DNA of 64,000 nucleotides from Primulina eburnea (taxonomy: Eukaryota; Streptophyta; Magnoliopsida; Lamiales; Gesneriaceae), in the NCBI RefSeq assembly GCF_022965805.1, contig NC_133104.1, positions 23,618,069 to 23,682,068 of the forward strand, given 5' to 3'. The notes under the pieces are model-generated. The model did not search any database, had not been told where the DNA came from, and worked only from the letters and a program-made list of their open reading frames with translations. Shown in pieces: positions 1 to 64,000 of the stretch; the first letter of the stretch is position 1; the number at the start of each line of letters is the position of its first letter. Position numbers and translations under genes: made by a program.

Positions 1-794
1 TGTACAGGACGATGTATAGATACTACTAGACGACTGAAATTGTGCTAGAAAAGAGGTCAGACTGTATTGAATGCCAAAGTAGAATATATCATACCAGGAG
101 TTTGGTTGTTTTTATACTTTTGGCAGTATATACAATTAACTCTTTCCTTTATTATGCATAATTGAAGGATCATCGGAGCGAACTATCCTAATACTGGAGG
201 ATATTCAGTAGTTGTAGTGAGTGATTTTAGCACTAGTTGAAATAACTGAGTGTTATTTATGAATTTTCATACGACGATAGCTATCAAATGCGTATTGAGA
301 TAGCATTCTTAGAGATTTTGGTACAGAGAGAACTATTAATTTCCGTTGTATGAAGGATCTCTGAGATTTGATTTGATAGAATCAGGAGTATGATTCAGAA
401 GAAAAATGAAAACAGCTCGGAATTTACTTTGACATAGGCCAATGTCGGATGATGACGATTGGTAATTGGAGCTGGAAATTGAATATATCCTTGACTAGGA
501 TTGATAAATGATGATACTGATTTGCTACTGAACTATTGATTGGCATATACGGATGCTGTAAAGCCAATATTTTACGATTGATTCTGTCACGAATCATTTC
601 AAGTCGTATTATGGCATTATACTTCTTGAATGAGTATTTTCCGTTTGGAGTCAAGATCCGGAAAAGAAAGATATTTCAGAATGATGTTAATGAAATGAGT
701 TTGGAAGTTATACTCTGTTATACATCTCTTCTGATAGATTTGAATTAATTTAGTGAGAGTTCGAGGACGAACTCTAATCTAAGAGGGGGAGAAA
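1..794 (+). mobile_element. Element A: decayed 3' internal end of a Ty3/gypsy element
   Basis: No open coding frame is left here. The stretch aligns by eye with the 3' internal tail of element D (about 15240-15834) and with the reverse complement of the tail of F (about 59374-59830): all three carry a cue such as 'tatacggatgttgtatagcc' followed by a hairpin and a polypurine tract. It therefore corresponds to the wasted integrase C-terminus and 3' untranslated region. The 5' part of the element lies outside the window. Short ORFs at 424-654 and 536-748 overlap on opposite strands, resemble no family, and are not called. Confidence 0.7.
757..794 (+). other. Pre-PPT hairpin and polypurine tract of A
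   Basis: Positions 757-774 form a perfect inverted repeat, GAGTTCG-AGGA-CGAACTC. It is followed by the purine run 781-794 (AAGAGGGGGAGAAA) that directly abuts the TG of the LTR. In LTR retrotransposons the polypurine tract primes plus-strand DNA synthesis. The hairpin recurs before the tracts of D, F, G and H. Confidence 0.8.
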
Positions 795-965
795 TGTAAT
801 GCCCTAGAATTTAATTACCGTAATCTGAAATGATTTGGGTATGATTACCGTAATTTGGAATTAATCTGGAAATGATTTATTAATTAATTACGGAAAATAT
901 AGATGGAACGGATCGGACCAGAATACATGAGAAAGGGGTAGATTGTGTGTGCAAAGAAATAAGTT

Positions 966-1238
966 GGCGCACATGCGCGATGGAATGGAGCGCACATGCG
1001 CGAGCAAGGCAGAAGCCTGCGCGCACATGCGCGACTTCATAGCGCGCACATGCGCGGAACGTCCAGAACCCTCGGCGCACATGCGCGGACGAATGGCGCG
1101 CATATGCGCGGAAATTCCAGAGCCCTCGATGCTCATGCGCGGTAGAGTGTCGCGCATATGCGCGAGGGAGTGCCGAGACACACGCGCTGAAGAATTGTGT
1201 CTCGCGCATATGCGCGAGTGATGCCGCGCATATGCGCG
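966..1238 (+). repeat. Palindrome array (CGCGCATATGCGCG type) in LTR A
   Basis: Ten 14-bp copies of CGCGCAYATGCGCG-like palindromes start at 966, 989, 1020, 1043, 1074, 1097, 1128, 1151, 1203 and 1225. Start-to-start spacings are 23, 31, 23, 31, 23, 31, 23, 52 and 22, so the array is a 54-bp unit with two palindromes per unit. It ends about 50 bp before the TA-rich TATA-like tract at about 1288, so it lies where U3 enhancers lie. The core contains an E-box shape (CANNTG); whether any protein binds is not known. Confidence 0.9.
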
Positions 1239-2302
1239 AGACGTGCTGCATCAAGGAGCAGGACACGTTGCCTTATTCATGCATGGATATATATATATAT
1301 GTATAGACATACGATAATTCTCAAAAAAAGAAAGAGGAATAGAGGGATTTTAAGGAAATTCTCCGTGACATTTTAGATTACGATTTATGCAAAATCCGTC
1401 CGTCAGATTTTAAATCCGACTTCAGTACCGAGTTCCTATCAACGTAGACTACAACTGGACGTAAGTTTTGCTACGTTTAGACATGTTTTGAATTTATGAT
1501 ATTGTCTAAATTGAGTAGGAGTTAGATATGATGTTCTTGACATAGTAGACATCGTATATCTGAAGTCAGATTGAAGAACGGACTGTGTATGGAATTGTTA
1601 GGAATTTTTAGAGTTTATTCGATTGTAATATACTAAATTGATATCAGAATCATGGTATTATTGATTTTGTGATACTGGGATTGATATCTGATTTGTACTG
1701 TGTCACTGGATATATTGATATTAACCAGATTGGGATTAGATGAATTGTTGATTTGTTTGTACTGATATGGTATCGCCGGGATTGCGGGATTGTACAGAAT
1801 TGATATAGAAATTGGTATTGATATTGATTATGAGTTTCTGTATTATATCTGTGATGTTGGGATTGACGGGGTTACTGAGATTGTATTATTATACCGTCGA
1901 AACATCAGTGAATTGATATTGATCAGAACAGGCTTTGAATTGAGCTGTAGATTGACACAGTCTATTCGATATTGTGAATTCAGATTGACATGGACAGACG
2001 TGAAATGGAGTCTTCGTCTTCGTCAGATCATGAAGACAAAGGTATAAGTCAATGTGGTATTGGGAGATGGACTTGAGTCGGTTTAGACTTGGGTTTCCCT
2101 AAATCACATACTTTACTTTATTGCATTGATATTTGCATTGATTGATTGATATACTTGTTTCTTGAGTTATAGATTACAGGTATTAGAAGAGTAATCTTAT
2201 GACAGAAGTGCCGTTAGTGGTGGGATCACCACGGGCACATTGCACGATGTCATAAGATGGTGTATTGGCGGATGTGCCAAAGACGGTCACTGGATGTTGG
2301 TT

Positions 2303-2710
2303 ATCGATGTGGATAGATTGATAGCTCCTTCTATTACTGTTAGTTGATATTATATCGATGTGGATAGATGTATAGCTTATTCTATTACTGTTGGTTGATA
2401 TTATATCGATGTGGATAGATTCATCGTTCCTTCTATTACTGTTAATCGATGTTATATCGATGTGAATAGAATCGGACTTTGTTCTATTACTGGTAATCGA
2501 TGTTCTATCAATGTGGATAGAATCAAGGCTTGCTCTATTACTGTTAATCGATAATATATCAATGTGGATAGAATCAGGGCTTCGTCTATTACTGTTAATC
2601 GATACTGTATCGGTGTGGATAGAACTGGAGTCTTTTCTATTACTGTTAATCGATACTATATCGGCGTGGATAGAACTGGAGTCTTTTCTATTACTGTTAG
2701 TCGATATATG
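2303..2710 (+). repeat. 51-bp tandem repeat, 8 copies, in LTR A
   Basis: The word ATCGATGTGG or a close variant starts at 2303, 2354, 2405, 2456, 2507, 2558, 2609 and 2660, exactly 51 bp apart each time. Each unit also holds 'ctattactgttaatcgat'. Because 51 is a multiple of 3, the minus strand stays open (2183-2713) and would give a 17-residue repeat rich in Ser, Ile, Asn and His. I judge that ORF a by-product of the repeat. Confidence 0.93.
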
Positions 2711-3233
2711 CATACCAACTTCTGGAATCGGGATCCCTAGACTAGGATTGAGTCTAGTCTGAATTATGTAGCTACGAGTATTGTTGACAACGTGCTATTG
2801 ATTATGTTTCAGATTTGTTACATATTGTTGATACCTGATTACATGCTTTATATTTATTTATATGATTGCATGTTTCATTGATTTATACTGGGAGTTATTC
2901 TCACCGGTTTATCCGGCTGTTGTCTTGTCTGTATGTGTACTTGACAACAGGTGGGACAGGTTCAGGGTCGAGGAGATGAGGAGAGATCGAGTTAGAGTGG
3001 AGACTTCGGACTTTGATCTGAGATAGGGTTTGAATACTTGATATTAGATGTTAAACTCTAGTTTGAATAAATGCTTTGTAATACAGGATTTGTATTTTAT
3101 ATACTGAGATGTATATATGTTTTATTTCACTACGTTCCGCAATTTAAAAAGAAAAATTTTTAGACCCTGTTTTATAATTGATTAATTAGTCCCAATGATG
3201 ATTAAGAACTTGATTAGCGTCCGGGTCCCCACA

Positions 3234-4558
3234 CTTCCTGAGCATCGATACGTGAAAAACATTATGGACTCTGTCAAGATCTGGCGGTAGGGCTAACCTG
3301 TAGGCTCGATCACCAACTCTGTCCAATATCTCGAATGGACCAATAAACCTCGGACTCAACTTACCCTTCTTGCCAAATTGCATCACACCCTTGAGAGGTG
3401 CTATCTTCAGAAACACGTGATCGCCAACCTCAAACTGCAAAGGTCTACGACGAACATCTGCATAGCTCTTCTATCTTGACTGCGCAGTCTTCATCCTCTC
3501 ACGGATAATAGCAACAATATCGGCCGTCTGTTGGACCAACTCTGGTCCCAACATCTTCCTCTCACCAACCTCATCCCAATACAGGGGCGATCTGCACTTC
3601 CTGCCATAAAGTGCCTCATACGAATCGTCGCCTGGTAACTATTATTGTACGTGAACTCCACAAGAGGCAATTTGGAATCCCAGCTACCAGAATAATCGAT
3701 AGTACAAGCTCTGAGCATATCCTCTAGAATCTGAATGACTCTCTCTGACTGACCGTCGCTCTGAGGGTGATAAGCTGTACTGAACGCTAACCGTGAACCC
3801 AAAGCTCTGTGCAAACTCTTCCAAAACTCTGAGGTAAATCTAGGGTCACGATCAGACACAATCGACACAGGGACACCGTGAAGTCTAACAATCTCTGCTA
3901 TGTAATCCTCGGCATACTGGTTCATGGAATACGTCGTCTTGACTGGAAGAAAGTGCGCTGACTTGGTCAATCGATCAACGATAACCCAAATGGAATTAAA
4001 ACCCTTCTGCGTCATGGGAAGACCAGTCACGAAATCCATCGTAATATGCTCCCACTTCCACTGAGGAATCGGCAATGACGACAATGTCCCAGCAGGTCTC
4101 TGGTGCTCAATCTTCACCTGCTGACAAGTTAGGCACTGAGAAATGAACAAAGAAATATCTTTCTTCATACCTGGCCACCAATAAAGTCGACGAAGATCCT
4201 GATACATTTTGGTGCTGCCTGGATGTATCGAATATGGCGCGGTATGAGCCTCTGTCAAGACGTCTCGCCGAATATCATCACCAACGGGAACACAAATACG
4301 GCCTCTGAAAGTCACCAAACCATCACCATTCAACGCAAACTCTGAGTTACCTCTCTCCTCTGCTCTAGCTCTCAACTCTGTCAACTGAACATCAACAGTC
4401 TGCTCTCTACGGTTCATGTCCGTCAATGTAGCCCGAATGACCAACGCTGAAAAGCGAGCAATGGTCCCCGGAACTACCAAAGAAATCTCCTCTCTCTGCA
4501 AATCCATCAACAATGGTCTCTGAATCAAAGAACTCAAGGAAGAACTCGACTTACGGCT
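3234..4558 (-). pseudogene. Integrase region of B, frameshifted and cut
   Basis: After the in-frame stop at 4561-4559 the same frame continues as integrase. It has a zinc-binding HHCC set (in residues numbered from 4537: H98, H105, C135, C138) and the catalytic triad D168 (MDFVTG), D229 (SDRDPRF) and E265 (GQSERV), all present. Compared with the same part of G (near 33853), about 10 bp are missing near 3630, which shifts the frame and ends the ORF at 3491. The correct frame resumes in 3234-3440 with the family C-terminal domain (residues [11 protein letters not shown], then [12 protein letters not shown]) until LTR A interrupts it. Any chromodomain-like tail lies outside the window. The catalytic core is intact but no full-length enzyme could be made. 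Confidence 0.9.
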
Positions 4559-7417
4559 CTAAGCATCAGCCACAACGTTCGCCTTCCCCGGGTGGTAACT
4601 AATAGTCACATCATAGTCTTTGACAAGCTCTAACCACCTCCTCTGCCGCATATTGAGCTCTTTCTGGGAAAACAGATACTTCAAACTCTTGTGGTCTGTG
4701 AAGATCTCACACTTTTCGCCATACAAATAATGTCTCCAAATCTTCAAGGCGAAAACCACAGCTGCTAGCTCCAAATCGTGCGTCGGATAATTCTTCTCAT
4801 AATCTTTCAACTGGCGAGAAGCATAGGCAATAACCTTACCTCGCTGCATCAACACTGCACCTAGGCCTTTCTTCGACGCGTCAGTAAATACAACAAAATC
4901 CTCTGAACCACTGGGCAATGAAAGAACAGGAGCTGTCGTCAATCTATCCTTCAACTCTTGGAATGCACTCTGGCAATCAATGGACCACTCGAACTTCACA
5001 GTCTTCCTCGTCAAATTGGTCAATGGTAAGGCAATCTTGGAGAAATCTGAAATAAAGCGACGATAATAACCCGCCAAACCAAGGAAACTGCGTACCTCAG
5101 AAACAGTGGTAGGAATAGGCCACTTCTGAACTGCCTCTATCTTCAACGGATCAACAGCAATACCATCCTTTGAAACCACATGGCCTAGAAAAGAAATCCG
5201 ATCCAACCAAAATTCACACTTCTTCAACTTGGCAAACAGTCTCCTCTCTCTCAACAACTGAAGAACCACTCTAAGATGCTCAGCATGAAGCTCTCTGGTC
5301 TTGGAATAGATTAAGATGTCGTCGATGAAGACAATGACAAAGCTATCCAAATACGGCTTGAACACACGGTTCATCAGGTCCATGAAAACTGAAGGAGCAT
5401 TGGTCAGACCAAAAGACGTCACAAGAAACTCATAGTGACCATACCTGGTCCGGAATGCTGTCTTAGGGATATCAGACTCCCTAACCTTCAACTGATAGTA
5501 GCCAGACCGAAGATCAATCTTCGAAAATACAGTGGCACCTTGAAGTTGGTCAAATAGATCGTCAATCCGTGGCAACGGATACTTGTTCTTGATAGTCACT
5601 TTGTTGAGCTCCCTATAGTCGATACACAGCCGCAAAGACCCATCTTTCTTCTTGACAAACAGAACCGGAGCTCCCCAAGATGAAGAACTCGGACGAATAA
5701 AACCCTTGTCCAAAAGATCCTGCAACTGCGTCTTCAACTCCTTCATCTCGGTAGGGGCCATTCGGTACGGAGCCTTAGAAATAGAAACCGTACCTGGAGC
5801 TAGATCAATTACAAACTCAACGTCTCTGTCCAGAGGCAAACCCGGCACATCATCCTCAAACACATCAGCAAACTCCCTCACAACATCAATATCATCAATA
5901 TTCAACTTAATAAATCTATCCACATCCACAATCGAAGCCAGAAACACATCACAACCTCTACACATCAACTTCTCAGCCTCAAGACAAGAAATAAAAGGAA
6001 GGACCAGCGAAGTACCTGCACTGGCGAGAACTCCTCCCTTAATGCTATCATCTGCAAAGGTCACCGTCTTAGCAACGCAATCAATCACTGCACGATAAGT
6101 CGAAAGCCAATCCATGCCAAGAATAACATCAAAGGCAACCATCGGGATAACAATCAAATCAGCAAAAACAACTCGCTCCTCAATACGAACAGGGCATGCA
6201 AAAACAATAGACGTCGGGCACAACACGTCCCCCGAAGGCAAAACAACATTAAACTGGAGGGGAAGAACAGAAGGAACTATACCCAACGATCTCAAAAACA
6301 ATTCAGACATAAAAGAATGAGTAGCACCAGTATCAATCAAAGTCGTAGCTACTCTGCCTGAAATCAAAATAGTGCTAGAGATCACAGAAGAATCATGGTT
6401 TATACCTTCCTTGGTCATCGAAAAGATACGACCCTGCACCTTATCCTTGCTCGCTCCCCTCGGACAATCTCTGGCAATGTGGCCTGCCGTGCCACAACAA
6501 TAACAAGAATGAGTGCCAAATCTGCACTCTCCTCTATGATGTCTCCTGCACTTAGGACACAGCGGCTTCTCGGGATCAACTGGAACTGACGGTGGTCTAG
6601 GACTCGGCTCTATCTTGCCCTTCCCTTTGAAACGATCCTTGCCTCTCTGATTCGGGCCCTGTCCTCTCTGAGAAATAGCTTGATGCCTCTCCTGCCTCTC
6701 TCTAGCAATATCTTTCTCGTCTTGTTCGGCCAATAACGCCTTAGACACGATCTCTTTGAAAGTCACGGCCTTGGACATGTTAATATCCCTCCGAATCTCT
6801 GCTCTAAGGCCTCGAATGAAGTGAGCGCCTTTGTCTTTGTCGTTCGAAGCAATATACGGAGCAAAAAGACAACATTCCTCGAACTTGAGAATGTACTCAT
6901 CAACGTTCATGCTCCCCTGTCGAAGCTCCAAGAACTCCGTAACCTTCCTCGCTCGAAGTGCGTCGGGGAAATACTTGTCATAGAACAAATCAGTGAACTC
7001 TGACCACTTCAACGCTGAAACATCAACACCAACCTTCGTGGCATTCCACCAGATACGTGCAGCCTTTACCAACATGAATACTGCACAGCTGATCCTGTCT
7101 TTATCTTCGTACTGGAGATGATCGAAGATCGCCTCTAGAGCCTTGATCCACTCCACTGCAACTAAAGGATCAGTGCTACCTGCGAATTCCGGTGGATCCA
7201 TTCTCTTGAAAGCAGAAAAGACGGCATCAGTGCCAACTGCCTGAGCTACTTGGCCTCTCACTTGGCCTCTACCCTATCCTGTTCCTTGCAATCGAAGCAG
7301 CTGTTGAATCTGCTCATTGTGGACTTTGGCCTGCTCCTTAAGCAACTTGCCGAACTCGTCGAAAACTCTCGAGCAAGAACTATCCTCACCCTCTACTGCT
7401 TTCCTCTTAGGTGGCGT
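4559..7417 (-). pseudogene. Gag-protease-RT-RNase H polyprotein of B, nearly intact
   Basis: A 900-codon open stretch runs from 7261 to the stop at 4561-4559 (TAG in place of a Leu codon in the VADALSRK motif). Numbered from 7261: Gag about 1-250, zinc knuckle 253-266 (CX2CX4HX4C), protease DTGA 310-313, RT about 520-700 with FIDD near 645-648, RNase H from about 790 with Asp in FTDASKKG, Glu in HDLELAAV and Asp in FTDHKSL. The family start lies further up at 7417-7415, where ATG is now ACG (followed by PPKRKA), and a TAG interrupts at 7276-7274. The track-like start at 7261 is a GTG codon and not a real start. With three point lesions in about 2.9 kb this is the least damaged polyprotein in the window. 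Confidence 0.92.
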
Positions 7418-7533
7418 ACTCTACAATGTGCTCACAAAACACCAATCAATAGATAACAATGGATAGATGCAAAGAAAACATACCCGGACAGTCGAAAGTA
7501 GACGAAGTCATATGCATTGGTCCGAAGAACGGT

Positions 7534-7545
7534 GTTCTGATACCA
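7534..7545 (-). other. Primer binding site of B (initiator Met tRNA type)
   Basis: The minus strand reads TGGTATCAGAAC, a one-base variant of the usual TGGTATCAGAGC that pairs with the 3' end of initiator methionine tRNA. It lies 5 bp inside the LTR boundary at 7551, which fixes this LTR as the 5' one. Confidence 0.88.
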
Positions 7546-7550
7546 CTAAA

Positions 7551-9169
7551 TGTGACACCTTGACCCGTTACAATTAAAAATACAGCGGAATTTAAAATTT
7601 TCATACAACTGGAAGGAGTTTCAAAATACATTTCCAAATATCATCAAAAGTATTAACATGATCAACTAAATGATACATCAAAATACAAAACATCATTTTA
7701 ATGATCATGTCCAAAAATATTGCTTGCAAAACAAACTACTTCCTTCCAATCTTCGTATGCATATGACTCCCATCCACAGTCAACGTCCTGGCCCGTCACT
7801 CTTATCTGCATCACATGAAAATAACTGAAATGAGTATAAAACTCAGCAAGTGGAACTCTTACATAACAATGAACATATCATACTCTGCAAAACATGGTTT
7901 TAAAACATAAATACCATCAACTCTGAAATAAATATCATAGCAATAGCATAGCAATAAGATGATATTTTTCCTTACTCTAGTTGGATTGATATCAATAGTA
8001 ACTCTGTCTGTGGTGCTCGTATCCCAATCGATATAAACCGATAACTCTGAGGGATATAAGCCTATGGTCGTTGATCAAATAATTGCATGCAATCTCTGAC
8101 TATGTATCTATCAATCCAATAAAACATTTGAAACTCTCTCTTGACATTTAATCAATCACTTTGAAGTCTATACTCTTTGTATTCCCTTTTTAAATACAAT
8201 TGAGACATACAATGTCTCCAATATATATACAATTGAATCAATACATAGTTATGAAGCCAATAAATGGAATAACACATTAAAATATTTGAAACACAATACA
8301 TATACGATCATGTGAGCACAAGGGATGAAATTCCACTTACAAACCACAATAACACCTTGAATCTAACTCTTGGTACACCACCTACAACAATAATCCATAA
8401 ATAACACCAACATCAACTCAATATCCAAGAATCCAAGTCAAATAATCCATAAATCCATAAACACAACAAACCTACAATATCTCTTCTCCAAAAACCAAGA
8501 AATAAATCTACCAAAAGCTTACCTAAGCTTCCTAGAGCAACCAAGAACTTCGATCTCAACTCGAAACTCCAACTAAATCCAAGAATCAAAGATGAGAAGT
8601 GAAGAAAATGGAGGAAAACCCTTGTTTTATAAGAGAGAAACGAGAATGGAGGAGAAAAGAAAGGTAAAAATTGAAGTCAACCATCCAAAAAGGTACTAAA
8701 TATCTCGCCCATAACTCTACTGTTCATCACCGCGGGTGCGCTCAAACAAGCACCGCAGGTGCGCTGAGCTCACGGCACTCCACCAAAAATCCAAACTCGA
8801 TGACCGCGGGTGCGGTCCTGCAATTACCGCGGGTGCAGTCTACACCGCGGGTGAGGTACTAACATCACTGCGGGTGCGGTGAATCCACGGTAAAACCCAC
8901 AAATTCCAACAATTACGACCGCGGGTGCGGTCCTTACACTGAGTGCGGGTGCGGTATGGCTTCGGCCAAGAAACACACCAAAGCAACTACAATCGATCCG
9001 AAACGCTGAAATGAACAACCAACAACAACTACACCTCAAGACAATAATAACCAACAATACAATGGCCCCTAATCACAACTCTACTCACACAACTAAACTT
9101 AGACTAAATCAATAAATCTATAACATACGAAAACTTAAACCGTACCGTACACTGGGCTCGGCTATTACA
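7551..9169 (-). mobile_element. 5' LTR of element B, 1619 bp
   Basis: On the minus strand it begins TGTAATAGCCGAGC and ends AAGGTGTCACA, with TG...CA ends. It holds a palindrome array (8729-8955), then a TATAAAA-type box on the minus strand near 8630, about 95 bp downstream of the array. No second B LTR is in the window, so its age cannot be estimated here. Confidence 0.88.
8729..8955 (-). repeat. Palindrome array (ACCGCGGGTGCGGT type) in LTR B
   Basis: Eight copies of the inverted repeat ACCGC-N4-GCGGT and variants start at 8729, 8752, 8803, 8826, 8844, 8867, 8918 and 8942. Spacings are 23, 51, 23, 18, 23, 51 and 24. Pairs 23-24 bp apart are therefore the unit, as in LTR A, although the palindrome sequence is different. 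The array is strongly CpG-rich in an AT-rich setting. Confidence 0.9.
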
Positions 9170-10657
9170 TCACCACTCTAATCTTGATCTCTCATCTTTT
9201 TCTTGACCCTGATCCTACCCCACCTGTTGTCATGTACACATACAAAACAAGACAACAGCCGGATAACTCCGGTGAGAATAAATTCCCAGTATAAAACATA
9301 GTAAACATGCATATAAACAGTCTAAATCATGAAACATGCTATAATGAACAAATTCAAAAGTAATAGATTTCATAATCTATGAAATCAAATCAAAATAAGC
9401 ATGCAACTCAATTCAGATAACCATGCAACTCAAATCAAATCATAAAAGCATGCTATCATGACTGAAAGAAATAAAAATGAGTTTCATAGTCTATGAAACT
9501 ACATCCATAAACGCATGCAGTTCTAGTCAAACCCTGTCTAGACTCGACTCAACTATAACTCTAGGGATCCCTGTGTGAATAAGACGTCGCGATCTGTCAC
9601 CTACCCTACCCCTCGGGGTGACTGTACGTCTTATTCCTAGACTTCGGTCTGATCTGTATCCACATCTACAATAGGAGACTGATCTTCCCCTACGCTGTGA
9701 TATCACCGAACGTCTAGAAGTTTGACTGTTCTGTCAAGACTCCCTATCTTAAATGCAATGAATAACAATCTATAAGCAAAGCATGCTCATTTCAAAAGAT
9801 ATGAATATATCATCTATAAACACATCATAATCATATCATAAAATAAACAACAATAATTATAATATGTGATTTTGTTGGGAAACTCAAATGGGATCTTATT
9901 TGAGTTGTATCTTCCCGACTATCACATGAATTATACCTTTGTCGTCCCTGTCTGACGAAGACGATGACCTGTATTCAAATCTGTCCATATCAAATCTGAA
10001 ATGACAATATCGAATACGTTGTATCAGTGAATAACTCAATACACAATATGTTCTGCTCACTACACAAATCGGTATATAAAATCTGATCCATATCCGAACA
10101 AGATACAATCTAATGCATATCAATAATATTACGATAAAATCGAAATCTTTACTGAATCTGATCAATCTCAATCAATACTGAATCTGGTCCATATCAATCT
10201 GAATTGGAAATATAGAGGAGTATCATATCAATATACTACTCAAAGCAATTCTTATACAATTCAATAATCATTCTTTGTACAATTTTAACGGCATAACGAC
10301 ATGAACTCTTGATACCGGTCACTCTATTAATAATCAATATCTCAACAATGCATCAATCTCAACTCAAAATCATCCTCATAATACATTCCAAGTTCTAAAA
10401 TCTGAACATGCTCAATCGAGAATATACTGAAAATCATAACAATTGAGTTCGATATTAATTCTTCGTTCCGATTCCAAATATACACTCATAATCCTCTAAA
10501 GAACACATATCTATGAGCATATTAAAGTTTCCCCAACACCCATATCTCAATTCATGCAGGAATTGAAGGAAACTTACATCCTCTTGTAGCTAATGATGCG
10601 AGGAGTTCAAAACCGAAATCGAATTAACGTTTGGATGTCTAAATCTTGTACAAGCTA
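9170..10657 (-). mobile_element. LTR C, distal part (interrupted by B and D)
   Basis: This aligns by eye along its length with the F LTR (57318-59335), sharing for example 'acctgttgtcatgtacac' and the later 'gacgaagacgatgacctg' tracts. It is the 3' part of a minus-strand LTR. The terminal ~230 bp equivalent to 57318-57549 are missing, because B was inserted at 9169/9170. The other part of C continues at 17942 beyond element D. Nothing codes here; the ORF at 9896-10171 is chance. Confidence 0.85.
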
Positions 10658-10828
10658 TGTAAGGCCCGAGAATTTGATTACCGTAATCTGAAATGATTTG
10701 GGTATAATTACCGTAATCTTAGATTAATCGGGAATGATTTCTTGATTTACTGAAGTGATTATAGACGGAACGGAGTGGACCGAGAAAGACGAAAACAGAC
10801 GCAAAATATGTGCGAGGGACGAACCATT

Positions 10829-11101
10829 CGCGCACATGCGCGACGAGATGCGCGAGCATGCGTGCATAGTGCAGAAGCTTTCGCGCACATGCGCGGCGTA
10901 TAGGCGCGCACATGCGCGGCAGGTCCAGAACCTCTCGCGCATATGCGCCGAGATAGTGCGCGCATATGCGCGAGGGGCATGGTGCGTGACCAGTAGGTCT
11001 CGCGCATATGCGCGACTGGAGTTCGCGCATATGCGCGAGTAGTGCAGAAGCTGGACAATGCTTCCGGCGCATATGCGCGGGCATCGAGCGCGCATATGCG
11101 C
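10829..11101 (+). repeat. Palindrome array (CGCGCATATGCGCG type) in D 5' LTR
   Basis: Palindromes start at 10829, 10851 (degenerate), 10882, 10905, 10936, 10959, 11001, 11024, 11066 and 11089. From 10882 the spacings are 23, 31, 23, 42, 23, 42 and 23. The first four use CACATG in the core and the later ones CATATG. Compared with A, two of the 31-bp gaps are lengthened by 11 bp, about one DNA turn. Confidence 0.92.
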
Positions 11102-11940
11102 CAGTCATGCAAAACGTAAGCTTGCCATTTGGCTTATTGCATGTCTGAGATGTATATATATATATATACATATAAACGTTAATCAGCAGAAGAAAATGGA
11201 GGATTGAAGGGAAAGCTTACTTCTTAATTTTGAAACTTGATTTACGAGCGAACCGTCTATCTGAATTAAAATCCGAATTCGGTACTGTGTTCCTATCAAC
11301 GCAGGATACAACTGGACGTAAGTTTTGTTACGTTTTGACATGTCCTGAAATTATGATGTTGTTAGAATTGAATACACGTCATATATGTTGTTCTTGACAT
11401 GTTAGACAGCGTAGAATCGAAGTCAGATTAAGAAACGGACTGAATATGAAATTGTTATGATTTTCGGAGTCGTTTTGGAGCCGATTTGATATCAGAATTG
11501 AGTTGTTATTGATTATGAGATATTAGAATTGATATCTGACTGATATGATAGGGCTGGATATATTGAGATTATGATGTTATGTTGTTGAAACAGAATTTGA
11601 TTGAATTCTGTTTGTATCCAGTATTAATTGAGTGGTGTATTGATACCATACCCTCGATATTGTTATTGTCAGACTGAGTATTGAGAGGCTTGGGGTTCGA
11701 GACTTCGACAGAGCCAGGGTATCAGAAAGAAAGGTATAAATTAATGTTGTGTTGGGATTGCACAACTCGAGAAAGGTTTGACTCGAGTTTCCCTAAATCA
11801 CATACTTAGTTTATTACATTGATTCTTGTAATTGATGAGATTGATGTTTGTTGTCTATTGATTATAGCCACTGCATGTAAGGACTGCTGATTCGCTAGTC
11901 ATTGATTGATTTGCTTAGATACTGACTGTATGTATTGATT

Positions 11941-12140
11941 CTGAGTCGTTGAGTCATAGGCTGATTCGCCTAGTCACCGGCTGATTCGTCGGCTATTGAC
12001 TGATTCGTCTACACATAAGCTGATTCGCTTAATTACAGGATGAGTTGTCTGATTATTGGCTGATTCGCCTAATTACTGGCTGATTCGTCAGGTTATTGAC
12101 TGAGTCGTCAATCCTGCGGCTGATTCGCCCAGACACTGGA
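11941..12140 (+). repeat. 20-bp tandem repeat in D 5' LTR
   Basis: About ten copies of CTGATTCGYCTAATTAYTGG-like units start every 19-20 bp from 11941 to 12120. The unit starts with CTGATTCG in most copies. It occupies the LTR region downstream of the promoter, as the 51-bp repeat does in LTR A. Confidence 0.88.
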
Positions 12141-12759
12141 GATAATAATTATATCGATGCCATTTAGGGATTGATTCATTCCTATCGACTGAGATTCGAT
12201 ATAATTATCTATATCCAGACATCGGGATCCCTAGGTTAGAGTTGAGTCGAGTCTGAGACGACGCGTTGTTGAGTCAAGTCTGAGTCTGAGTATGATTCTT
12301 TGCTTGATATTAATTATGTTTCAGATTTGAGACATGTTATGAATATTTGTTATATGCTTTTATATATGTTTTTATATGATTGCACGTTTACATTGTTTAT
12401 ACTGGGATATTTATATCTCACCGGAGTTATCCGGCTGTTGTCTTGTTTTGTATGTGTGCATGACAACAGGTGGGGCAGGTTCAGGGTCAAGAAAAGAAAG
12501 AGGCTGGACTAGATAGCGTGGAGATCCGGGCTTCGAAGCAATTTAGGATTCAGCACTGATATGTAGTTGAACCTAGGTTGAATCCTTGTAGATAATACAT
12601 GATGTGTATGTTTATGTTTAATATGTAATTTGAAGTTAATTACATTACGTTTCCGCTTTGTATATTAAAAGAAAAAAAAAATTAGACCCTGTTTTATAAT
12701 TGATTAATTAGTCCCAAACATGATTAAGAATTTGATTAGCGTCCGGGTCCCCACAACAG

Positions 12760-12771
12760 GTGGTATCAGAG
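12760..12771 (+). other. Primer binding site of D
   Basis: TGGTATCAGAGC begins 5 bp after the LTR end and matches the initiator methionine tRNA 3' end, the usual primer for plant chromoviruses. Confidence 0.93.
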
Positions 12772-13042
12772 CCGTAGGTACTAGAACTGTAGATTCTTGA
12801 GATTGAGATAGAAGAGGATAGTGAGCGGGGTAGATTGAGGTTTTCTTTCCTTGCTTGTGAATGCTAGCATGCTTACTGCTTTATATAATACATGTTACTT
12901 GATATATCTGATTTGATTTTGTAATATGTATTATTGGGCACGAATCTGAATTGATTCTCGATCAGCAGTAAGATGATCGGGAGGGAGATTGAATTGAAAC
13001 AGATGTGTTGGATTGGGTCACTAATCCTTTTGAGTTTCAGAT

Positions 13043-14120
13043 ATGCCTCCTAGACGAATTCCAGAACAGGGTAGTACATCAAATCCTTCAATGGATGTAA
13101 CACCGACTCCAATGGAAACGTTACTGAAACGATTTCAGTCATTTCATCAGAGAATGCTGTAGAATGCGAGAGTTGGCTTGGAGATATAGAAATGCTTTTT
13201 GACTCCTTGGAGTATACAGATGAGAAGAGAGTGAAATTAATTGGACACCAGTTGCACGATGTTGCCAAGGACTGGTGGATTACGAGAAAGAGAGCCTTCG
13301 AGCATAGAGGTACGACGATCACCTGGAATATGTTTAGAACTGAATTTTATCAACGTTTCTTTCCAGTATCGTACCGAAAGGACAAGGGGGCGGAGTTTGC
13401 CAATCTAAAGCAGGGACAGATGAACATAGAGGAGTATGTATCTAAGTTCTCCTCTTTACTGAAATTTGCTCCACATATGGAGGACAGCGAAGAAGCTACT
13501 GCTGACCAGTTCATCAATGGCCTGAACCCCGATATTTTTACATTGGTGAACCCAATAACTTTGCTGATGCCATGAATAGAGCAAAGGGCGCTGAGGCGGG
13601 CCTGATAAGGCAGAGAGGAGCTGCATTTGTGCCTCAAGAATGGAGACCACCGCAACCACTTTCCAGATTCGAGAGTGATAGTAGTGGTGGAAAGAAAGAA
13701 TTTCTGAAGGCTAGAGGAAAGCAGTTTAAGAAGTCTGGCGGCAGTTCCTCTAGTTCTAGTGGTCCCCAACAGAGTTATACTGGAGCTTACTGCGTAAATT
13801 GTGGAGGGAGACATTCCACCGAGCAATGCCAAGGAGTACTTGGTAGTTACCACTTCTGCAAACAACAGGGACATTTTGCCAGAGTATGTCCGCAGAGGGT
13901 TTCCCAAAGATCCCAGGAAGCCGAACCATCTGGATCAGCGGCACAGTGGAGTAGACGATCAGCTGCTGTTCCTTCATTTCAGCCAGCACCATCTCAGTCA
14001 CAGCAGAGGCCAGGAGGAAGCCAGACAGTTGGCCAGCCTCCTAGACAGCAGGCCAGAGTATTTTCTTTGACCGAGGAGCAGGCTCAGGAAGCACCAGATG
14101 ACAATGTTGCAGGTAACTGA
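13043..14120 (+). pseudogene. Broken gag of D
   Basis: ATG at 13043 opens a MPPRRIPEQ start matching H gag (40889). About 20 bp are missing near 13150 relative to H, shifting the frame; the Gag body then reads in 13192-13575. A second small loss near 13560 moves it to 13572-14120. The first knuckle-like Cys set (CX2C..H..C) is present; in the second, the leading Cys of CX2CX4HX4C is replaced (SYHFCKQQGHFARVC), so RNA binding would probably be impaired. Gag normally forms the particle and packages RNA; this copy cannot yield a full protein. Confidence 0.9.
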
Positions 14121-14304
14121 TTTGTTTGATTATCCTGCATATGTATTGAGGGATACCGGTGCTTCACATATTTTTATTTCTGAAAAATTTGCATTGATCC
14201 ATGCATTATCTTTTGAATCCCTAGTTACTGTAGTATGTGTTTCTGTTCCTTTGAGAAAAGATCTGGTATCAGTGAGTTCTGTTAGATCTGGTATACTACA
14301 GTAG
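14098..14304 (+). pseudogene. Protease fragment of D
   Basis: The reading frame has the aspartic protease motif DTGASHIFISE at about residue 19, matching H (near 42090). It lies in a different frame from the end of Gag and stops at 14304, before the rest of the domain. Frameshifted remnant, no function expected. Confidence 0.85.
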
Positions 14305-14830
14305 GATAAGAATGAGATCGAGTTAGAGTATATGATAGCTAGTATTGTACCGATGTTGTCGGAGTTTGGGACCGCATTACGGATATTGATATGCGGATCA
14401 AGTACAGAGCTACCCTAGATTAATTTTTGAAGAGGGTGAGAATTGAACCTGAGATGGCCAAGGGATGAATATTGTACGATAAGGATTCTAGATTGAGAAT
14501 TCCTTTGATAATTCGTACTAGCTATGATTCGATTAGTACAGAAAGGAGCAGAATGACTCCTTATGTCTTCAGTTGATTTACTGAAATTGAGTCTATCATT
14601 GGCTGATTTACCAATGATATGAAAGTTAGTAATGTTTTCCCCTGATAAGATTTCAGATCTGAGTTCAGTCAGAGAGATTGAGTTAACCGTGCTTAGTTGA
14701 CCAAGGTGAATATCAGTGTCAGATATTTGCGGTTTTATGAGTTTAGCAGATCGGTACTAATGAGTGATGTCTTGAATCCGACTGAATAGTGTTGCTATTC
14801 TGAATTCGGGTTTGAATCAGATAGAAGACA
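14305..14830 (+). other. Decayed protease-RT linker of D; RT and RNase H missing
   Basis: Fragments of the linker before RT can be followed (the equivalents of the RPEMAD and LADLP words seen in H and F) amid many stops. No RT motif (YVDD/FIDD, LPRIDD) or RNase H motif is present. The sequence then passes straight to integrase at about 14831, so roughly 1.5 kb of pol has been lost relative to H. Confidence 0.75.
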
Positions 14831-15420
14831 GTGTTGGTGGAAACAAATGAAAGCTGATATTGCTGAATTTGTAGCCAAATATCTAAATTGCCAACAGATG
14901 AAGGCTGAGAAAATGAAACCCGGAGGACTATTACAGAGTTTGGCTATTCCTGTAAGGAAAGGAGATCACAATTCCATGAATTTTGTAATGAGATTACTGA
15001 GATCCTCCCGAAGTTGTGATGCGATTTGGGTTGTGATTGATCGATTGACCAATTCGCATGCCTTATTCAATATAAGATGATGTACCGATATGACCAGATG
15101 ACTGAAATTTAGGTCAGATGAGTGATCAGACGGCATAGAGTGCCAAAGTCGATTGTAGTAGACCGTGATTTTTGGTTTATATCGTACGTTGGACAGAGTT
15201 TGCAGTAGGCTTTAGGTATAAAGTTACCTTTTAGTACCGCAATCATCCACAGACCGAGGGGTAGTCTGAGCAGACGATCCTGACATTGGCGGATATGTTG
15301 AAAGCAGTAGTGTTTGATTTCAGCATTAGATGGCAAGATGCAGTGCCATTTGGTGAGTTTTCGTACCATCATAGCTATCAGACGTGTATTGAAATAACTT
15401 CTTTCGAAGTATTGCACGAA
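14831..15420 (+). pseudogene. Integrase relic of D
   Basis: The zinc-finger end of integrase is readable at 14847-15080 (ADIAEFVAKYLNCQQMKAE, then AIWVVIDRLT). The catalytic-core equivalents of H (SDRDPRF, TDGQSE) can be traced after that only with several stops and frame changes. The copy is far more eroded than its LTRs, which implies the decay predates the last transposition. Confidence 0.8.
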
Positions 15421-15834
15421 AAGAGGTGTCGATTCCCTCTTTAGTGGAAGATATCTCTGAGGTTCCTGAGATTGAACCTGACATGATCAGAGATATGACT
15501 GAAAGAATGAAGTTGAGTCAGAAGAAAATGAAGGCAGCCCAATATAGACAAGCCGAATATGCCAACATCGGAAGATGACTGTTGGTAACTGAGACCAACG
15601 ATCGAATATATCGTTGATTAAGATAAATAGATTCGATAACAGCTGATGAAGTTGAGTTGTTACGAACTATTGATTGATATATACGGATGTTGTATAGCCA
15701 GTACGGTGAGATGGATTTCAGAATAGATTCATTAAGAGAAGAATTGGATTTAAGCTCTGTATACATTTCCTCTGATATATCTGAATTGATTGTTATGAGT
15801 TCGAGGACGAACTCAGACCTAAGAGGGGGAGAAA
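15421..15834 (+). other. 3' internal tail, hairpin and polypurine tract of D
   Basis: Non-coding tail ending in the inverted repeat GAGTTCG-AGGA-CGAACTC (15797-15814) and the purine tract 15821-15834 that abuts the 3' LTR. The tail matches element A 240-794. Confidence 0.85.
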
Positions 15835-16005
15835 TGTAAGGCCCGAGAATTTGATTACCGTAATCTGAAATGATTTGGGTATAATTACCGTAATCTTAGA
15901 TTAATCGGGAATGATTTCTTGATTTATTGAAGTGATTATAGACGGAACGGAGTGGACCGAGAAAGACGAAAACAGACGCAAAATATGTGCGAGGGACGAA
16001 CCATT

Positions 16006-16279
16006 CGCGCACATGCGCGACGAGATGCGCGAGCATGCGTGCATAGGGCAGAAGCTTTCGCGCACATGCGCGGCGTATAGGCGCGCACATGCGCGGTAGG
16101 TCCAGAACCTCTCGCGCATATGCGCCGAGATAGTGCGCGCATATGCGCGAGGGGCATGGTGCGTGACCAGTAGGTCTCGCGCATATGCGCGACTTGAGTT
16201 CGCGCATATGCGCGAGTAGTGCAGAAGCTGGACAATGCTTCCGGCGCATATGCGCGGGCATCGAGCGCGCATATGCGCC
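16006..16279 (+). repeat. Palindrome array in D 3' LTR
   Basis: Copy of the 5' LTR array at the same offset (171 bp into the LTR), with the same spacing series 23-31-23-42-23-42-23. Confidence 0.92.
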
Positions 16280-17119
16280 AGTCATGCAAAACGTAAGCTT
16301 GCCATTTGGCTTATTGCATGTCTGAGATGTATATATATATATATATACATATAAACGTTAATCAGCAGAAGAAAATGGAGGATTGAAGGGAAAGCTTACT
16401 TCTTAATTTTGAAACTTGATTTACGAGCGAACCGTCTATCTGAATTAAAATCCGTCTTCGGTACTGTGTTCCTATCAACGCAGGATACAACTGGACGTAA
16501 GTTTTGTTACGTTTTGACATGTCATGAAATTATGATGTTGTTAGAATTGAATACACGTCATATATGTTGTTCTTGACATGTTAGACAGCGTAGAATCGAA
16601 GTCAGATTAAGAAACGAACTGAATATGAAATTGTTATGATTTTTGGAGTCGTTTTGGAGCCGATTTGATATCAGAATTGAGTTGTTATTGATTATGAGAT
16701 ATTAGAATTGATATCTGACTGATATGATAGGGCTGGATATATTGAGATTATGATGTTATGTTGTTGAAACAGAATTTGATTGAATTCTGTTTGTATCCAG
16801 TATTAATTGAGTGGTGTATTGATACCATACCCTCGATATTGTTATTGTCAGACTGAGTATTGAGAGGCTTGGGGTTCGAGACTTCGACAGAGCCAGGGTA
16901 TCAGAAAGAAAGGTATAAATTAATGTTGTGTTGGGATTGCACAACTCGAGAAAGGTTTGACTCGAGTTTCCCTAAATCACATACTTAGTTTATTACATTG
17001 ATTCTTGTAATTGATGAGATTGATGTTTGTTGTCTATTGATTATAGCCACTGCATGTAAGGACTGCTGATTCGCTAGTCATTGATTGATTTGCTTAGATA
17101 CTGACTGTATGTATTGATT

Positions 17120-17319
17120 CTGAGTCGTTGAGTCATAGGCTGATTCGCCTAGTCACCGGCTGATTCGTCGGGTTATTGACTGATTCGTCTACACATAAGC
17201 TGATTCGCTTAATTACAGGCTGAGTTGTCTGATTATTGGCTGATTCGCCTAATTACTGGCTGATTCGTCAGGTTATTGACTGAGTCGTCAATCCTGCGGC
17301 TGATTCGCCCAGACACTGG
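17120..17319 (+). repeat. 20-bp tandem repeat in D 3' LTR
   Basis: Same CTGATTCG-led 20-bp units, ten copies, as in the 5' LTR at 11941-12140. Confidence 0.88.
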
Positions 17320-17941
17320 AGATAATAATTATATCGATGCCGTTTAGGGATTGATTCATTCCTATCGACTGAGATTCGATATAATTATCTATATCCAGAC
17401 ATCGGGATCCCTAGGTTAGAGTTGAGTCGAGTCTGAGACGACGCGTTGTTGAGTCAAGTCTGAGTCTGAGTATGATTCTTTGCTTGATATTAATTATGTT
17501 TCAGATTTGAGACATGTTATGAATATTTGTTATATGCTTTTATATATGTTTTTATATGATTGCACGTTTACATTGTTTATACTGGGATATTTATATCTCA
17601 CCGGAGTTATCAGGCTGTTGTCTTGTTTTGTATGTGTGCATGACAACAGGTGGGGCAGGTTCAGGGTCAAGAAAAGAAAGAGGCTGGACTAGATAGCGTG
17701 GAGATCCGGGCTTCGAAGCAACTTAGGATTCAGCACTGATATGTAGTTGAACCTAGGTTGAATCCTTGTAGATAATACATGATGTGTATGTTTATGTTTA
17801 ATATGTAATTTGAAGTTAATTACATTACGTTTCCGCTTTGTATATTAAAAGAAAAAAAAAAATTAGACCCTGTTTTATAATTGATTAATTAGTCCCAAAC
17901 ATGATTAAGAATTTGATTAGCGTCCGGGTCCCCACAAGCTA

Positions 17942-18384
17942 GCTTTCCTTTCCCTTGTTTCCTTCTCCTCTCTCGTTCTCTGTTGCTGAAAATGGTGAGT
18001 GAAGGAATCGACAACACATCTTATTGCATGGCTAAGGTCAAGTGTCTTATTTTTCAAGTTACACGCCCGACCGCGGGTGCGGTAACTCCAGGAGCGCGGG
18101 TGCGCTAATGCTTCGGAACCAATTCCATTTTCTGAAATTCACGACCGCGGGTGCGGTCTTGTTCTTACCGCGGGTGCGGTGTGGCTTCGGCCTTTCTTGC
18201 ACAATTCATAATTTATGACCGCGGGTGCGGTCATGTTTGCACCGCCGGTGCGCTCTTGCAAACCCTATTTTCTCACGTCTTTTCTTCCCTCATTGCATGT
18301 CATACATTTTCATATCTACCGAGTCTGACGTTAATGAAGGTTAATAATCTCGATTTATCAATTCAATAATTCTTGGGCATTACA
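17942..18384 (-). mobile_element. LTR C, proximal part
   Basis: Continuation of LTR C on the far side of element D. On the minus strand it begins TGTAATGCCCAAGAATTATTG, matching the start of the F LTR at 59335. Beyond 18384 there is no polypurine tract, so this is a 5' LTR or a solo LTR; its other end was lost to the B insertion. It carries the palindrome array at 18070-18254. Confidence 0.88.
18070..18254 (-). repeat. Palindrome array (ACCGCGGGTGCGGT type) in LTR C
   Basis: Six copies start at 18070, 18093, 18144, 18167, 18218 and 18241, spaced 23, 51, 23, 51 and 23. This is a perfect 74-bp unit with two palindromes each. Confidence 0.93.
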
Positions 18385-18821
18385 GATTCCATGCATTATT
18401 ATTTCATCAGATCACATAGATATCCACACCCGCAGGTGAGCGGTGAATCCCCGACTACAATGTACTGGCTCCTATATGTGTCGCAACTGTACCCACCTCG
18501 CCACCTGATGACTCTCCTGGAGCCGGTAAACGAGTCAAAGCATAGCCCTAGCATATAGAGCCTCAGTGTTGTCCCGGGTCGTAAGGACTAATGGTGTACA
18601 ATCATAACCACGGAATTATCGTCTCGATGAATGATAACCACTTGGAAAATCCGAAAGAGGGTTGTTCGGTATAATCATCATATGACTACCCATCTGCATG
18701 TTTGGACATCTCTATGCACTTACCAAGAAACACAGTACACAACATCACAGATGCTAGTCTCGAGCTCAAGCGACCTTTATCCATGTTTAGGCGGCTGAAT
18801 CGACTAGAAACGAATTTAGAT
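18385..18821 (-). mobile_element. Old unclassified repeat L, left part
   Basis: A mixed-composition stretch that joins the far side of E (26465-26680): removing E and one TAGAT copy restores continuous sequence. On the minus strand L begins TGTTAG at 26680, as many plant LTRs do, and I judge it an LTR-type repeat, probably copia-related, cut here by LTR C. I recall similar sequence as a common asterid repeat, but cannot name the family. The 61-codon ORF at 18373-18558 overlaps LTR C and is not credible. Confidence 0.5.
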
Positions 18822-20154
18822 TGATAAGTGCATTTTATGCACTTAAATTATTTCATATACTTCATACAGATTGTTAGTCTCTTTGGAAGAAATTACGCAT
18901 TTTGTGTTGTTTTGGTGTGATTGCAGGAGTTTAGGTACGGTTACGACATGGGCATGAAAACGAACTAAAAAGGCGTTTAGTAGAAGAAATGTGAGCCAAG
19001 GACAGTGTGCCCCCCGCACATGTGCGAAAATTACAGAGAGGTCGGCGCATATGCGCCACTCAAGGCGCGCATATGCGCGAGGGACGAGAGTTGAGACCAG
19101 AGGCCACTGCGCATATGCGTCGGACTTGTGCGCGCATATGCGCGTAGGAAGAATTCCCAAGATAGACATAGGCGCGCATATGCGCCGTCTTAGGGCGCGC
19201 GAACCTTCAGAATAAAATAGGTCTCGGCGTGATTTTTTAGGTGTTCCGCATTCTTTACACACATCCGTCACACCACTCGAGAGAAAGGAGAAAAAGTGAG
19301 AGCGCACGGAGCACGGGACGTGAAGAACGGAGATAGAAGACGTTGAAACCGGACACGGAGAAGCACTTTCATCTCTCGCCAACACGTTATTAATTCGGTT
19401 TCTTACTTTTACGTTTTTAATGATTACAAACAGGTTTTGTAGTGACTTAAATTCGAGCATGACCTAATTATATTTTTTAGAGATTGATGTAGTCGTGGTT
19501 GAACCTATGTTAATGACGATTTGAATTTTCATTGAGTTATTTCATCGTGTCTATTTGTGATTTCTTGTTTTTAATGCTTTTGAATTACTGGACATAATTC
19601 GATTGATTACATAATTGAAATCTTACACTCGACAGAGGGGATTGAAATTAGGACAGAAGAAATCACATCGTTAGATATTTATAACGTGCAAAAGATGTAT
19701 AACTCTGATGAATCCATAAAAGAACCTTGTTTACATTTATTACGTGTTACGTGATTTTGAATAGACATATTAAAATCAGTAATAGGTAGTACATTTCTAT
19801 TTATCACTCGACAGAGGGAATAGAAAATATTGTGAGTTTGGTTAATACACATGGTGCAAATTTAATTAAATGTTAGTCAATGTTAATTTAGCATAGGGGA
19901 GACTCGATGAAATCATATCTCTAGATTTATTTCCTCAGTGACTTTTCTGCTTCGTGCTAGAATTACAGGAATTGTTATTTTATTTGGATTGATTTTAAAC
20001 CAACTATTTGATTTGTTTAAATAAAGTTGAGCTATGTCAATTATGTTAATTAATATACAGTTTTAAATATTTACTCTTTGTGGGATCGATATCTGTACTC
20101 TAACCAGTACTAAAACTTGGCACCGTATACTTGTGGTAGTGAAAACACGTTACA
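18822..20154 (+). mobile_element. 5' LTR of E, 1333 bp
   Basis: Begins TGATAAGTGCATTTTATGC and ends ACACGTTACA. The palindrome array (19013-19208) sits about 190 bp in, followed by an AATAAAATAGG TATA-like word. ORFs at 18843-19460 are read through the array and are not called. Confidence 0.93.
19013..19208 (+). repeat. Palindrome array (CGCGCATATGCGCG type) in E 5' LTR
   Basis: Copies start at 19013, 19044, 19066, 19108, 19131 and 19173, with a degenerate one near 19195; spacings 31, 22, 42, 23, 42 and 22. One unit present in the 3' LTR is missing here. The motif is the one of chromovirus LTRs A and D. Confidence 0.9.
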
Positions 20155-20159
20155 AGTTT

Positions 20160-20173
20160 TGGCGCCGTTGCCG
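20160..20173 (+). other. Primer binding site of E (tRNA-Asp type)
   Basis: TGGCGCCGTTGCCG starts 5 bp after the LTR; it pairs with the 3' end of plant aspartate tRNA and is typical of Athila elements. The following base run differs by one base (GTGG for GGGG). Confidence 0.88.
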
Positions 20174-20294
20174 TGGAGTAAACTATTTAATTGCTTATTG
20201 ATATCATTACTAATTAGTCTTTACTTTAATTTAGACTTTATTTTATTTTATTTTATTTACTTTGTTAATCTATAATCTTTTTGTTTTGCAGTGC

Positions 20295-21008
20295 ATGCGA
20301 AGTTTTCAAAATCCCGACTTGCTAATTTTTTATCCGGAAATCGAAAGAACTGCCAGGAGATTAAGGAAAGCAAGGAGAGACGAAATCAAAGCGATGGCTG
20401 AAAACAGAGATAATCAGAATGAGCTCCCTAGAGAGGTGCCAATCCGGGAACATTTCCGCCCAGTCATCAACGCTCACTACTCTGGAATAGCTCGTGGAAC
20501 TATTGCTGCTAATAATTTCGAGCTGAAGCCCGCACTCATCAACATGGTTCAACAGAACCAATTTGGAGGAGCAGCCACCGCAGACCCCCATCTTCACCTC
20601 AGAACCTTTCTGGAGATCACGGATACGGTAAAAATTAACGGTGTTTCTGACGAAATTATTCGATTGCGCCTGTTTCTGTTTTCTCTCAGGGATCATGCTA
20701 GGAGCTGGCTCCAATCTCTACCGCTGGGAAGTGTTACTACTTGGGCAGATTTGGTTTTGAAGTTTTTGTCAAAGTACTTCCCTCCTGCTAAATCTGCTCA
20801 GCTGAAAATAGATATCACTAACTTCAGGCAGAGAGAATTTGAAGTGTTATATGAGGCTTGGGAGCGATACATGGAATTACTCAGGAAGTTCCCGAATCAT
20901 GGCTATGCAGATTGGGTGCGGATTGTGTTATTTTACAATGGTTTAGATGGGCCAACTAGAGGGAATGTGGATGCAGCCCAACAGAATTACACAACTACTG
21001 AGAAATAG
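20295..21008 (+). pseudogene. N-terminal Gag of E, fused by deletion to RNase H
   Basis: The ORF reads MRSFQNPDLL from ATG 20295 (a second Met is at 20394, MAENRDN). It contains the retrotransposon Gag domain (HLRTFLEI, LRLFLFSLRDHARSWLQSLP, FLSKYFPP). After the family word GPTRGNVDAA the text jumps to NYTTTEK, which belongs just before RNase H, so the end of Gag, protease and RT were deleted. A TAG at 21006-21008 replaces the next Glu codon. No zinc knuckle remains. A Gag fragment could still be translated; activity is doubtful. Confidence 0.88.
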
Positions 21009-21326
21009 ATGCTAGCAGTGGTGTTTGCATTCAACAAATTCAGAACATATCTCATTGGCACAAAGGTAACTGTTTTCACTGACCATGCAGCTCTTCATTA
21101 CTTGTTTGCCAAAAAGGATGCAAAGCCCAGGTTAATACGATGGATCCTCCTACTTCAAGAATTTGACTTTGAAGTCAAAGACAAAAAAGGTTGTGAGAAC
21201 CAGGTGGCAGATCACTTGTCACGCCTAGAGTTTGAAGAAAGAACTGAAGGTGGAGTGATTAATGAGTCGTTCCCAGACGAACAATTCTTCAAGGTAAATG
21301 TTACACATCTTGGTTCGCAGATATAG
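21009..21326 (+). pseudogene. RNase H tail of E
   Basis: In frame after the TAG, the text [34 protein letters not shown] and [10 protein letters not shown] is the C-terminal half of Ty3-type RNase H. The first catalytic Asp is gone with the deletion. The frame breaks near 21312 and integrase goes on in another frame. Confidence 0.88.
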
Positions 21327-22565
21327 CTAATTTTCTTGCTGCAGGAGAATTACCACTATATTTAACTTACCCTCAAAAGAAGAAATTTCTTCATGATGCC
21401 AAGTTTTATCTGTGGGACGATCCTTTCTTGTTCAAGAGATGTGCTGATCAGATAATCAGACGATGTGTAGCAGAGGAAGAAGCGGGTACGATTCTAGAGC
21501 AGTGTCATTTCTCACCCTACGGTGGACACTTTGGAGCATCTAGAACAGCAGCTAAGGTATTACAGTCAGGCTTTTTTTGGCCTAATTTATTTAAAGACAG
21601 TTATACTTTAGTCAAGTCATGTGATAAATGGCAAAGAGTTGGCAATATTTCTAGACGATATGAATTACCACTAACAAATATTTTGGAGGTGGAACTTTTT
21701 GATGTCTGGGGTATTGATTTTATGGGTCCATTCCCATCCTCTTTTGGTCAATCTTTTTTTTTTACTTGCTGTTGATTATGTGTCAAAATGGGTGGAATCA
21801 ATCGCCACCAGTACTAATGATGCTCGAGTTGTTGTTAAGTTTGTCCACAGGAACATCTTCACAAGATTCGGAACGCCTAGAGCCATTATCAATGATGAAG
21901 GTACACATTTCTGCAACAAAATTTTTAACTCACTATTGGCCAAATATGATGTGAAGCATAGGGTGACACTGGCATACCACCCGCAAGCCAATGGACAAGC
22001 AGAGATATCCAACCGGGAGATCAAACAAATATTAGAAAAGACAGTGAAGACAAACCGGAAGGATTGGGCATACAGGACTGCATATAAGACACCTATCGGG
22101 ATGTCTCCTTATAGGTTGGTCTTTCGAAAATCTTGTCATCTCCCTGTGGAACTGGAGCACAGAGCATATTGGGCTGTGAAAAAGCTAAATTTTGATATGG
22201 GAGCATCGAGAGAGCAACGACTGTTGCAGTTGAATGAGATGGAAGAGTTTAGGAATGATGCATACGAGAATGCCAAGATATACAAGGAAAAGACAAAGAG
22301 ATGGCACGACAAGAAGATTCTTAAACGAGATTTCGAACCAGGGCAACAGGTGTTATTATTCAATTCTCGACTGAGGTTGTTTCCTGGTGAGTTAAAATCT
22401 CGATGGTCTGGACCTTTCACAGTCGAAACAGTATATCCACATGGTGCAATTGAGCTAAAATGCAAAAATGGTGAGACATTCAAAGTCAATGGTCAGAGGG
22501 TCAAGCACTATTTTGGGAGTGAAGTGAGACACATGGACAACCTCTTCCTGGGAGAACCAAAATAG
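21312..22565 (+). pseudogene. Integrase of E, one frameshift
   Basis: The N-terminal part reads to 21775: zinc finger with HFSPYGGH and CDKWQRVG, where the fourth ligand Cys is now Trp, and the first Asp in [12 protein letters not shown]-run at about 21751-21762 shifts the frame; the rest is open at 21699-22565, with Asp in INDEGTHF and Glu in [11 protein letters not shown]. The C-terminal part ([18 protein letters not shown]) is Athila-like. Catalytic residues survive, but the zinc site is damaged and the frame broken. Confidence 0.9.
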
Positions 22566-22689
22566 ACAGGAGAAAGTCAGGCTGATGACGTTAAACCAAA
22601 CGCTGTGTGGGAGGCAACCCATATTTATTTATTTTTTGCATTCCATTTGTTTTATTTTATTGTATTTCATTTCATTAGTTTATTAATTT

Positions 22690-23420
22690 TAATTGAGCGG
22701 GCCTACATCTTTAAAGAAATCCGACATGGGCCCTAACGCCAGCGCTTGGACATCATTTGTATTAGCCCGAATTCTCCCGTCTTCTCACTACTACGATGTC
22801 ACTAAAGACAAAGCCGCATTGGTTTATGCCATCCTAAAGGCCAAATCAGTTGACGTGGGGAAACTCATTTATGGCTCGATTATGAGAGCTGGCGCGGGTT
22901 AGCCACGGTTGCTCTTCCTTGTCCTCACATAGTTACCGAGCTAGGCCGCCAGGACGGTGTCACATGGGCCCCTGATGAACCGGTACTCAAGCCGAAGGCT
23001 CCTATTGTCGCTTTCTTTGGAGCGACATCTTATGTTCCCCACGAGTATCCAGCTGAAGAGGAGCTCCCGCATCCACAGCTTCCAGGACCACCACCGACAG
23101 CAGCCAGAGAACGCAGGGGAGACAGATTGAGGCGATTAGAGAATGATGCAAGATCAGAGGCACTTACTAGTTGAGCAGCGCCAGGTGCTAGATGCACTTC
23201 AGTACCACACGGACCATTTTATGGGATTCATGATGGATTTCACCTCTATGCTTGCTCAGCGGTTCCCGCCTATAGGTCCAGAGGATCCCATGTTTCCCCA
23301 GCCGCCTTCATGGCCACCGCAGTATCCAGGACCACCACCGCAGTAACCCGGACCTCCTCCACAGACCCCACCCCAGCACATGGATGAGGATGATGGTGAT
23401 GATGACGGTGAGCACTGACG
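22690..23420 (+). pseudogene. Broken downstream ORF of E (plant transposon-protein-like)
   Basis: An open piece at 22693-22902 holds WTSFVLARILPSSHYYDV and KAALVYAILKAKSVDVGK, which resemble the 'putative plant transposon protein' domain found after pol in Athila-type elements (recalled, not searched). Stops and frame changes follow; a second piece at 23143-23346 (LVEQRQVLDALQYHTDHF, then Pro-rich) looks like the C-terminal part, ending in an Asp-rich stretch. The position after integrase is where envelope-like ORFs occur in Athila, but I see no membrane or fusion features. Confidence 0.65.
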
Positions 23421-25094
23421 CTCGTCGTGTGAGGTATGCTTGTCCCGTTTCTTTCTTGTTTATACATTGAGGACAATGCATATTTTAAGTTTGGGGGGGT
23501 GATTTGATTGTTTTGAGTTGAGTTGTTTATTTGATGATGCTTTAGTAGTTTAAGTTATTCATGCTTTAGTAGTTTAATTTAGTCGTTAAATTTTTTTTGG
23601 ATTGTGGAATTAAAGTAATAACCAAACAATGATGAGATTTGACCCGAAATTCATGTTGTTCCATGATTACGAATCCGAATGCATGCCATCTTTACTTAAC
23701 CGTTTACACATTAACTCACGAGTGCTATGATCGTTGATACATCCGATGTCAAGATATGTTTCATGTGGTTTGAGATTTGAATTGTATGAATGGACTGCAA
23801 AACCTGCATGTTGATTACTTGTTGCTGAGTTACATGATCACTAACACAAAAATGATTCAAGCATTTGTTGATTTATGTTGGGCCTGTTTTTCTTGAATAA
23901 ATTGTCAATTGTTAGCCCTTTGAGCCTGAATGAGAATGAGATGTGTGATTTGTTCTGTTTGAATACCCGAAAACATGATATGTCTGTGTTTGTTGATTGG
24001 TAGATTGAAAGTAGTCTAGAACTTGGTTTGGCACTCTTCGAGACGAGATACGGGTATTGTGTGACTTAGGGATGATTTAGGCGATTTTTGGAACGTTTGA
24101 GCCTTTAAAGCCTACCCATAACATCATATTATGCCCTAGTGTCCCATGTTTGAGCTTAATGAAAATCGGATGGAGTGTGCCAAGGCACACAAAAGCCCCC
24201 ATTCATATCAATTCTAAACTCCTACGTCAACTACCAACTTTTGAGCATATACACTAGTACCTACCGAAAACTGAGAGAAAACGAACATGTGTATCACGAC
24301 AAAAGTTCTTCTCCCTTGTTTGCGTATAAGAAGATCATCGATCAAAGAAAAAAATGAAAAAGGAGAAAGAAAAGTTGAATAAAGAGTATGACATGTGATG
24401 TGAAAAAAAGAGAGGACAAAATGGTGAAAATTTTGTGGCAATGCAAGTAGAAGTGAAACTAAAGGAAAAAGGAGGCGCATATTGAAAAATAAATTGGGTT
24501 GTTTTCTTTCACTTTTGATTCCCTACCTTATTTTGTAGCCATTAGCCGTAGCCTAACGTTATAAGCTTAAAAGATCTATTAACCGAGTCAAACATACCCA
24601 ATATACTAGTGAAGAAGCGTTGCAAAAGTTAAGCCTATGGACACTTGAAAAATGCCGTCGATAGACATAGAATTTGATTGTGCGCATGTGCGCATCTCAT
24701 GATATTGGATTTTATTTGGTTGATTATTATATTACCACTTTGTTTAGCCAAATGTTATCCTATAAGTCCGGTTGATTTGCGAAGGTAAATGTGTGTCTCA
24801 ATAATTTTGCTAATTACATATGTGTCGAGGAGTCTAAAATTTTATGGGATGAAAAGTTATGAATTTATCTTGGCATCTGGAGTGGGTAAACGAGAATAGC
24901 AGAACACACACGCACATGAACTGTGAGTAATGTGGCATATGTTCGATTCAATATCATTGAAATTGTAATCTCTGAGGCTAGTGGTTATCCTTTTACTCCA
25001 CAATTCTTGTTCGTTCAGTTATTTTCTTTAGGTTATGTTGAGTCTAGTCTAGTTAATGCTTTCATTTTGTTTTGCTCAAGACTAGCAAAAGTTT
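23421..25094 (+). other. Non-coding 3' interior of E
   Basis: AT-rich with no credible ORF. A purine-rich word (AAGTTTGGGGGGG, 23487-23499) nearly repeats the true polypurine tract 1.6 kb further on. Long non-coding stretches before the 3' LTR are usual in Athila elements. Confidence 0.8.
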
Positions 25095-25109
25095 AAGTTT
25101 GGGGGGATT
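25095..25109 (+). other. Polypurine tract of E
   Basis: AAGTTTGGGGGGATT directly precedes the TG of the 3' LTR at 25110. Confidence 0.85.
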
Positions 25110-26459
25110 TGATAAGTGCATTTTATGCACTTAAATTATTTCTTATACTTCATACAGATTGTTAGTCTCTTTGGACGGAATTACGCGTTTTCTGTTGTTT
25201 CGGCGTGATTGCAGGAGTTTAGGTACGGCTACGACATGGGCGTGCAAAAGAACTAAAAAGGCGTTTAGTACAAGAAATGTGAGCCAAGGACAGTGTGCCC
25301 CGCGCACATGCGCGACTTATCCCCGCACACATGCGCGAAAATTACAGAGAGGTCGGCGCATATGCGCCACTCAAGGCGCGCATATGCGCGAGGGACGAGA
25401 GTTGAGACCAGAGGCCACCGCGCATATGCGCCGGATTGGTGCGCGCATATGCGCGCAGGAAGAATTCCCGAGATAGACATTGGCGCGCATATATGCGCGC
25501 GGCGCGAACCTTAAGAATAAAATAGGTCTAGGCGTGATTTTTTAGGGGTTCCGCATTCTTTACACAGCCGTCACACCACTCGAGAGAAAGGAGAAAAAGT
25601 GAGAGCGCACGGAGCACGGGACGCGAAGAACGGAGATAGAAGACGTTGAATCCGGACACGGAGAAGCACTTTCATCTCTCGCCAACACGTTCTTAATTCA
25701 GTTTCTTACTTTTACGTTTTTAATGAATACAAACAGGTTTTGTAGTGACTTAAATTCGAGCATGAACTAATTTTATTTTCTGGAGATTGATGTAGTCGTG
25801 GTTGAACTTATGTTAATGACGATTTGAATTTTCATTGAGTTATTTCATCGTGTCTATTTGTGATTTCTTGTTTTAAATTATTTTGAATTACTGGCCATAA
25901 TTCGATGGATTACATAATTGAAATCTAACACTCGACAGAGGGGATTGAAATTAAGACAGAAGAAATCACATCGTTAGATATTTATAACATGCAAAAGACG
26001 TATAACTCTGACGAATCCATAAAAGAACCTTGTTTACATTTATTACGTGTTACGTGATTTTGAATAGACATATTAAAATCAGTAATAGGTAGTACATTTC
26101 TATTTATCACTCGACAGAAGGAATAGAAAATATTGTGAGTTCTTGGTTAATACACATGGTGCAAATTTAATTAAATGTTAGTCAACGTTAATTTAGCATA
26201 GGGGAGACTCGATGAAATCATATCTCTAGATTTATTTCCTCAGTGAATTTTCTGCTGCGTGCTAGAATTACATGAATTGTTATTTTATTTGGATTGATTT
26301 TAAACCAACTATTTGATTTGTTTAAATAAAGTTGAGCTATGTCAATTATGGTAATTAATATACAGTTTTAAATATTTACTCTTCGTGGGATCGATATATG
26401 TACTCTAACCAGTACTAAAACTTGACACCGTATACTTGCGGTAGTGAAAACACGCTACA
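25110..26459 (+). mobile_element. 3' LTR of E, 1350 bp
   Basis: Matches the 5' LTR with scattered changes and a ~23-bp difference in the palindrome array, and ends ACACGCTACA before the TAGAT duplication. The array is at 25301-25507. Confidence 0.93.
25301..25507 (+). repeat. Palindrome array in E 3' LTR
   Basis: Copies start at 25301, 25324, 25355, 25377, 25419, 25442 and 25484, spaced 23, 31, 22, 42, 23 and 42. This is the D series (23-31-23-42-23-42) to within one base. The last copy has an extra TA (CATATATG). Confidence 0.92.
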
Positions 26460-26464
26460 TAGAT

Positions 26465-26680
26465 CATACAGTGTTTACAAACGAGTTTCAACATCGAATT
26501 ACGATTCATTTGTATTAAAGTATAATCAAGGTCTTTATATATGTCTGATAATATGGGTATACAGATAAAGAAATAACAAACTATGAAATAATGAATTATA
26601 TTAAAATAAAGATAGTTATTTGCAATTAAGTCAATAAAATCCCTTGTCAACAGTTGACTTGCAGGGCATCTATTCTAACA
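26465..26680 (-). mobile_element. Old repeat L, right end
   Basis: Second part of L, ending 'tctattctaaca' at 26680, which reads TGTTAGAATAGATGCCC on the minus strand, an LTR-like 5' end. No polypurine tract follows. The adjacent AACAA (26681-26685) may be its target duplication; the mate lies out of reach. Confidence 0.5.
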
Positions 26681-26689
26681 AACAAGATT

Positions 26690-27187
26690 ATGCACAAAAT
26701 CAGCACCGTGCCGCCGCTTACCGCCACAACGAGCTCGCCGGAGATGAAGGAATCATACGCCGATAAGTGCGAGATAGATGAAAATAAAAGGTATGTTCTC
26801 GACTTGAATGTCAGGGTTTCTATCTCGGCACTGAAGATGGAGGAATATTTGTTGGGGCTCAGTTCCTGCAGTACCACCATCGGGTTTTCTTTCGGTCCCG
26901 CCGTGATCGATGGCGGGGCTTTTAAGGTCAACCCTAAAAATTACCATGATGAAAAGGCAGAGAAAAGTTTAACGCTTCTCATTGAAGTAGCGAAGTTGGT
27001 GTTTGGAGAGGTTGAGGTAGACAACACGAAGAAAAATGAAGTGGCGGCACCTAAGCCGGGGGACATGAGGTTGCGATGGAGGAGCGCTCGGTTGGAGGAG
27101 GCGGCTCCGTTGTCCACAATGTTGCGAACGAAGCGAGGGAGGACTCAAGTTCTGGGGCTTTATAACCGTTTACAGGATATTTTGTAA
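26690..27187 (+). CDS. Hypothetical 165-codon ORF, host-like
   Basis: I do not recognise the protein. ATG at 26690 gives MHKISTVPPL and the ORF stays open to TAA at 27187. The upstream 12 codons open in this frame lie in repeat L and are not part of it. The composition is that of a soluble protein: an N-terminal Thr/Ser/Pro stretch, a central hydrophobic part (YLLGLSSCSTTIGFSFGPAV), and a C-terminal part rich in Arg/Lys (RLRWRSARLEE, LRTKRGRTQVL) that could be a nuclear signal. No signal peptide or membrane span is seen. GC content is higher than in its surroundings, as for plant coding DNA. L ends 9 bp before the ATG, so the true 5' exon(s) may have been cut off. Possibly the last exon of a damaged gene. 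Confidence 0.45.
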   Translation: MHKISTVPPLTATTSSPEMKESYADKCEIDENKRYVLDLNVRVSISALKMEEYLLGLSSCSTTIGFSFGPAVIDGGAFKVNPKNYHDEKAEKSLTLLIEVAKLVFGEVEVDNTKKNEVAAPKPGDMRLRWRSARLEEAAPLSTMLRTKRGRTQVLGLYNRLQDIL

Positions 27188-27848
27188 AAGGTTAATAAAA
27201 TAAGGTAAAAAAAAGATTTAGCAATTTTTTTTTTAAAAGTAAGTGACGCCTATTTAATAGGCGTGACTTGCTGAAGTTTTTATAATTGTTGGATGCTTGT
27301 GGTAAATACCTTTGTCATGTGAATGATTGACAACCCCTACACTCAATAACGCATGCATCTTTCTTTTCTTTTACAAAGAAGACGATAAAAAAAATTTGAA
27401 TTAAAATTTGCGTGTTAAAGTGATGTGATGTATCACTGATCAGTATTAACATTGTGTGTGTTTTAATTTAAAATTTGCTTATATATGTTTGCCCTCGTTT
27501 CAAATATATTATTCTTGTGCTTTTATCATTCTTCATTTCTCTGCATTTAAATATATCGTTATTGTTCATTCCTGTAGATTTTCGTTCGATGTTTGATCAA
27601 GTAATTGCAGCACATGAGGTCTGTATGTTTTAAATTAATGTTATCCTTCAATTTTTTATTAAAATCGTTAATTTAGTTATTGTGATTATATATTTGCAGA
27701 TAAAATTTTGATTTTGAACTTCTATTTGACGTAAGCGTTGATATAAATTAATTTACTTAACTATTCAAATATAAATTATGAATTTATTATAATCTTACGT
27801 TTTGAGTTTATGATTAAAATACTTAATTATGTTTATATGTATTATTAG
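27188..27848. other. AT-rich spacer with one hairpin
   Basis: No gene is seen. The first 80 bp (T/A-rich, 'aaaataaggtaaaaaa') and the hairpin at 27239-27269 (GACGCCTATT with AATAGGCGT) match, in inverted order, the region 36963-37165 on the other side of element G. The rest is plain AT-rich DNA up to the G insertion. Confidence 0.7.
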
Positions 27849-29915
27849 TGTAACGCCCAGACGTTCGTATGCATATGATGTATGTAAGGTAATAATTATG
27901 ATTAAGTATGGTCATTACTCTTTTTATGGTTTATTATGATGATCGTTTGGGGATATGTGATGTAATGGTGATGGTTTATGGCTTCAAGTTATGATATGAA
28001 TGGTATTGAATGATATAGAATGAAACAGTGAATGTATGGGTAGAATAGAAAGTTAATCTTTAGCTAAGTAGGTAATGGAAGTGCTAAAACGACATGAAAA
28101 TGAGGAAGTAGTTGTGGTTTTTAGCATAATGTTTTGTATATTGATCCAAATGATGTGTGGCCACTTCCATTAGAAAGCTAAGATATAATGCTATAACTTT
28201 CTTGTTTTGAGTTTTGTTCAAATCATTGTGGAAGACAAGCCAAAAGCGCCCCGAAGTTTGTCGTGTGTGTCGTCGTTCCTCCAGTGACACATGTTGGGAG
28301 ATTGAGCATAACTCTTTACTCAGACCTTCAAATGACATGCGGCGAATTGGAGATGCAAGCCAAGACATAGAGCTACAATTTTCCTATTTACCATTTTTCC
28401 AAATTTTGACGGGAAGAAGCGTTTCGGAAACGAACTTTGACGAGGTTGTACGCAGAGCGCACGTCGGGACAGCAGGTGCCGCGCTAGGGCGGTAAAGTTT
28501 GAGCGCCCCAGCGCCCCTGGCACTGAAATTTTGGGTTTCGGACAGTAAGTTCCGCGCTAGCGCGGTAAAACTTGACCGCCCCAGCTCCCTGTTCAGTGGA
28601 AAAGCGTGTTTTGGGTGAATTAAGGTATAAAATCTGTTGAGACACAACTTTTCCTCATTTCTCTTCTTTTCTTTCTCTTCTCCAACAATTCCAAGCTAGG
28701 GTTTTTCATGTTCTTCTTATCCTTTATTTCAATCAAGCAATTAATCTTCAATCCGGAGTTGGAACTTCATCTTTTTAGTGAAAGGGACAAAGGTAAGTGG
28801 TTTTTCTTCTTGTTCTTGAGTTATTGAAGATGGTGGAGTTAGGAAATGATAGTTGTTATAGATGTGTTGGGTTAAATGGTCATGTAATGTTATTATTTGG
28901 GTGTTGATGGTTATTTATTGGGTTTATTGTTGTAGGATCACCATCAAGGTATAGGAAATCAAGTGCTCCAAGTGTTGTAAGTGGAATCATTTCTTCAATA
29001 CATCACATGATCCTATATGTATGTGTTTTGACGATTTTATGATGTTAACTCCTTTCAAATTTCATTCATGATATATATATATATGTAAATATGTATATAT
29101 GGTAGTGCAATTATATGCATTTTTTAATGAAAGGAGTTAAACTTTAAATGATGCCTCAAAGATGTTTGATAAAATGCTTGAATTAAGTTTTATATGATTG
29201 AATGATTAGATTGATAGTGATAGTAGCGGTGTTGCCTCTGGCAATTCTAATTCCGTAATGTAATTGGCCAATTAACGATGAAAACATGTGTTTTCTTATA
29301 AGATGCATTATCTGCAGAGGTACATGTCCCTCCTATAAGATTCGTTTTTACGAAGAGGGTTAGTAATGAATGAACTAACTTATAAGAACTATCAATTAAT
29401 GATGATTCGACGTTTACGAAATGAGATGGATAATGTTTTCAAGAAAATGAAGTTGAGGCTCCCATTTTATGTTTTGCAATAAAATGATATATATGTACCT
29501 TGTTAGTATTGATTCCATTTACTGAGTTATATACTCATTCCAATTATGTTCATGTGATGCAGGCGCAGGTAAGAAAGACTGATCATCCCTGAGTTGTCGA
29601 AGCGAGAGAAAGAAATATGCCAAACTTTGGAGATATCAAATGGATGTTATTTTTGTTATGTCAAGATTTTGGCTATTTTGGAAAACATTGAAAATGTTGT
29701 TTTGCGCTTTGGTTTTGGCAAGATGTGTAGATACTTACTTAATGGTATCTGCTGAATATGAAAATCTTTTGCATGTGTTTTATGTGTTGTTTGAGACAGG
29801 TGGCATGTCTTATTTACGGGGAGATGCTGCCCAAATTTTTAAAATTACACATTTTCTCCAAATTTATATTTTAAAGCTTCCGCACTAATTATGCATTTTA
29901 TTCACGAGTGTTACA
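27849..29915 (+). mobile_element. 5' LTR of G, 2067 bp
   Basis: Begins TGTAACGCCCAGACG and ends GAGTGTTACA before the primer site. It holds the palindrome array (28479-28588) and a TATAAAA box at 28626-28632, 38 bp downstream of the array. Compared with the 3' LTR it lacks ~50 bp near 29395 and has an extra segment near 29050. Short ORFs in it (28084-28647, 29640-29888) are not called. Confidence 0.94.
28479..28588 (+). repeat. Palindrome array (CCGCGCTAGCGCGG type) in G 5' LTR
   Basis: Four 14-bp sites: CCGCGCTAGGGCGG (28479), AGCGCCCCAGCGCC (28502), CCGCGCTAGCGCGG (28552) and ACCGCCCCAGCTCC (28575). Spacings are 23, 50 and 23, a 73-bp unit. The third is a perfect palindrome. Confidence 0.88.
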
Positions 29916-29920
29916 TTTAG

Positions 29921-29932
29921 TGGTATCAGAGC
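29921..29932 (+). other. Primer binding site of G
   Basis: TGGTATCAGAGC, 5 bp after the LTR end; initiator methionine tRNA type. Confidence 0.93.
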
Positions 29933-30092
29933 CGAGATTTTCGGACCAATGATTTGGCATATGACTTCCTCTGCTGTCGACAATTCGGTATGTATGTACC
30001 TGCATCATTTGATATAATATGGATGTGTAGCCTTAATAAGTATGATATGTTATGTATGGAAATGGTTTTAAACTAATATGTATCATAGGATC

Positions 30093-31575
30093 ATGCCGCC
30101 TAAGCGTAAAGCATCAGAAGGGGAAGATAGTTCATCATCTAGAGTGGTTGGCGAATTTAGTAAGTTAATGAAAGAACAGGCCAAGGTACATGGCGAGAAA
30201 ATTCAGCAGCTCTTACAAATGCAGAATGCAGGGCGAGGGAGAGAGAGAGAGAGAGAGAGCAAGTGAGACCCGAGCCCGGTAATGAAGGCGCATACGAAAG
30301 ATTTCGTAAGATGAAGCCACCAGAATTTGATGGTAGCACTGATCCCATGGTCGTCTTGGAATGGGTCAAAGCTGTGGAGGCTATATATGATTACCTTCAG
30401 TTTCAAGATATAGATCGAGTCAGCTGTGCCATTTTTCTACTGACCAAGACGGCGAGGACTTGGTGGGACGCCACCAAGATATAAGTTAATGTCTCGGCAC
30501 TCAAGTGGCAGGAGTTTAAAGATTTATTCTACGATAAATATTTTCCTCGAGATGTTCAAAGTCAGAAAGTGAAGGAATTTCTAGAACTGAAGCAAGGAAA
30601 TATGTCAATGCAAGAGTATATTCTCAAATTCGAAGAGGGGTGTCAGTTTGCCCCATATCTGGCCAGCAATGACATCGAAAAAGGCGAGAATTTCCTTAGA
30701 GGTGTCCGGGCTGAAATTAAAAGAGACGTTCAAATGTCTAAAGCTGCTTCATATAAAGAGATTATTGAAAAAGCAAGGATGGCAGAGCAGGACGAGAAGA
30801 AATTTGAAAGAGAAAGATAGTTGAAGCGCCAAGATTTTTCTACTAAAGGCCAAGGATCCGGACGGAAAGATAAGGGCAAGTTCAGAGGCAAAGAAAAAGA
30901 GGAACATCGACCCAAAGCTCCTATGCCACCGCCTACATATGATCGACCTGTATGTCCCAAATGTGGCAAAATTCATACAGGTGGGTGCTTGGTTGGAAGT
31001 AATCGATGCTTTCGTTGTGGAGGTGTTGGACATGTTATCAAAAATTGTCCAGTGAAGGGTGAGAAAGGGAAGGATAGGGTTCAAGGCAGAATCTTCACAA
31101 TGACTAAAGAAGGTGCAAATCCTGGTTCTTCTGTTATATCAGCTACTATCTTAATTTCAGGCAAGGCCGCTATTAGATTGATTGACACTGGTGCTACGCA
31201 TTCCTTTATGTCTGAAATTTTCTTGCGCTCTTTGAATGTTGTTTCATCTTTTGAACCCCTCCACTATAGTATTTTGTTTCCATCGGGAGACGATTTATGG
31301 CCTTCCAGTATTCTGATCTTATTATTATTCCCATGGTGGCGTTTAATGTTATTTTGGGAATGGACTGGCTATCGTCATATCGTGCCGTTATTTACTGCGT
31401 GGCTAAAACAGTGCGATTTCGTGCAGAAGATGATGATAACGGGATTTTCCATAGTTCAGGTATTTCGCTTGACACTTCTAATATTTCTTGTCTCAAAGCT
31501 CATGAAATGTTATCAAAGGGGTGTCAGGGGTTTTTAGCTGCTGTGATAGATGTGAATACAGAGATGAAGATATAG
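30093..31575 (+). pseudogene. Gag and protease of G, broken
   Basis: ATG 30093 opens MPPKRKASEGED. A GA microsatellite (about 30239-30259) shifts the frame and leads to a stop at 30266; the Gag body continues at 30263-30484 (MKPPEFDGSTDP) to a TAA, then 30569-30820 to a TAG, then 30821 onward with a zinc knuckle (CFRCGGVGHVIKNC) and protease [10 protein letters not shown]. Another shift near 31300 moves the protease end ([18 protein letters not shown]) to the frame 31297-31575. In family terms the protein makes the particle and matures it; this copy has at least two frameshifts and three stops. Confidence 0.9.
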
Positions 31576-32916
31576 TTGAATGAGATTGAGGTAGTTCGGG
31601 ATTTTCCTGATGTAATTGCAGATGATGTGCCTGGATTGCCACCTGACCGTGAAGTTGAGTTTGTGATTGACGTGGTTCCAGGTACTGCTCCGATTTCGAA
31701 AGCTCCTTACCGAATGGCCCCGACTGAAATGAAGGAGCTGAAGAATCAGTTGTAGGATCTATTAGACAAAGGCTTTATTCGTCCGAGTTCTTCTCCGTGG
31801 GGAGCTCCGGTTTTATTTGTCAAAAAGAAAGATGGATCTTTGCGGTTGTGCATTGATTACAGAGATATCAACAAAGTCACGATCAAGAATAAATATCCAT
31901 TGCCGAGGATTGACGATCTCTTTGATCAGCTACAGGGAGAGACAGTGTTTTCAAAGATTGACCTGCGTTCTGGTTATTATCAGCTAAAAGTTAGGGAAGC
32001 CGACGTCCCTAAAACTGCATTCAGAACCAGGTACGACCATTTTGAGTTCTTAGTCATGTCATTTGGGTTGACGAACGCTCCGTCTGTCTTCATGGATCTA
32101 ATGAACCGGGTCTTCAAGCCATATCTAGATAGCTTCGTTATCGTTTTCATTGACGATATCTTGATTTACTCCAAGACTCGGGAACTCCATGCTGAGCATC
32201 TCAGAACTATACTGCAGTATTTAAGGGAAAATCAGTTATACGCAAAGTTGAAAAAGTGTGAATTCTGGTTAGAGCAAGTATCATTTCTAGGCCATATCGT
32301 TTCGAGAGAAGGTATTGCAGTGGATCCTATGAAGATTGAAGCGATTAAGCAATGGCCTATTCCGACGACAGTCTCTGAGGTGCGTAGTTTTCTTTGTTTG
32401 GCAGGTTATTATCGACGTTTTATTGCCAATTTCTCCAAAATAGCCCTGCCCTTAACCAATCTGACGAGGAAAGCGGTAAAGTTTGAGTGGAAAAACGAGT
32501 GCCAAATAGGATTTCAAGTGTTGAAAGACAAGTTGTCATCAGCCCCTATCCTAGCACTTCCGTGTGGTACTAAAGATTTTATTGTATACACTGATGTGTC
32601 AAAGATGGGACTTGGAGCTGTACTGATGCAGCGTGGGAAAGTAATCGCTTATGCTTCTCGTCAGTTGAAGGATTACGAGAAGAATTATCCCACCCACGAT
32701 CTTGAGTTGGCTGCAGTGGTCTTCGCATTGAAAATATGGAGGCATTATCTGTATGGCGAGAAATGTGAAGTTTTCACAGACCACAAGAGCTTGAAATATC
32801 TATTCTCGCAGAAGGAACTTAATATGCGGCAGAGGAGGTGGTTAGAACTTGTTAAAGATTATGATGTGACAATTAGCTACCACCAGGTAAAGCAAACGTT
32901 GTTGCAGATGCTTTGA
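31576..32916 (+). pseudogene. RT and RNase H of G, mostly open
   Basis: After TAG stops at 31573-31575 and 31754-31756, the frame is open from 31840 to 32916. RT motifs are complete ([38 protein letters not shown] near residues 103-106 of that stretch). RNase H has Asp in YTDVSKMG (usually TDAS), Glu in HDLELAAV and Asp in FTDHKSL. A one-base loss near 32885 changes the frame just before the VADALSRK word. The RT core may be chemically intact. Confidence 0.92.
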
Positions 32917-34480
32917 GCCGCAAGTCAGTTTTTTCTTTGAGCTCATTGATCCAGAAGCCGTTATTATTGGATCTTCAGAGGAGTGAGATCGCTATGGTAG
33001 AGCAAGGGACCATAGCTAGACTTTCATATTTGGTTATTCGACCTACGTTGACAGATAGGATACGGCGGGAGCAACCTAATGACAATTAGTTGATGAAATT
33101 GCGGTCCAAATCCGATGAGAAAAGAAATACAGAGTTTGTGATGAACACTGATTATTTTTTAACGTTTAGAGGTCGGATATGTGTTCCCAGTGGTGATGAT
33201 ATTCGACGAGATTTTTTGACAGAAGCTCATACTGCGCCGTACTCGATACATCCAGGTAGCACCAAGATGTATCAGGATCTCCGACGTCTATACTGGTGGC
33301 CAAGTATGAAAAGTGATATTGCAAAGTTTATATCCGAATGTCTAACATGTCAGCCGGTAAAGATTGAGCATTAAAGACCTGCTGGAACTTTGCAATCCCT
33401 CCCAATACCTCAGTGGAAGTGGGAGCACATCACTACGGACTTAGTAACGGGACTTCCGAGAACACCAAAAGGTTACAACTCCATTTGGGTGATTGTTGAT
33501 AGGTTAACCAAAATCTGCTCATTTTCTTCCAGTCAAGACAACGTTTACAATGAACCAGTATGCTGAAGTCTATGTAGCTGAGATTGTGAGACTTCATGGT
33601 ATTCCTGTGTCAATTGTATTTGATCATGACCCAAGGTTTACTTCTGATTTCTGGAAGATCTTGCACAGAGCCTTGGGCACCAGGTTGGCTTTTAGCACAA
33701 CTTATCATCCTCAGAGTGACGGGCAGTCAGAGAGGGTGATTCAGATTCTTGAAGATATGCTACGAGCCTGCACGATTGACTTTCCTGGTAGCTGGGATTC
33801 TAAATTGCCACTTGCGGAATTTACATATAACAATAGCTATCAAGCGACGATTGGCATGGCACCATACGAGGCATTGTACGGCAGGAAATGTAGGTCATCA
33901 TTGAACTGGGATGACGTAGGTGAAAGAAAGATGTTAGGACCAGAATTGGTCCAACAGACAACTGATGTGATAACTTTAATCCAGGATAGAATGAAGACGG
34001 CCCAAACCAGACAGAAAAGTTATGCTGATAACCGAAGAAGGCCTTTGGAGTTTGAAGTTGGAGATCATGTATTTGTCAAAATTGCTCCTCTCAAAGGCGT
34101 TATGAGATTTGGCAGTAAAGGAAATCTGAGCCCAAGATTTATCGGCTCATTTGAAATTTGGGATAGGATTGGAGAAAGAGCATATCGTCTAGCCTTATCG
34201 CCAGACTTGGATAGAGTCCACAATGTATTTCACGTCTCAATGCTCAGGAAGTATATCTCGAACCCTTCCCATGTTCTCAGACATGAAGCGTTGGATCTGA
34301 TGCCGAACTTGACTTATCAAGAAGTACCAATCCAGGTTTTAGATCGCAAGGTTAAAGTACTAAGGAATAAGGAGATCGGCATTATCAAGATTCTTTAGCG
34401 TAATCAGTTGGTTGAAGAAGCAACGTGGGAACCAGTGGAGGAAACGAAGCAGCGATATCCTGAGTTATTTGCACAGTAAT
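32917..34480 (+). pseudogene. Integrase of G with chromodomain-like tail, broken
   Basis: The zinc finger is complete (H in TEAHTAPYSIH, C in ECLTCQ) in the frame 33090-33374, which ends at a TAA; another stop precedes it at about 33088. The core begins with [10 protein letters not shown] (Asp kept), shifts frame near 33515, then runs open 33550-34398 with Asp in VFDHDPRFTS and Glu in GQSERV. The C-terminal part ([21 protein letters not shown]) and the tail RNQLVEEATWEPVEE are complete apart from a TAG at 34396. The tail resembles chromodomains that tether chromovirus integrases to chromatin. Confidence 0.9.
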
Positions 34481-34483
34481 GGC

Positions 34484-34519
34484 AATTTCGAGGACGAAAT
34501 TTCATAAGGAGGGGAGAAT
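34484..34519 (+). other. Pre-PPT hairpin and polypurine tract of G
   Basis: AATTTCG-AGGA-CGAAATT (34484-34501) is a perfect hairpin whose arms differ from those of A, D and F while the loop is the same. The purine tract AAGGAGGGGAGAA (34506-34518) follows and the LTR starts at 34520. Confidence 0.85.
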
Positions 34520-36627
34520 TGTAACGCCCAGACGTTCGTATGCATATGATGTATGTAAGGTAATAATTATGATTAAGTATGGTCATTATTCTTTTTATGG
34601 TTTATTATGATGATCGTTTGGGATATGTGATGTAATGGTGATGGTTTATGGCTTCAAGATATGATATGAATGATATAGAATGAAACAGAGAATGTATGGG
34701 TAGAATAGAAAGCTAATCTTTAGCTAAGTAGGTAATGGAAGTGCTAAAACGGTAAAAATGTGGCAATAGTTGTGGTTTTTAGCATAATATTTTGTATATT
34801 GATCCAAATTATGTGTGGCCACTTCCATTAGAAAGCTAAGACATAAGGCTATAACTTTCTTGTTTTGAGTTTTGTTCAAATCATTGTGGAAGACAAGCCA
34901 AAAGCGCCCCGACATTTGTCGTGTGTGTCTTCGTTCATCCAGTGACACATGTTGGGAGATTGAGCATAACTCTTTACTCAGACCTTCAAATGACATGAGG
35001 CGAGTTGGCGATGCAAGCCAAGATAGAGAGCTACAATTTTCATATTTACCATTTTTCCAAATTATGACGGGAAGAGGCGTTTCGGAAGCAATCTTTGACG
35101 AGGCTGTACGCAGAGCGCACGCCGGGACAGCAGGTTCCGCGCTAGGGCGGTAAAGTTTGAGCGCCCCAGCGCCCCTAGTACTGAAATTTTGGGTTTCGGA
35201 CAGTAAGTTCCGCGCTAGGGCGGTAAAACTTGACTGCCCCAGCTCCCTATTCAGTGCAAAAGCATGTTTTGGGTGAATTAAAGTATAAAATCGGTTGAGA
35301 CACAACTTTTCCTCATTTCTCTTCTTTTCTTTCTCTTCTCCAACGATTCCAAGCTAGGGTTTTTCATTTTCTTCTTCTCCTTTATTTAATCAAGCAATTA
35401 ATCTTCAATCCGGAGTTGGAACTTCATCTTTTTAGTGAAAGGGACAAAAGTAAGTGGTTTTTCTTCTTGTTCTTGAGTTATTGAAGATGGTGGAGTTAGG
35501 AAATGATAGTTGTGATAGATGTGTTGGGTTAAATGGTCATGTAATGTTATTATTTGGGTGTTGATGGTTAGTTATTAGGTTTATTGTTGTAGGATCACCA
35601 TCAAGGTATAGGAAATCAAGTGATCCAAGTGCTGTAAGTGGAGTCATTTCTTCAATGCATCACATGATCCTATATGTATGTGTTTTGATGATTTTATGAT
35701 GTGTATATATATATATATATATATATGTAAATATGTATATACTGTAGTGAAATTATATGCATTTTTTGATGAAAGGAGTTAAACTTTAAATGATGCCTCA
35801 AATATGTTTGATAAAATGATTGAATGAAGTTTTATATGATTGAATGCTTGGATTGATAGTGATAGTAGCGGTGTTGCCTTGGCAATTCTAAATCCGTAAT
35901 GTAATTGACCAATTAACGATGAAAACATGTTCTTTCTTATAAGATGCATTTTATGCAGAGGTACATGTCCCTCCTATAAGATTTGTTTTTACGAAGAGGG
36001 TTAGCAATGAATGAACTATCTTATAAGAACTATCAATTCTTCAGTTGATCAATGAAATGAATATCATCCCCATGTATTGTTGTATTATGATTCTTGACGG
36101 ATGATATTAATGATGATTCGACGTTTACGAAATGAGATGGATAATGTTTTCAAGAAAATGAAATTGAGGCTACCCATTTTATGTTTTGGAATAAAATGAT
36201 ATATATGTACCTTGTTAGTATTGATTCCATTTACTGAGGTTTATACTCATTCCAGTTATGTTCAGGTGATGCAGGCACAGGTAAGAAAGACTGAGCATCC
36301 CTGAGTTGTCAAAGCGAGAGAAAGAAATATGCCAAACTTTGGAGATTTCGAATGGATGTTATTTTTGTTATGTCAAGCTTTTGGCTATTTTGGAAAACAT
36401 TGAAAATGTTGTTTTGTGCTTTGGTTTTGGCAAGATGTGTAGATACTTTACTTAATGGTATCTGATGAATATGAAAATCTTTTGCATGTGTTTTATGTGT
36501 TGTTTGAGACAGGTGTTATGTCCTATTTACGGGGAGATGCTGCCCAAATTTTTAAAATTTCACATTTTCTCCAAATTATATTTTAAAGCTTCCGCACTAA
36601 TTATGCATTTTATTCACGAGTGTTGCA
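34520..36627 (+). mobile_element. 3' LTR of G, 2108 bp
   Basis: Aligns with the 5' LTR apart from indels in a TA repeat (35706-35727) and ~50 bp near 36045. Its end is TGTTGCA, where the 5' LTR has GTTACA, a point change in the terminal region. ATTAG follows. Confidence 0.94.
35137..35246 (+). repeat. Palindrome array in G 3' LTR
   Basis: Sites at 35137, 35160, 35210 and 35233 with the same 23-50-23 spacing as in the 5' LTR. Confidence 0.88.
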
Positions 36628-36632
36628 ATTAG

Positions 36633-37337
36633 TTATTCTTATTATTTTATATTATGCAATTGATAATAAAAATATGTATTATTAGTTATTCTTATTATTT
36701 AATATTAAATTCATAAAAATTTGCAAGAAGTGAAAAAATAAATTCAAGCATTTACGAGAACTTATCGATGAAAAATATGAAAGGGTAAATGAAGTGAGAC
36801 AATCAAGTCTTCAATTTATAGAGAAAATTTATAATATTATAATGAATTCGAAATTATTAAAGTTATGCTGTTGCAGCTTTTAACAGATGTGCGGAGGCAT
36901 GCAACTCTGAAATAATTTAAGAATATAACTTATACTATTATTTTTAAAAAAAATGTAAAAGCAAGTCACGCCTACTAAATTCGCGTGACTTATTTAAAAA
37001 AATTATAAAGCAAGTCACGCCATATGAGATGGCGTGACTTGTTTTTTTAAAAAAACAAAAACAAATTGAAAGTCACGCCTCTTGAAAAGGCGTGACACAT
37101 TAGTTTGTTAATTTTTTTTTACCTTATTTTGTTAAGCTTTTACAAATAGTGATGTAAACAGTTAAAAAGCCTCATGTTCTGCCGCACAAGTACCGAGACT
37201 CAGTGCTGGAGCCATTGACCCGATTTTCAAAAATCGGGCGATATATTAACCCAACGAACCATAGGCAAAGGTGGAAGAAAGTTCAGATTAAACGAGGTTA
37301 GCAAACGTTTTTTTAAGGTGTGAGATTGTGTAGTGAT
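36633..37337. repeat. Spacer with three AAGTCACGCC hairpins
   Basis: Three stem-loops with arms AAGTCACGCC / GGCGTGACTT lie at 36963-36991, 37012-37040 and 37070-37097. The inner stem differs between copies but stays paired (CCAT with ATGG; CCT with AGG). A related hairpin is at 27239-27269 in opposite orientation of context, so the two sides of G carry an inverted repeat. No gene is seen here. Confidence 0.75.
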
Positions 37338-37884
37338 CAGGGATGTCAAAATCAGACACGATTTATCAACTTGATGCGGTTCATCTGGAAAAAAATCATG
37401 TTTGAGTTTAGGGTTTTCAGTTACGAATCAAATCGGATTAGACCCGGTAGTTGACCTAAAAAAAGATCGGATTGGGATGAGTTGACTCGAAAATTTTAAT
37501 TTGTTTTTAAAAAATATAATTAATCAATATTGTCTTTATTTTTATATATTGTATGTGTGAAAAATATTTATTGTATATTTATAAATAAATGTTCATAAAT
37601 TAATATTAATTTTGAATTTTTTTTATTTTTTAAACAATTATTTATTTGATTTAGAAAATATATTTTATTTTTTACAATTAAAATTTCAAATTTAAATCAT
37701 ATAAATGAGGGAGATTTTGTTATTATGTGTTTAAATTTAAATATATTTTTAATTTTATTTAATTTTTTAAAAGAATATTTAAAATTTGGCTAATCGGTTG
37801 ATTCGAGTTCGGGTTTAAGGTTGAGCAATTTTTGAATAGTACTATTGTTCAACTCGATTTGACCGGCCCGAATTGACATCAATA
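37338..37884. mobile_element. Possible hAT-like non-autonomous DNA element
   Basis: The left end CAGGGATGTCAAAA and the right end, read inward as TATTGATGTCAATT, share GATGTCAA. Flanking 8-mers GTAGTGAT (37330-37337) and GTAATGAC (37885-37892) agree in 6 of 8 bases, as an old hAT target duplication might. The interior is AT-rich, without a transposase ORF. The terminal match is short, so this is a suggestion. Confidence 0.3.
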
Positions 37885-38705
37885 GTAATGACATGACACA
37901 TAACCACTTAGCGAATCTTGTTTCGATGATAATTGGATTTGTTATTTTCTTTTGATCTTGTATTTCACACGTGTCAAGATCCAAATGTTCGAATTAACAT
38001 AAAATTCATATAAAAAAAATTTAAGCAGATTTTTTTAAAAATATAATTTTTTATTTTTTTAAAAAATAAAAAATATTAATTATGAACTTATATGTCTAGA
38101 AAAAAATTTAGTTACATATAAATAAGATTAAAAAGTTTAAAATACAACATATATAGAAATTATAAATAAAACCTTACGTACAAATAAAATTAAATAAATG
38201 ATTTTACTATTCAATTATTTCAACGATAAACTATTATTAAGTCAACGTTTAATTTCTATATGGACTTAAATCCAATTTAGCCAATCAGTAAAAAAAAATT
38301 TATTCATAAAATATATTAATAATATTATTTCGAGTGAAAATGATATTAGGATAAGATATTATTTCCGATCCAATTTTTGATATTAATTGAGACGGAAAAA
38401 AATTCCGACACGAAAAATGTCGGATCAAATTTTTTTTTGATGTGTTAGTCATGGGGCGGGATTTTGAAAAATATTGTTGCCCCTACTTTTTTCTATGCAT
38501 TTTGTTTATTTTTTAATGTACAATAAAAGGAGGTGATTTTTGGTTGAGTAGATAAATGATTTATCTAAGTTATAATTATAATGTATGAGTGGTGAAAAAT
38601 TCTTGGGAAAATTGGTTCTTTTTAATCTATTGTTTATTTTTTTGAAGCAAATAAATAGTATATTGTAATTTTTTTTGTTTAGGTCGAATTTGGATGATAT
38701 ATTTG
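37885..38705. other. AT-rich spacer
   Basis: Long A and T runs, with one short inverted repeat near 38395-38424 (TCCGACA / TGTCGGA). I see no gene or element up to the start of H. Confidence 0.7.
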
Positions 38706-40630
38706 TGTAAGGTCTAAGAAATTCGAACTACGTAACCCGACTACATGCAATTTATGGTTTTATTTAAAATATATGTTTAATGATTTTTATGTATTTATTG
38801 CATGAATATTGCATTGTTAGGTGTTGTTGCATGGGTATTTAAAGCTTCATGCATTAGGGTTTTAAGTTGCATTTCGACCTCGAATGTATAACGGAGACCG
38901 GGGACAACCAGGAAAATTTTTTATTGAACAATTAATTTTAATTATTTAATATGAGGTGTTTTAAGTATATTTTTGGAAATGGGACTTGGTTGGTTATTTT
39001 TATTTGTCAGACTATATTTTTAACCGGTACGCAAATTTTAGTGAATCGAGGGACTTTTTGAAGGTTTGGTCAATATTTTAAAAACATACCAAAACTAAAT
39101 ATTTTTCGGAAATGTAGTTGGACTTGTTGAGTTTGGTTTAATGTTAATGGACTCAAAACCCTTTTAATCATTTTAAAATTTAATTTAGGGCTCATTAATG
39201 CTTGTTATTTTATTTAAACACTACCCTAAACTAACCCTAAACCTAATAATACCTTAGCAGCCATCCCTCCCCCCCATCAGCAGCCTCTCCTTGAGTTTTC
39301 AGCAACAAAACCGCAGGAAACCCTCGGACCCTTCAATTTTCAAAGAAAACTTCCTCCCCGCCTTTCAGGTTCACGTCCCGCGCGTAGTTATTCGAGCTTT
39401 CAATCGTATAATCATCAAGGCACGCCATGTATCTTTATTTTTGTATCATTCATACTGTATTTAGGCATATGTGTGTGTTTTATATGTATAATGCTCGAAC
39501 CTTGCACGGTTTTACGTTTATGCTTTTGATTTGTTCATGAAATCCACATGTTTATGCATTCAACTCATGTTTTTCATGTCTTTGTGCAAGGGGCTGCTAG
39601 GTTAAGGCTTGTAAGGGCTGTACACAAAGGGATTGAAGGTGTCTAGGGGCTGGAGTCTCGAGTTGTCCACGAAAGTAGAGAGGACTCGTCGTTTCTCCTT
39701 GAGCGACAAGGATTTTGGTTGGTATAGTGCAAGAAAAGGGGAGGCACGGCCAAGGGGGACTAAACCAGGCCATGGTGCAGTCCAGGAGGGTCCAAACAGA
39801 AGCCTAAGGAGGTCCTTACATGGCTGGTATTGGGTTAAGTGTGGGTCGAGGCGCATGAAATGAGAAGGGTCGGGTTTCGGGTAACTCGTGAACGTCTGCG
39901 TGCAGGAATGAGTCCTTGGTCTGATCTTGGTCCTAGGTAGCAATGGATCAAGGCTGTCTTGGGTTAGTTGGGAGTAGAGTAGAAGGTGGCATAGAAGGGC
40001 TTGGATGTTTTTCTGTCACAGCGCCGCGGTGCCGCGGCGCTTGGTCTTCGAACATGCAGTGCTGCCGCGCTGATGCTGGGCACCTAGGCGCTAATCAAGC
40101 GCTGCACTGTCAGGGCCTAGGCGCTGGTCCAGGGTTTTAGGAGCTCTTAGTTTAAGTGCTATTATCTCGTTTGAGTATTAATACGTCGTTATGACCGAGC
40201 TTAGTAAGGGTTAGATTAGGTCATGTGATGCTTGATTAGGAATCTTTGAATCATGGTTTAAGTGTGGTTGTCTTCAAGTCGTGTTAGTAGTCCTGGCAGC
40301 GGCTCGAACAGAAGTGTTCATATTTTAAACCTTTATGATATCATGGATATGAATTTTTATGTAAATTTGAAAAACACACTGCATGCTTGATTTTAAAAAA
40401 AAAACGTATATGTATGATTTTATTAAGTGATGAATATAATGAAATGTTTTTAAGGATGAGAGCTGGTTGTGACTAATACGATGACACGTGAAATAAATTT
40501 GAGATAAATCTTGTGTATGATTTATATACATTTGTTATGTTATTAAAAGAAATTTTTTTTATGACTCACATTTTCTAGCAAAGATCCAATTAATCCCAAA
40601 GATAAACGAGTTAGAACCCGGGTCCCCAAA
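38706..40630 (+). mobile_element. 5' LTR of H, unlike the 3' one, 1925 bp
   Basis: Begins TGTAAGGTCTAAG after ATTTG and ends GTCCCCAAA before the primer site (CA is mutated to AA). GC-rich inverted words occur at 40021-40130 (for example CCGCGGTGCCGCGG at 40024), in the place of the arrays of other LTRs, but without clear 23-bp pairing. Homology with the 3' LTR starts only at about 40488. ORFs at 39602-39943 are chance. Confidence 0.8.
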
Positions 40631-40635
40631 ACAGG

Positions 40636-40647
40636 TGGTATCAGAGC
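40636..40647 (+). other. Primer binding site of H
   Basis: TGGTATCAGAGC, 5 bp after the LTR boundary. Confidence 0.93.
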
Positions 40648-40888
40648 GATAGATCCTTTAGACTAAGATAGAATAGAATGAGCGGGGTAGATTGAATTCT
40701 CTTCCTTGCTTTTTTTGTGCTAGCATGATTTATTGCTTTCACTATTACATGTTGTCTTATTATCTGAGTTGATTTCAGCATGTATTTGGAAAGACTGAAT
40801 CAGAACCGATTCTGGATCAGAAGATATGATCAGAGGAGGACTGAGACAGATTGTATAGATTGTGTACTAATCCGTTTGATAATCAGAT

Positions 40889-42238
40889 ATGCCTCCTCGC
40901 CGAGTACCGCAAACAGTAGCAGGTCGAGCACCAGAACATGGCAGTACTTCCAATGATCCGATGGATGTGACCGCTACGCTAATGGAGACCTTGCTGAAAA
41001 GGTTTCAGTCTTTTCGACCCCCGACACTGAAGGGCACCGAAAGTGCAGTTGAGTGTGAAAGTTGGCTCGATGACCTCGATATGTTATTTGAATCTCTTGA
41101 ATACACTGATGAGCGACGGGTTAAACTTATTGGACATCAACTGCAAGATGTTGCAAAGAACTGGTGGCTTACCACGAAGAGAGCATTGGAGCATCGTGGC
41201 ATAGAGATCACTTGGAAAGTGTTTAAAGCAGAGTTCTATCAGCGATTGTTTCCCGAGTCCTACCGAAAAGAAAAAGGTGCCGAGTTTGCCAATTTGAGAC
41301 AGGGACAGCTGAACATTGAAGAATATGTGGCAAAGTTTTTGACATTGCTCCGATTTGCTCCTCATGTCGCAGAGAATGACGAGGCCATTGCGGATCAGTT
41401 TATCAATGGCCGGAATCCAGAAATCTTTACCTTGGTAAATACCAGTAGACCAAACAATTTTTCAGACGCCTTGAACCGTGCCAAGGGGGCAGAAGCTGGA
41501 TTGCTTAGGCAACGAAACACTTTCTATGTCGCTCCGACTCCGAGACCGCCACAACATTCAGTTCAACCCTCTCCCAGATTTGAGAGTGGTGGTAGTAGCA
41601 GTGGCAGGAAAGACCAGTTGAAAGCCAAGGGCAAGCAGTTCAAGAGATCAGAAAGCAGTTTGTCGAGCCCTAGTGGGTCACGACAGAGAGGTCCTGGCCA
41701 GAGTACCGATTATACCGGTGTGTATTGCAGTTCTTGTGGAGGCAGACATGCCACCGAGCAGTGTCAGGGTGTGATGGGTCGGTGTAAAATCTGCAGACAG
41801 CAGGGACATTTTGCCAGAGTATGTCCACAGAAAGGGGTACAACAAGATTAAAGTGTAGGAGCATCTGGTTCAATGACTCAGCCTGAGAGGAAAGCTTCAT
41901 CTGTTCATTCCTTTCAGCCCACTCCTACACAGACCCAGCCCCGAGCCAGAGGTAGCCAGACAGTTAGCCAACCTCCCAGACAGCAGGCTCGAGTATTTGC
42001 ATTGACAGAAGAGCAGGCCCAAGATGCACCAGATGATGTGATTGCAGGTAACTGTTTTCTTTGCGGTTATCCTGCCTATGTATTGATTGATACGGGTGCA
42101 TCTCATACTTTCATATCTGAAAGCTTTGCATTGATGCATGCTTTTCCTGTCGAGTCATTATCTGATGTAGTGTCTATTTCTTCTCCGTTGGGAAGTGGTC
42201 TTATATCTGTGACTTCAGTTAGACATTGTATACTATAG
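40889..42238 (+). pseudogene. Gag and protease of H, one stop
   Basis: ATG 40889 opens MPPRRVPQTV and a 320-codon Gag (WLDDLDMLFESLEYTDERR, then EEYVAKFLTLLRFAP). Two Cys/His motifs follow: CSSCGGRHATEQC and a proper knuckle CKICRQQGHFARVC near residues 298-311. A TAA at 41849-41851 interrupts, but the same frame goes on with a Gln/Pro/Ser-rich linker and protease LIDTGASHTFISE to a stop at 42238. Gag is otherwise undamaged and is the best copy of this Gag family in the window. Confidence 0.92.
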
Positions 42239-43753
42239 TTTGAGGGTCACGAGATTGATTTAGATTGTATTGTGCTTGGGTTAGCTGATTTTGACTGTAT
42301 TATCGGTATCGATAACCAAGTACAAAGCCACTGTTGATTGTTTCAAGAAAATTGTCAGGATCAGACCAGAGATGGCTGACGAGTGGAAATTCTACGGGAA
42401 GGGTTCCAGATCTCGGATTCCCTTAGTATCTGTTTTGACGATGAAACGATAGTTGCATAAAGGAGTAGAGGGGTTCCTTGTGTATTCAGTAGATCTACTG
42501 AAATCGAGCCCAGCATTGGCAGATCTGCCAGTGGTTTTCGAGTTTGCTGACGTATTCCTAGACGAGATTCTAGGGTTACCTCCAGCCAGAGAGGTTGATT
42601 TCAGCATTGATCTCATACCAGGTACAGTTCCTATATCTCGAGCTCCCTATAGAATGGCGCCTATTGAGTTGAAAGAATTGAAAGAACAGCTCGAAGATTT
42701 GTTGGCCAAGGGTTACATCAGACCGAGTGTATCTCCTTGGGGTGCTCCAGTACTATTTGTGCGAAAAAAAGACGGTTCGATGAGATTGTGTATTGATTAC
42801 CGGCAACTGAACAAGGAAATAGTAAAGAACAAATATCAATTGCCTCGTATCGATGATTTATTTGATCAGTTGCAAGGCTCTTCTGTCTATTCCAAGATTG
42901 ATTTGAGATCTGGATATCACCAGCTGAGAGTTCGAGATATTGATATACCGAAGACAGCATTCTGAACCAGGTATGGACATTATGAATTTATTGTCATGCC
43001 TTTTGGTTTAACGAATGCTCCAGAAGTGTTTATGGGGTTAATCAACTGTGTCTTTCAGAAGTATCTGAATGAGTTTGTTATTGTGTTTATTGATGATATT
43101 CTGGTATATTCCAAGAGTATGATTGAGCATGCTGAACATTTAAGAACTATGTTGCAAACGCTGAGAAATGAGAAACTGTATGCTAAATTGTCAAAATGTG
43201 AGTTTTGGCTGAGACATGTTGTCTTTTTGGGGCATATCATATCTGGAGACGGTATATCTGTTGATCCTATAAGGTTGAGGCTGTGATCATATGGCCTAGA
43301 CCGACATCAGTGCCAGAGATACGCAGTTTCATGGGTTTAGCAGGGTACTATCGACGATTCATTAAAGATTTCTCCAGTATCGCGAAGCCGATTACCCAGT
43401 TGACACAAAAAATGCGCCATTTGTATGGTATGAAGCCTGTGAGTCTAGCTTCTTGGAGTTGAAGAAACGACTGACCAGTGCTCCAGTGTTGACGATACCT
43501 TCAGGTACTGGTGATTTTGTTGTATATTGTGATGCATCTCATAGAGGGTTAGGATGTGTTCTTATACAGCGAGGACATGTGATCGCATATGCCTCAAGAC
43601 AGTTGAAGCCACACGATATTCGTTATCCAATTCATGATCTTGAATTGGCGGCCATCGTATTTGCACTAAAGATTTGACGACACTATCTCTTTCGAGAAAT
43701 TTGAAATCTACTCTGATCACAAAAGCCTGAAATATCTGTTTTATCTGTCAGAT
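42239..43753 (+). pseudogene. Protease end, RT and RNase H of H, broken
   Basis: After a frame break in the protease end, the linker ([13 protein letters not shown]) and RT read in 42453-42965 ([32 protein letters not shown]) to a TGA. RT goes on in 42996-43286 ([23 protein letters not shown]), then shifts frame. The thumb and RNase H are in 43453-43677 ([27 protein letters not shown]), ended by TGA. The last RNase H Asp word ([10 protein letters not shown]) is at about 43708. Catalytic residues survive but the frame is broken at four or more places. Confidence 0.9.
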
Positions 43754-45345
43754 TTGAACATGAGACAGCGTAGATGGCTCGATTTATTGAAGGATTTCGA
43801 TTGCGAGATCAAGTACTATCCAGGAAAGTCTAATGCAGTAGCGGACGCCTTGAGTCGAAAGGTATGTTCCTTATCCTTATCGACAATAGGTGTTTTAAAT
43901 TTGATTGAAGATTGTTGTTTGTCTGGATTAGCATTTGATACAGATAGTAGACCACTACGACTTGCTACGATTCAAGTTGAGCCAGATTTGATTTTGAGAA
44001 TTAAAGAAGCACAAAGAACTAATCAGAATATTCAGAAGTCAGTTGAGATAGTCAAATCAGGGCATATTTCGGAGTATCAGGTACATGATCATGTTTTGTA
44101 TGTGAATAACCGTCTTGTAGTGCCAGATATTTCAGATTTGAAACAACATATATTGTTAGAAGCGCACTGTAGTCGGTTTAATATTCATCCTGGTGGCAGG
44201 AAGATGTACAACGATTTGAAGACACAATTCTGGTGGAACAGATGAAGTCAGATATTGCAGAGTTTGTATCTAAATGCTTGAATTGCCAACATGTGAAAGC
44301 TGAGAGAAAGAAACCCGGAGGTTTACTTCAGAGCTTATCTATTCCTGAATGGAAATGGGATGACATTTCCATGGATTTTATTACGAAGTTACCAGGATCA
44401 TCCCGGGGTTGTGATGCGATTTGGGTTGTGTTTGACAGATTAACCAAATCCGCATGCTTTATTCCGTACAGAATGACGTATCGACATGATCAGATGGCAG
44501 AGATATATGTCAGAGAGATAGTCCGATTGCATGGGGTGCCGAAGTCGATCGTATCAGATCGTGATCCACGATTCACTTCACACTTTTGGCACAGTTTGCA
44601 GCAGGCTCTAGGTACGACATTGCATCTCAGTACTGCTTACCATCCCCAGACCGACGGACAGTCAGAGCGGACTATCCAAACATTAGAGGATATGTTGGGA
44701 GCTATAGTAATAGATTTTGGTACTAGTTGGCAAGATTCAATACCTCTGTTTGAATTCTCGTACAATAACAGCTATCACACGACCATCGAGATGGCACCGT
44801 TTGAAGCTTTATAAGGAAAGAAGCGCAGATCTCCGCTTTAAAGTGAAGATAATTCAGAAGAGAATGAAGACGGCACAGGATAGACAGGCGAAGTACGCGA
44901 ACATCAGACGTCGACCGTTAGTATTTGAACAGCGAGACAGAGTATTCTTGAAGATTTCTCCATTTAAAGGCGTCGTCAGATTTGGCAAACGTGGAAAGTT
45001 ATCTCCTAGATACACCGGTCCATATGATATTCTTGAAAAAATTGGCGATCGCGCCTACCGACTCGCCATTCCTCCTTCTCTATCTGGGATACATGATGTC
45101 TTTCATGTATAGATGCTGCGTAGATATATGCCTGATGTTTCTCATATCATTTAGCCTGATGAATCCGAACTTTACGACACTTTGAGTTATATTGAACATC
45201 CAATCCAGATTCTTGATTGGAAGGAAAAACAGCTCAGAACGAAGATCATTCCGCTAGTGAAAGTCCAATGGAGTCGTCATGGCACTGAAGAAGCAACTTG
45301 GGAGACAGAATCAGAGATGAGACAAAGATATCCCTAATTATTTAC
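43754..45345 (+). pseudogene. Integrase of H with chromodomain-like tail, broken
   Basis: The frame 43754-44245 covers the end of RNase H ([16 protein letters not shown]) and the integrase N-terminus (LEAHCSRFNIHPG); a shift leads to 44233-44814 with zinc Cys residues (KCLNCQ) and the triad: Asp in SMDFITKLPG, Asp in VSDRDPRFTS and Glu in GQSERTI. A stop at 44814 and a deletion of some 80-100 bp relative to G follow. The C-terminal part is in 44717-45112 (LSPRYTGPYDIL, IHDVFHV). The tail (HPIQILDWKEK, then EEATWETESEM) follows with stops. Catalytic core intact, polyprotein not. Confidence 0.9.
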
Positions 45346-45412
45346 ATGATGTAAGTCTTTATTCAGCTTTTGAGTATATTGTTTCTTTTACTTGTTTTGA
45401 TTAATTGCCTGC

Positions 45413-45450
45413 GAGTTCGAGGATGAACTCATATCTAAGTGGGGGAGAAA
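45413..45450 (+). other. Pre-PPT hairpin and polypurine tract of H
   Basis: GAGTTCG-AGGA-TGAACTC (45413-45430) is the family hairpin with one mismatch, followed by AAGTGGGGGAGAAA (45437-45450) abutting the 3' LTR. Confidence 0.83.
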
Positions 45451-45712
45451 TGTACGACCCGAGATGTGAGTTGGTAATCAGCAGTTATTAACGCATGATT
45501 TAATGTATTTATCGAAGGCTGAAGAAGCGATGTCGCAAAATATATTGTTGGGGCAGCAAAGACAATGCACCCGCGGTTAAAAAGATAGTGCACCCACGAT
45601 CGTTTCTCATGACCGCACCCGCGGTAAGAACAGGACCGCACCTGCAGTGGAGGCACCGAGACAGGAGGGCACCCACGGTGCAAGAGCCAGCGCAATTTTA
45701 GAAGTGTTACTG
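45451..45712 (+). mobile_element. 3' LTR of H, first part
   Basis: Begins TGTACGACCCGAGATG after the polypurine tract and runs to the copia insertion. It carries the palindrome array 45564-45679. It continues at 49138. Confidence 0.88.
45564..45679 (+). repeat. Palindrome array (ACCGCACCCGCGGT type) in H 3' LTR, split
   Basis: Copies of ACCGCACCCGCGGT, the reverse complement of the B/C/F motif as H is on the plus strand, end at 45577, 45600, 45625, 45648 and 45679 (spacings 23, 25, 23 and 31). Two more, ending at 49158 and 49180 (22 apart), lie beyond the copia insert. A TATAAATA box is at 49225, 45 bp after the last one. Confidence 0.87.
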
Positions 45713-46145
45713 TGTTAATAAAATATTCAGAATTTGGTTATCCCACATCGAAAGAATCTGAAAGTTGAAGGAGGTAATTTGTTATAAATTGAGTCTTCCT
45801 TGTTTGCTTTTAGTATCCCAAAATCAAAAGTTTTTTAGCTTTGATAAAAAGAGAGTGCATAGAAAAAAAGAGTGTATTTTTTTCTTGAGTGCGGGAATTC
45901 TCTTTTGTGAGTTAGAGAAAATATTTTCTCGGTATACTCGGGTTTGGGATCGTGAGATATTGAGTGTATTGGTGTATACACTTGTTGTAATATTTCTTCC
46001 GGTTATAAAAGGAGCAGTGCTCCGTGGACGTAGCCTATATTGGGTGAACCATGTAAATCTTTGTGTTCTTGTTAATTATTTTATTCCGCATTTTTGGGTA
46101 ATATTATCATCGTGATCGTCATCGCTTCGGTGTAATTCCCCAACA
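45713..46145 (+). mobile_element. 5' LTR of I, 433 bp
   Basis: Starts TGTTAATAAAATATTC and ends TTCCCCAACA. It lacks ~38 bp just after TGTTA that the 3' LTR has (including GGGGCCCACG). TSD and terminal TG are intact, so the loss came after insertion or during copying. ORF 45765-46115 is shared by both LTRs and is not a gene. Confidence 0.92.
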
Positions 46146-46147
46146 AC

Positions 46148-46159
46148 TGGTATCAGAGC
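46148..46159 (+). other. Primer binding site of I
   Basis: TGGTATCAGAGC two bases after the LTR; initiator methionine tRNA type. Confidence 0.92.
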
Positions 46160-46261
46160 CTTGTTGTGAAAATTCTTAGAGTATGCTCTGTGGTTGCAGC
46201 TCTGTCTGATCTTCCACATCAGAAAAGATTTTTTAGATTTTTTGCTAAGGCTAGAGAAGCG

Positions 46262-46864
46262 ATGGCCGGAGATGATGGATCAGGACCGGTAATCAACAAG
46301 TTCGACGGAACAGATTTTTCGTTCTGGCGGTTACAGATTAGAGATTATCTGTATAGCAAGAAGTTGCATCAACCTTTATCAGGAAAGAAGCCGAAATAGA
46401 TGGAGGATAATGATTGGAAGCTTCTTGACTGACAAGTGTTATGTGTAATACGATTGACCCTAACGAAGAACGTGGCACATAACGTGGCGGAGGCAAAAAC
46501 AACGGAGGAGATGATGTCCATTTTATCGGACATGTACGAGAAGCCATCAGCAAGCAACAAAGTGCATCTCATGAAAAAGTTATTCAACTTGAAAATGGGA
46601 GAAGGTGCTTCGGTGGCTAAACACATTAATGAGTTCAACACGATTGTTTCTCAACTAACATCGGTTGAAATTAATTTTGATGATGAGATTTGTGCACTTA
46701 TTCTTTTGGAGTCTTTACCAGACAATTGGGAACCTATGCGGGCAGCGGTTAGCAACTCTGTTGGAAAAAAAAATTACAATTCAATGATGTCAGAGATCAA
46801 ATTCTTGCTGAAGAAGTTCGCAAGATGGATTCGGGTGAAGGAACATCATCGAGATCTGCTCTAA
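46262..46864 (+). pseudogene. Copia Gag of I, broken
   Basis: ATG 46262 opens MAGDDGSGPVINKFDGTDF, the usual copia Gag start with a Trp-containing word (FSFWRLQIRDYL). A TAG stops it at 46399 and a TGA follows near 46430. The middle of Gag reads in 46436-46864 (LSDMYEKPSASNKVHLMKKL, MGEGASVAKHINEFNTIVSQ). The zinc knuckle falls in the next frame at 46972. Gag forms the particle; this copy cannot make a full one. Confidence 0.9.
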
Positions 46865-46971
46865 ATCTCGAGAATAGAGGAAGGGGCAAGAGTGGCTAAA
46901 AGAGTTTTAACCAATGGCATGGTAGATCCAAGTCAAGAAATGGAAAAGACAATAACACATTTGAAAAGAAT

Positions 46972-48595
46972 GTGAAGTGCTGGAGCTGTGGTGAGACTGG
47001 TCACTTGAAAAGGAATTGCAAATCAACAAAGAATAACGCTAATGTTGTTACTGAGGAGGTACATGATGCTCTATTACTATCCATGGAAAGCCCGGTTGAT
47101 TCTTGGGTTATGGACTCGGGAGCTTCGTTTCATACCACTGGTAATCGTAATGTATTCGATAATTACATTGCGGGAGATTACGGAAAAGTTTTCCTTGCTG
47201 ATGGAAAACCTTTGGAAGTAATTGGTATGGGTGACATCCGGATGAAGATGACAAATGGATCTGTCTGGAAAATCAACAAAGTAAGGCATGTACCAAAATT
47301 GACACGCAATCTGATTTCAGTGGTACAGCTTGACGACGAAGGTCATAAGGTGACCTTTGGTGATGGTTCCCAGAAAGTGAAAAAGGGAGCCATGATTGTT
47401 GCTCGAGGAAAGAAAACTGGAACACTTTATATGACTTCCAGTTTGAGAAATAAATTAGCGGCTGTGGATGCTGGAGCTAATTCAAGTCTATGGCATAGTA
47501 GGCTTGGGGATACGAGTGAGAAGGGAATGAAAATGCTTGTTTCAAACGGAATGCTACCTGAATTAAAGATCGTTGAACACAAGCTGTGTGAAGCTGTATT
47601 TTTTGGAAAGCAGAAAAAGGTGAGCTTTTCAAAAGAGGTCAGAGAACCGATATCGGCAGATTTGGAGCTGGTACATACTGATGTATGTGGACCATCTCCT
47701 GTGACATCCCTTGGAGATCACTCAAGATATTATGGCACTACTGTTGACGATTCGAGCAGGAGATTTTGGGTTTATTTTGTGAAAAATAAATCGGATGTTT
47801 ATAAGACCTTTAAACAGTGGGAGTTAGCCATGAAAGATGTGATGGATTCACTGTCATCCAATCACATGTGGGAGTTGTCAGAACTTCCTGAAGGTAAAAA
47901 GGTTTTACATAGCAAGTGTGAGTACCAGTTAGAACATGACGGTAGCAAGTGGTACAAAGAAATACTTGTTGTAAAAGGTGAAAAGAAATTCATTGGTTAC
48001 ACTGCTATTTTCTCTCTGGTGGTAAAGTTAACTACTATCAGGACTGTACTTGGATTGATGGTAAAAGAAGATTTACATCTGGAACAGTTAGATGTAAAGA
48101 CAACGTTTCTTCATGGTGAGCTAGATGAAGAAATGAATCAATCAAAGGGATTTGAAGTACGAGGGAAAGAGAAAATGATGTGCAAACTTCAAAAGAGCTT
48201 GTATGGTCTCAAACAAGCTCCAAGACAGTACAAGAAGTTTGATGGTGTAATGAATAATGATGGTTTTCTGAGGTATCAGGTTGATCACTGCTGTTATGTG
48301 AAGCTTGATGGTTATTATATCATACTACTGATATATGTAGATGATATGTTGATAGCACGAGCTTGTTGGAGGAGATTGATAAACTCAAGAAAGAGTTATC
48401 AAAAGAATTTTCTTTAAAGGATTTGGGTGCTGCAAAACAAATCCTTGGAATGAGGATCCTTAGAGATCGGGTGAATGGAGTCTTAAAGCTTGAGAAGATT
48501 CCTGGAAGCAAAAATTCAGCCGATATGCTCACGAAGGCTGTTATCATTGAAAAATTGAAGTTGTGTTTGACTTCAGTTGGTCTCCTGAACTAACA
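46972..48595 (+). pseudogene. Copia Pol of I, internally deleted
   Basis: A 481-codon ORF begins with the Gag knuckle (CWSCGETGHLKRNC, residues 3-16), then protease with MDSGASF (48-51). The integrase zinc region is damaged: in HSRLGDTSEKG the second His is Asp, and CEAVFFGK lacks the second Cys. The first integrase Asp (HTDVCGP) is kept, the rest of the core is deleted. RT follows with gaps (QLDVKTTFLHGELDEEM, SLYGLKQAPRQYKKF, YVDDML). After 48417 the frame shifts; 48363-48593 holds the end of RT (LKDLGAAKQILGMRI) joined to the very end of RNase H (SADMLTKA). A long but defective ORF. Confidence 0.92.
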
Positions 48596-48664
48596 AAGGA
48601 GGTATGAGCTGCTGCACTGATGGTGTGAAGACATGATTGGAATCAAGTCTTCAAGTGGGAGAAT
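48596..48664 (+). other. 3' untranslated end and polypurine tract of I
   Basis: A short non-coding stretch ending AAGTGGGAGAAT just before the TG of the 3' LTR at 48665. Confidence 0.8.
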
Positions 48665-49132
48665 TGTTAGGTAAAAATTTAATAGGTGTGGGGCCCACGT
48701 CAAAATAAAATATTCAGAATTTGGTTATCCTACATCGAAAGAATCTGAAAGTTGAAGGAGGGAATTTGTTATAAATTGAGTCTTCCTTGTTTGCTTTTAG
48801 TATCCCAAAATCAAAAGTTTTTTAGCTTTGATAAAAAGAGAGTGCATAGAAAAAAAGAGTGCATTTTTTTCTTGAGTGCGGGAATTCTCTTTTGTGAGTT
48901 AGAGAAAATATTTTCTCGGTATACTCGGGGTTGGGATCGTGAGATATTGAGTGTATTGGTGTATACACTTGTTGTAATATTTCTTCCGGTTATAAAAGTT
49001 GCAGTGCTCCGTGGACGTAGCCTATATTGGGTGAACCACGTAAATCTTTGTGTTCTTATTGATTATTTTATTCCGCATTTTTGGGTAATATTATCATTGT
49101 GATCGGCATCACTTCGGTGTAATTCCCCAACA
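48665..49132 (+). mobile_element. 3' LTR of I, 468 bp
   Basis: Starts TGTTAGGTAAAAATTTAA and ends TTCCCCAACA, then TACTG. Apart from the 38-bp segment it matches the 5' LTR nearly base for base. Confidence 0.94.
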
Positions 49133-49137
49133 TACTG

Positions 49138-50651
49138 TAAGCTCAGCGCACCCGCAGTGCAGAGTGAGCGCACCCGCGGTGCGACGTGTTGAGTGAAGAA
49201 TAAAACATGTGTCCTTGCCATGCATATAAATAACATGTATTCACCTTCATTTTAGACTTCAGCACCTACAGAAAACGACTATGAAAGTTCCTCAAGTTTT
49301 CTTCAAGCCTAAGTTGTTGGTTTTGCAAGATTCGACTACCCGAATTTAATTCCGAATTCAGATTTTTGTTCCTCTCTTCGATAGCTTCGTAAGGATGTAA
49401 GTATTGTTACATTTCAGTATGATTTGAAGTTGAGATGTTGGGGAAATCAAATTTTGATTCCTATTATATGTTATTATGATGAGTGAGAACTTGGATTCGC
49501 AACCGGATCGAGAAACGGATACGTTATGCGGTTATTATTATTTTCAGCATATATTGTGATTGAGAATATGCAGATTTCAGCGTGGTACATTGTATTCTTG
49601 AGGATTTTGACTTGTTAAGATGGATATGTGAATTATTGTTATTTGAGTTGATCGGTATCGAGAAACTATGTTGTTATGCTGTCGAAATGTATCGAAATTG
49701 ATTATTAATTTGTATATATAGTGGCTTGAGTTGTAGATTGATATTGTATATCTCAACATTGTCATTTCAGATCGGTATAGACAAGCTTCGACAGATATAG
49801 ACTTCGATCTCGACAAATATTGTACGACAAGAAGGTATAATTCATGTTGATTCGGGAAGATACAACTCGGATTAGATTTGATTCGAGTTTCCCAAAATCA
49901 CATACTAGATTTCTATACCTTGTTATGTTGTGCTTTATATTGATTTATATACAACCATTGAGATAGGAGAGTCATTGGCAGATTTGCCAAGTTTCTAGAT
50001 GCTCGGGGGTATCGAGGCATAGGAGAAGATCGACTCCGATTGTAGATATTCGATACAAACAGGGTCAAATTCTAGGAATAAGACGTACCGCCACCCCGAT
50101 TGGGAGAGTAGGTGGGAGACTTGTTACGTCTTATTCATACCGGGATCTCTAGATTTAGATACGAGTAGAGTTAAAGAGTAAGAGTCGAATTTTTTATCTG
50201 TATTCACTAATGTGTCATAATTACTGAATTATGTGTTATGATTTTGTATGAAATTGTATGACGTGCATGTATACATGTTTTATACTGTGATTTGTTCTCA
50301 CGGGAGTTTCCTGCTGTTGTTGTGTCTGTATGTGTGCATAACAACAGGGGGTACAGAATCAGGGTTCAGAAGAACTTGACGAGGATGAGAGATCAAGATA
50401 GCGTGATGATTTCGGGCGTAGAATATTACTAGTGATTGTATATGTGATGTGGAGTTGTACTAAAACACTAGTTGGTATGATAATGTTGGAACAAAACATG
50501 TATGTGTTTTTAATGAAATAAATTTGAGATAAATCTTATGTATGATTTATATACATTTTTTATGTTATTAAACATTTTTTTATGACCCACATTTTCTAGC
50601 AAAGATCCAATTAATCCCAAAGATAAACGAGTTAGAGCCCGGGTCCCCACA
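49138..50651 (+). mobile_element. 3' LTR of H, second part
   Basis: Continuation after the copia insert and TSD. Two palindrome copies come first (end at 49180), then TATAAATA (49225) and the U5-like end GTCCCCACA. The last ~140 bp match the end of the 5' LTR of H. Confidence 0.88.
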
Positions 50652-51614
50652 TGAGTGATGTGATCCTAGTGAAATAGATGAGCAGGATAAAGGGCTCCAT
50701 CGGATCAAATCAATAATTTAGTGTTTAGGAATTTGATTGAAGGTAATGGCTTCGATAACACCTGCAAAAAAGAAAGGAACTCGTGAATGGACGCCGGAGG
50801 AGTGTCCGGCATAACCACTTGATGCTTAAGTCAGCAGGTTGAAGATGAACACAAGCGATATACGTGAGAATCTATGTAAGTGCTTGAGAGTTCAAAGATT
50901 TCAGAGTGTGTAAATGACATTAATACCTGCTATTTATAGTAGAAAATGAGGTATATACCTCGTTTCCAGTGCCACCTACCAAGTATGGCAAGTCGACTGC
51001 CCATACTATAGCTTTTGATGACTTTTAGATCACTCCAAACCATGTTGCTCTGACAGATTAGACAGCATGTATCAATCACACTCGATTGTGGTGCAATTCT
51101 CGAGGTGGCCTGGGTGGTAAGATAACCAAGTGCTTGTTTGAGGGCCCGGGATGTTGATTATCCGAGAGAAGAAGAAGTGCCCGGGTAGTGAGGAGAGTAT
51201 TCGGCATTTGGCTCTGTTCTGGGCTACTCAATTAATATCCCGGGTCATTCATGACCTGGCTCTTTATGGGGGTATCACCACCCATCCCTAAAATAGTCGG
51301 GCTAGAGTTTGACTCGCTGTGCCGATCAATCATACTTGTTCTTCCATATAAAATAATTCAGAATGTGTGAGAGCATCGGGGGCTTCAAATATCCTAAAGA
51401 TGGGATGATATGCCGGAATCGATATTTCCCGGGCTTAAAGTAAGATTCCGGGGCCTTAAGTCTTCCGGACTCGAGATAATATGCCGGGGCCTCATGTCTC
51501 CCGAGCTTGAGATAATATGTTGAGGCATCATGTCTCCCGGGCTTGAGATAATATGTCGTTTAGTATTCTCAGGCAACAGGGTTCTTGTTGTGATGACGCA
51601 TGCTTTACCATTTA
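50652..51614 (-). mobile_element. 3' LTR of J, main part
   Basis: On the minus strand the LTR ends CACATCACTCA (at 50652). It has a TATAAATAG promoter word at about 50930-50940 and the 36-bp tandem repeat 51411-51553. Its 5' start is not clear: no polypurine tract is evident, and the sequence continues beyond solo LTR K at 53033. Confidence 0.65.
51411..51553 (-). repeat. 36-bp tandem repeat in LTR J
   Basis: Four units start at 51411, 51447, 51482 and 51518; the shared words are GCCGGGGCC, GTCTCCCGGGCTTGAG and ATAATAT. It is an ordinary tandem array, not of the palindrome-pair type. Confidence 0.85.
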
Positions 51615-53027
51615 TGATGGATCGTGTGTGCTCGCGCCTTCGAAGGCATTTCGCACACAACAACCTTCAATGAGCTTCAATAGCTCGTGTTCTAAGAATA
51701 TTAACACCGATGAATTAAATCGAGTTTGGTTTTAAACCAAGCGAAAGAAACTCGAAGTAATCCTTCGTAAAGAAATCTGAAATGTTAGAAAATATTTTAA
51801 CTTGTGTAAACTGACTAACCGAAAGAACACATATTAGTTTTTGCATTCTTGTATTTCAGTTATGGTAACAACTGAACACACGAACACTCTAACTTATCAA
51901 AACAAATTTAAAGCAATAGTTAATCAGTTAAATACACAAGATATGTTTATGAATATTCGGAGACTTCAACTGCTCCTACGTCACCCCTTCTATCTCCACG
52001 GATAGGATCCACTAGAAGACTTTGAATTATACAAATAAATGTACAAGCCCTCTCAGCTAGGACTTATCCACTGCCTAAACTGAACTCCTAGCTACGACTG
52101 AAAACAGCAACTTCCAGTCAACATTTATTTAACGTCTATGTGAGAAAGACTACATACACAAGTTTAACGTCTTTGTGCAAGACTATTTTGGGTGGTTTTG
52201 AGAGTAAATATGTGTGTGAGAATTGAACAAGAATGTTCTCACACACTGAGGGAAGTAGCTTCTAAACTAAGCTGATACAACGATGAAGAATTCCCTCTAG
52301 GCTTAAGTGCTTCTGAAAGCTGATATTCAATTGAGCTTGCCCTTTTCTCTCTAGTATTGTATATGTGCTCCTTCTATTATTTTAGTCTTCACCGCTCTTA
52401 TCTTTATATAGGAGGATGAAGCTGATCGTACAGTTAGACTCATTTATTGTATCTGTTGCATTTGAATCGGCTTCTTGGACTATGTGTCTCGTCTTTTTGA
52501 ATGTCCCTCTGAAGCGTTTTGTCTTTACTGCTCTGATGCAACGTCCATTATTGTCCTTTGACTGGATAATGGCTTTGTACCTTCTCGCACAACCGGAATC
52601 CACTCGAAAGAATTTATCATCAACCATAACTGAAAATTTCTAACTGATGCTTCGAAATGGTTAGTTTGAACTGATCTTTCAGTTGGGCTGGTGAAATTAG
52701 TTGACTCGTCAGTTGAACTGATTTCACACTCGTTCAGTTGGATTGATCAGCTGGGTTTCTTCATCAGTTGAACACTCCTTTGGCTGGCCAGGCTTCTGAG
52801 GTTTTCCTACTGAGTCACCTATTAACTGGTCAATCAGTTGTACTGCACAAATGATGTAGCAAGTTAGACTGATTCATTTTGTGCGATCAGTTGGGTCTTC
52901 ATTTTTGCGATGTAAACACCTCGTGAGTGATCCTGGATTTTGCACAACTAAGGTAGTTCATTAGTATCACAATTAACAAGTTTTGTTATCATCAAAATCA
53001 GGATTGCGAACTTGAAAAGTTCCTACA
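51615..53027 (-). mobile_element. Solo LTR K (SIRE/Maximus-like copia), TSD ATTTA
   Basis: The minus strand starts TGTAGGAACTTTTCAAG and ends CACACGATCCATCA, 1413 bp, with ATTTA at 51610-51614 and 53028-53032. The early word TTTGATGATAACAAAA and many CAACTGA / CAGTTGAACTG words are usual in LTRs of SIRE/Maximus-type copia elements (from memory). No interior or second LTR is present, so it formed by LTR-LTR recombination. Confidence 0.85.
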
Positions 53028-53032
53028 ATTTA

Positions 53033-53404
53033 TACCACCGAAAAATCGCTTAGTATTCCGAGATAATAATGAGCCTGACTCCTCGATAACCGTGCACGTC
53101 TTTTCATATGTCTGAACAATTTCCTAGACTCACTGTGATTGCCTGATCTGATTTAGATAAATGGTGGAGATTGCTTTCTATCCTTTATATATATTAGCTC
53201 ACCAAATTTTATAAAATCACTTTCAAATTCAAAATCTCGGCCAAGCCCTTGCAAAATTTCCTCTCAGCTCTCTGGCGCATCAATTTCTCTAACTCTGGCG
53301 ATTTTCAATTTTAGTCACCTTTCCGTTCGCACAGCCATCACTTTTCTTCACAAAACTTGTAATTTTCCTTTTCTTATTACTCAGATCACGTCTGATTAAA
53401 CCTC
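53033..53404. other. J region upstream of the antisense gene
   Basis: Contains the continuation of J after solo LTR K and, on the plus strand, a TATATATA word (53189-53197) followed by a pyrimidine-rich stretch, a plausible promoter and leader for the antisense gene. The border between the LTR and the interior of J must lie around here but is not visible. Confidence 0.5.
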
Positions 53405-55594
53405 TTCCACTTCAGGGGCCAATGTGCAAGGCTCACTTAGTGACGAGTCCACCGTGCTGCGCTCCGATTCACCCCCTTCTCCCCCACGCCGTCGCATCTC
53501 TACTCAAATTTCGAAAAAACCACAGCCCATAAAACCAAACCTTCCTCTTCAAAACCCATTTCCTCTGGCACATCTCGAGTTCTGAAAAAGGACAATGGTA
53601 AGGCAAAGCCCGGGCTTCGAGCCCTCCTACCACTGAAACCCCGGGAGTTCCTTGGTTCTCTTCAATGAGCAGCACCTTGCACTCGGCGGGCGAGGAACTC
53701 CGGGTCTTGGGCTTTATCCCCTCCAATCTATCCATTCTAATTCACGGCCCGCCCTTCAGTTAGGGCAGATAACCCTCCTCAGGCTACACCACCTTCTTCG
53801 GGACCAACTTAGAAATGGTCTCCGGTTCCCCATCCCTTCTTTCTATATCGAGGTCGCCAAGTTTTTGGCATACCTGTTAACAAACTCCACCCCAATTCCT
53901 TCAGGATTATGGCTTCGGCTTATGTTCTTTTTAAAATGAATAATTTTGCCATCACCCCCCTCATCCTCCATTACTTATTCTCCTGCAGACTCTGAGATAA
54001 TGCCTTCTTCCTGACTGCTCGGTTAAATGCCCGGTTCTTTGATGACATCCCTTCATCTCAGAAGGGATGGAAATGACGATTCTTCTTTATTCAACTCCCG
54101 AGTCCCTCCTCTGTCTTGCCGGCTTCCTTCCTTCTTTGCCTCCACAACCTACCCACCCCAAAACTTAAAAATTCGAAGAGCACTTCCTTGTAAGACAAAC
54201 ATTGATGTAGGGGCGTAAATACTCCTGCTTCACCCTTATATCTAATGAGAACCTGATTGCTTATAGGTTGAGTGCTCGGGCTGAGGACCACTTGGACCGG
54301 GTAACTGATGAGGTGGCTGGCTCGGGCTCTCAACCCGGTAATTATTCCTTCTTCCCTATCTTCCATATTTTACCTTTTGTTTTTATTTGTAATTCATATT
54401 AACTCTTCTTTCTCTTTATGCAGAAAAGATGCAGGAGGCCTTTCTGAAGATGTCGGAGGCTGAGAGGATAGCCAAGGAAAAGAAACAGGCAGCCCGGTAG
54501 GAAGCTTCTGAGAAGAAGAAACTGGCTGCTGAGGAAACGGCCCAGCTGGAGGAATCAACTCGGGTATAATCTCCACCCGATCAGCAAACCTTCTGGGTGG
54601 AGTCCTAGGATTCCGAGGATCACATTCCTCTCCGCCACAGGAAAAGAAAAGCTGCCTCAAGCCCCGAGCTTATCTTGGTGGAGAGTGAAGGAGGTCAAGG
54701 TTCCTCCCGGGCAAGTCAATCACATACCCCTCCCGGCCAACAATCCAACCATGAGCCTCTCCAAGAGCTCCTCCTGACTAAATAGCCAACCCGGGCTAGT
54801 CTTTTTACGGCGGGAGATACTTCGATCATAATTCAACTCCTTGAGCAGATGCTCATTCCTGCTGAGAAGGCTCACTTGAAGAGATCCCGGTGGGCTACCC
54901 GATTTCTCGATGGCTCGAACCTTCTATTATCTGTGAGTCTCTTTTTATCCTCTCCTATTCTTCTTTTTTTATTAAACCCCCCCCCCCTTTTTTTTTTTTG
55001 AAACAGGGCGTTCACATGCTGGTGTTAGCCTTTGAGGAAGTGGCTGCGGTGGCAACCAAAAAGAATAACCAATCCCGGGTTCTTCAAGAGCTCCATGACC
55101 AACTCCAGGTCGAGCTTGCCCGGGCTAAGACTGCTCATGAAGAAGAGGTGGCCACCCTCCAGGCTTTTGTGGAGTCGACCCAGGCAGATCTGGCCAAGGC
55201 CCGGGATGCCATTAATGAAGGACTCCTTATGGAAGAGACCCTTGTAGACAACAACAAATCGTTGATGGTGAGCATAGAAGAACAAATGTCCCGGGCCAAG
55301 AATTCTGAGAAGGCCCTGGCTGAGTCTGAGCAAAACAGGGAACAATTCCAAACCTCCTTCCTCTCATCCCCCGAATTTAAAGCGGCAGTCAAAGATTGGG
55401 CCTATCCTCTCTTCAAGTCGGGTTTTAACAAATGTCGGAAGCAGTTTGAAGAGGCCGGCCTTCTGCCCAAGGATAGGGCAAACTTCCCCGACTTCAGACA
55501 CGTTGTTGCATCACTCCCCAAGGAGGGTGAGGAGGAGGCGGAGGACTCTGAAGAAGAAGAACAGCCAGGATCCGGGCAAATGAACTTAGAGTAG
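53405..55594 (+). pseudogene. Antisense spliced gene of J (Transposase_28-like, coiled coil)
   Basis: Plus-strand gene, opposite to J. Exon 1 (about 53405-54337) has broken frames with words such as SPPSPPRRRISTQISKKP and KLHPNSFRIMASAYVLFKMN, like the 'putative gypsy type transposon' domain (Transposase_28, from memory). Intron 1 is 54338-54423 (GTAATT...TGCAG), exon 2 is 54424-54932 with several stops, intron 2 is 54933-55006 (GTGAGT...AACAG) with a C11-T14 pyrimidine tract. The last exon (55007-55594) is open: a Glu/Lys/Ala-rich coiled coil of about 110 residues (ELHDQLQVELARAKTAHEEE), then SPEFKAAVKDWAYPLFKSGF and an acidic end. Joining S and GVHMLV across intron 2 keeps the frame. Its function in the element is not known. 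Confidence 0.75.
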
Positions 55595-56132
55595 GATTGT
55601 ATTCTTGTACTTTTCCTTTTTTATGTAATTTTCTTTTGTAAGTCTTACCTTCGGGCTTTTAATAAACTTTATTTATTTCATCCATCATGCCTTTGATATA
55701 TCTTCAAAACCCGGATAATATAACTGCTTGATCATCAAAATTTCTAAGTGTTGATGGCTAACCGGTAACTTTTAATAAGTAGTCGGGGTTCTGGTCCATG
55801 CAATGTATAAAAAACCCCATACTTAGCAAATGACCGAGATGTAGAAACCTAAACATGGGTATAAAGCCTTTGTATGTATAACCAAAGTGCGAAAATTGGG
55901 CAAGGGGGCATATCTAGGGATGTGGAATGGTCGAGGTGTGGTTCCCCGAGCCAGGGTGTAGCGCCATGTGCTTTTTGTTGATTGAGGTTTGGTTCCCCGA
56001 GCCAGGGTGTAGTGCCCTAGGCTTTTTAAATAACTGGGGCTTTGTACCTCCCGGATGAATAATAATTAGATGCATAATACTTCTCTAAGAAAATAGATTC
56101 TTCATTATATATTCAAATAAACATTATATCTG
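55595..56132. other. Spacer between antisense gene and integrase of J
   Basis: Shortly after the antisense stop there is AATAAA (55660-55665), a likely plus-strand polyadenylation signal. A 51-bp direct duplication (GGTTCCCCGAGCCAGGGTGT at about 55940 and 55991) follows. No gene is seen. Confidence 0.65.
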
Positions 56133-57300
56133 TCAAGCATAATACTTCTTTAAATTAAATACATTCCAAGGCCTTTTGAGAGAACGTCCTTGGACATCTT
56201 CTAGATCAAAGGATCCCGATCTGAGCCTTCGGGTTATTTTGCAAGGCCCTTCCCACCGAGCTTCCAGCTTCCCCACATCTCCTATTGGATTAACTTTCTT
56301 CATAACCAGATCCCCAACTTGGAAATCTCGGATCCGGAATTTCTTATTATACGATTTCATAACCCGGCCCTGGTATGCTTCCATTCGAACCAATGCTTGA
56401 TCTCTCTTCTCTTCTACCAGGTCCAACTCCATGGCCCGGCTTTGATCATTGATGTCCGGATAAGATTCTACCCAGGAAGAAGTTTGCCCAATTTCAACTA
56501 GCAAGACTGCTTCAGAGCCATATACCAAGTTAAAGGGAGTTTTTTGAGTGGGTGCCCGGGGAGTAGTTCTGTATGCCCAGAGAACACTGGGTAATTCTTC
56601 CACCCAGTTTTTTCCTTTGCCTTGCAACCTAGTTTTCAATGCTTGTACAATAATTCTATTTACCATTTTTGTCTTGCCATTAGCATGAGGGTAGGCAACA
56701 GAAGTGAAAGGCTAAGTAATCTTCATTTCCCGGCACCAAGATGTAATCTCTCTTCCCTGGAACTGTCTTCCATTATTTGAAATCAGTCTCCTGGGTACTC
56801 CAAATCGGCACACTATGTTCTTCGACAAGAACTTTAAACTTCTTGTTCAGTGATTTTGTCGAATGGCTCGGCTTCTACCCATTTGGAAAAATAATCCACA
56901 TCCACCAGCAAGAATTTTGTTTGAGCCCGGGCAATTGGGAAGGGACCCACAATGTCCATACCCCACTGGTCAAAGGGACAAGAAGCCCAGATTGGCTTCA
57001 TAATAGTGGCCGAGCAGTGCTGAAAATTTTTGAGTGATGTTGACAACCCTCACAGCCCTGCACCACCTGCGAAGAGTCCTGGCTAATAGTTGGCCAACAG
57101 AATCCGGCAAGCATTGTCTTCCGGGCCAAAGATATTCCTCCAAGATGTCCACCGCAACATCCTTCATGAATTTCCCGGAGGACATAATCTACCTCCTCCG
57201 CAAGCAAGAATTTTAATAGAGGTCCCTGTAATGATCTCTTGTACAAGACAATGTTTAAGATAACAAACCTGGGAGCTTGTCTCTTGATCTTCTAGGCTCG
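56133..57300 (-). pseudogene. Integrase of J, catalytic residues lost
   Basis: On the minus strand the zinc finger is present (HEGCCGGHLG, then CEGCQHHS) in 57246-56998, the first Asp in WGMDIVGPFP in 57046-56834, and the C-terminal half in 56666-56133 (ALKTRLQGKGKNWVEELPSV, RWEGPCKITRRL). The pieces are in different frames. Near 56780 the second Asp word reads SNNGRQF where the family has Asp before Asn, and near 56690 the Glu word reads NGKTKM where the family has Glu. Both are G-to-A changes. This enzyme could not be active even if the frame were whole. Confidence 0.87.
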
Positions 57301-57317
57301 GGCTTTGTCATCATGTA

Positions 57318-59335
57318 TGTGGGGACCCGGACGCTAATCATCTTCTTAATCATCGTTGGGATTTAATTATCAGTTCTGATAAACAGGGTCTAAAAATTTT
57401 TCTTTTAAAATATAAGTGCGGAAGGTAATGGTATCTAAATAATATACATATCTATATAAAAGTACAATAATGTTCAACAGTCTTTCAATTACTCTAAGGT
57501 TCAACTACTAAAGTTCTAGTAATAAAACCTATCTATATCCAAGTCCGGAATCACCACGCTAACTCGTCTTCTCTCATCATCTTCTGACCCCGATCATGTC
57601 CCACCTGTTGTCATGTACACATACAAAACAAGACAACAGCCGGATACTCCGGTGAGAATAAATCCCAGTATAAAACATGGTAAACATGTATATACATCAA
57701 GTAAATCATGAAATATTCTATCATGAATAAACCTAAAACAATAGATTTCATAATCTATGAAATTAACTCCAAATAAGCATGCAACACAAATCAGTTAAAC
57801 ATGCTACTCAAATCAAATCATAAAAACATGCTATCATGACTGAAGGCAATAGCAATGGGTTTCATAGTCTACGAAACCACATCCATAAACGCATGCAGTT
57901 CTAGTCAAATCATGTCTAGACTCGACTCGACTATAACTCTAGGGATCTTGGTGTGAATAAGACGTCAATGGCTGTCACCTACCCTCCCACTCGGGGCGAC
58001 TGTACGTCTTATTCCTAGACTTCGGTCTGAGCTGTATGGACGGCTGCAATAGGAGTCAGAGCTGCTGCTAAGCTGAGATACACCGAACATCTAGAAGTCT
58101 GACTATCTGTCAAACTTTCCTATCTCAAATGCAATGTATAACAATCTGTAAACAAAGCATGCTCATTTCAAAAGATTTGAATATAATGTCTATAAACAAA
58201 TCATAATCATATCAGAAGATAAACAATAAACAAGTATGTGATTTTATTGGGAAACTCAAATGAGATCTGATTTGAGTTATATCTTCCCAAATATCACATG
58301 AATTATACCTTTCTCGTCCCGGTCTGACGAAGACGATGACCTGTATTCAAATCTGTCCATATCCAATCTGAAAAGACAATATCGAATACATAGTATCAAT
58401 GAATAACTCAATTCACAATCTGTTCTGATCAATACTCAACTCAGTATATAATCTGATCAATCAACAATCTAACAATGAATCGCAATCAATATCATATCTG
58501 ATCAATCTAAATCAATACTGAATCTGATCAATCTAAATTAACTGATGTTTCGACGGCATAACAATACAATCTGAATAACCCCGTCAATCTGAACATCACA
58601 TATATAATACCAGAACTCATAATCTCGATATCGGTATATTCAAAATCAATACTATAAAATTCTGATATCAAAATCTCAGTCAATATCTTTCGAAAATCAT
58701 AACAATTACAGAAACAATTTGTTCTTTAATCTGACTTCAATTTTACAATGTCTACGGTAGTAGAAACACCATATCTGAGTCATATTTGATTCTGACAACA
58801 TCATAATGTCAAAACATCTCAAAACGTAATAAAACTTACGTCCTTGTGTAGCTCGTGTCACGAGGAACACAATACTGCGTTCGGATTCGAATTCTGATGG
58901 ACGTATTCTTTGTAAATAAACTTCTCACTTAAGAAATCAACTTCTCTCCCGAAGCTCTCGATTTCCTGTCTAAATTCTGAAGAAAACGTGTCATGCTTCT
59001 ATATATATACTGCATGCAAATTCTGAAACGTGGCATCATTTTTCATGCTACACGCATGACCGCGGGTGCGGTCGTGTCATGCACCGCGGGTGCGCTCATG
59101 CTTCGGCATTATCTTTATTTTTCCGGATTCGAGCACCGCGGGTGCGGTGATGCTACGCAATATCTTGCCAACTTACTGTCCATGCACCGAGGGTGCGGTG
59201 ATGTTTGGCACCGCGGGTGCGGTGATGTCTGGCACCGTGGGTGCGGTCTTGAATTTTCCAGAATTTTCCCATTTTTCCATCCTTGCAACACTTTATAATC
59301 TTGTCTTATCAATTCTATAATTCTTGGGCATTACA
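57318..59335 (-). mobile_element. 3' LTR of F, 2018 bp
   Basis: The minus strand begins TGTAATGCCCAAGAATTATAG and ends GTCCGGGTCCCCACA. It holds the palindrome array 59059-59247 and, about 49 bp downstream of it on the minus strand, a TATATATAG box (59001-59010). ORFs over the array (58993-59320, both strands) are not genes. Confidence 0.92.
59059..59247 (-). repeat. Palindrome array (ACCGCGGGTGCGGT type) in F 3' LTR
   Basis: Copies start at 59059, 59083, 59135, 59186, 59210 and 59234; spacings 24, 52, 51, 24 and 24. Same motif as in B and C; pairs are 24 apart. Confidence 0.9.
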
Positions 59336-59373
59336 TTTCTCCCCCTCTTAGAGCTGAGTTCGTCCTCGAACTC
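59336..59373 (-). other. Polypurine tract and pre-PPT hairpin of F
   Basis: The minus strand reads the hairpin GAGTTCG-AGGA-CGAACTC (59373-59356), then TAAGAGGGGGAGAAA (59350-59336) up to the LTR. Confidence 0.85.
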
Positions 59374-62024
59374 ATAACAATTAATTCAGAGATATCAGAA
59401 GAAATGTATAACAAAGTTTAAACCAAAACTCAAATATCTGATTCCAGTCTGGAATAAGAATTCACTAAGTATAATGTCATAATACTTCTCCAATCCTTTT
59501 GACAGAATCAATCTTGCCATGTTGGTTATACAATATCCGTATAAACCAATCTACAGCTTATCATGTATCCGTATCATCAGCTGTTATCAAATCTGTTTAT
59601 CCCAATCAAGGACATATACAATCTTCAGCTTCATATACCAATCGTCATCATCCGACGTTGGTTTATCAAATCTGTCATTTCTGAGCTATCTTTATTCCTT
59701 TCTGAATTTTCTTTATAAGGACTCAGTAGTACTCACTGTACAATGTGTCGTCTGTAACTATCTCAGTACTCTTTTGATAGCTATCACCACACAATTACCC
59801 ATAGAGTAACAATGCCTCATGTCAACTAGTGCTAGCATCCCGCACTACCGCTCTTTGGATATCTTCCATATCTGGATAGTACATTCTGGCTATCCGTCAA
59901 TCGGTGAAAAATTTGCGAAATAACGTATGGTATACCCTGCCATATGTGCAAAATGAATCACAATCACAATCTGATACATTTTATTGCCACATTCTGTGCA
60001 ATCTGATCATTTCTTTGACATCAATCTGTGTCATTTGCTCATGTTTGTACATCATCTTGTACAAACTGATAGATATAGATTGAACAATCTGTCAATCACA
60101 ATCATATCATATTTCAATCTGGAAAGTATTGTAGTAATCTCATTACGAAATTCATCGAATTATACTCTCCATATCTAGTCAGAACTATACAAATTCTGTA
60201 ATAAATCTTCTGATAACTATCTTTCTGTCTTTTCGGTTAGCAATTCAGACATATCAGTACAATTTCTGCCAACATTTCAGTACAAATCTGTCACAACTGA
60301 CTTAATCTGTCTATATCAAAACTGTCTGTTCGAATATCATACATTTTCAGTCACAAACATGACAACTGAAGTCACTACAGCGCATTTCTGACATTATCTG
60401 TGATTTCAACTTCGAACTATTCGGCATAACAATCAGTTAATAATAAAAATTAAAGAAGAAATACCTACCTGGTATTCGGCTCTGACTATCAATATCAATT
60501 CTGTTATACAATACTGAAACATTCTGATATCACAAGCTAGTCAATTTCATACAAAACACAAAATCATATATCTGTTACTTTGATCGATGCTCCATTCTGA
60601 TTATCAATCAAGCTCTGAACATTCTGATCGCATTTCTGAACAGCTGTACCTCTCGAAAACAACTCTGATACAATTGAACTGTATATATATTCTCAACGGT
60701 TCACAACAATCTGTATCATATATGAATTCAAAACAACAGTAATATCAAATCAGAGACGAAATATCAATATCCTATACAGATCTAGTGAGTTCAGTGAACT
60801 CATAGAACAATGATTTCTGGTAAATATCTTCATGTCATTCTGATCAACTGCTATATCTTATCTGCAATTAAAATGTGCTCCCAAAACAATATAAGATGTC
60901 TCAAATACTGATTTAGAACAATAACAATATTCAGCAGATATAAAGCAACAGTCGAATAAAATAATCTGCCAAATCAGACAAAATACATTTCTGACATTTC
61001 TGAAATTTCTGATCTTCATATCTTTCAGTCACTGATCAAAATCTCAACTGTGTCAAATTCAATCGGTATACAAACTTCAGATAACGCATACTCTGAATAC
61101 AATCTGTTTCAAGCAAGATTCTTATCTGAATAATTTCTGTATACAATCATCACAGTTCTCAGAATATTCAATATAATCTTCAGATATTCGATCAAAGAAA
61201 TCAAATGCTGCAATTATATCAAAATCTCATAGATACAATGAGCATAGAATTACCAGAACATCTCTGAAGGTACTGACACATGCCAAAGAGAAACACTAAA
61301 TCAGATGTAACTCCTGGTCGATATTCTTCTACGGATCTTTCAATTCATTCTGTATCATTCTGTACACTCAATATCATTCTGTACTGCATTCTAAAACAAC
61401 AATCAGTATCTGATCTGAATTCAATGCTGAAATTTATCTTTCTGATATAAAGCAATTCTAAAATCTTATCTGGCAACATCAGCCAATTCACACCTCATTG
61501 GCAAATCTGCCAACGCTAGGCTCGATTTCAATGGATCTACTAAATACATAAGGATGCAATATGCTCCTTTCTGTACTAATCGAGTCATATACAATACAGA
61601 TATCAAAGGAATTCTAAATCTAGAATCCTTATCGTGGTATCTCCACTGATCAGTCATCTCTGGTCTGACTCTTACCATTTCTGGAAAAATTCTACAATAT
61701 GTATGTACTTGTTCAGCATATACATATCAATAATGCGTTCAAATCAGAAAATACAAGTACATCATAATCTATTTCTATTTCATTCTCATCTTACTGTAGT
61801 ATACAATATATATAGAAGTCTCTGATATCAACATTTCCTCAACAAGCAAGGACATCAATACTACAGTACATACAAACCCAACAGATATAGTATATCTCCA
61901 TGCAACTCAGTCAAAGATATTCTTAGCAAATGCATTAGTATATATCAATACATATGCAATAGAATCATAAAGAATAGTACCTGTTGCGAATTCTGGATCT
62001 GTGTTTTCAATTGAGCTCTGTTCC
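59374..62024 (-). other. Decayed interior of F
   Basis: No credible ORF apart from one remnant: at 61678-61466 the minus strand reads VRPEMTDQWRYHDKDSRFRI and DPLKSSLALADLP, the linker before RT that H has at about 42365-42530. The part near 59374-59830 matches the D and A tails. Between these I see no RT, RNase H or integrase motif; the DNA is rich in repeated 'aatctgat' and 'tatcaat' words, and the pol genes are deleted or eroded beyond recognition. Confidence 0.7.
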
Positions 62025-62924
62025 CTACAATCTTCGGGAACGCTTCTGGGGACAGACTTTAGCAAAGTGTCCCGGCTGTCCACAAATATTGCATCTACCA
62101 GTCACTCCCTGGCATTGCTCGGTGGGATGTCTCCCTCCGCAACTCCTGCAATACACTTCAGTATGGCTCGGACTAGAACTACTGGAACTCAAGGAACCAC
62201 TTCCTAACTTCTTGAATGGCTTCTTTCGAGCTTTCAGCAAATCTTGCTTCCCAATCGTACTGCCGCGATCAATCCTAAGAGGGGATTGCTGTGTCTGGGG
62301 TTGCTTCACACACAACCTCCCTAGCTGTCTAATCAGACTCGCCTCAGCTCTCTTTGCTCTACTCAGGATGTCAGCAAAATGGTAAGGTCGCTGCAGATTC
62401 ATAAATGCAACTACCTCCGAATTCAACCCTCTGATGAACTGATTTACTATAGCTTCATCATTTCCATCTATCTGAGGAGCAAAATGCAGTAGAGTAGAGA
62501 ATTTGGCGGTATATTCATCAATATTCAACTGACCTTGGCTCAAATTCTCAAACTCTGCTTTCCTGTCCTCTCGGTACGAGACTGAGAAAAATCGTCGATA
62601 AAATTCAGTTCTGAATATTTCCCACGAAATCACTGTACCTCTCTGTTCCCACATTCTTCTACTGGTAATCCACCAACTCCTGGCGGCTTCTTGTAACTGA
62701 TAAGGCACCATCTTAACTCTCGGTTCATCTGTACACTCAAGTAAATCGAACAGTATTTCTATGTCATCAAACCAGTTCTGACAATCTTCGGACGTCTCGA
62801 TACCCTTCAGAGTCGGCGGCTGCAATAACTGAAATTCTTTTATCTTTACTTCTATCTGAGTTTCTGATGCATCTAGCTGTTCAGACGAAGTACTGCCCTT
62901 TTATGAAATTCTTCGAGGCGGTAT
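62025..62924 (-). pseudogene. Gag of F, start lost
   Basis: The family start is at 62924-62922, where ATG is now ATA (followed by PPRRIS), and a TAA lies seven codons on. From 62825 the frame is open for 266 residues: Gag domain (NWFDDIEILFDLLECTDE, YTAKFSTLLHFAPQIDG), Ser-rich linker, the motif CRSCGGRHPTEQC and a knuckle CNICGQPGHFAKVC near residues 244-257. The Gag body is thus whole but lacks its start. The next region, protease, is not visible. Confidence 0.9.
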
Positions 62925-63237
62925 ATCTGATAATCAAACAGATTAGTACATAATCTATACAATCTGTCTCAGCCCTCCTCTGATCATATACCTCTGATCT
63001 AGACTCGGTTGTGATTCAGGCTTAGTAATTACATGCTGCAATCACTCAGATAACAAACAACATGTAATAGGGAAAGCAATAAATCATGCTAGCACACATC
63101 ATGCAAGTCAACATTGACATAAATCTCATGCTAGCAATCAAATGCAAGGAAGACAATTCAATCTACCCCGCTCATTCTCTACTATCTCATTCTAAAAGAT
63201 CTATCAGTTCTGACTATCTCAATCTAAAGGATCTATG

Positions 63238-63249
63238 GCTCTGATACCA
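63238..63249 (-). other. Primer binding site of F
   Basis: The minus strand reads TGGTATCAGAGC, 5 bp from the LTR border at 63255; initiator methionine tRNA type. Confidence 0.92.
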
Positions 63250-63254
63250 CCTGT

Positions 63255-64000
63255 TGTGGGGACCCGGATGCTAATCATCTTCTTAATCATCGTTGGGATT
63301 TAATTATCAGTTCTGATAAACAGGGTCTAAAAATTTTTCTTTTAAAATATAAGTGCGGAGGGTAATGGCATCTAAATAATATACATATCTGTATAAAAGT
63401 ACAATAATGTACAACAGTCTTTCAATTACTCTAAGGTTCAACTACTAAAGTTCTAGTAATAAAACCTATCTATATCCAAGTCCGGAATCACCACGCTAAC
63501 TCGTCTTCTCTCATCATCTTCTGACCCCGATCATGTCCCACCTGTTGTCATGTACACATACAAAACAAGACAACAGCCGGATACTCCGGTGAGAATAAAT
63601 CCCAGTATAAAACATGGTAAACATGTATATACATAAAGTAAATCATGAAATATTCTATCATGAATAACCTAAAACAATATATTTCATAATCTATGAAATT
63701 AACTCCAAATAAGCATGCAACACAAATCAGTTAAACATGCTACTCAAATCAAATCATAAAAATATGCTATCATGACTGAAGGCAATAGCAATGGGTTTCA
63801 TAGTCTACGAAATCACATTCATAAACGCATGCAGTTCTAGTCAAATCATGTCTAGACTCGACTCAACTATAACTCTAGGGATCCCGGTGTGAATAAGACG
63901 TCAATGGCTGTCACCTACCCTCCCACTCGGGGTGACTGTATTTCTTATTCCTAGACTTCGGTCTGAGCTGTATCGACGGCTGCAATAGGAGTCAGAGCTG
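63255..64000 (-). mobile_element. 5' LTR of F, cut by window end
   Basis: Matches 57318-58062 with few differences (for instance CGGATG for CGGACG near the end). The near identity points to a recent insertion. Its promoter part and the palindrome array would be beyond 64000. Confidence 0.92.

Follow-up and report, generated by a model that had tools for sequence, protein, structure and literature searches.

The LTRs in a 64,000-nucleotide stretch of Primulina eburnea DNA (hereafter the window) carry arrays of GC-rich 14-bp sites, and they raise the question of whether the spacing of such sites can be held while sequence changes. The initial annotation had described three different palindromes set in pairs about 23 bp apart. 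Arrays A, D, and E are built from the word M1 (CGCGCATATGCGCG), arrays B, C, F, and H from M2 (ACCGCACCCGCGGT; window pattern ACCGCN4GCGGT), and array G from M3 (CCGCGCTAGCGCGG). The window holds 39 matches to M1 with up to two mismatches (0.06 expected from shuffles), 21 to ACCGCN4GCGGT with up to one (0.29 expected), and four to M3 with up to two (0.01 expected). Exact copies in the 812-Mb genome number 24,002 for M1 and 52,056 for M2, each with a chance expectation per strand below one (0.51 and 0.32, GC assumed to be 38.5%), and the reversed words are found 0 times each. The M1 core, GCGCATATGCGC, has TA or CA between GCGCA and TGCGC. M2 is palindromic in its 5-bp arms only, its ACCC centre being asymmetric yet conserved, so that its description as a 14-bp palindrome holds for the arms alone. 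Nor do M1 and M2 look unrelated: their closest variants lie within three substitutions of each other, and linkers with the sites masked match across some arrays.

Sites of both types are clustered. On contig C1, the 50 M1 sites that head the listing fall in 19 places with 3 to 13 sites each, and the first 20 M2 places fetched have 2 to 11; within 80 bp of M2, no M1 site was found in 69 loci with two mismatches allowed. A motif-free scan for repeated GC-rich dyads recovers arrays A, C, D, E, and H in the window and misses B, F, and G, and a scan of the same type on one shuffled window returned nothing.

The elements that carry the arrays are listed in Table 1. Array B lies in the U3 of a minus-strand Ty3/gypsy group 2 LTR with its 5' end near 9169, and array C in the U3 of a minus-strand group 1 LTR that starts near 18384 and is interrupted by element D (TSD AGCTA); the LTR stretch 9169-10172 is probably the other part of the LTR carrying array C. 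Array F is a single array split by a non-autonomous Ty1/copia element at 45713-49132 (TSD TACTG). Matches to Ty3_capsid occur in the internal ORFs of B, D, and H and of the element preceding F, and matches to RVT_1 in those of B and G. The internal ORFs of element E, which we take to be Athila-like from the type of its primer-binding site, match gag and integrase only. The best reading of these sequence assignments is that the arrays are shared among distinct Ty3/gypsy LTR lineages.

Table 1. LTRs, site arrays, and motif X examples in the window (distances in bp between successive sites)
Feature	Positions	Strand	Details
LTR A, Ty3/gypsy group 1	795..3233	+	start: purine-rich tract, then TGTAATGCCC; end: homology to D, H
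Array A, 10 M1 sites (one degenerate)	966..1238	+	23, 31, 23, 31, 23, 31, 23, 52, 22
Motif X example CAGAAGC, array A	1010..1016	+	position 8 of 17-bp linker
Array B, 8 M2 sites	8729..8955	-	24, 51, 23, 18, 23, 51, 23 (element orientation)
Element D 5' LTR, group 1	10658..12755	+	TSD AGCTA
Array D1, 10 M1 sites (one degenerate)	10829..11102	+	22, 31, 23, 31, 23, 42, 23, 42, 23
Element D 3' LTR	15835..17936	+	
Array D2	16006..16279	+	spacing identical to D1
Array C, 6 M2 sites	18070..18254	-	23, 51, 23, 51, 23
Motif X example CCGAAGC, array C	18184..18190	-	3 bp upstream of next pair
Element E 5' LTR	18822..20154	+	
Array E1, M1 sites	19013..19186	+	one distal-pair site missing relative to E2
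Element E 3' LTR	25110..26459	+	
Array E2, 7 M1 sites	25301..25497	+	23, 31, 22, 42, 23, 42
Element G 5' LTR, Ty3/gypsy group 2	27849..29921	+	
Array G1, two M3 sites	28479..28588	+	73 apart; +23 partners degenerate
Element G 3' LTR	34520..36633	+	
Array G2, two M3-like sites	35137..35246	+	73 apart
Array F distal part, M2 sites	45564..45679	+	group 1 LTR, start near 45451
Array F proximal part, two M2 sites	49145..49180	+	22 apart
Element H 3' LTR, group 1	57318..59335	-	
Array H, 6 M2 sites	59059..59247	-	24, 24, 51, 52, 24 (element orientation)

The pairing itself is real. With array G set aside and one LTR taken per pair, the other seven window arrays (A-F and H) give 48 site-to-site distances: 18 (1), 22 (4), 23 (19), 24 (4), 25 (1), 31 (8), 42 (4), 51 (5), and 52 bp (2). 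The set includes three degenerate sites with 4-5 mismatches, one each in A, D, and F. Distances of 22-24 bp make up 27 of the 48, against a mean of 4.8 and a maximum of 14 in 20,000 trials of random placement; the half-site in F was placed by hand at +23, and without it the count is 26 of 47. The fixed periods of 54, 65, 74, and 73 bp between pairs or sites are also as annotated. Array G is not a clear pair, because the sequence 23 bp after each M3 site is degenerate; it consists of single sites at the 73-bp period. A universal range of 22-25 bp proved too narrow as well: 22-24 bp is the commonest class, but gaps of 17-20 bp are present in M2 arrays too. The same excess recurs at the first-listed places of contig C1, where 22-23 bp is commonest for M1 (73/137; null 12.3, maximum 24) and 22-24 bp for M2 (57/98; null 11.0, maximum 22), so the lack of excess elsewhere that the initial annotation had named as evidence against its proposal was observed for neither word. 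Gaps between M1 pairs cluster near 31, 42, and 51 bp, and none of the 137 M1 distances falls at 32-39 or 44-47 bp (null 28.1, minimum 13). A helical-turn test of the gap lengths gave P 0.03 on three length classes and 0.14 on seven, which makes for a weak case that gaps follow the turn of the helix.

The arrays also tend to keep a set distance from a TATA-like word. From the start of the last site, this word lies 63 bp away in array A, 64 bp in D1, 58 bp in the proximal part of F, 63 bp in H, and 74 bp in G1 (from the last M3 site). A location within about 100 bp, as first proposed, thus applies to most arrays, but the word is 111 bp away in B (97 bp from the site end), and a pattern search found none in the stretch examined for C and E. 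Outside the Athila-like set, 41 of 46 M1 copies have the word 60-69 bp downstream from where the last 14-bp site begins, equivalent to 46-55 bp from its end; 21 of the 41 have it at 64 bp, nearly all being close copies of D, and the C1 sample alone gives 10 of 14 at 60-69 bp. For the 20 M2 loci, the figures are ten at 60-63 bp, three at 108-109 bp, and six without the word at the usual place. Five of six Athila-like arrays lack it, and the other has it at 22 bp.

A second short motif, X (C[AC]G[ATC]A), originally spotted by eye, lies exactly 5 bp upstream of many M1 and M2 pairs. It occupies an anchored place in 34 of 62 distinct M1 linkers (shuffle mean 2.5, maximum 8 in 2000 shuffles) and is absent from the other 28; 30 of the 34 are exactly 5 bp ahead of the next pair. 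With linkers clustered separately by lineage, the motif is found in 6 of the 16 from Athila-like copies and in 27 of the 49 from the rest. At the same offset it occurs in 12 of 39 M2 linkers or upstream stretches (null 0.65, maximum 4 in 1000) and is absent from 27; the expression was set before those M2 arrays were fetched, with the window M2 linkers already in view. In array G1, the motif (CAGCAGG, CAGTAAG) stands 4 bp ahead of the respective M3 sites.

The sites are conserved in a way that the letters between them are not. Over 17 array pairs, 153 of 2105 M1 site positions have changed (0.073), compared with 202 of 618 in the short spacers within pairs (0.327), 1025 of 4244 in flanks (0.242), 323 of 1075 in long linkers, and 80 of 436 in motif X. 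Three M2 array pairs give 10/171 for sites, 19/64 for spacers, and 157/423 for flank; motif X (12/35) is barely better kept there than the flanks. These counts support maintenance of spacer length although spacer letters diverge, and to this extent the proposal of conserved spacing with changing sequence stands. Within LTR pairs, divergence in the array is not consistently lower than in the remainder of the LTR (0.011 versus 0.006 in D, 0.083 versus 0.041 in E, and 0.036 versus 0.048 in G). This lack of constraint after insertion is what dead copies should show, but it lends the enhancer reading no support.

The arrays are, however, not independent solutions, because in part of the comparisons linkers from different lineages still match once the sites are masked. 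Of the 24 array pairs, six, including A-E, B-C, C-D, and C-F, have a best linker match equalled by at most five of 500 shuffles; the other 18 have none of that rank. The M1 centre, moreover, undergoes the same distal-to-proximal change in arrays of both M1 lineages. Taken together with the closeness of some M1 and M2 variants, these observations indicate that common ancestry or exchange explains the origin of the spacing. Such an origin, for which the initial annotation had considered one recent ancestor, does not account for the upkeep of the spacing as the spacers diverged. An account by descent alone would go further, holding that an ancestral U3 unit of 54-74 bp with two palindromes was duplicated as a minisatellite and copied into several lineages, so that the spacing is an unselected relic. 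Tandem repeats are called in parts of arrays A, D, and H, and the linker matches, found within lineages and in some comparisons across them, agree with it, as does the shared M1 gradient. We nevertheless regard this account as unlikely: the sites have diverged about a quarter as much as the spacers and about a third as much as the flanks, the spacers hold 22-23 bp despite their change of letters, whole classes of M1 distance are empty, and motif X is anchored in M1 and M2 classes alike.

On balance, we lean towards the reading that the arrays act close to the promoter as an enhancer in several Ty3/gypsy LTR lineages, modular in build and carried as an inherited and swapped cassette. A module would comprise X, 5 bp, a palindrome P, about 9 bp, and a second P, and its iteration would place successive pairs about 54, 65, or 74 bp apart, with the last P starting 60-69 bp upstream of the TATA-like word in most group-1-like copies examined. 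Each P may be occupied by a putative dimeric DNA-binding protein, two dimers lying side by side on a pair, while X would be read by a putative partner protein; stacked modules could then assemble an activating complex beside the TATA box. The cassette would be inherited and swapped among LTR lineages, possibly by recombination, and tandem duplication would keep the site type uniform within each array. The conserved asymmetric centre of M2 is odd for a simple homodimer site and counts against the enhancer reading.

Hairpins in U3 transcripts could instead supply small-RNA silencing or help the elements escape it, a role suggested for maize Sireviruses, to whose palindromes small RNAs map (PMC5311732, PMC10760457). 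The arrays do fold more stably than shuffles (z of -5.4 for A, -2.5 for B, -3.4 for C, -8.4 for D, -4.8 for E, -2.4 for G, and -1.7 for H, with F left out), and many predicted pairs in M2 arrays lie within 16 nt (31/51 in C, 37/78 in B, and 20/50 in H). Such folding is expected of any DNA palindrome, however, and in M1 arrays few predicted pairs are that close (20/93 in A, 19/98 in D, and 16/63 in E). Just 54% of M1 sites have complementary bases at the outer pair, the M2 centre is 88-98% conserved though unable to pair, and hairpins need neither a fixed pair spacing nor a place upstream of the TATA-like word, all of which makes an RNA role highly improbable. Equally improbable, in our estimate, is that a host- or element-encoded silencing or anti-silencing factor, rather than an activator, recognises the CpG-dense words: CpG observed/expected is 1.07-1.54 in the six arrays measured (C and F left out) versus 0.59-1.36 in the remainder of the same LTRs, and VANC targets are tandem repeats that vary between related VANDAL elements (PMC5735166), but a place just before the TATA-like word is equally compatible with a promoter role, and no extra regulatory frame was recognised in ten of the 27 listed ORFs, a weak argument because only those ten were scanned.

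An extension of the enhancer reading, which we offer tentatively and think rather doubtful, is a portable grammar (the X-P-P module with its 5- and 9-bp gaps, stacked by helical turns) common to several Ty3/gypsy lineages, in which M1 and M2 each cross lineages but were not observed together in any array. Two rival DNA-binding complexes, or a single evolving protein with two specificities, might then divide the retrotransposons into regulatory guilds that switch sites in concert.

Repeated and partly palindromic U3 regulatory boxes are familiar from plant LTR elements, namely the BI/BII boxes of Tnt1 and the heat-responsive repeats of ONSEN. These have lower copy numbers and belong to single Ty1/copia families, and we know of none common to several lineages. 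The site of NRF1, an animal protein without a plant orthologue to our knowledge, is the palindrome GCGCATGCGC; the M1 core is similar, but its two extra middle bases leave that word unmatched. In mouse, NRF1 is described in PMC12420836 as a methylation-sensitive factor that switches on unmethylated retrotransposons. VANC targets (Hosaka et al. 2017, PMC5735166) likewise are short tandem motifs in non-coding transposon DNA that differ between relatives. They differ in belonging to VANDAL elements, DNA transposons that encode the protein known to bind them, and their motif YAGTATTAY, unlike the arrays here, is neither palindromic nor CpG-rich; a VANC-like frame was not recognised among the ten window ORFs scanned.

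The closest known system appears to be the Sirevirus palindromes of Ty1/copia elements, termed repeated motifs or RM boxes (Bousios et al. 2010, PMC2829016). As far as the available text of that paper describes them, they are high-copy, CpG-rich clusters of LTR palindromes shortly upstream of TATA, which lies on average 37 bp beyond the CpG island; the word varies between elements, and the RM core is CGG-CCG with one element excepted. Here, too, a palindromic site recurs in many LTR copies, and a CpG-rich cluster lies near TATA in most group-1-like copies, though not in Athila-like copies or at roughly half the M2 loci. The hosts here, in contrast, belong to three or more groups of Ty3/gypsy elements. 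Neither the M1 core GCGCATATGCGC nor M2 ACCGCACCCGCGGT has a CGG-CCG core; M2 has the order CCG...CGG, and the M1 core has neither order. The 22-24 bp pairing, second motif, and preferred gaps are absent from the description in the same portions of PMC2829016.

The host proteins behind plant retrotransposon transcription are poorly known. Two 14-bp words with about 76,000 copies in this one genome, arranged in a composite grammar across distinct LTR lineages, offer a direct handle on a putative binding protein. Should M1 and M2 correspond to two binding specificities, this would clearly exemplify transposon lineages switching their cis-sites in concert.

The palindrome arrays in the U3 regions of the LTR elements A to H are built from three 14-bp site words: M1 (CGCGCATATGCGCG) in A, D, and E; M2 (ACCGCACCCGCGGT) in B, C, F, and H; and M3 (CCGCGCTAGCGCGG) in G. 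In a set of 48 successive-site distances from seven arrays, which contains four degenerate sites (one of these placed by hand), 27 fall at 22–24 bp, compared with 4.8 under random placement (maximum 14). The remaining distances are 31 bp (8), 42 bp (4), 51–52 bp (7), 18 bp (1), and 25 bp (1). The initial annotation placed pairs about 23 bp apart in every array; this describes the seven arrays but not G, an exception in which single sites lie 73 bp apart. The two LTRs of E differ by one palindrome, a difference that deletion of a single 23-bp unit between the two sites would produce.

Self-comparison, LTR ends, and target-site duplications (TSDs) reveal that the window is composed of nested plant LTR retrotransposons. 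Elements A, C, D, F, and H form a first group of Ty3/gypsy LTRs that start with TGTA, G and B form a second, and E is presumably an Athila-like element, as judged from its primer-binding site and gag. M1 thus occurs in group 1 and in the Athila-like element and M2 in groups 1 and 2, so that site class crosses groups. Domain searches covering 10 of the 27 ORFs listed in the window matched Ty3_capsid in B, D, and H and also in the element preceding F. The reverse-transcriptase domain RVT_1 was matched in B and G, and the element that interrupts F gave a reverse transcriptase of Ty1/copia type. C is interrupted by D (TSD AGCTA) and array F by the copia element (TSD TACTG). The LTRs of D are ≈99% identical, which indicates a young element; D probably transposed with help from relatives.

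Coordinates of individual features (window positions unless a locus is named)
Feature	Position	Observation
51-bp tandem repeats	2302–2709	Eight copies inside LTR A; minus-strand open frame of 203 aa over them, with a repeated SIHIDI.SINSNR-like peptide
20-bp minisatellite (GGCTGATTCGCCTAATT...)	11956–12107 and 17134–17290	Present in both D LTRs
D internal part	12757–15834	Only ~3 kb, with a gag ORF; one stretch resembles the pol region in the element that precedes F
E 5' LTR	19013–19057	One palindrome short of the distal pair of the 3' LTR
E 3' LTR	25301–25368	Distal pair
Non-autonomous Ty1/copia element	45713–49132	Inside array F; 5' LTR without ~34 bp that the 3' LTR has close to its start
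Lone M1-like pair	L136:4503–4538	Sites 22 bp apart; not similar to any of the reference LTRs compared

The excess of 23-bp spacing extends beyond the window. The genome (812,487,562 bases in 1224 contigs) holds 24,002 exact copies of M1 and 26,459 + 25,597 of M2, and the reversed control word of each gave 0. We sampled contig C1 at the 19 places into which the first 50 M1 sites of the listing fall, as well as at the first 20 M2 places, calling sites at up to four mismatches. With counts that are not independent, because the samples include near-identical copies (L168/L169, in opposite orientation) and probable LTR pairs of single elements (L150/L151, L152/L153, L159/L160, L170/L171, L177/L178, and L182/L184), 73 of 137 M1 distances lie at 22–23 bp (null 12.3, maximum 24) and 57 of 98 M2 distances at 22–24 bp (null 11.0, maximum 22). 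No M1 distance of the 137 lies at 32–39 or 44–47 bp (null 28.1, minimum 13). Among the other M2 distances, 22 are at 51–52 bp, and those at 17–20 (four), 29 (two), 37 (one), 44 (one), and 60 bp (two) indicate that M2 gaps are less strictly classed. One M2 array, L183, has gaps of 29, 29, and 44 bp in place of 31 and 51–52 bp and keeps its 23-bp pairs. No opposite-strand M2 site was found at two mismatches in any of the 20 M2 loci. Low or absent matches to LTR references make L158 (45 bits) and L154 (120 bits) among the 19 M1 loci, and L168, L169, and L185 (44–47 bits) and L173 (none) among the 20 M2 loci, candidate LTRs only. Twelve 10-kb stretches at round coordinates contained M1 sites in two cases, one pair (L136) and one array (L142), and neither M2 nor M3 at two mismatches (0 of 12).

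A second feature of the arrays is a short motif, C[AC]G[ATC]A, in the long linkers between successive pairs, with forms that include CAGAAGC, CAGTAGG, and CCGAAGC. It occupies an anchored place in 34 of 62 distinct M1 linkers (shuffle mean 2.5, maximum 8), and in 30 of the 62 the distance from it to the following pair is exactly 5 bp, at any linker length. The same offset is found in 12 of 39 M2 linkers and upstream stretches (null 0.65, maximum 4); the expression was picked after viewing the M1 linkers and the window's M2 linkers, so that only the later-fetched M2 sample is out of sample. In the 5' LTR of G, the motif lies 4 bp before each of both M3 sites. Linker lengths give a best helical period of 10.15 bp (R 0.76, 62 distinct linkers), which we keep as no more than a lead, since the length-class tests for helical phasing are weak. 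Symmetry of the whole pair was rejected, as the only difference between first and second sites at their outer bases is one of frequency.

The initial annotation also proposed that the geometry is selected, and named as its alternative a single ancestor of all the U3 segments. On origin, the alternative is largely right. With the sites masked, and each array pair judged singly by its own 500 shuffles, no more than 5 shuffles equalled the best linker match in 6 of 24 listed pairs: A–D (12/17, same group), A–E (12/17), B–C (19/37), C–D (8/9, M2 versus M1), C–F (8/9), and E–F (10/17). The other 18 fail this level. A CACATG centre is restricted to the distal half in both M1 lineages: group-1-like copies, many of them near copies, have 103 CACATG and 94 CATATG distally and 0 and 203 proximally, and Athila-like copies have 11 and 8 distally and 0 and 17 proximally. 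M1 and M2 variants also come within three substitutions of each other. At two mismatches, the 69 loci scanned contained no M1 site with an M2 site 80 bp or less away.

Descent without selection, which we rank as a rival, draws on this shared origin; against it, and for a selected geometry, the sites have changed less than the spacers. In 17 M1 array pairs, one of which (L159/L160) is probably two LTRs of one element, the proportion of changed positions rises from 0.073 in the palindromes and 0.183 in the second motif to 0.242 in flanks, 0.300 for the rest of the linker sequence, and 0.327 for the short within-pair spacers, a comparison that somewhat favors the palindromes because position classes were taken from the first member only, with its sites called at up to four mismatches. 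The three M2 pairs that passed selection (equal last three distances, flank divergence 0.05–0.5, at least four sites) give 0.058 for palindromes, 0.297 for spacers, and 0.371 for flanks, and the second motif (0.343) is hardly below the flanks. The two LTRs of one element, whose differences arose after insertion, show no consistently better conservation of the array than of the remaining LTR; the natural reading is that selection acts on active copies, not dead ones.

The closest kind of known system is the repeated motifs of Sireviruses (PMC2829016), which have Ty1/copia hosts and a CGG-CCG core; the part of that text on Sirevirus motifs gives no account of paired spacing or of a second anchored motif. 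We file the arrays outside the Sirevirus set, though near it in kind. At the level of titles and abstract openings, literature searches on palindromes in connection with Sirevirus, Tnt1, gypsy/U3, Athila, and spacing found no description of paired palindromes in Ty3 LTRs, and a text search for six of the site words matched no paper. The M1 word occurs in 104 viral-contig stretches, as a single site in each of the 80 listed, which we take as chance. In viral contigs, neither the paired M1 nor the paired M2 pattern was found (0 each), a reverse-transcriptase piece matched four stretches with no relatives among them, and a gag piece had no match.

A TATA-like word lies 60–69 bp downstream in 41 of 46 group-1-like M1 copies (loci L105–L134 were chosen by similarity to D and include many near copies) and in 10 of 14 of the contig sample, and at 60–63 bp in 10 of 20 M2 loci. 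RNA hairpins formed by the palindromes and epigenetic docking at the arrays are ranked as further rivals. Overall, the conserved dyad word, fixed pairing, anchored second motif, and TATA-like word look like a promoter-proximal enhancer. In such an enhancer, the palindromes would be bound by protein dimers, a multi-protein complex would occupy the array beside the promoter, and this binding may activate the element.
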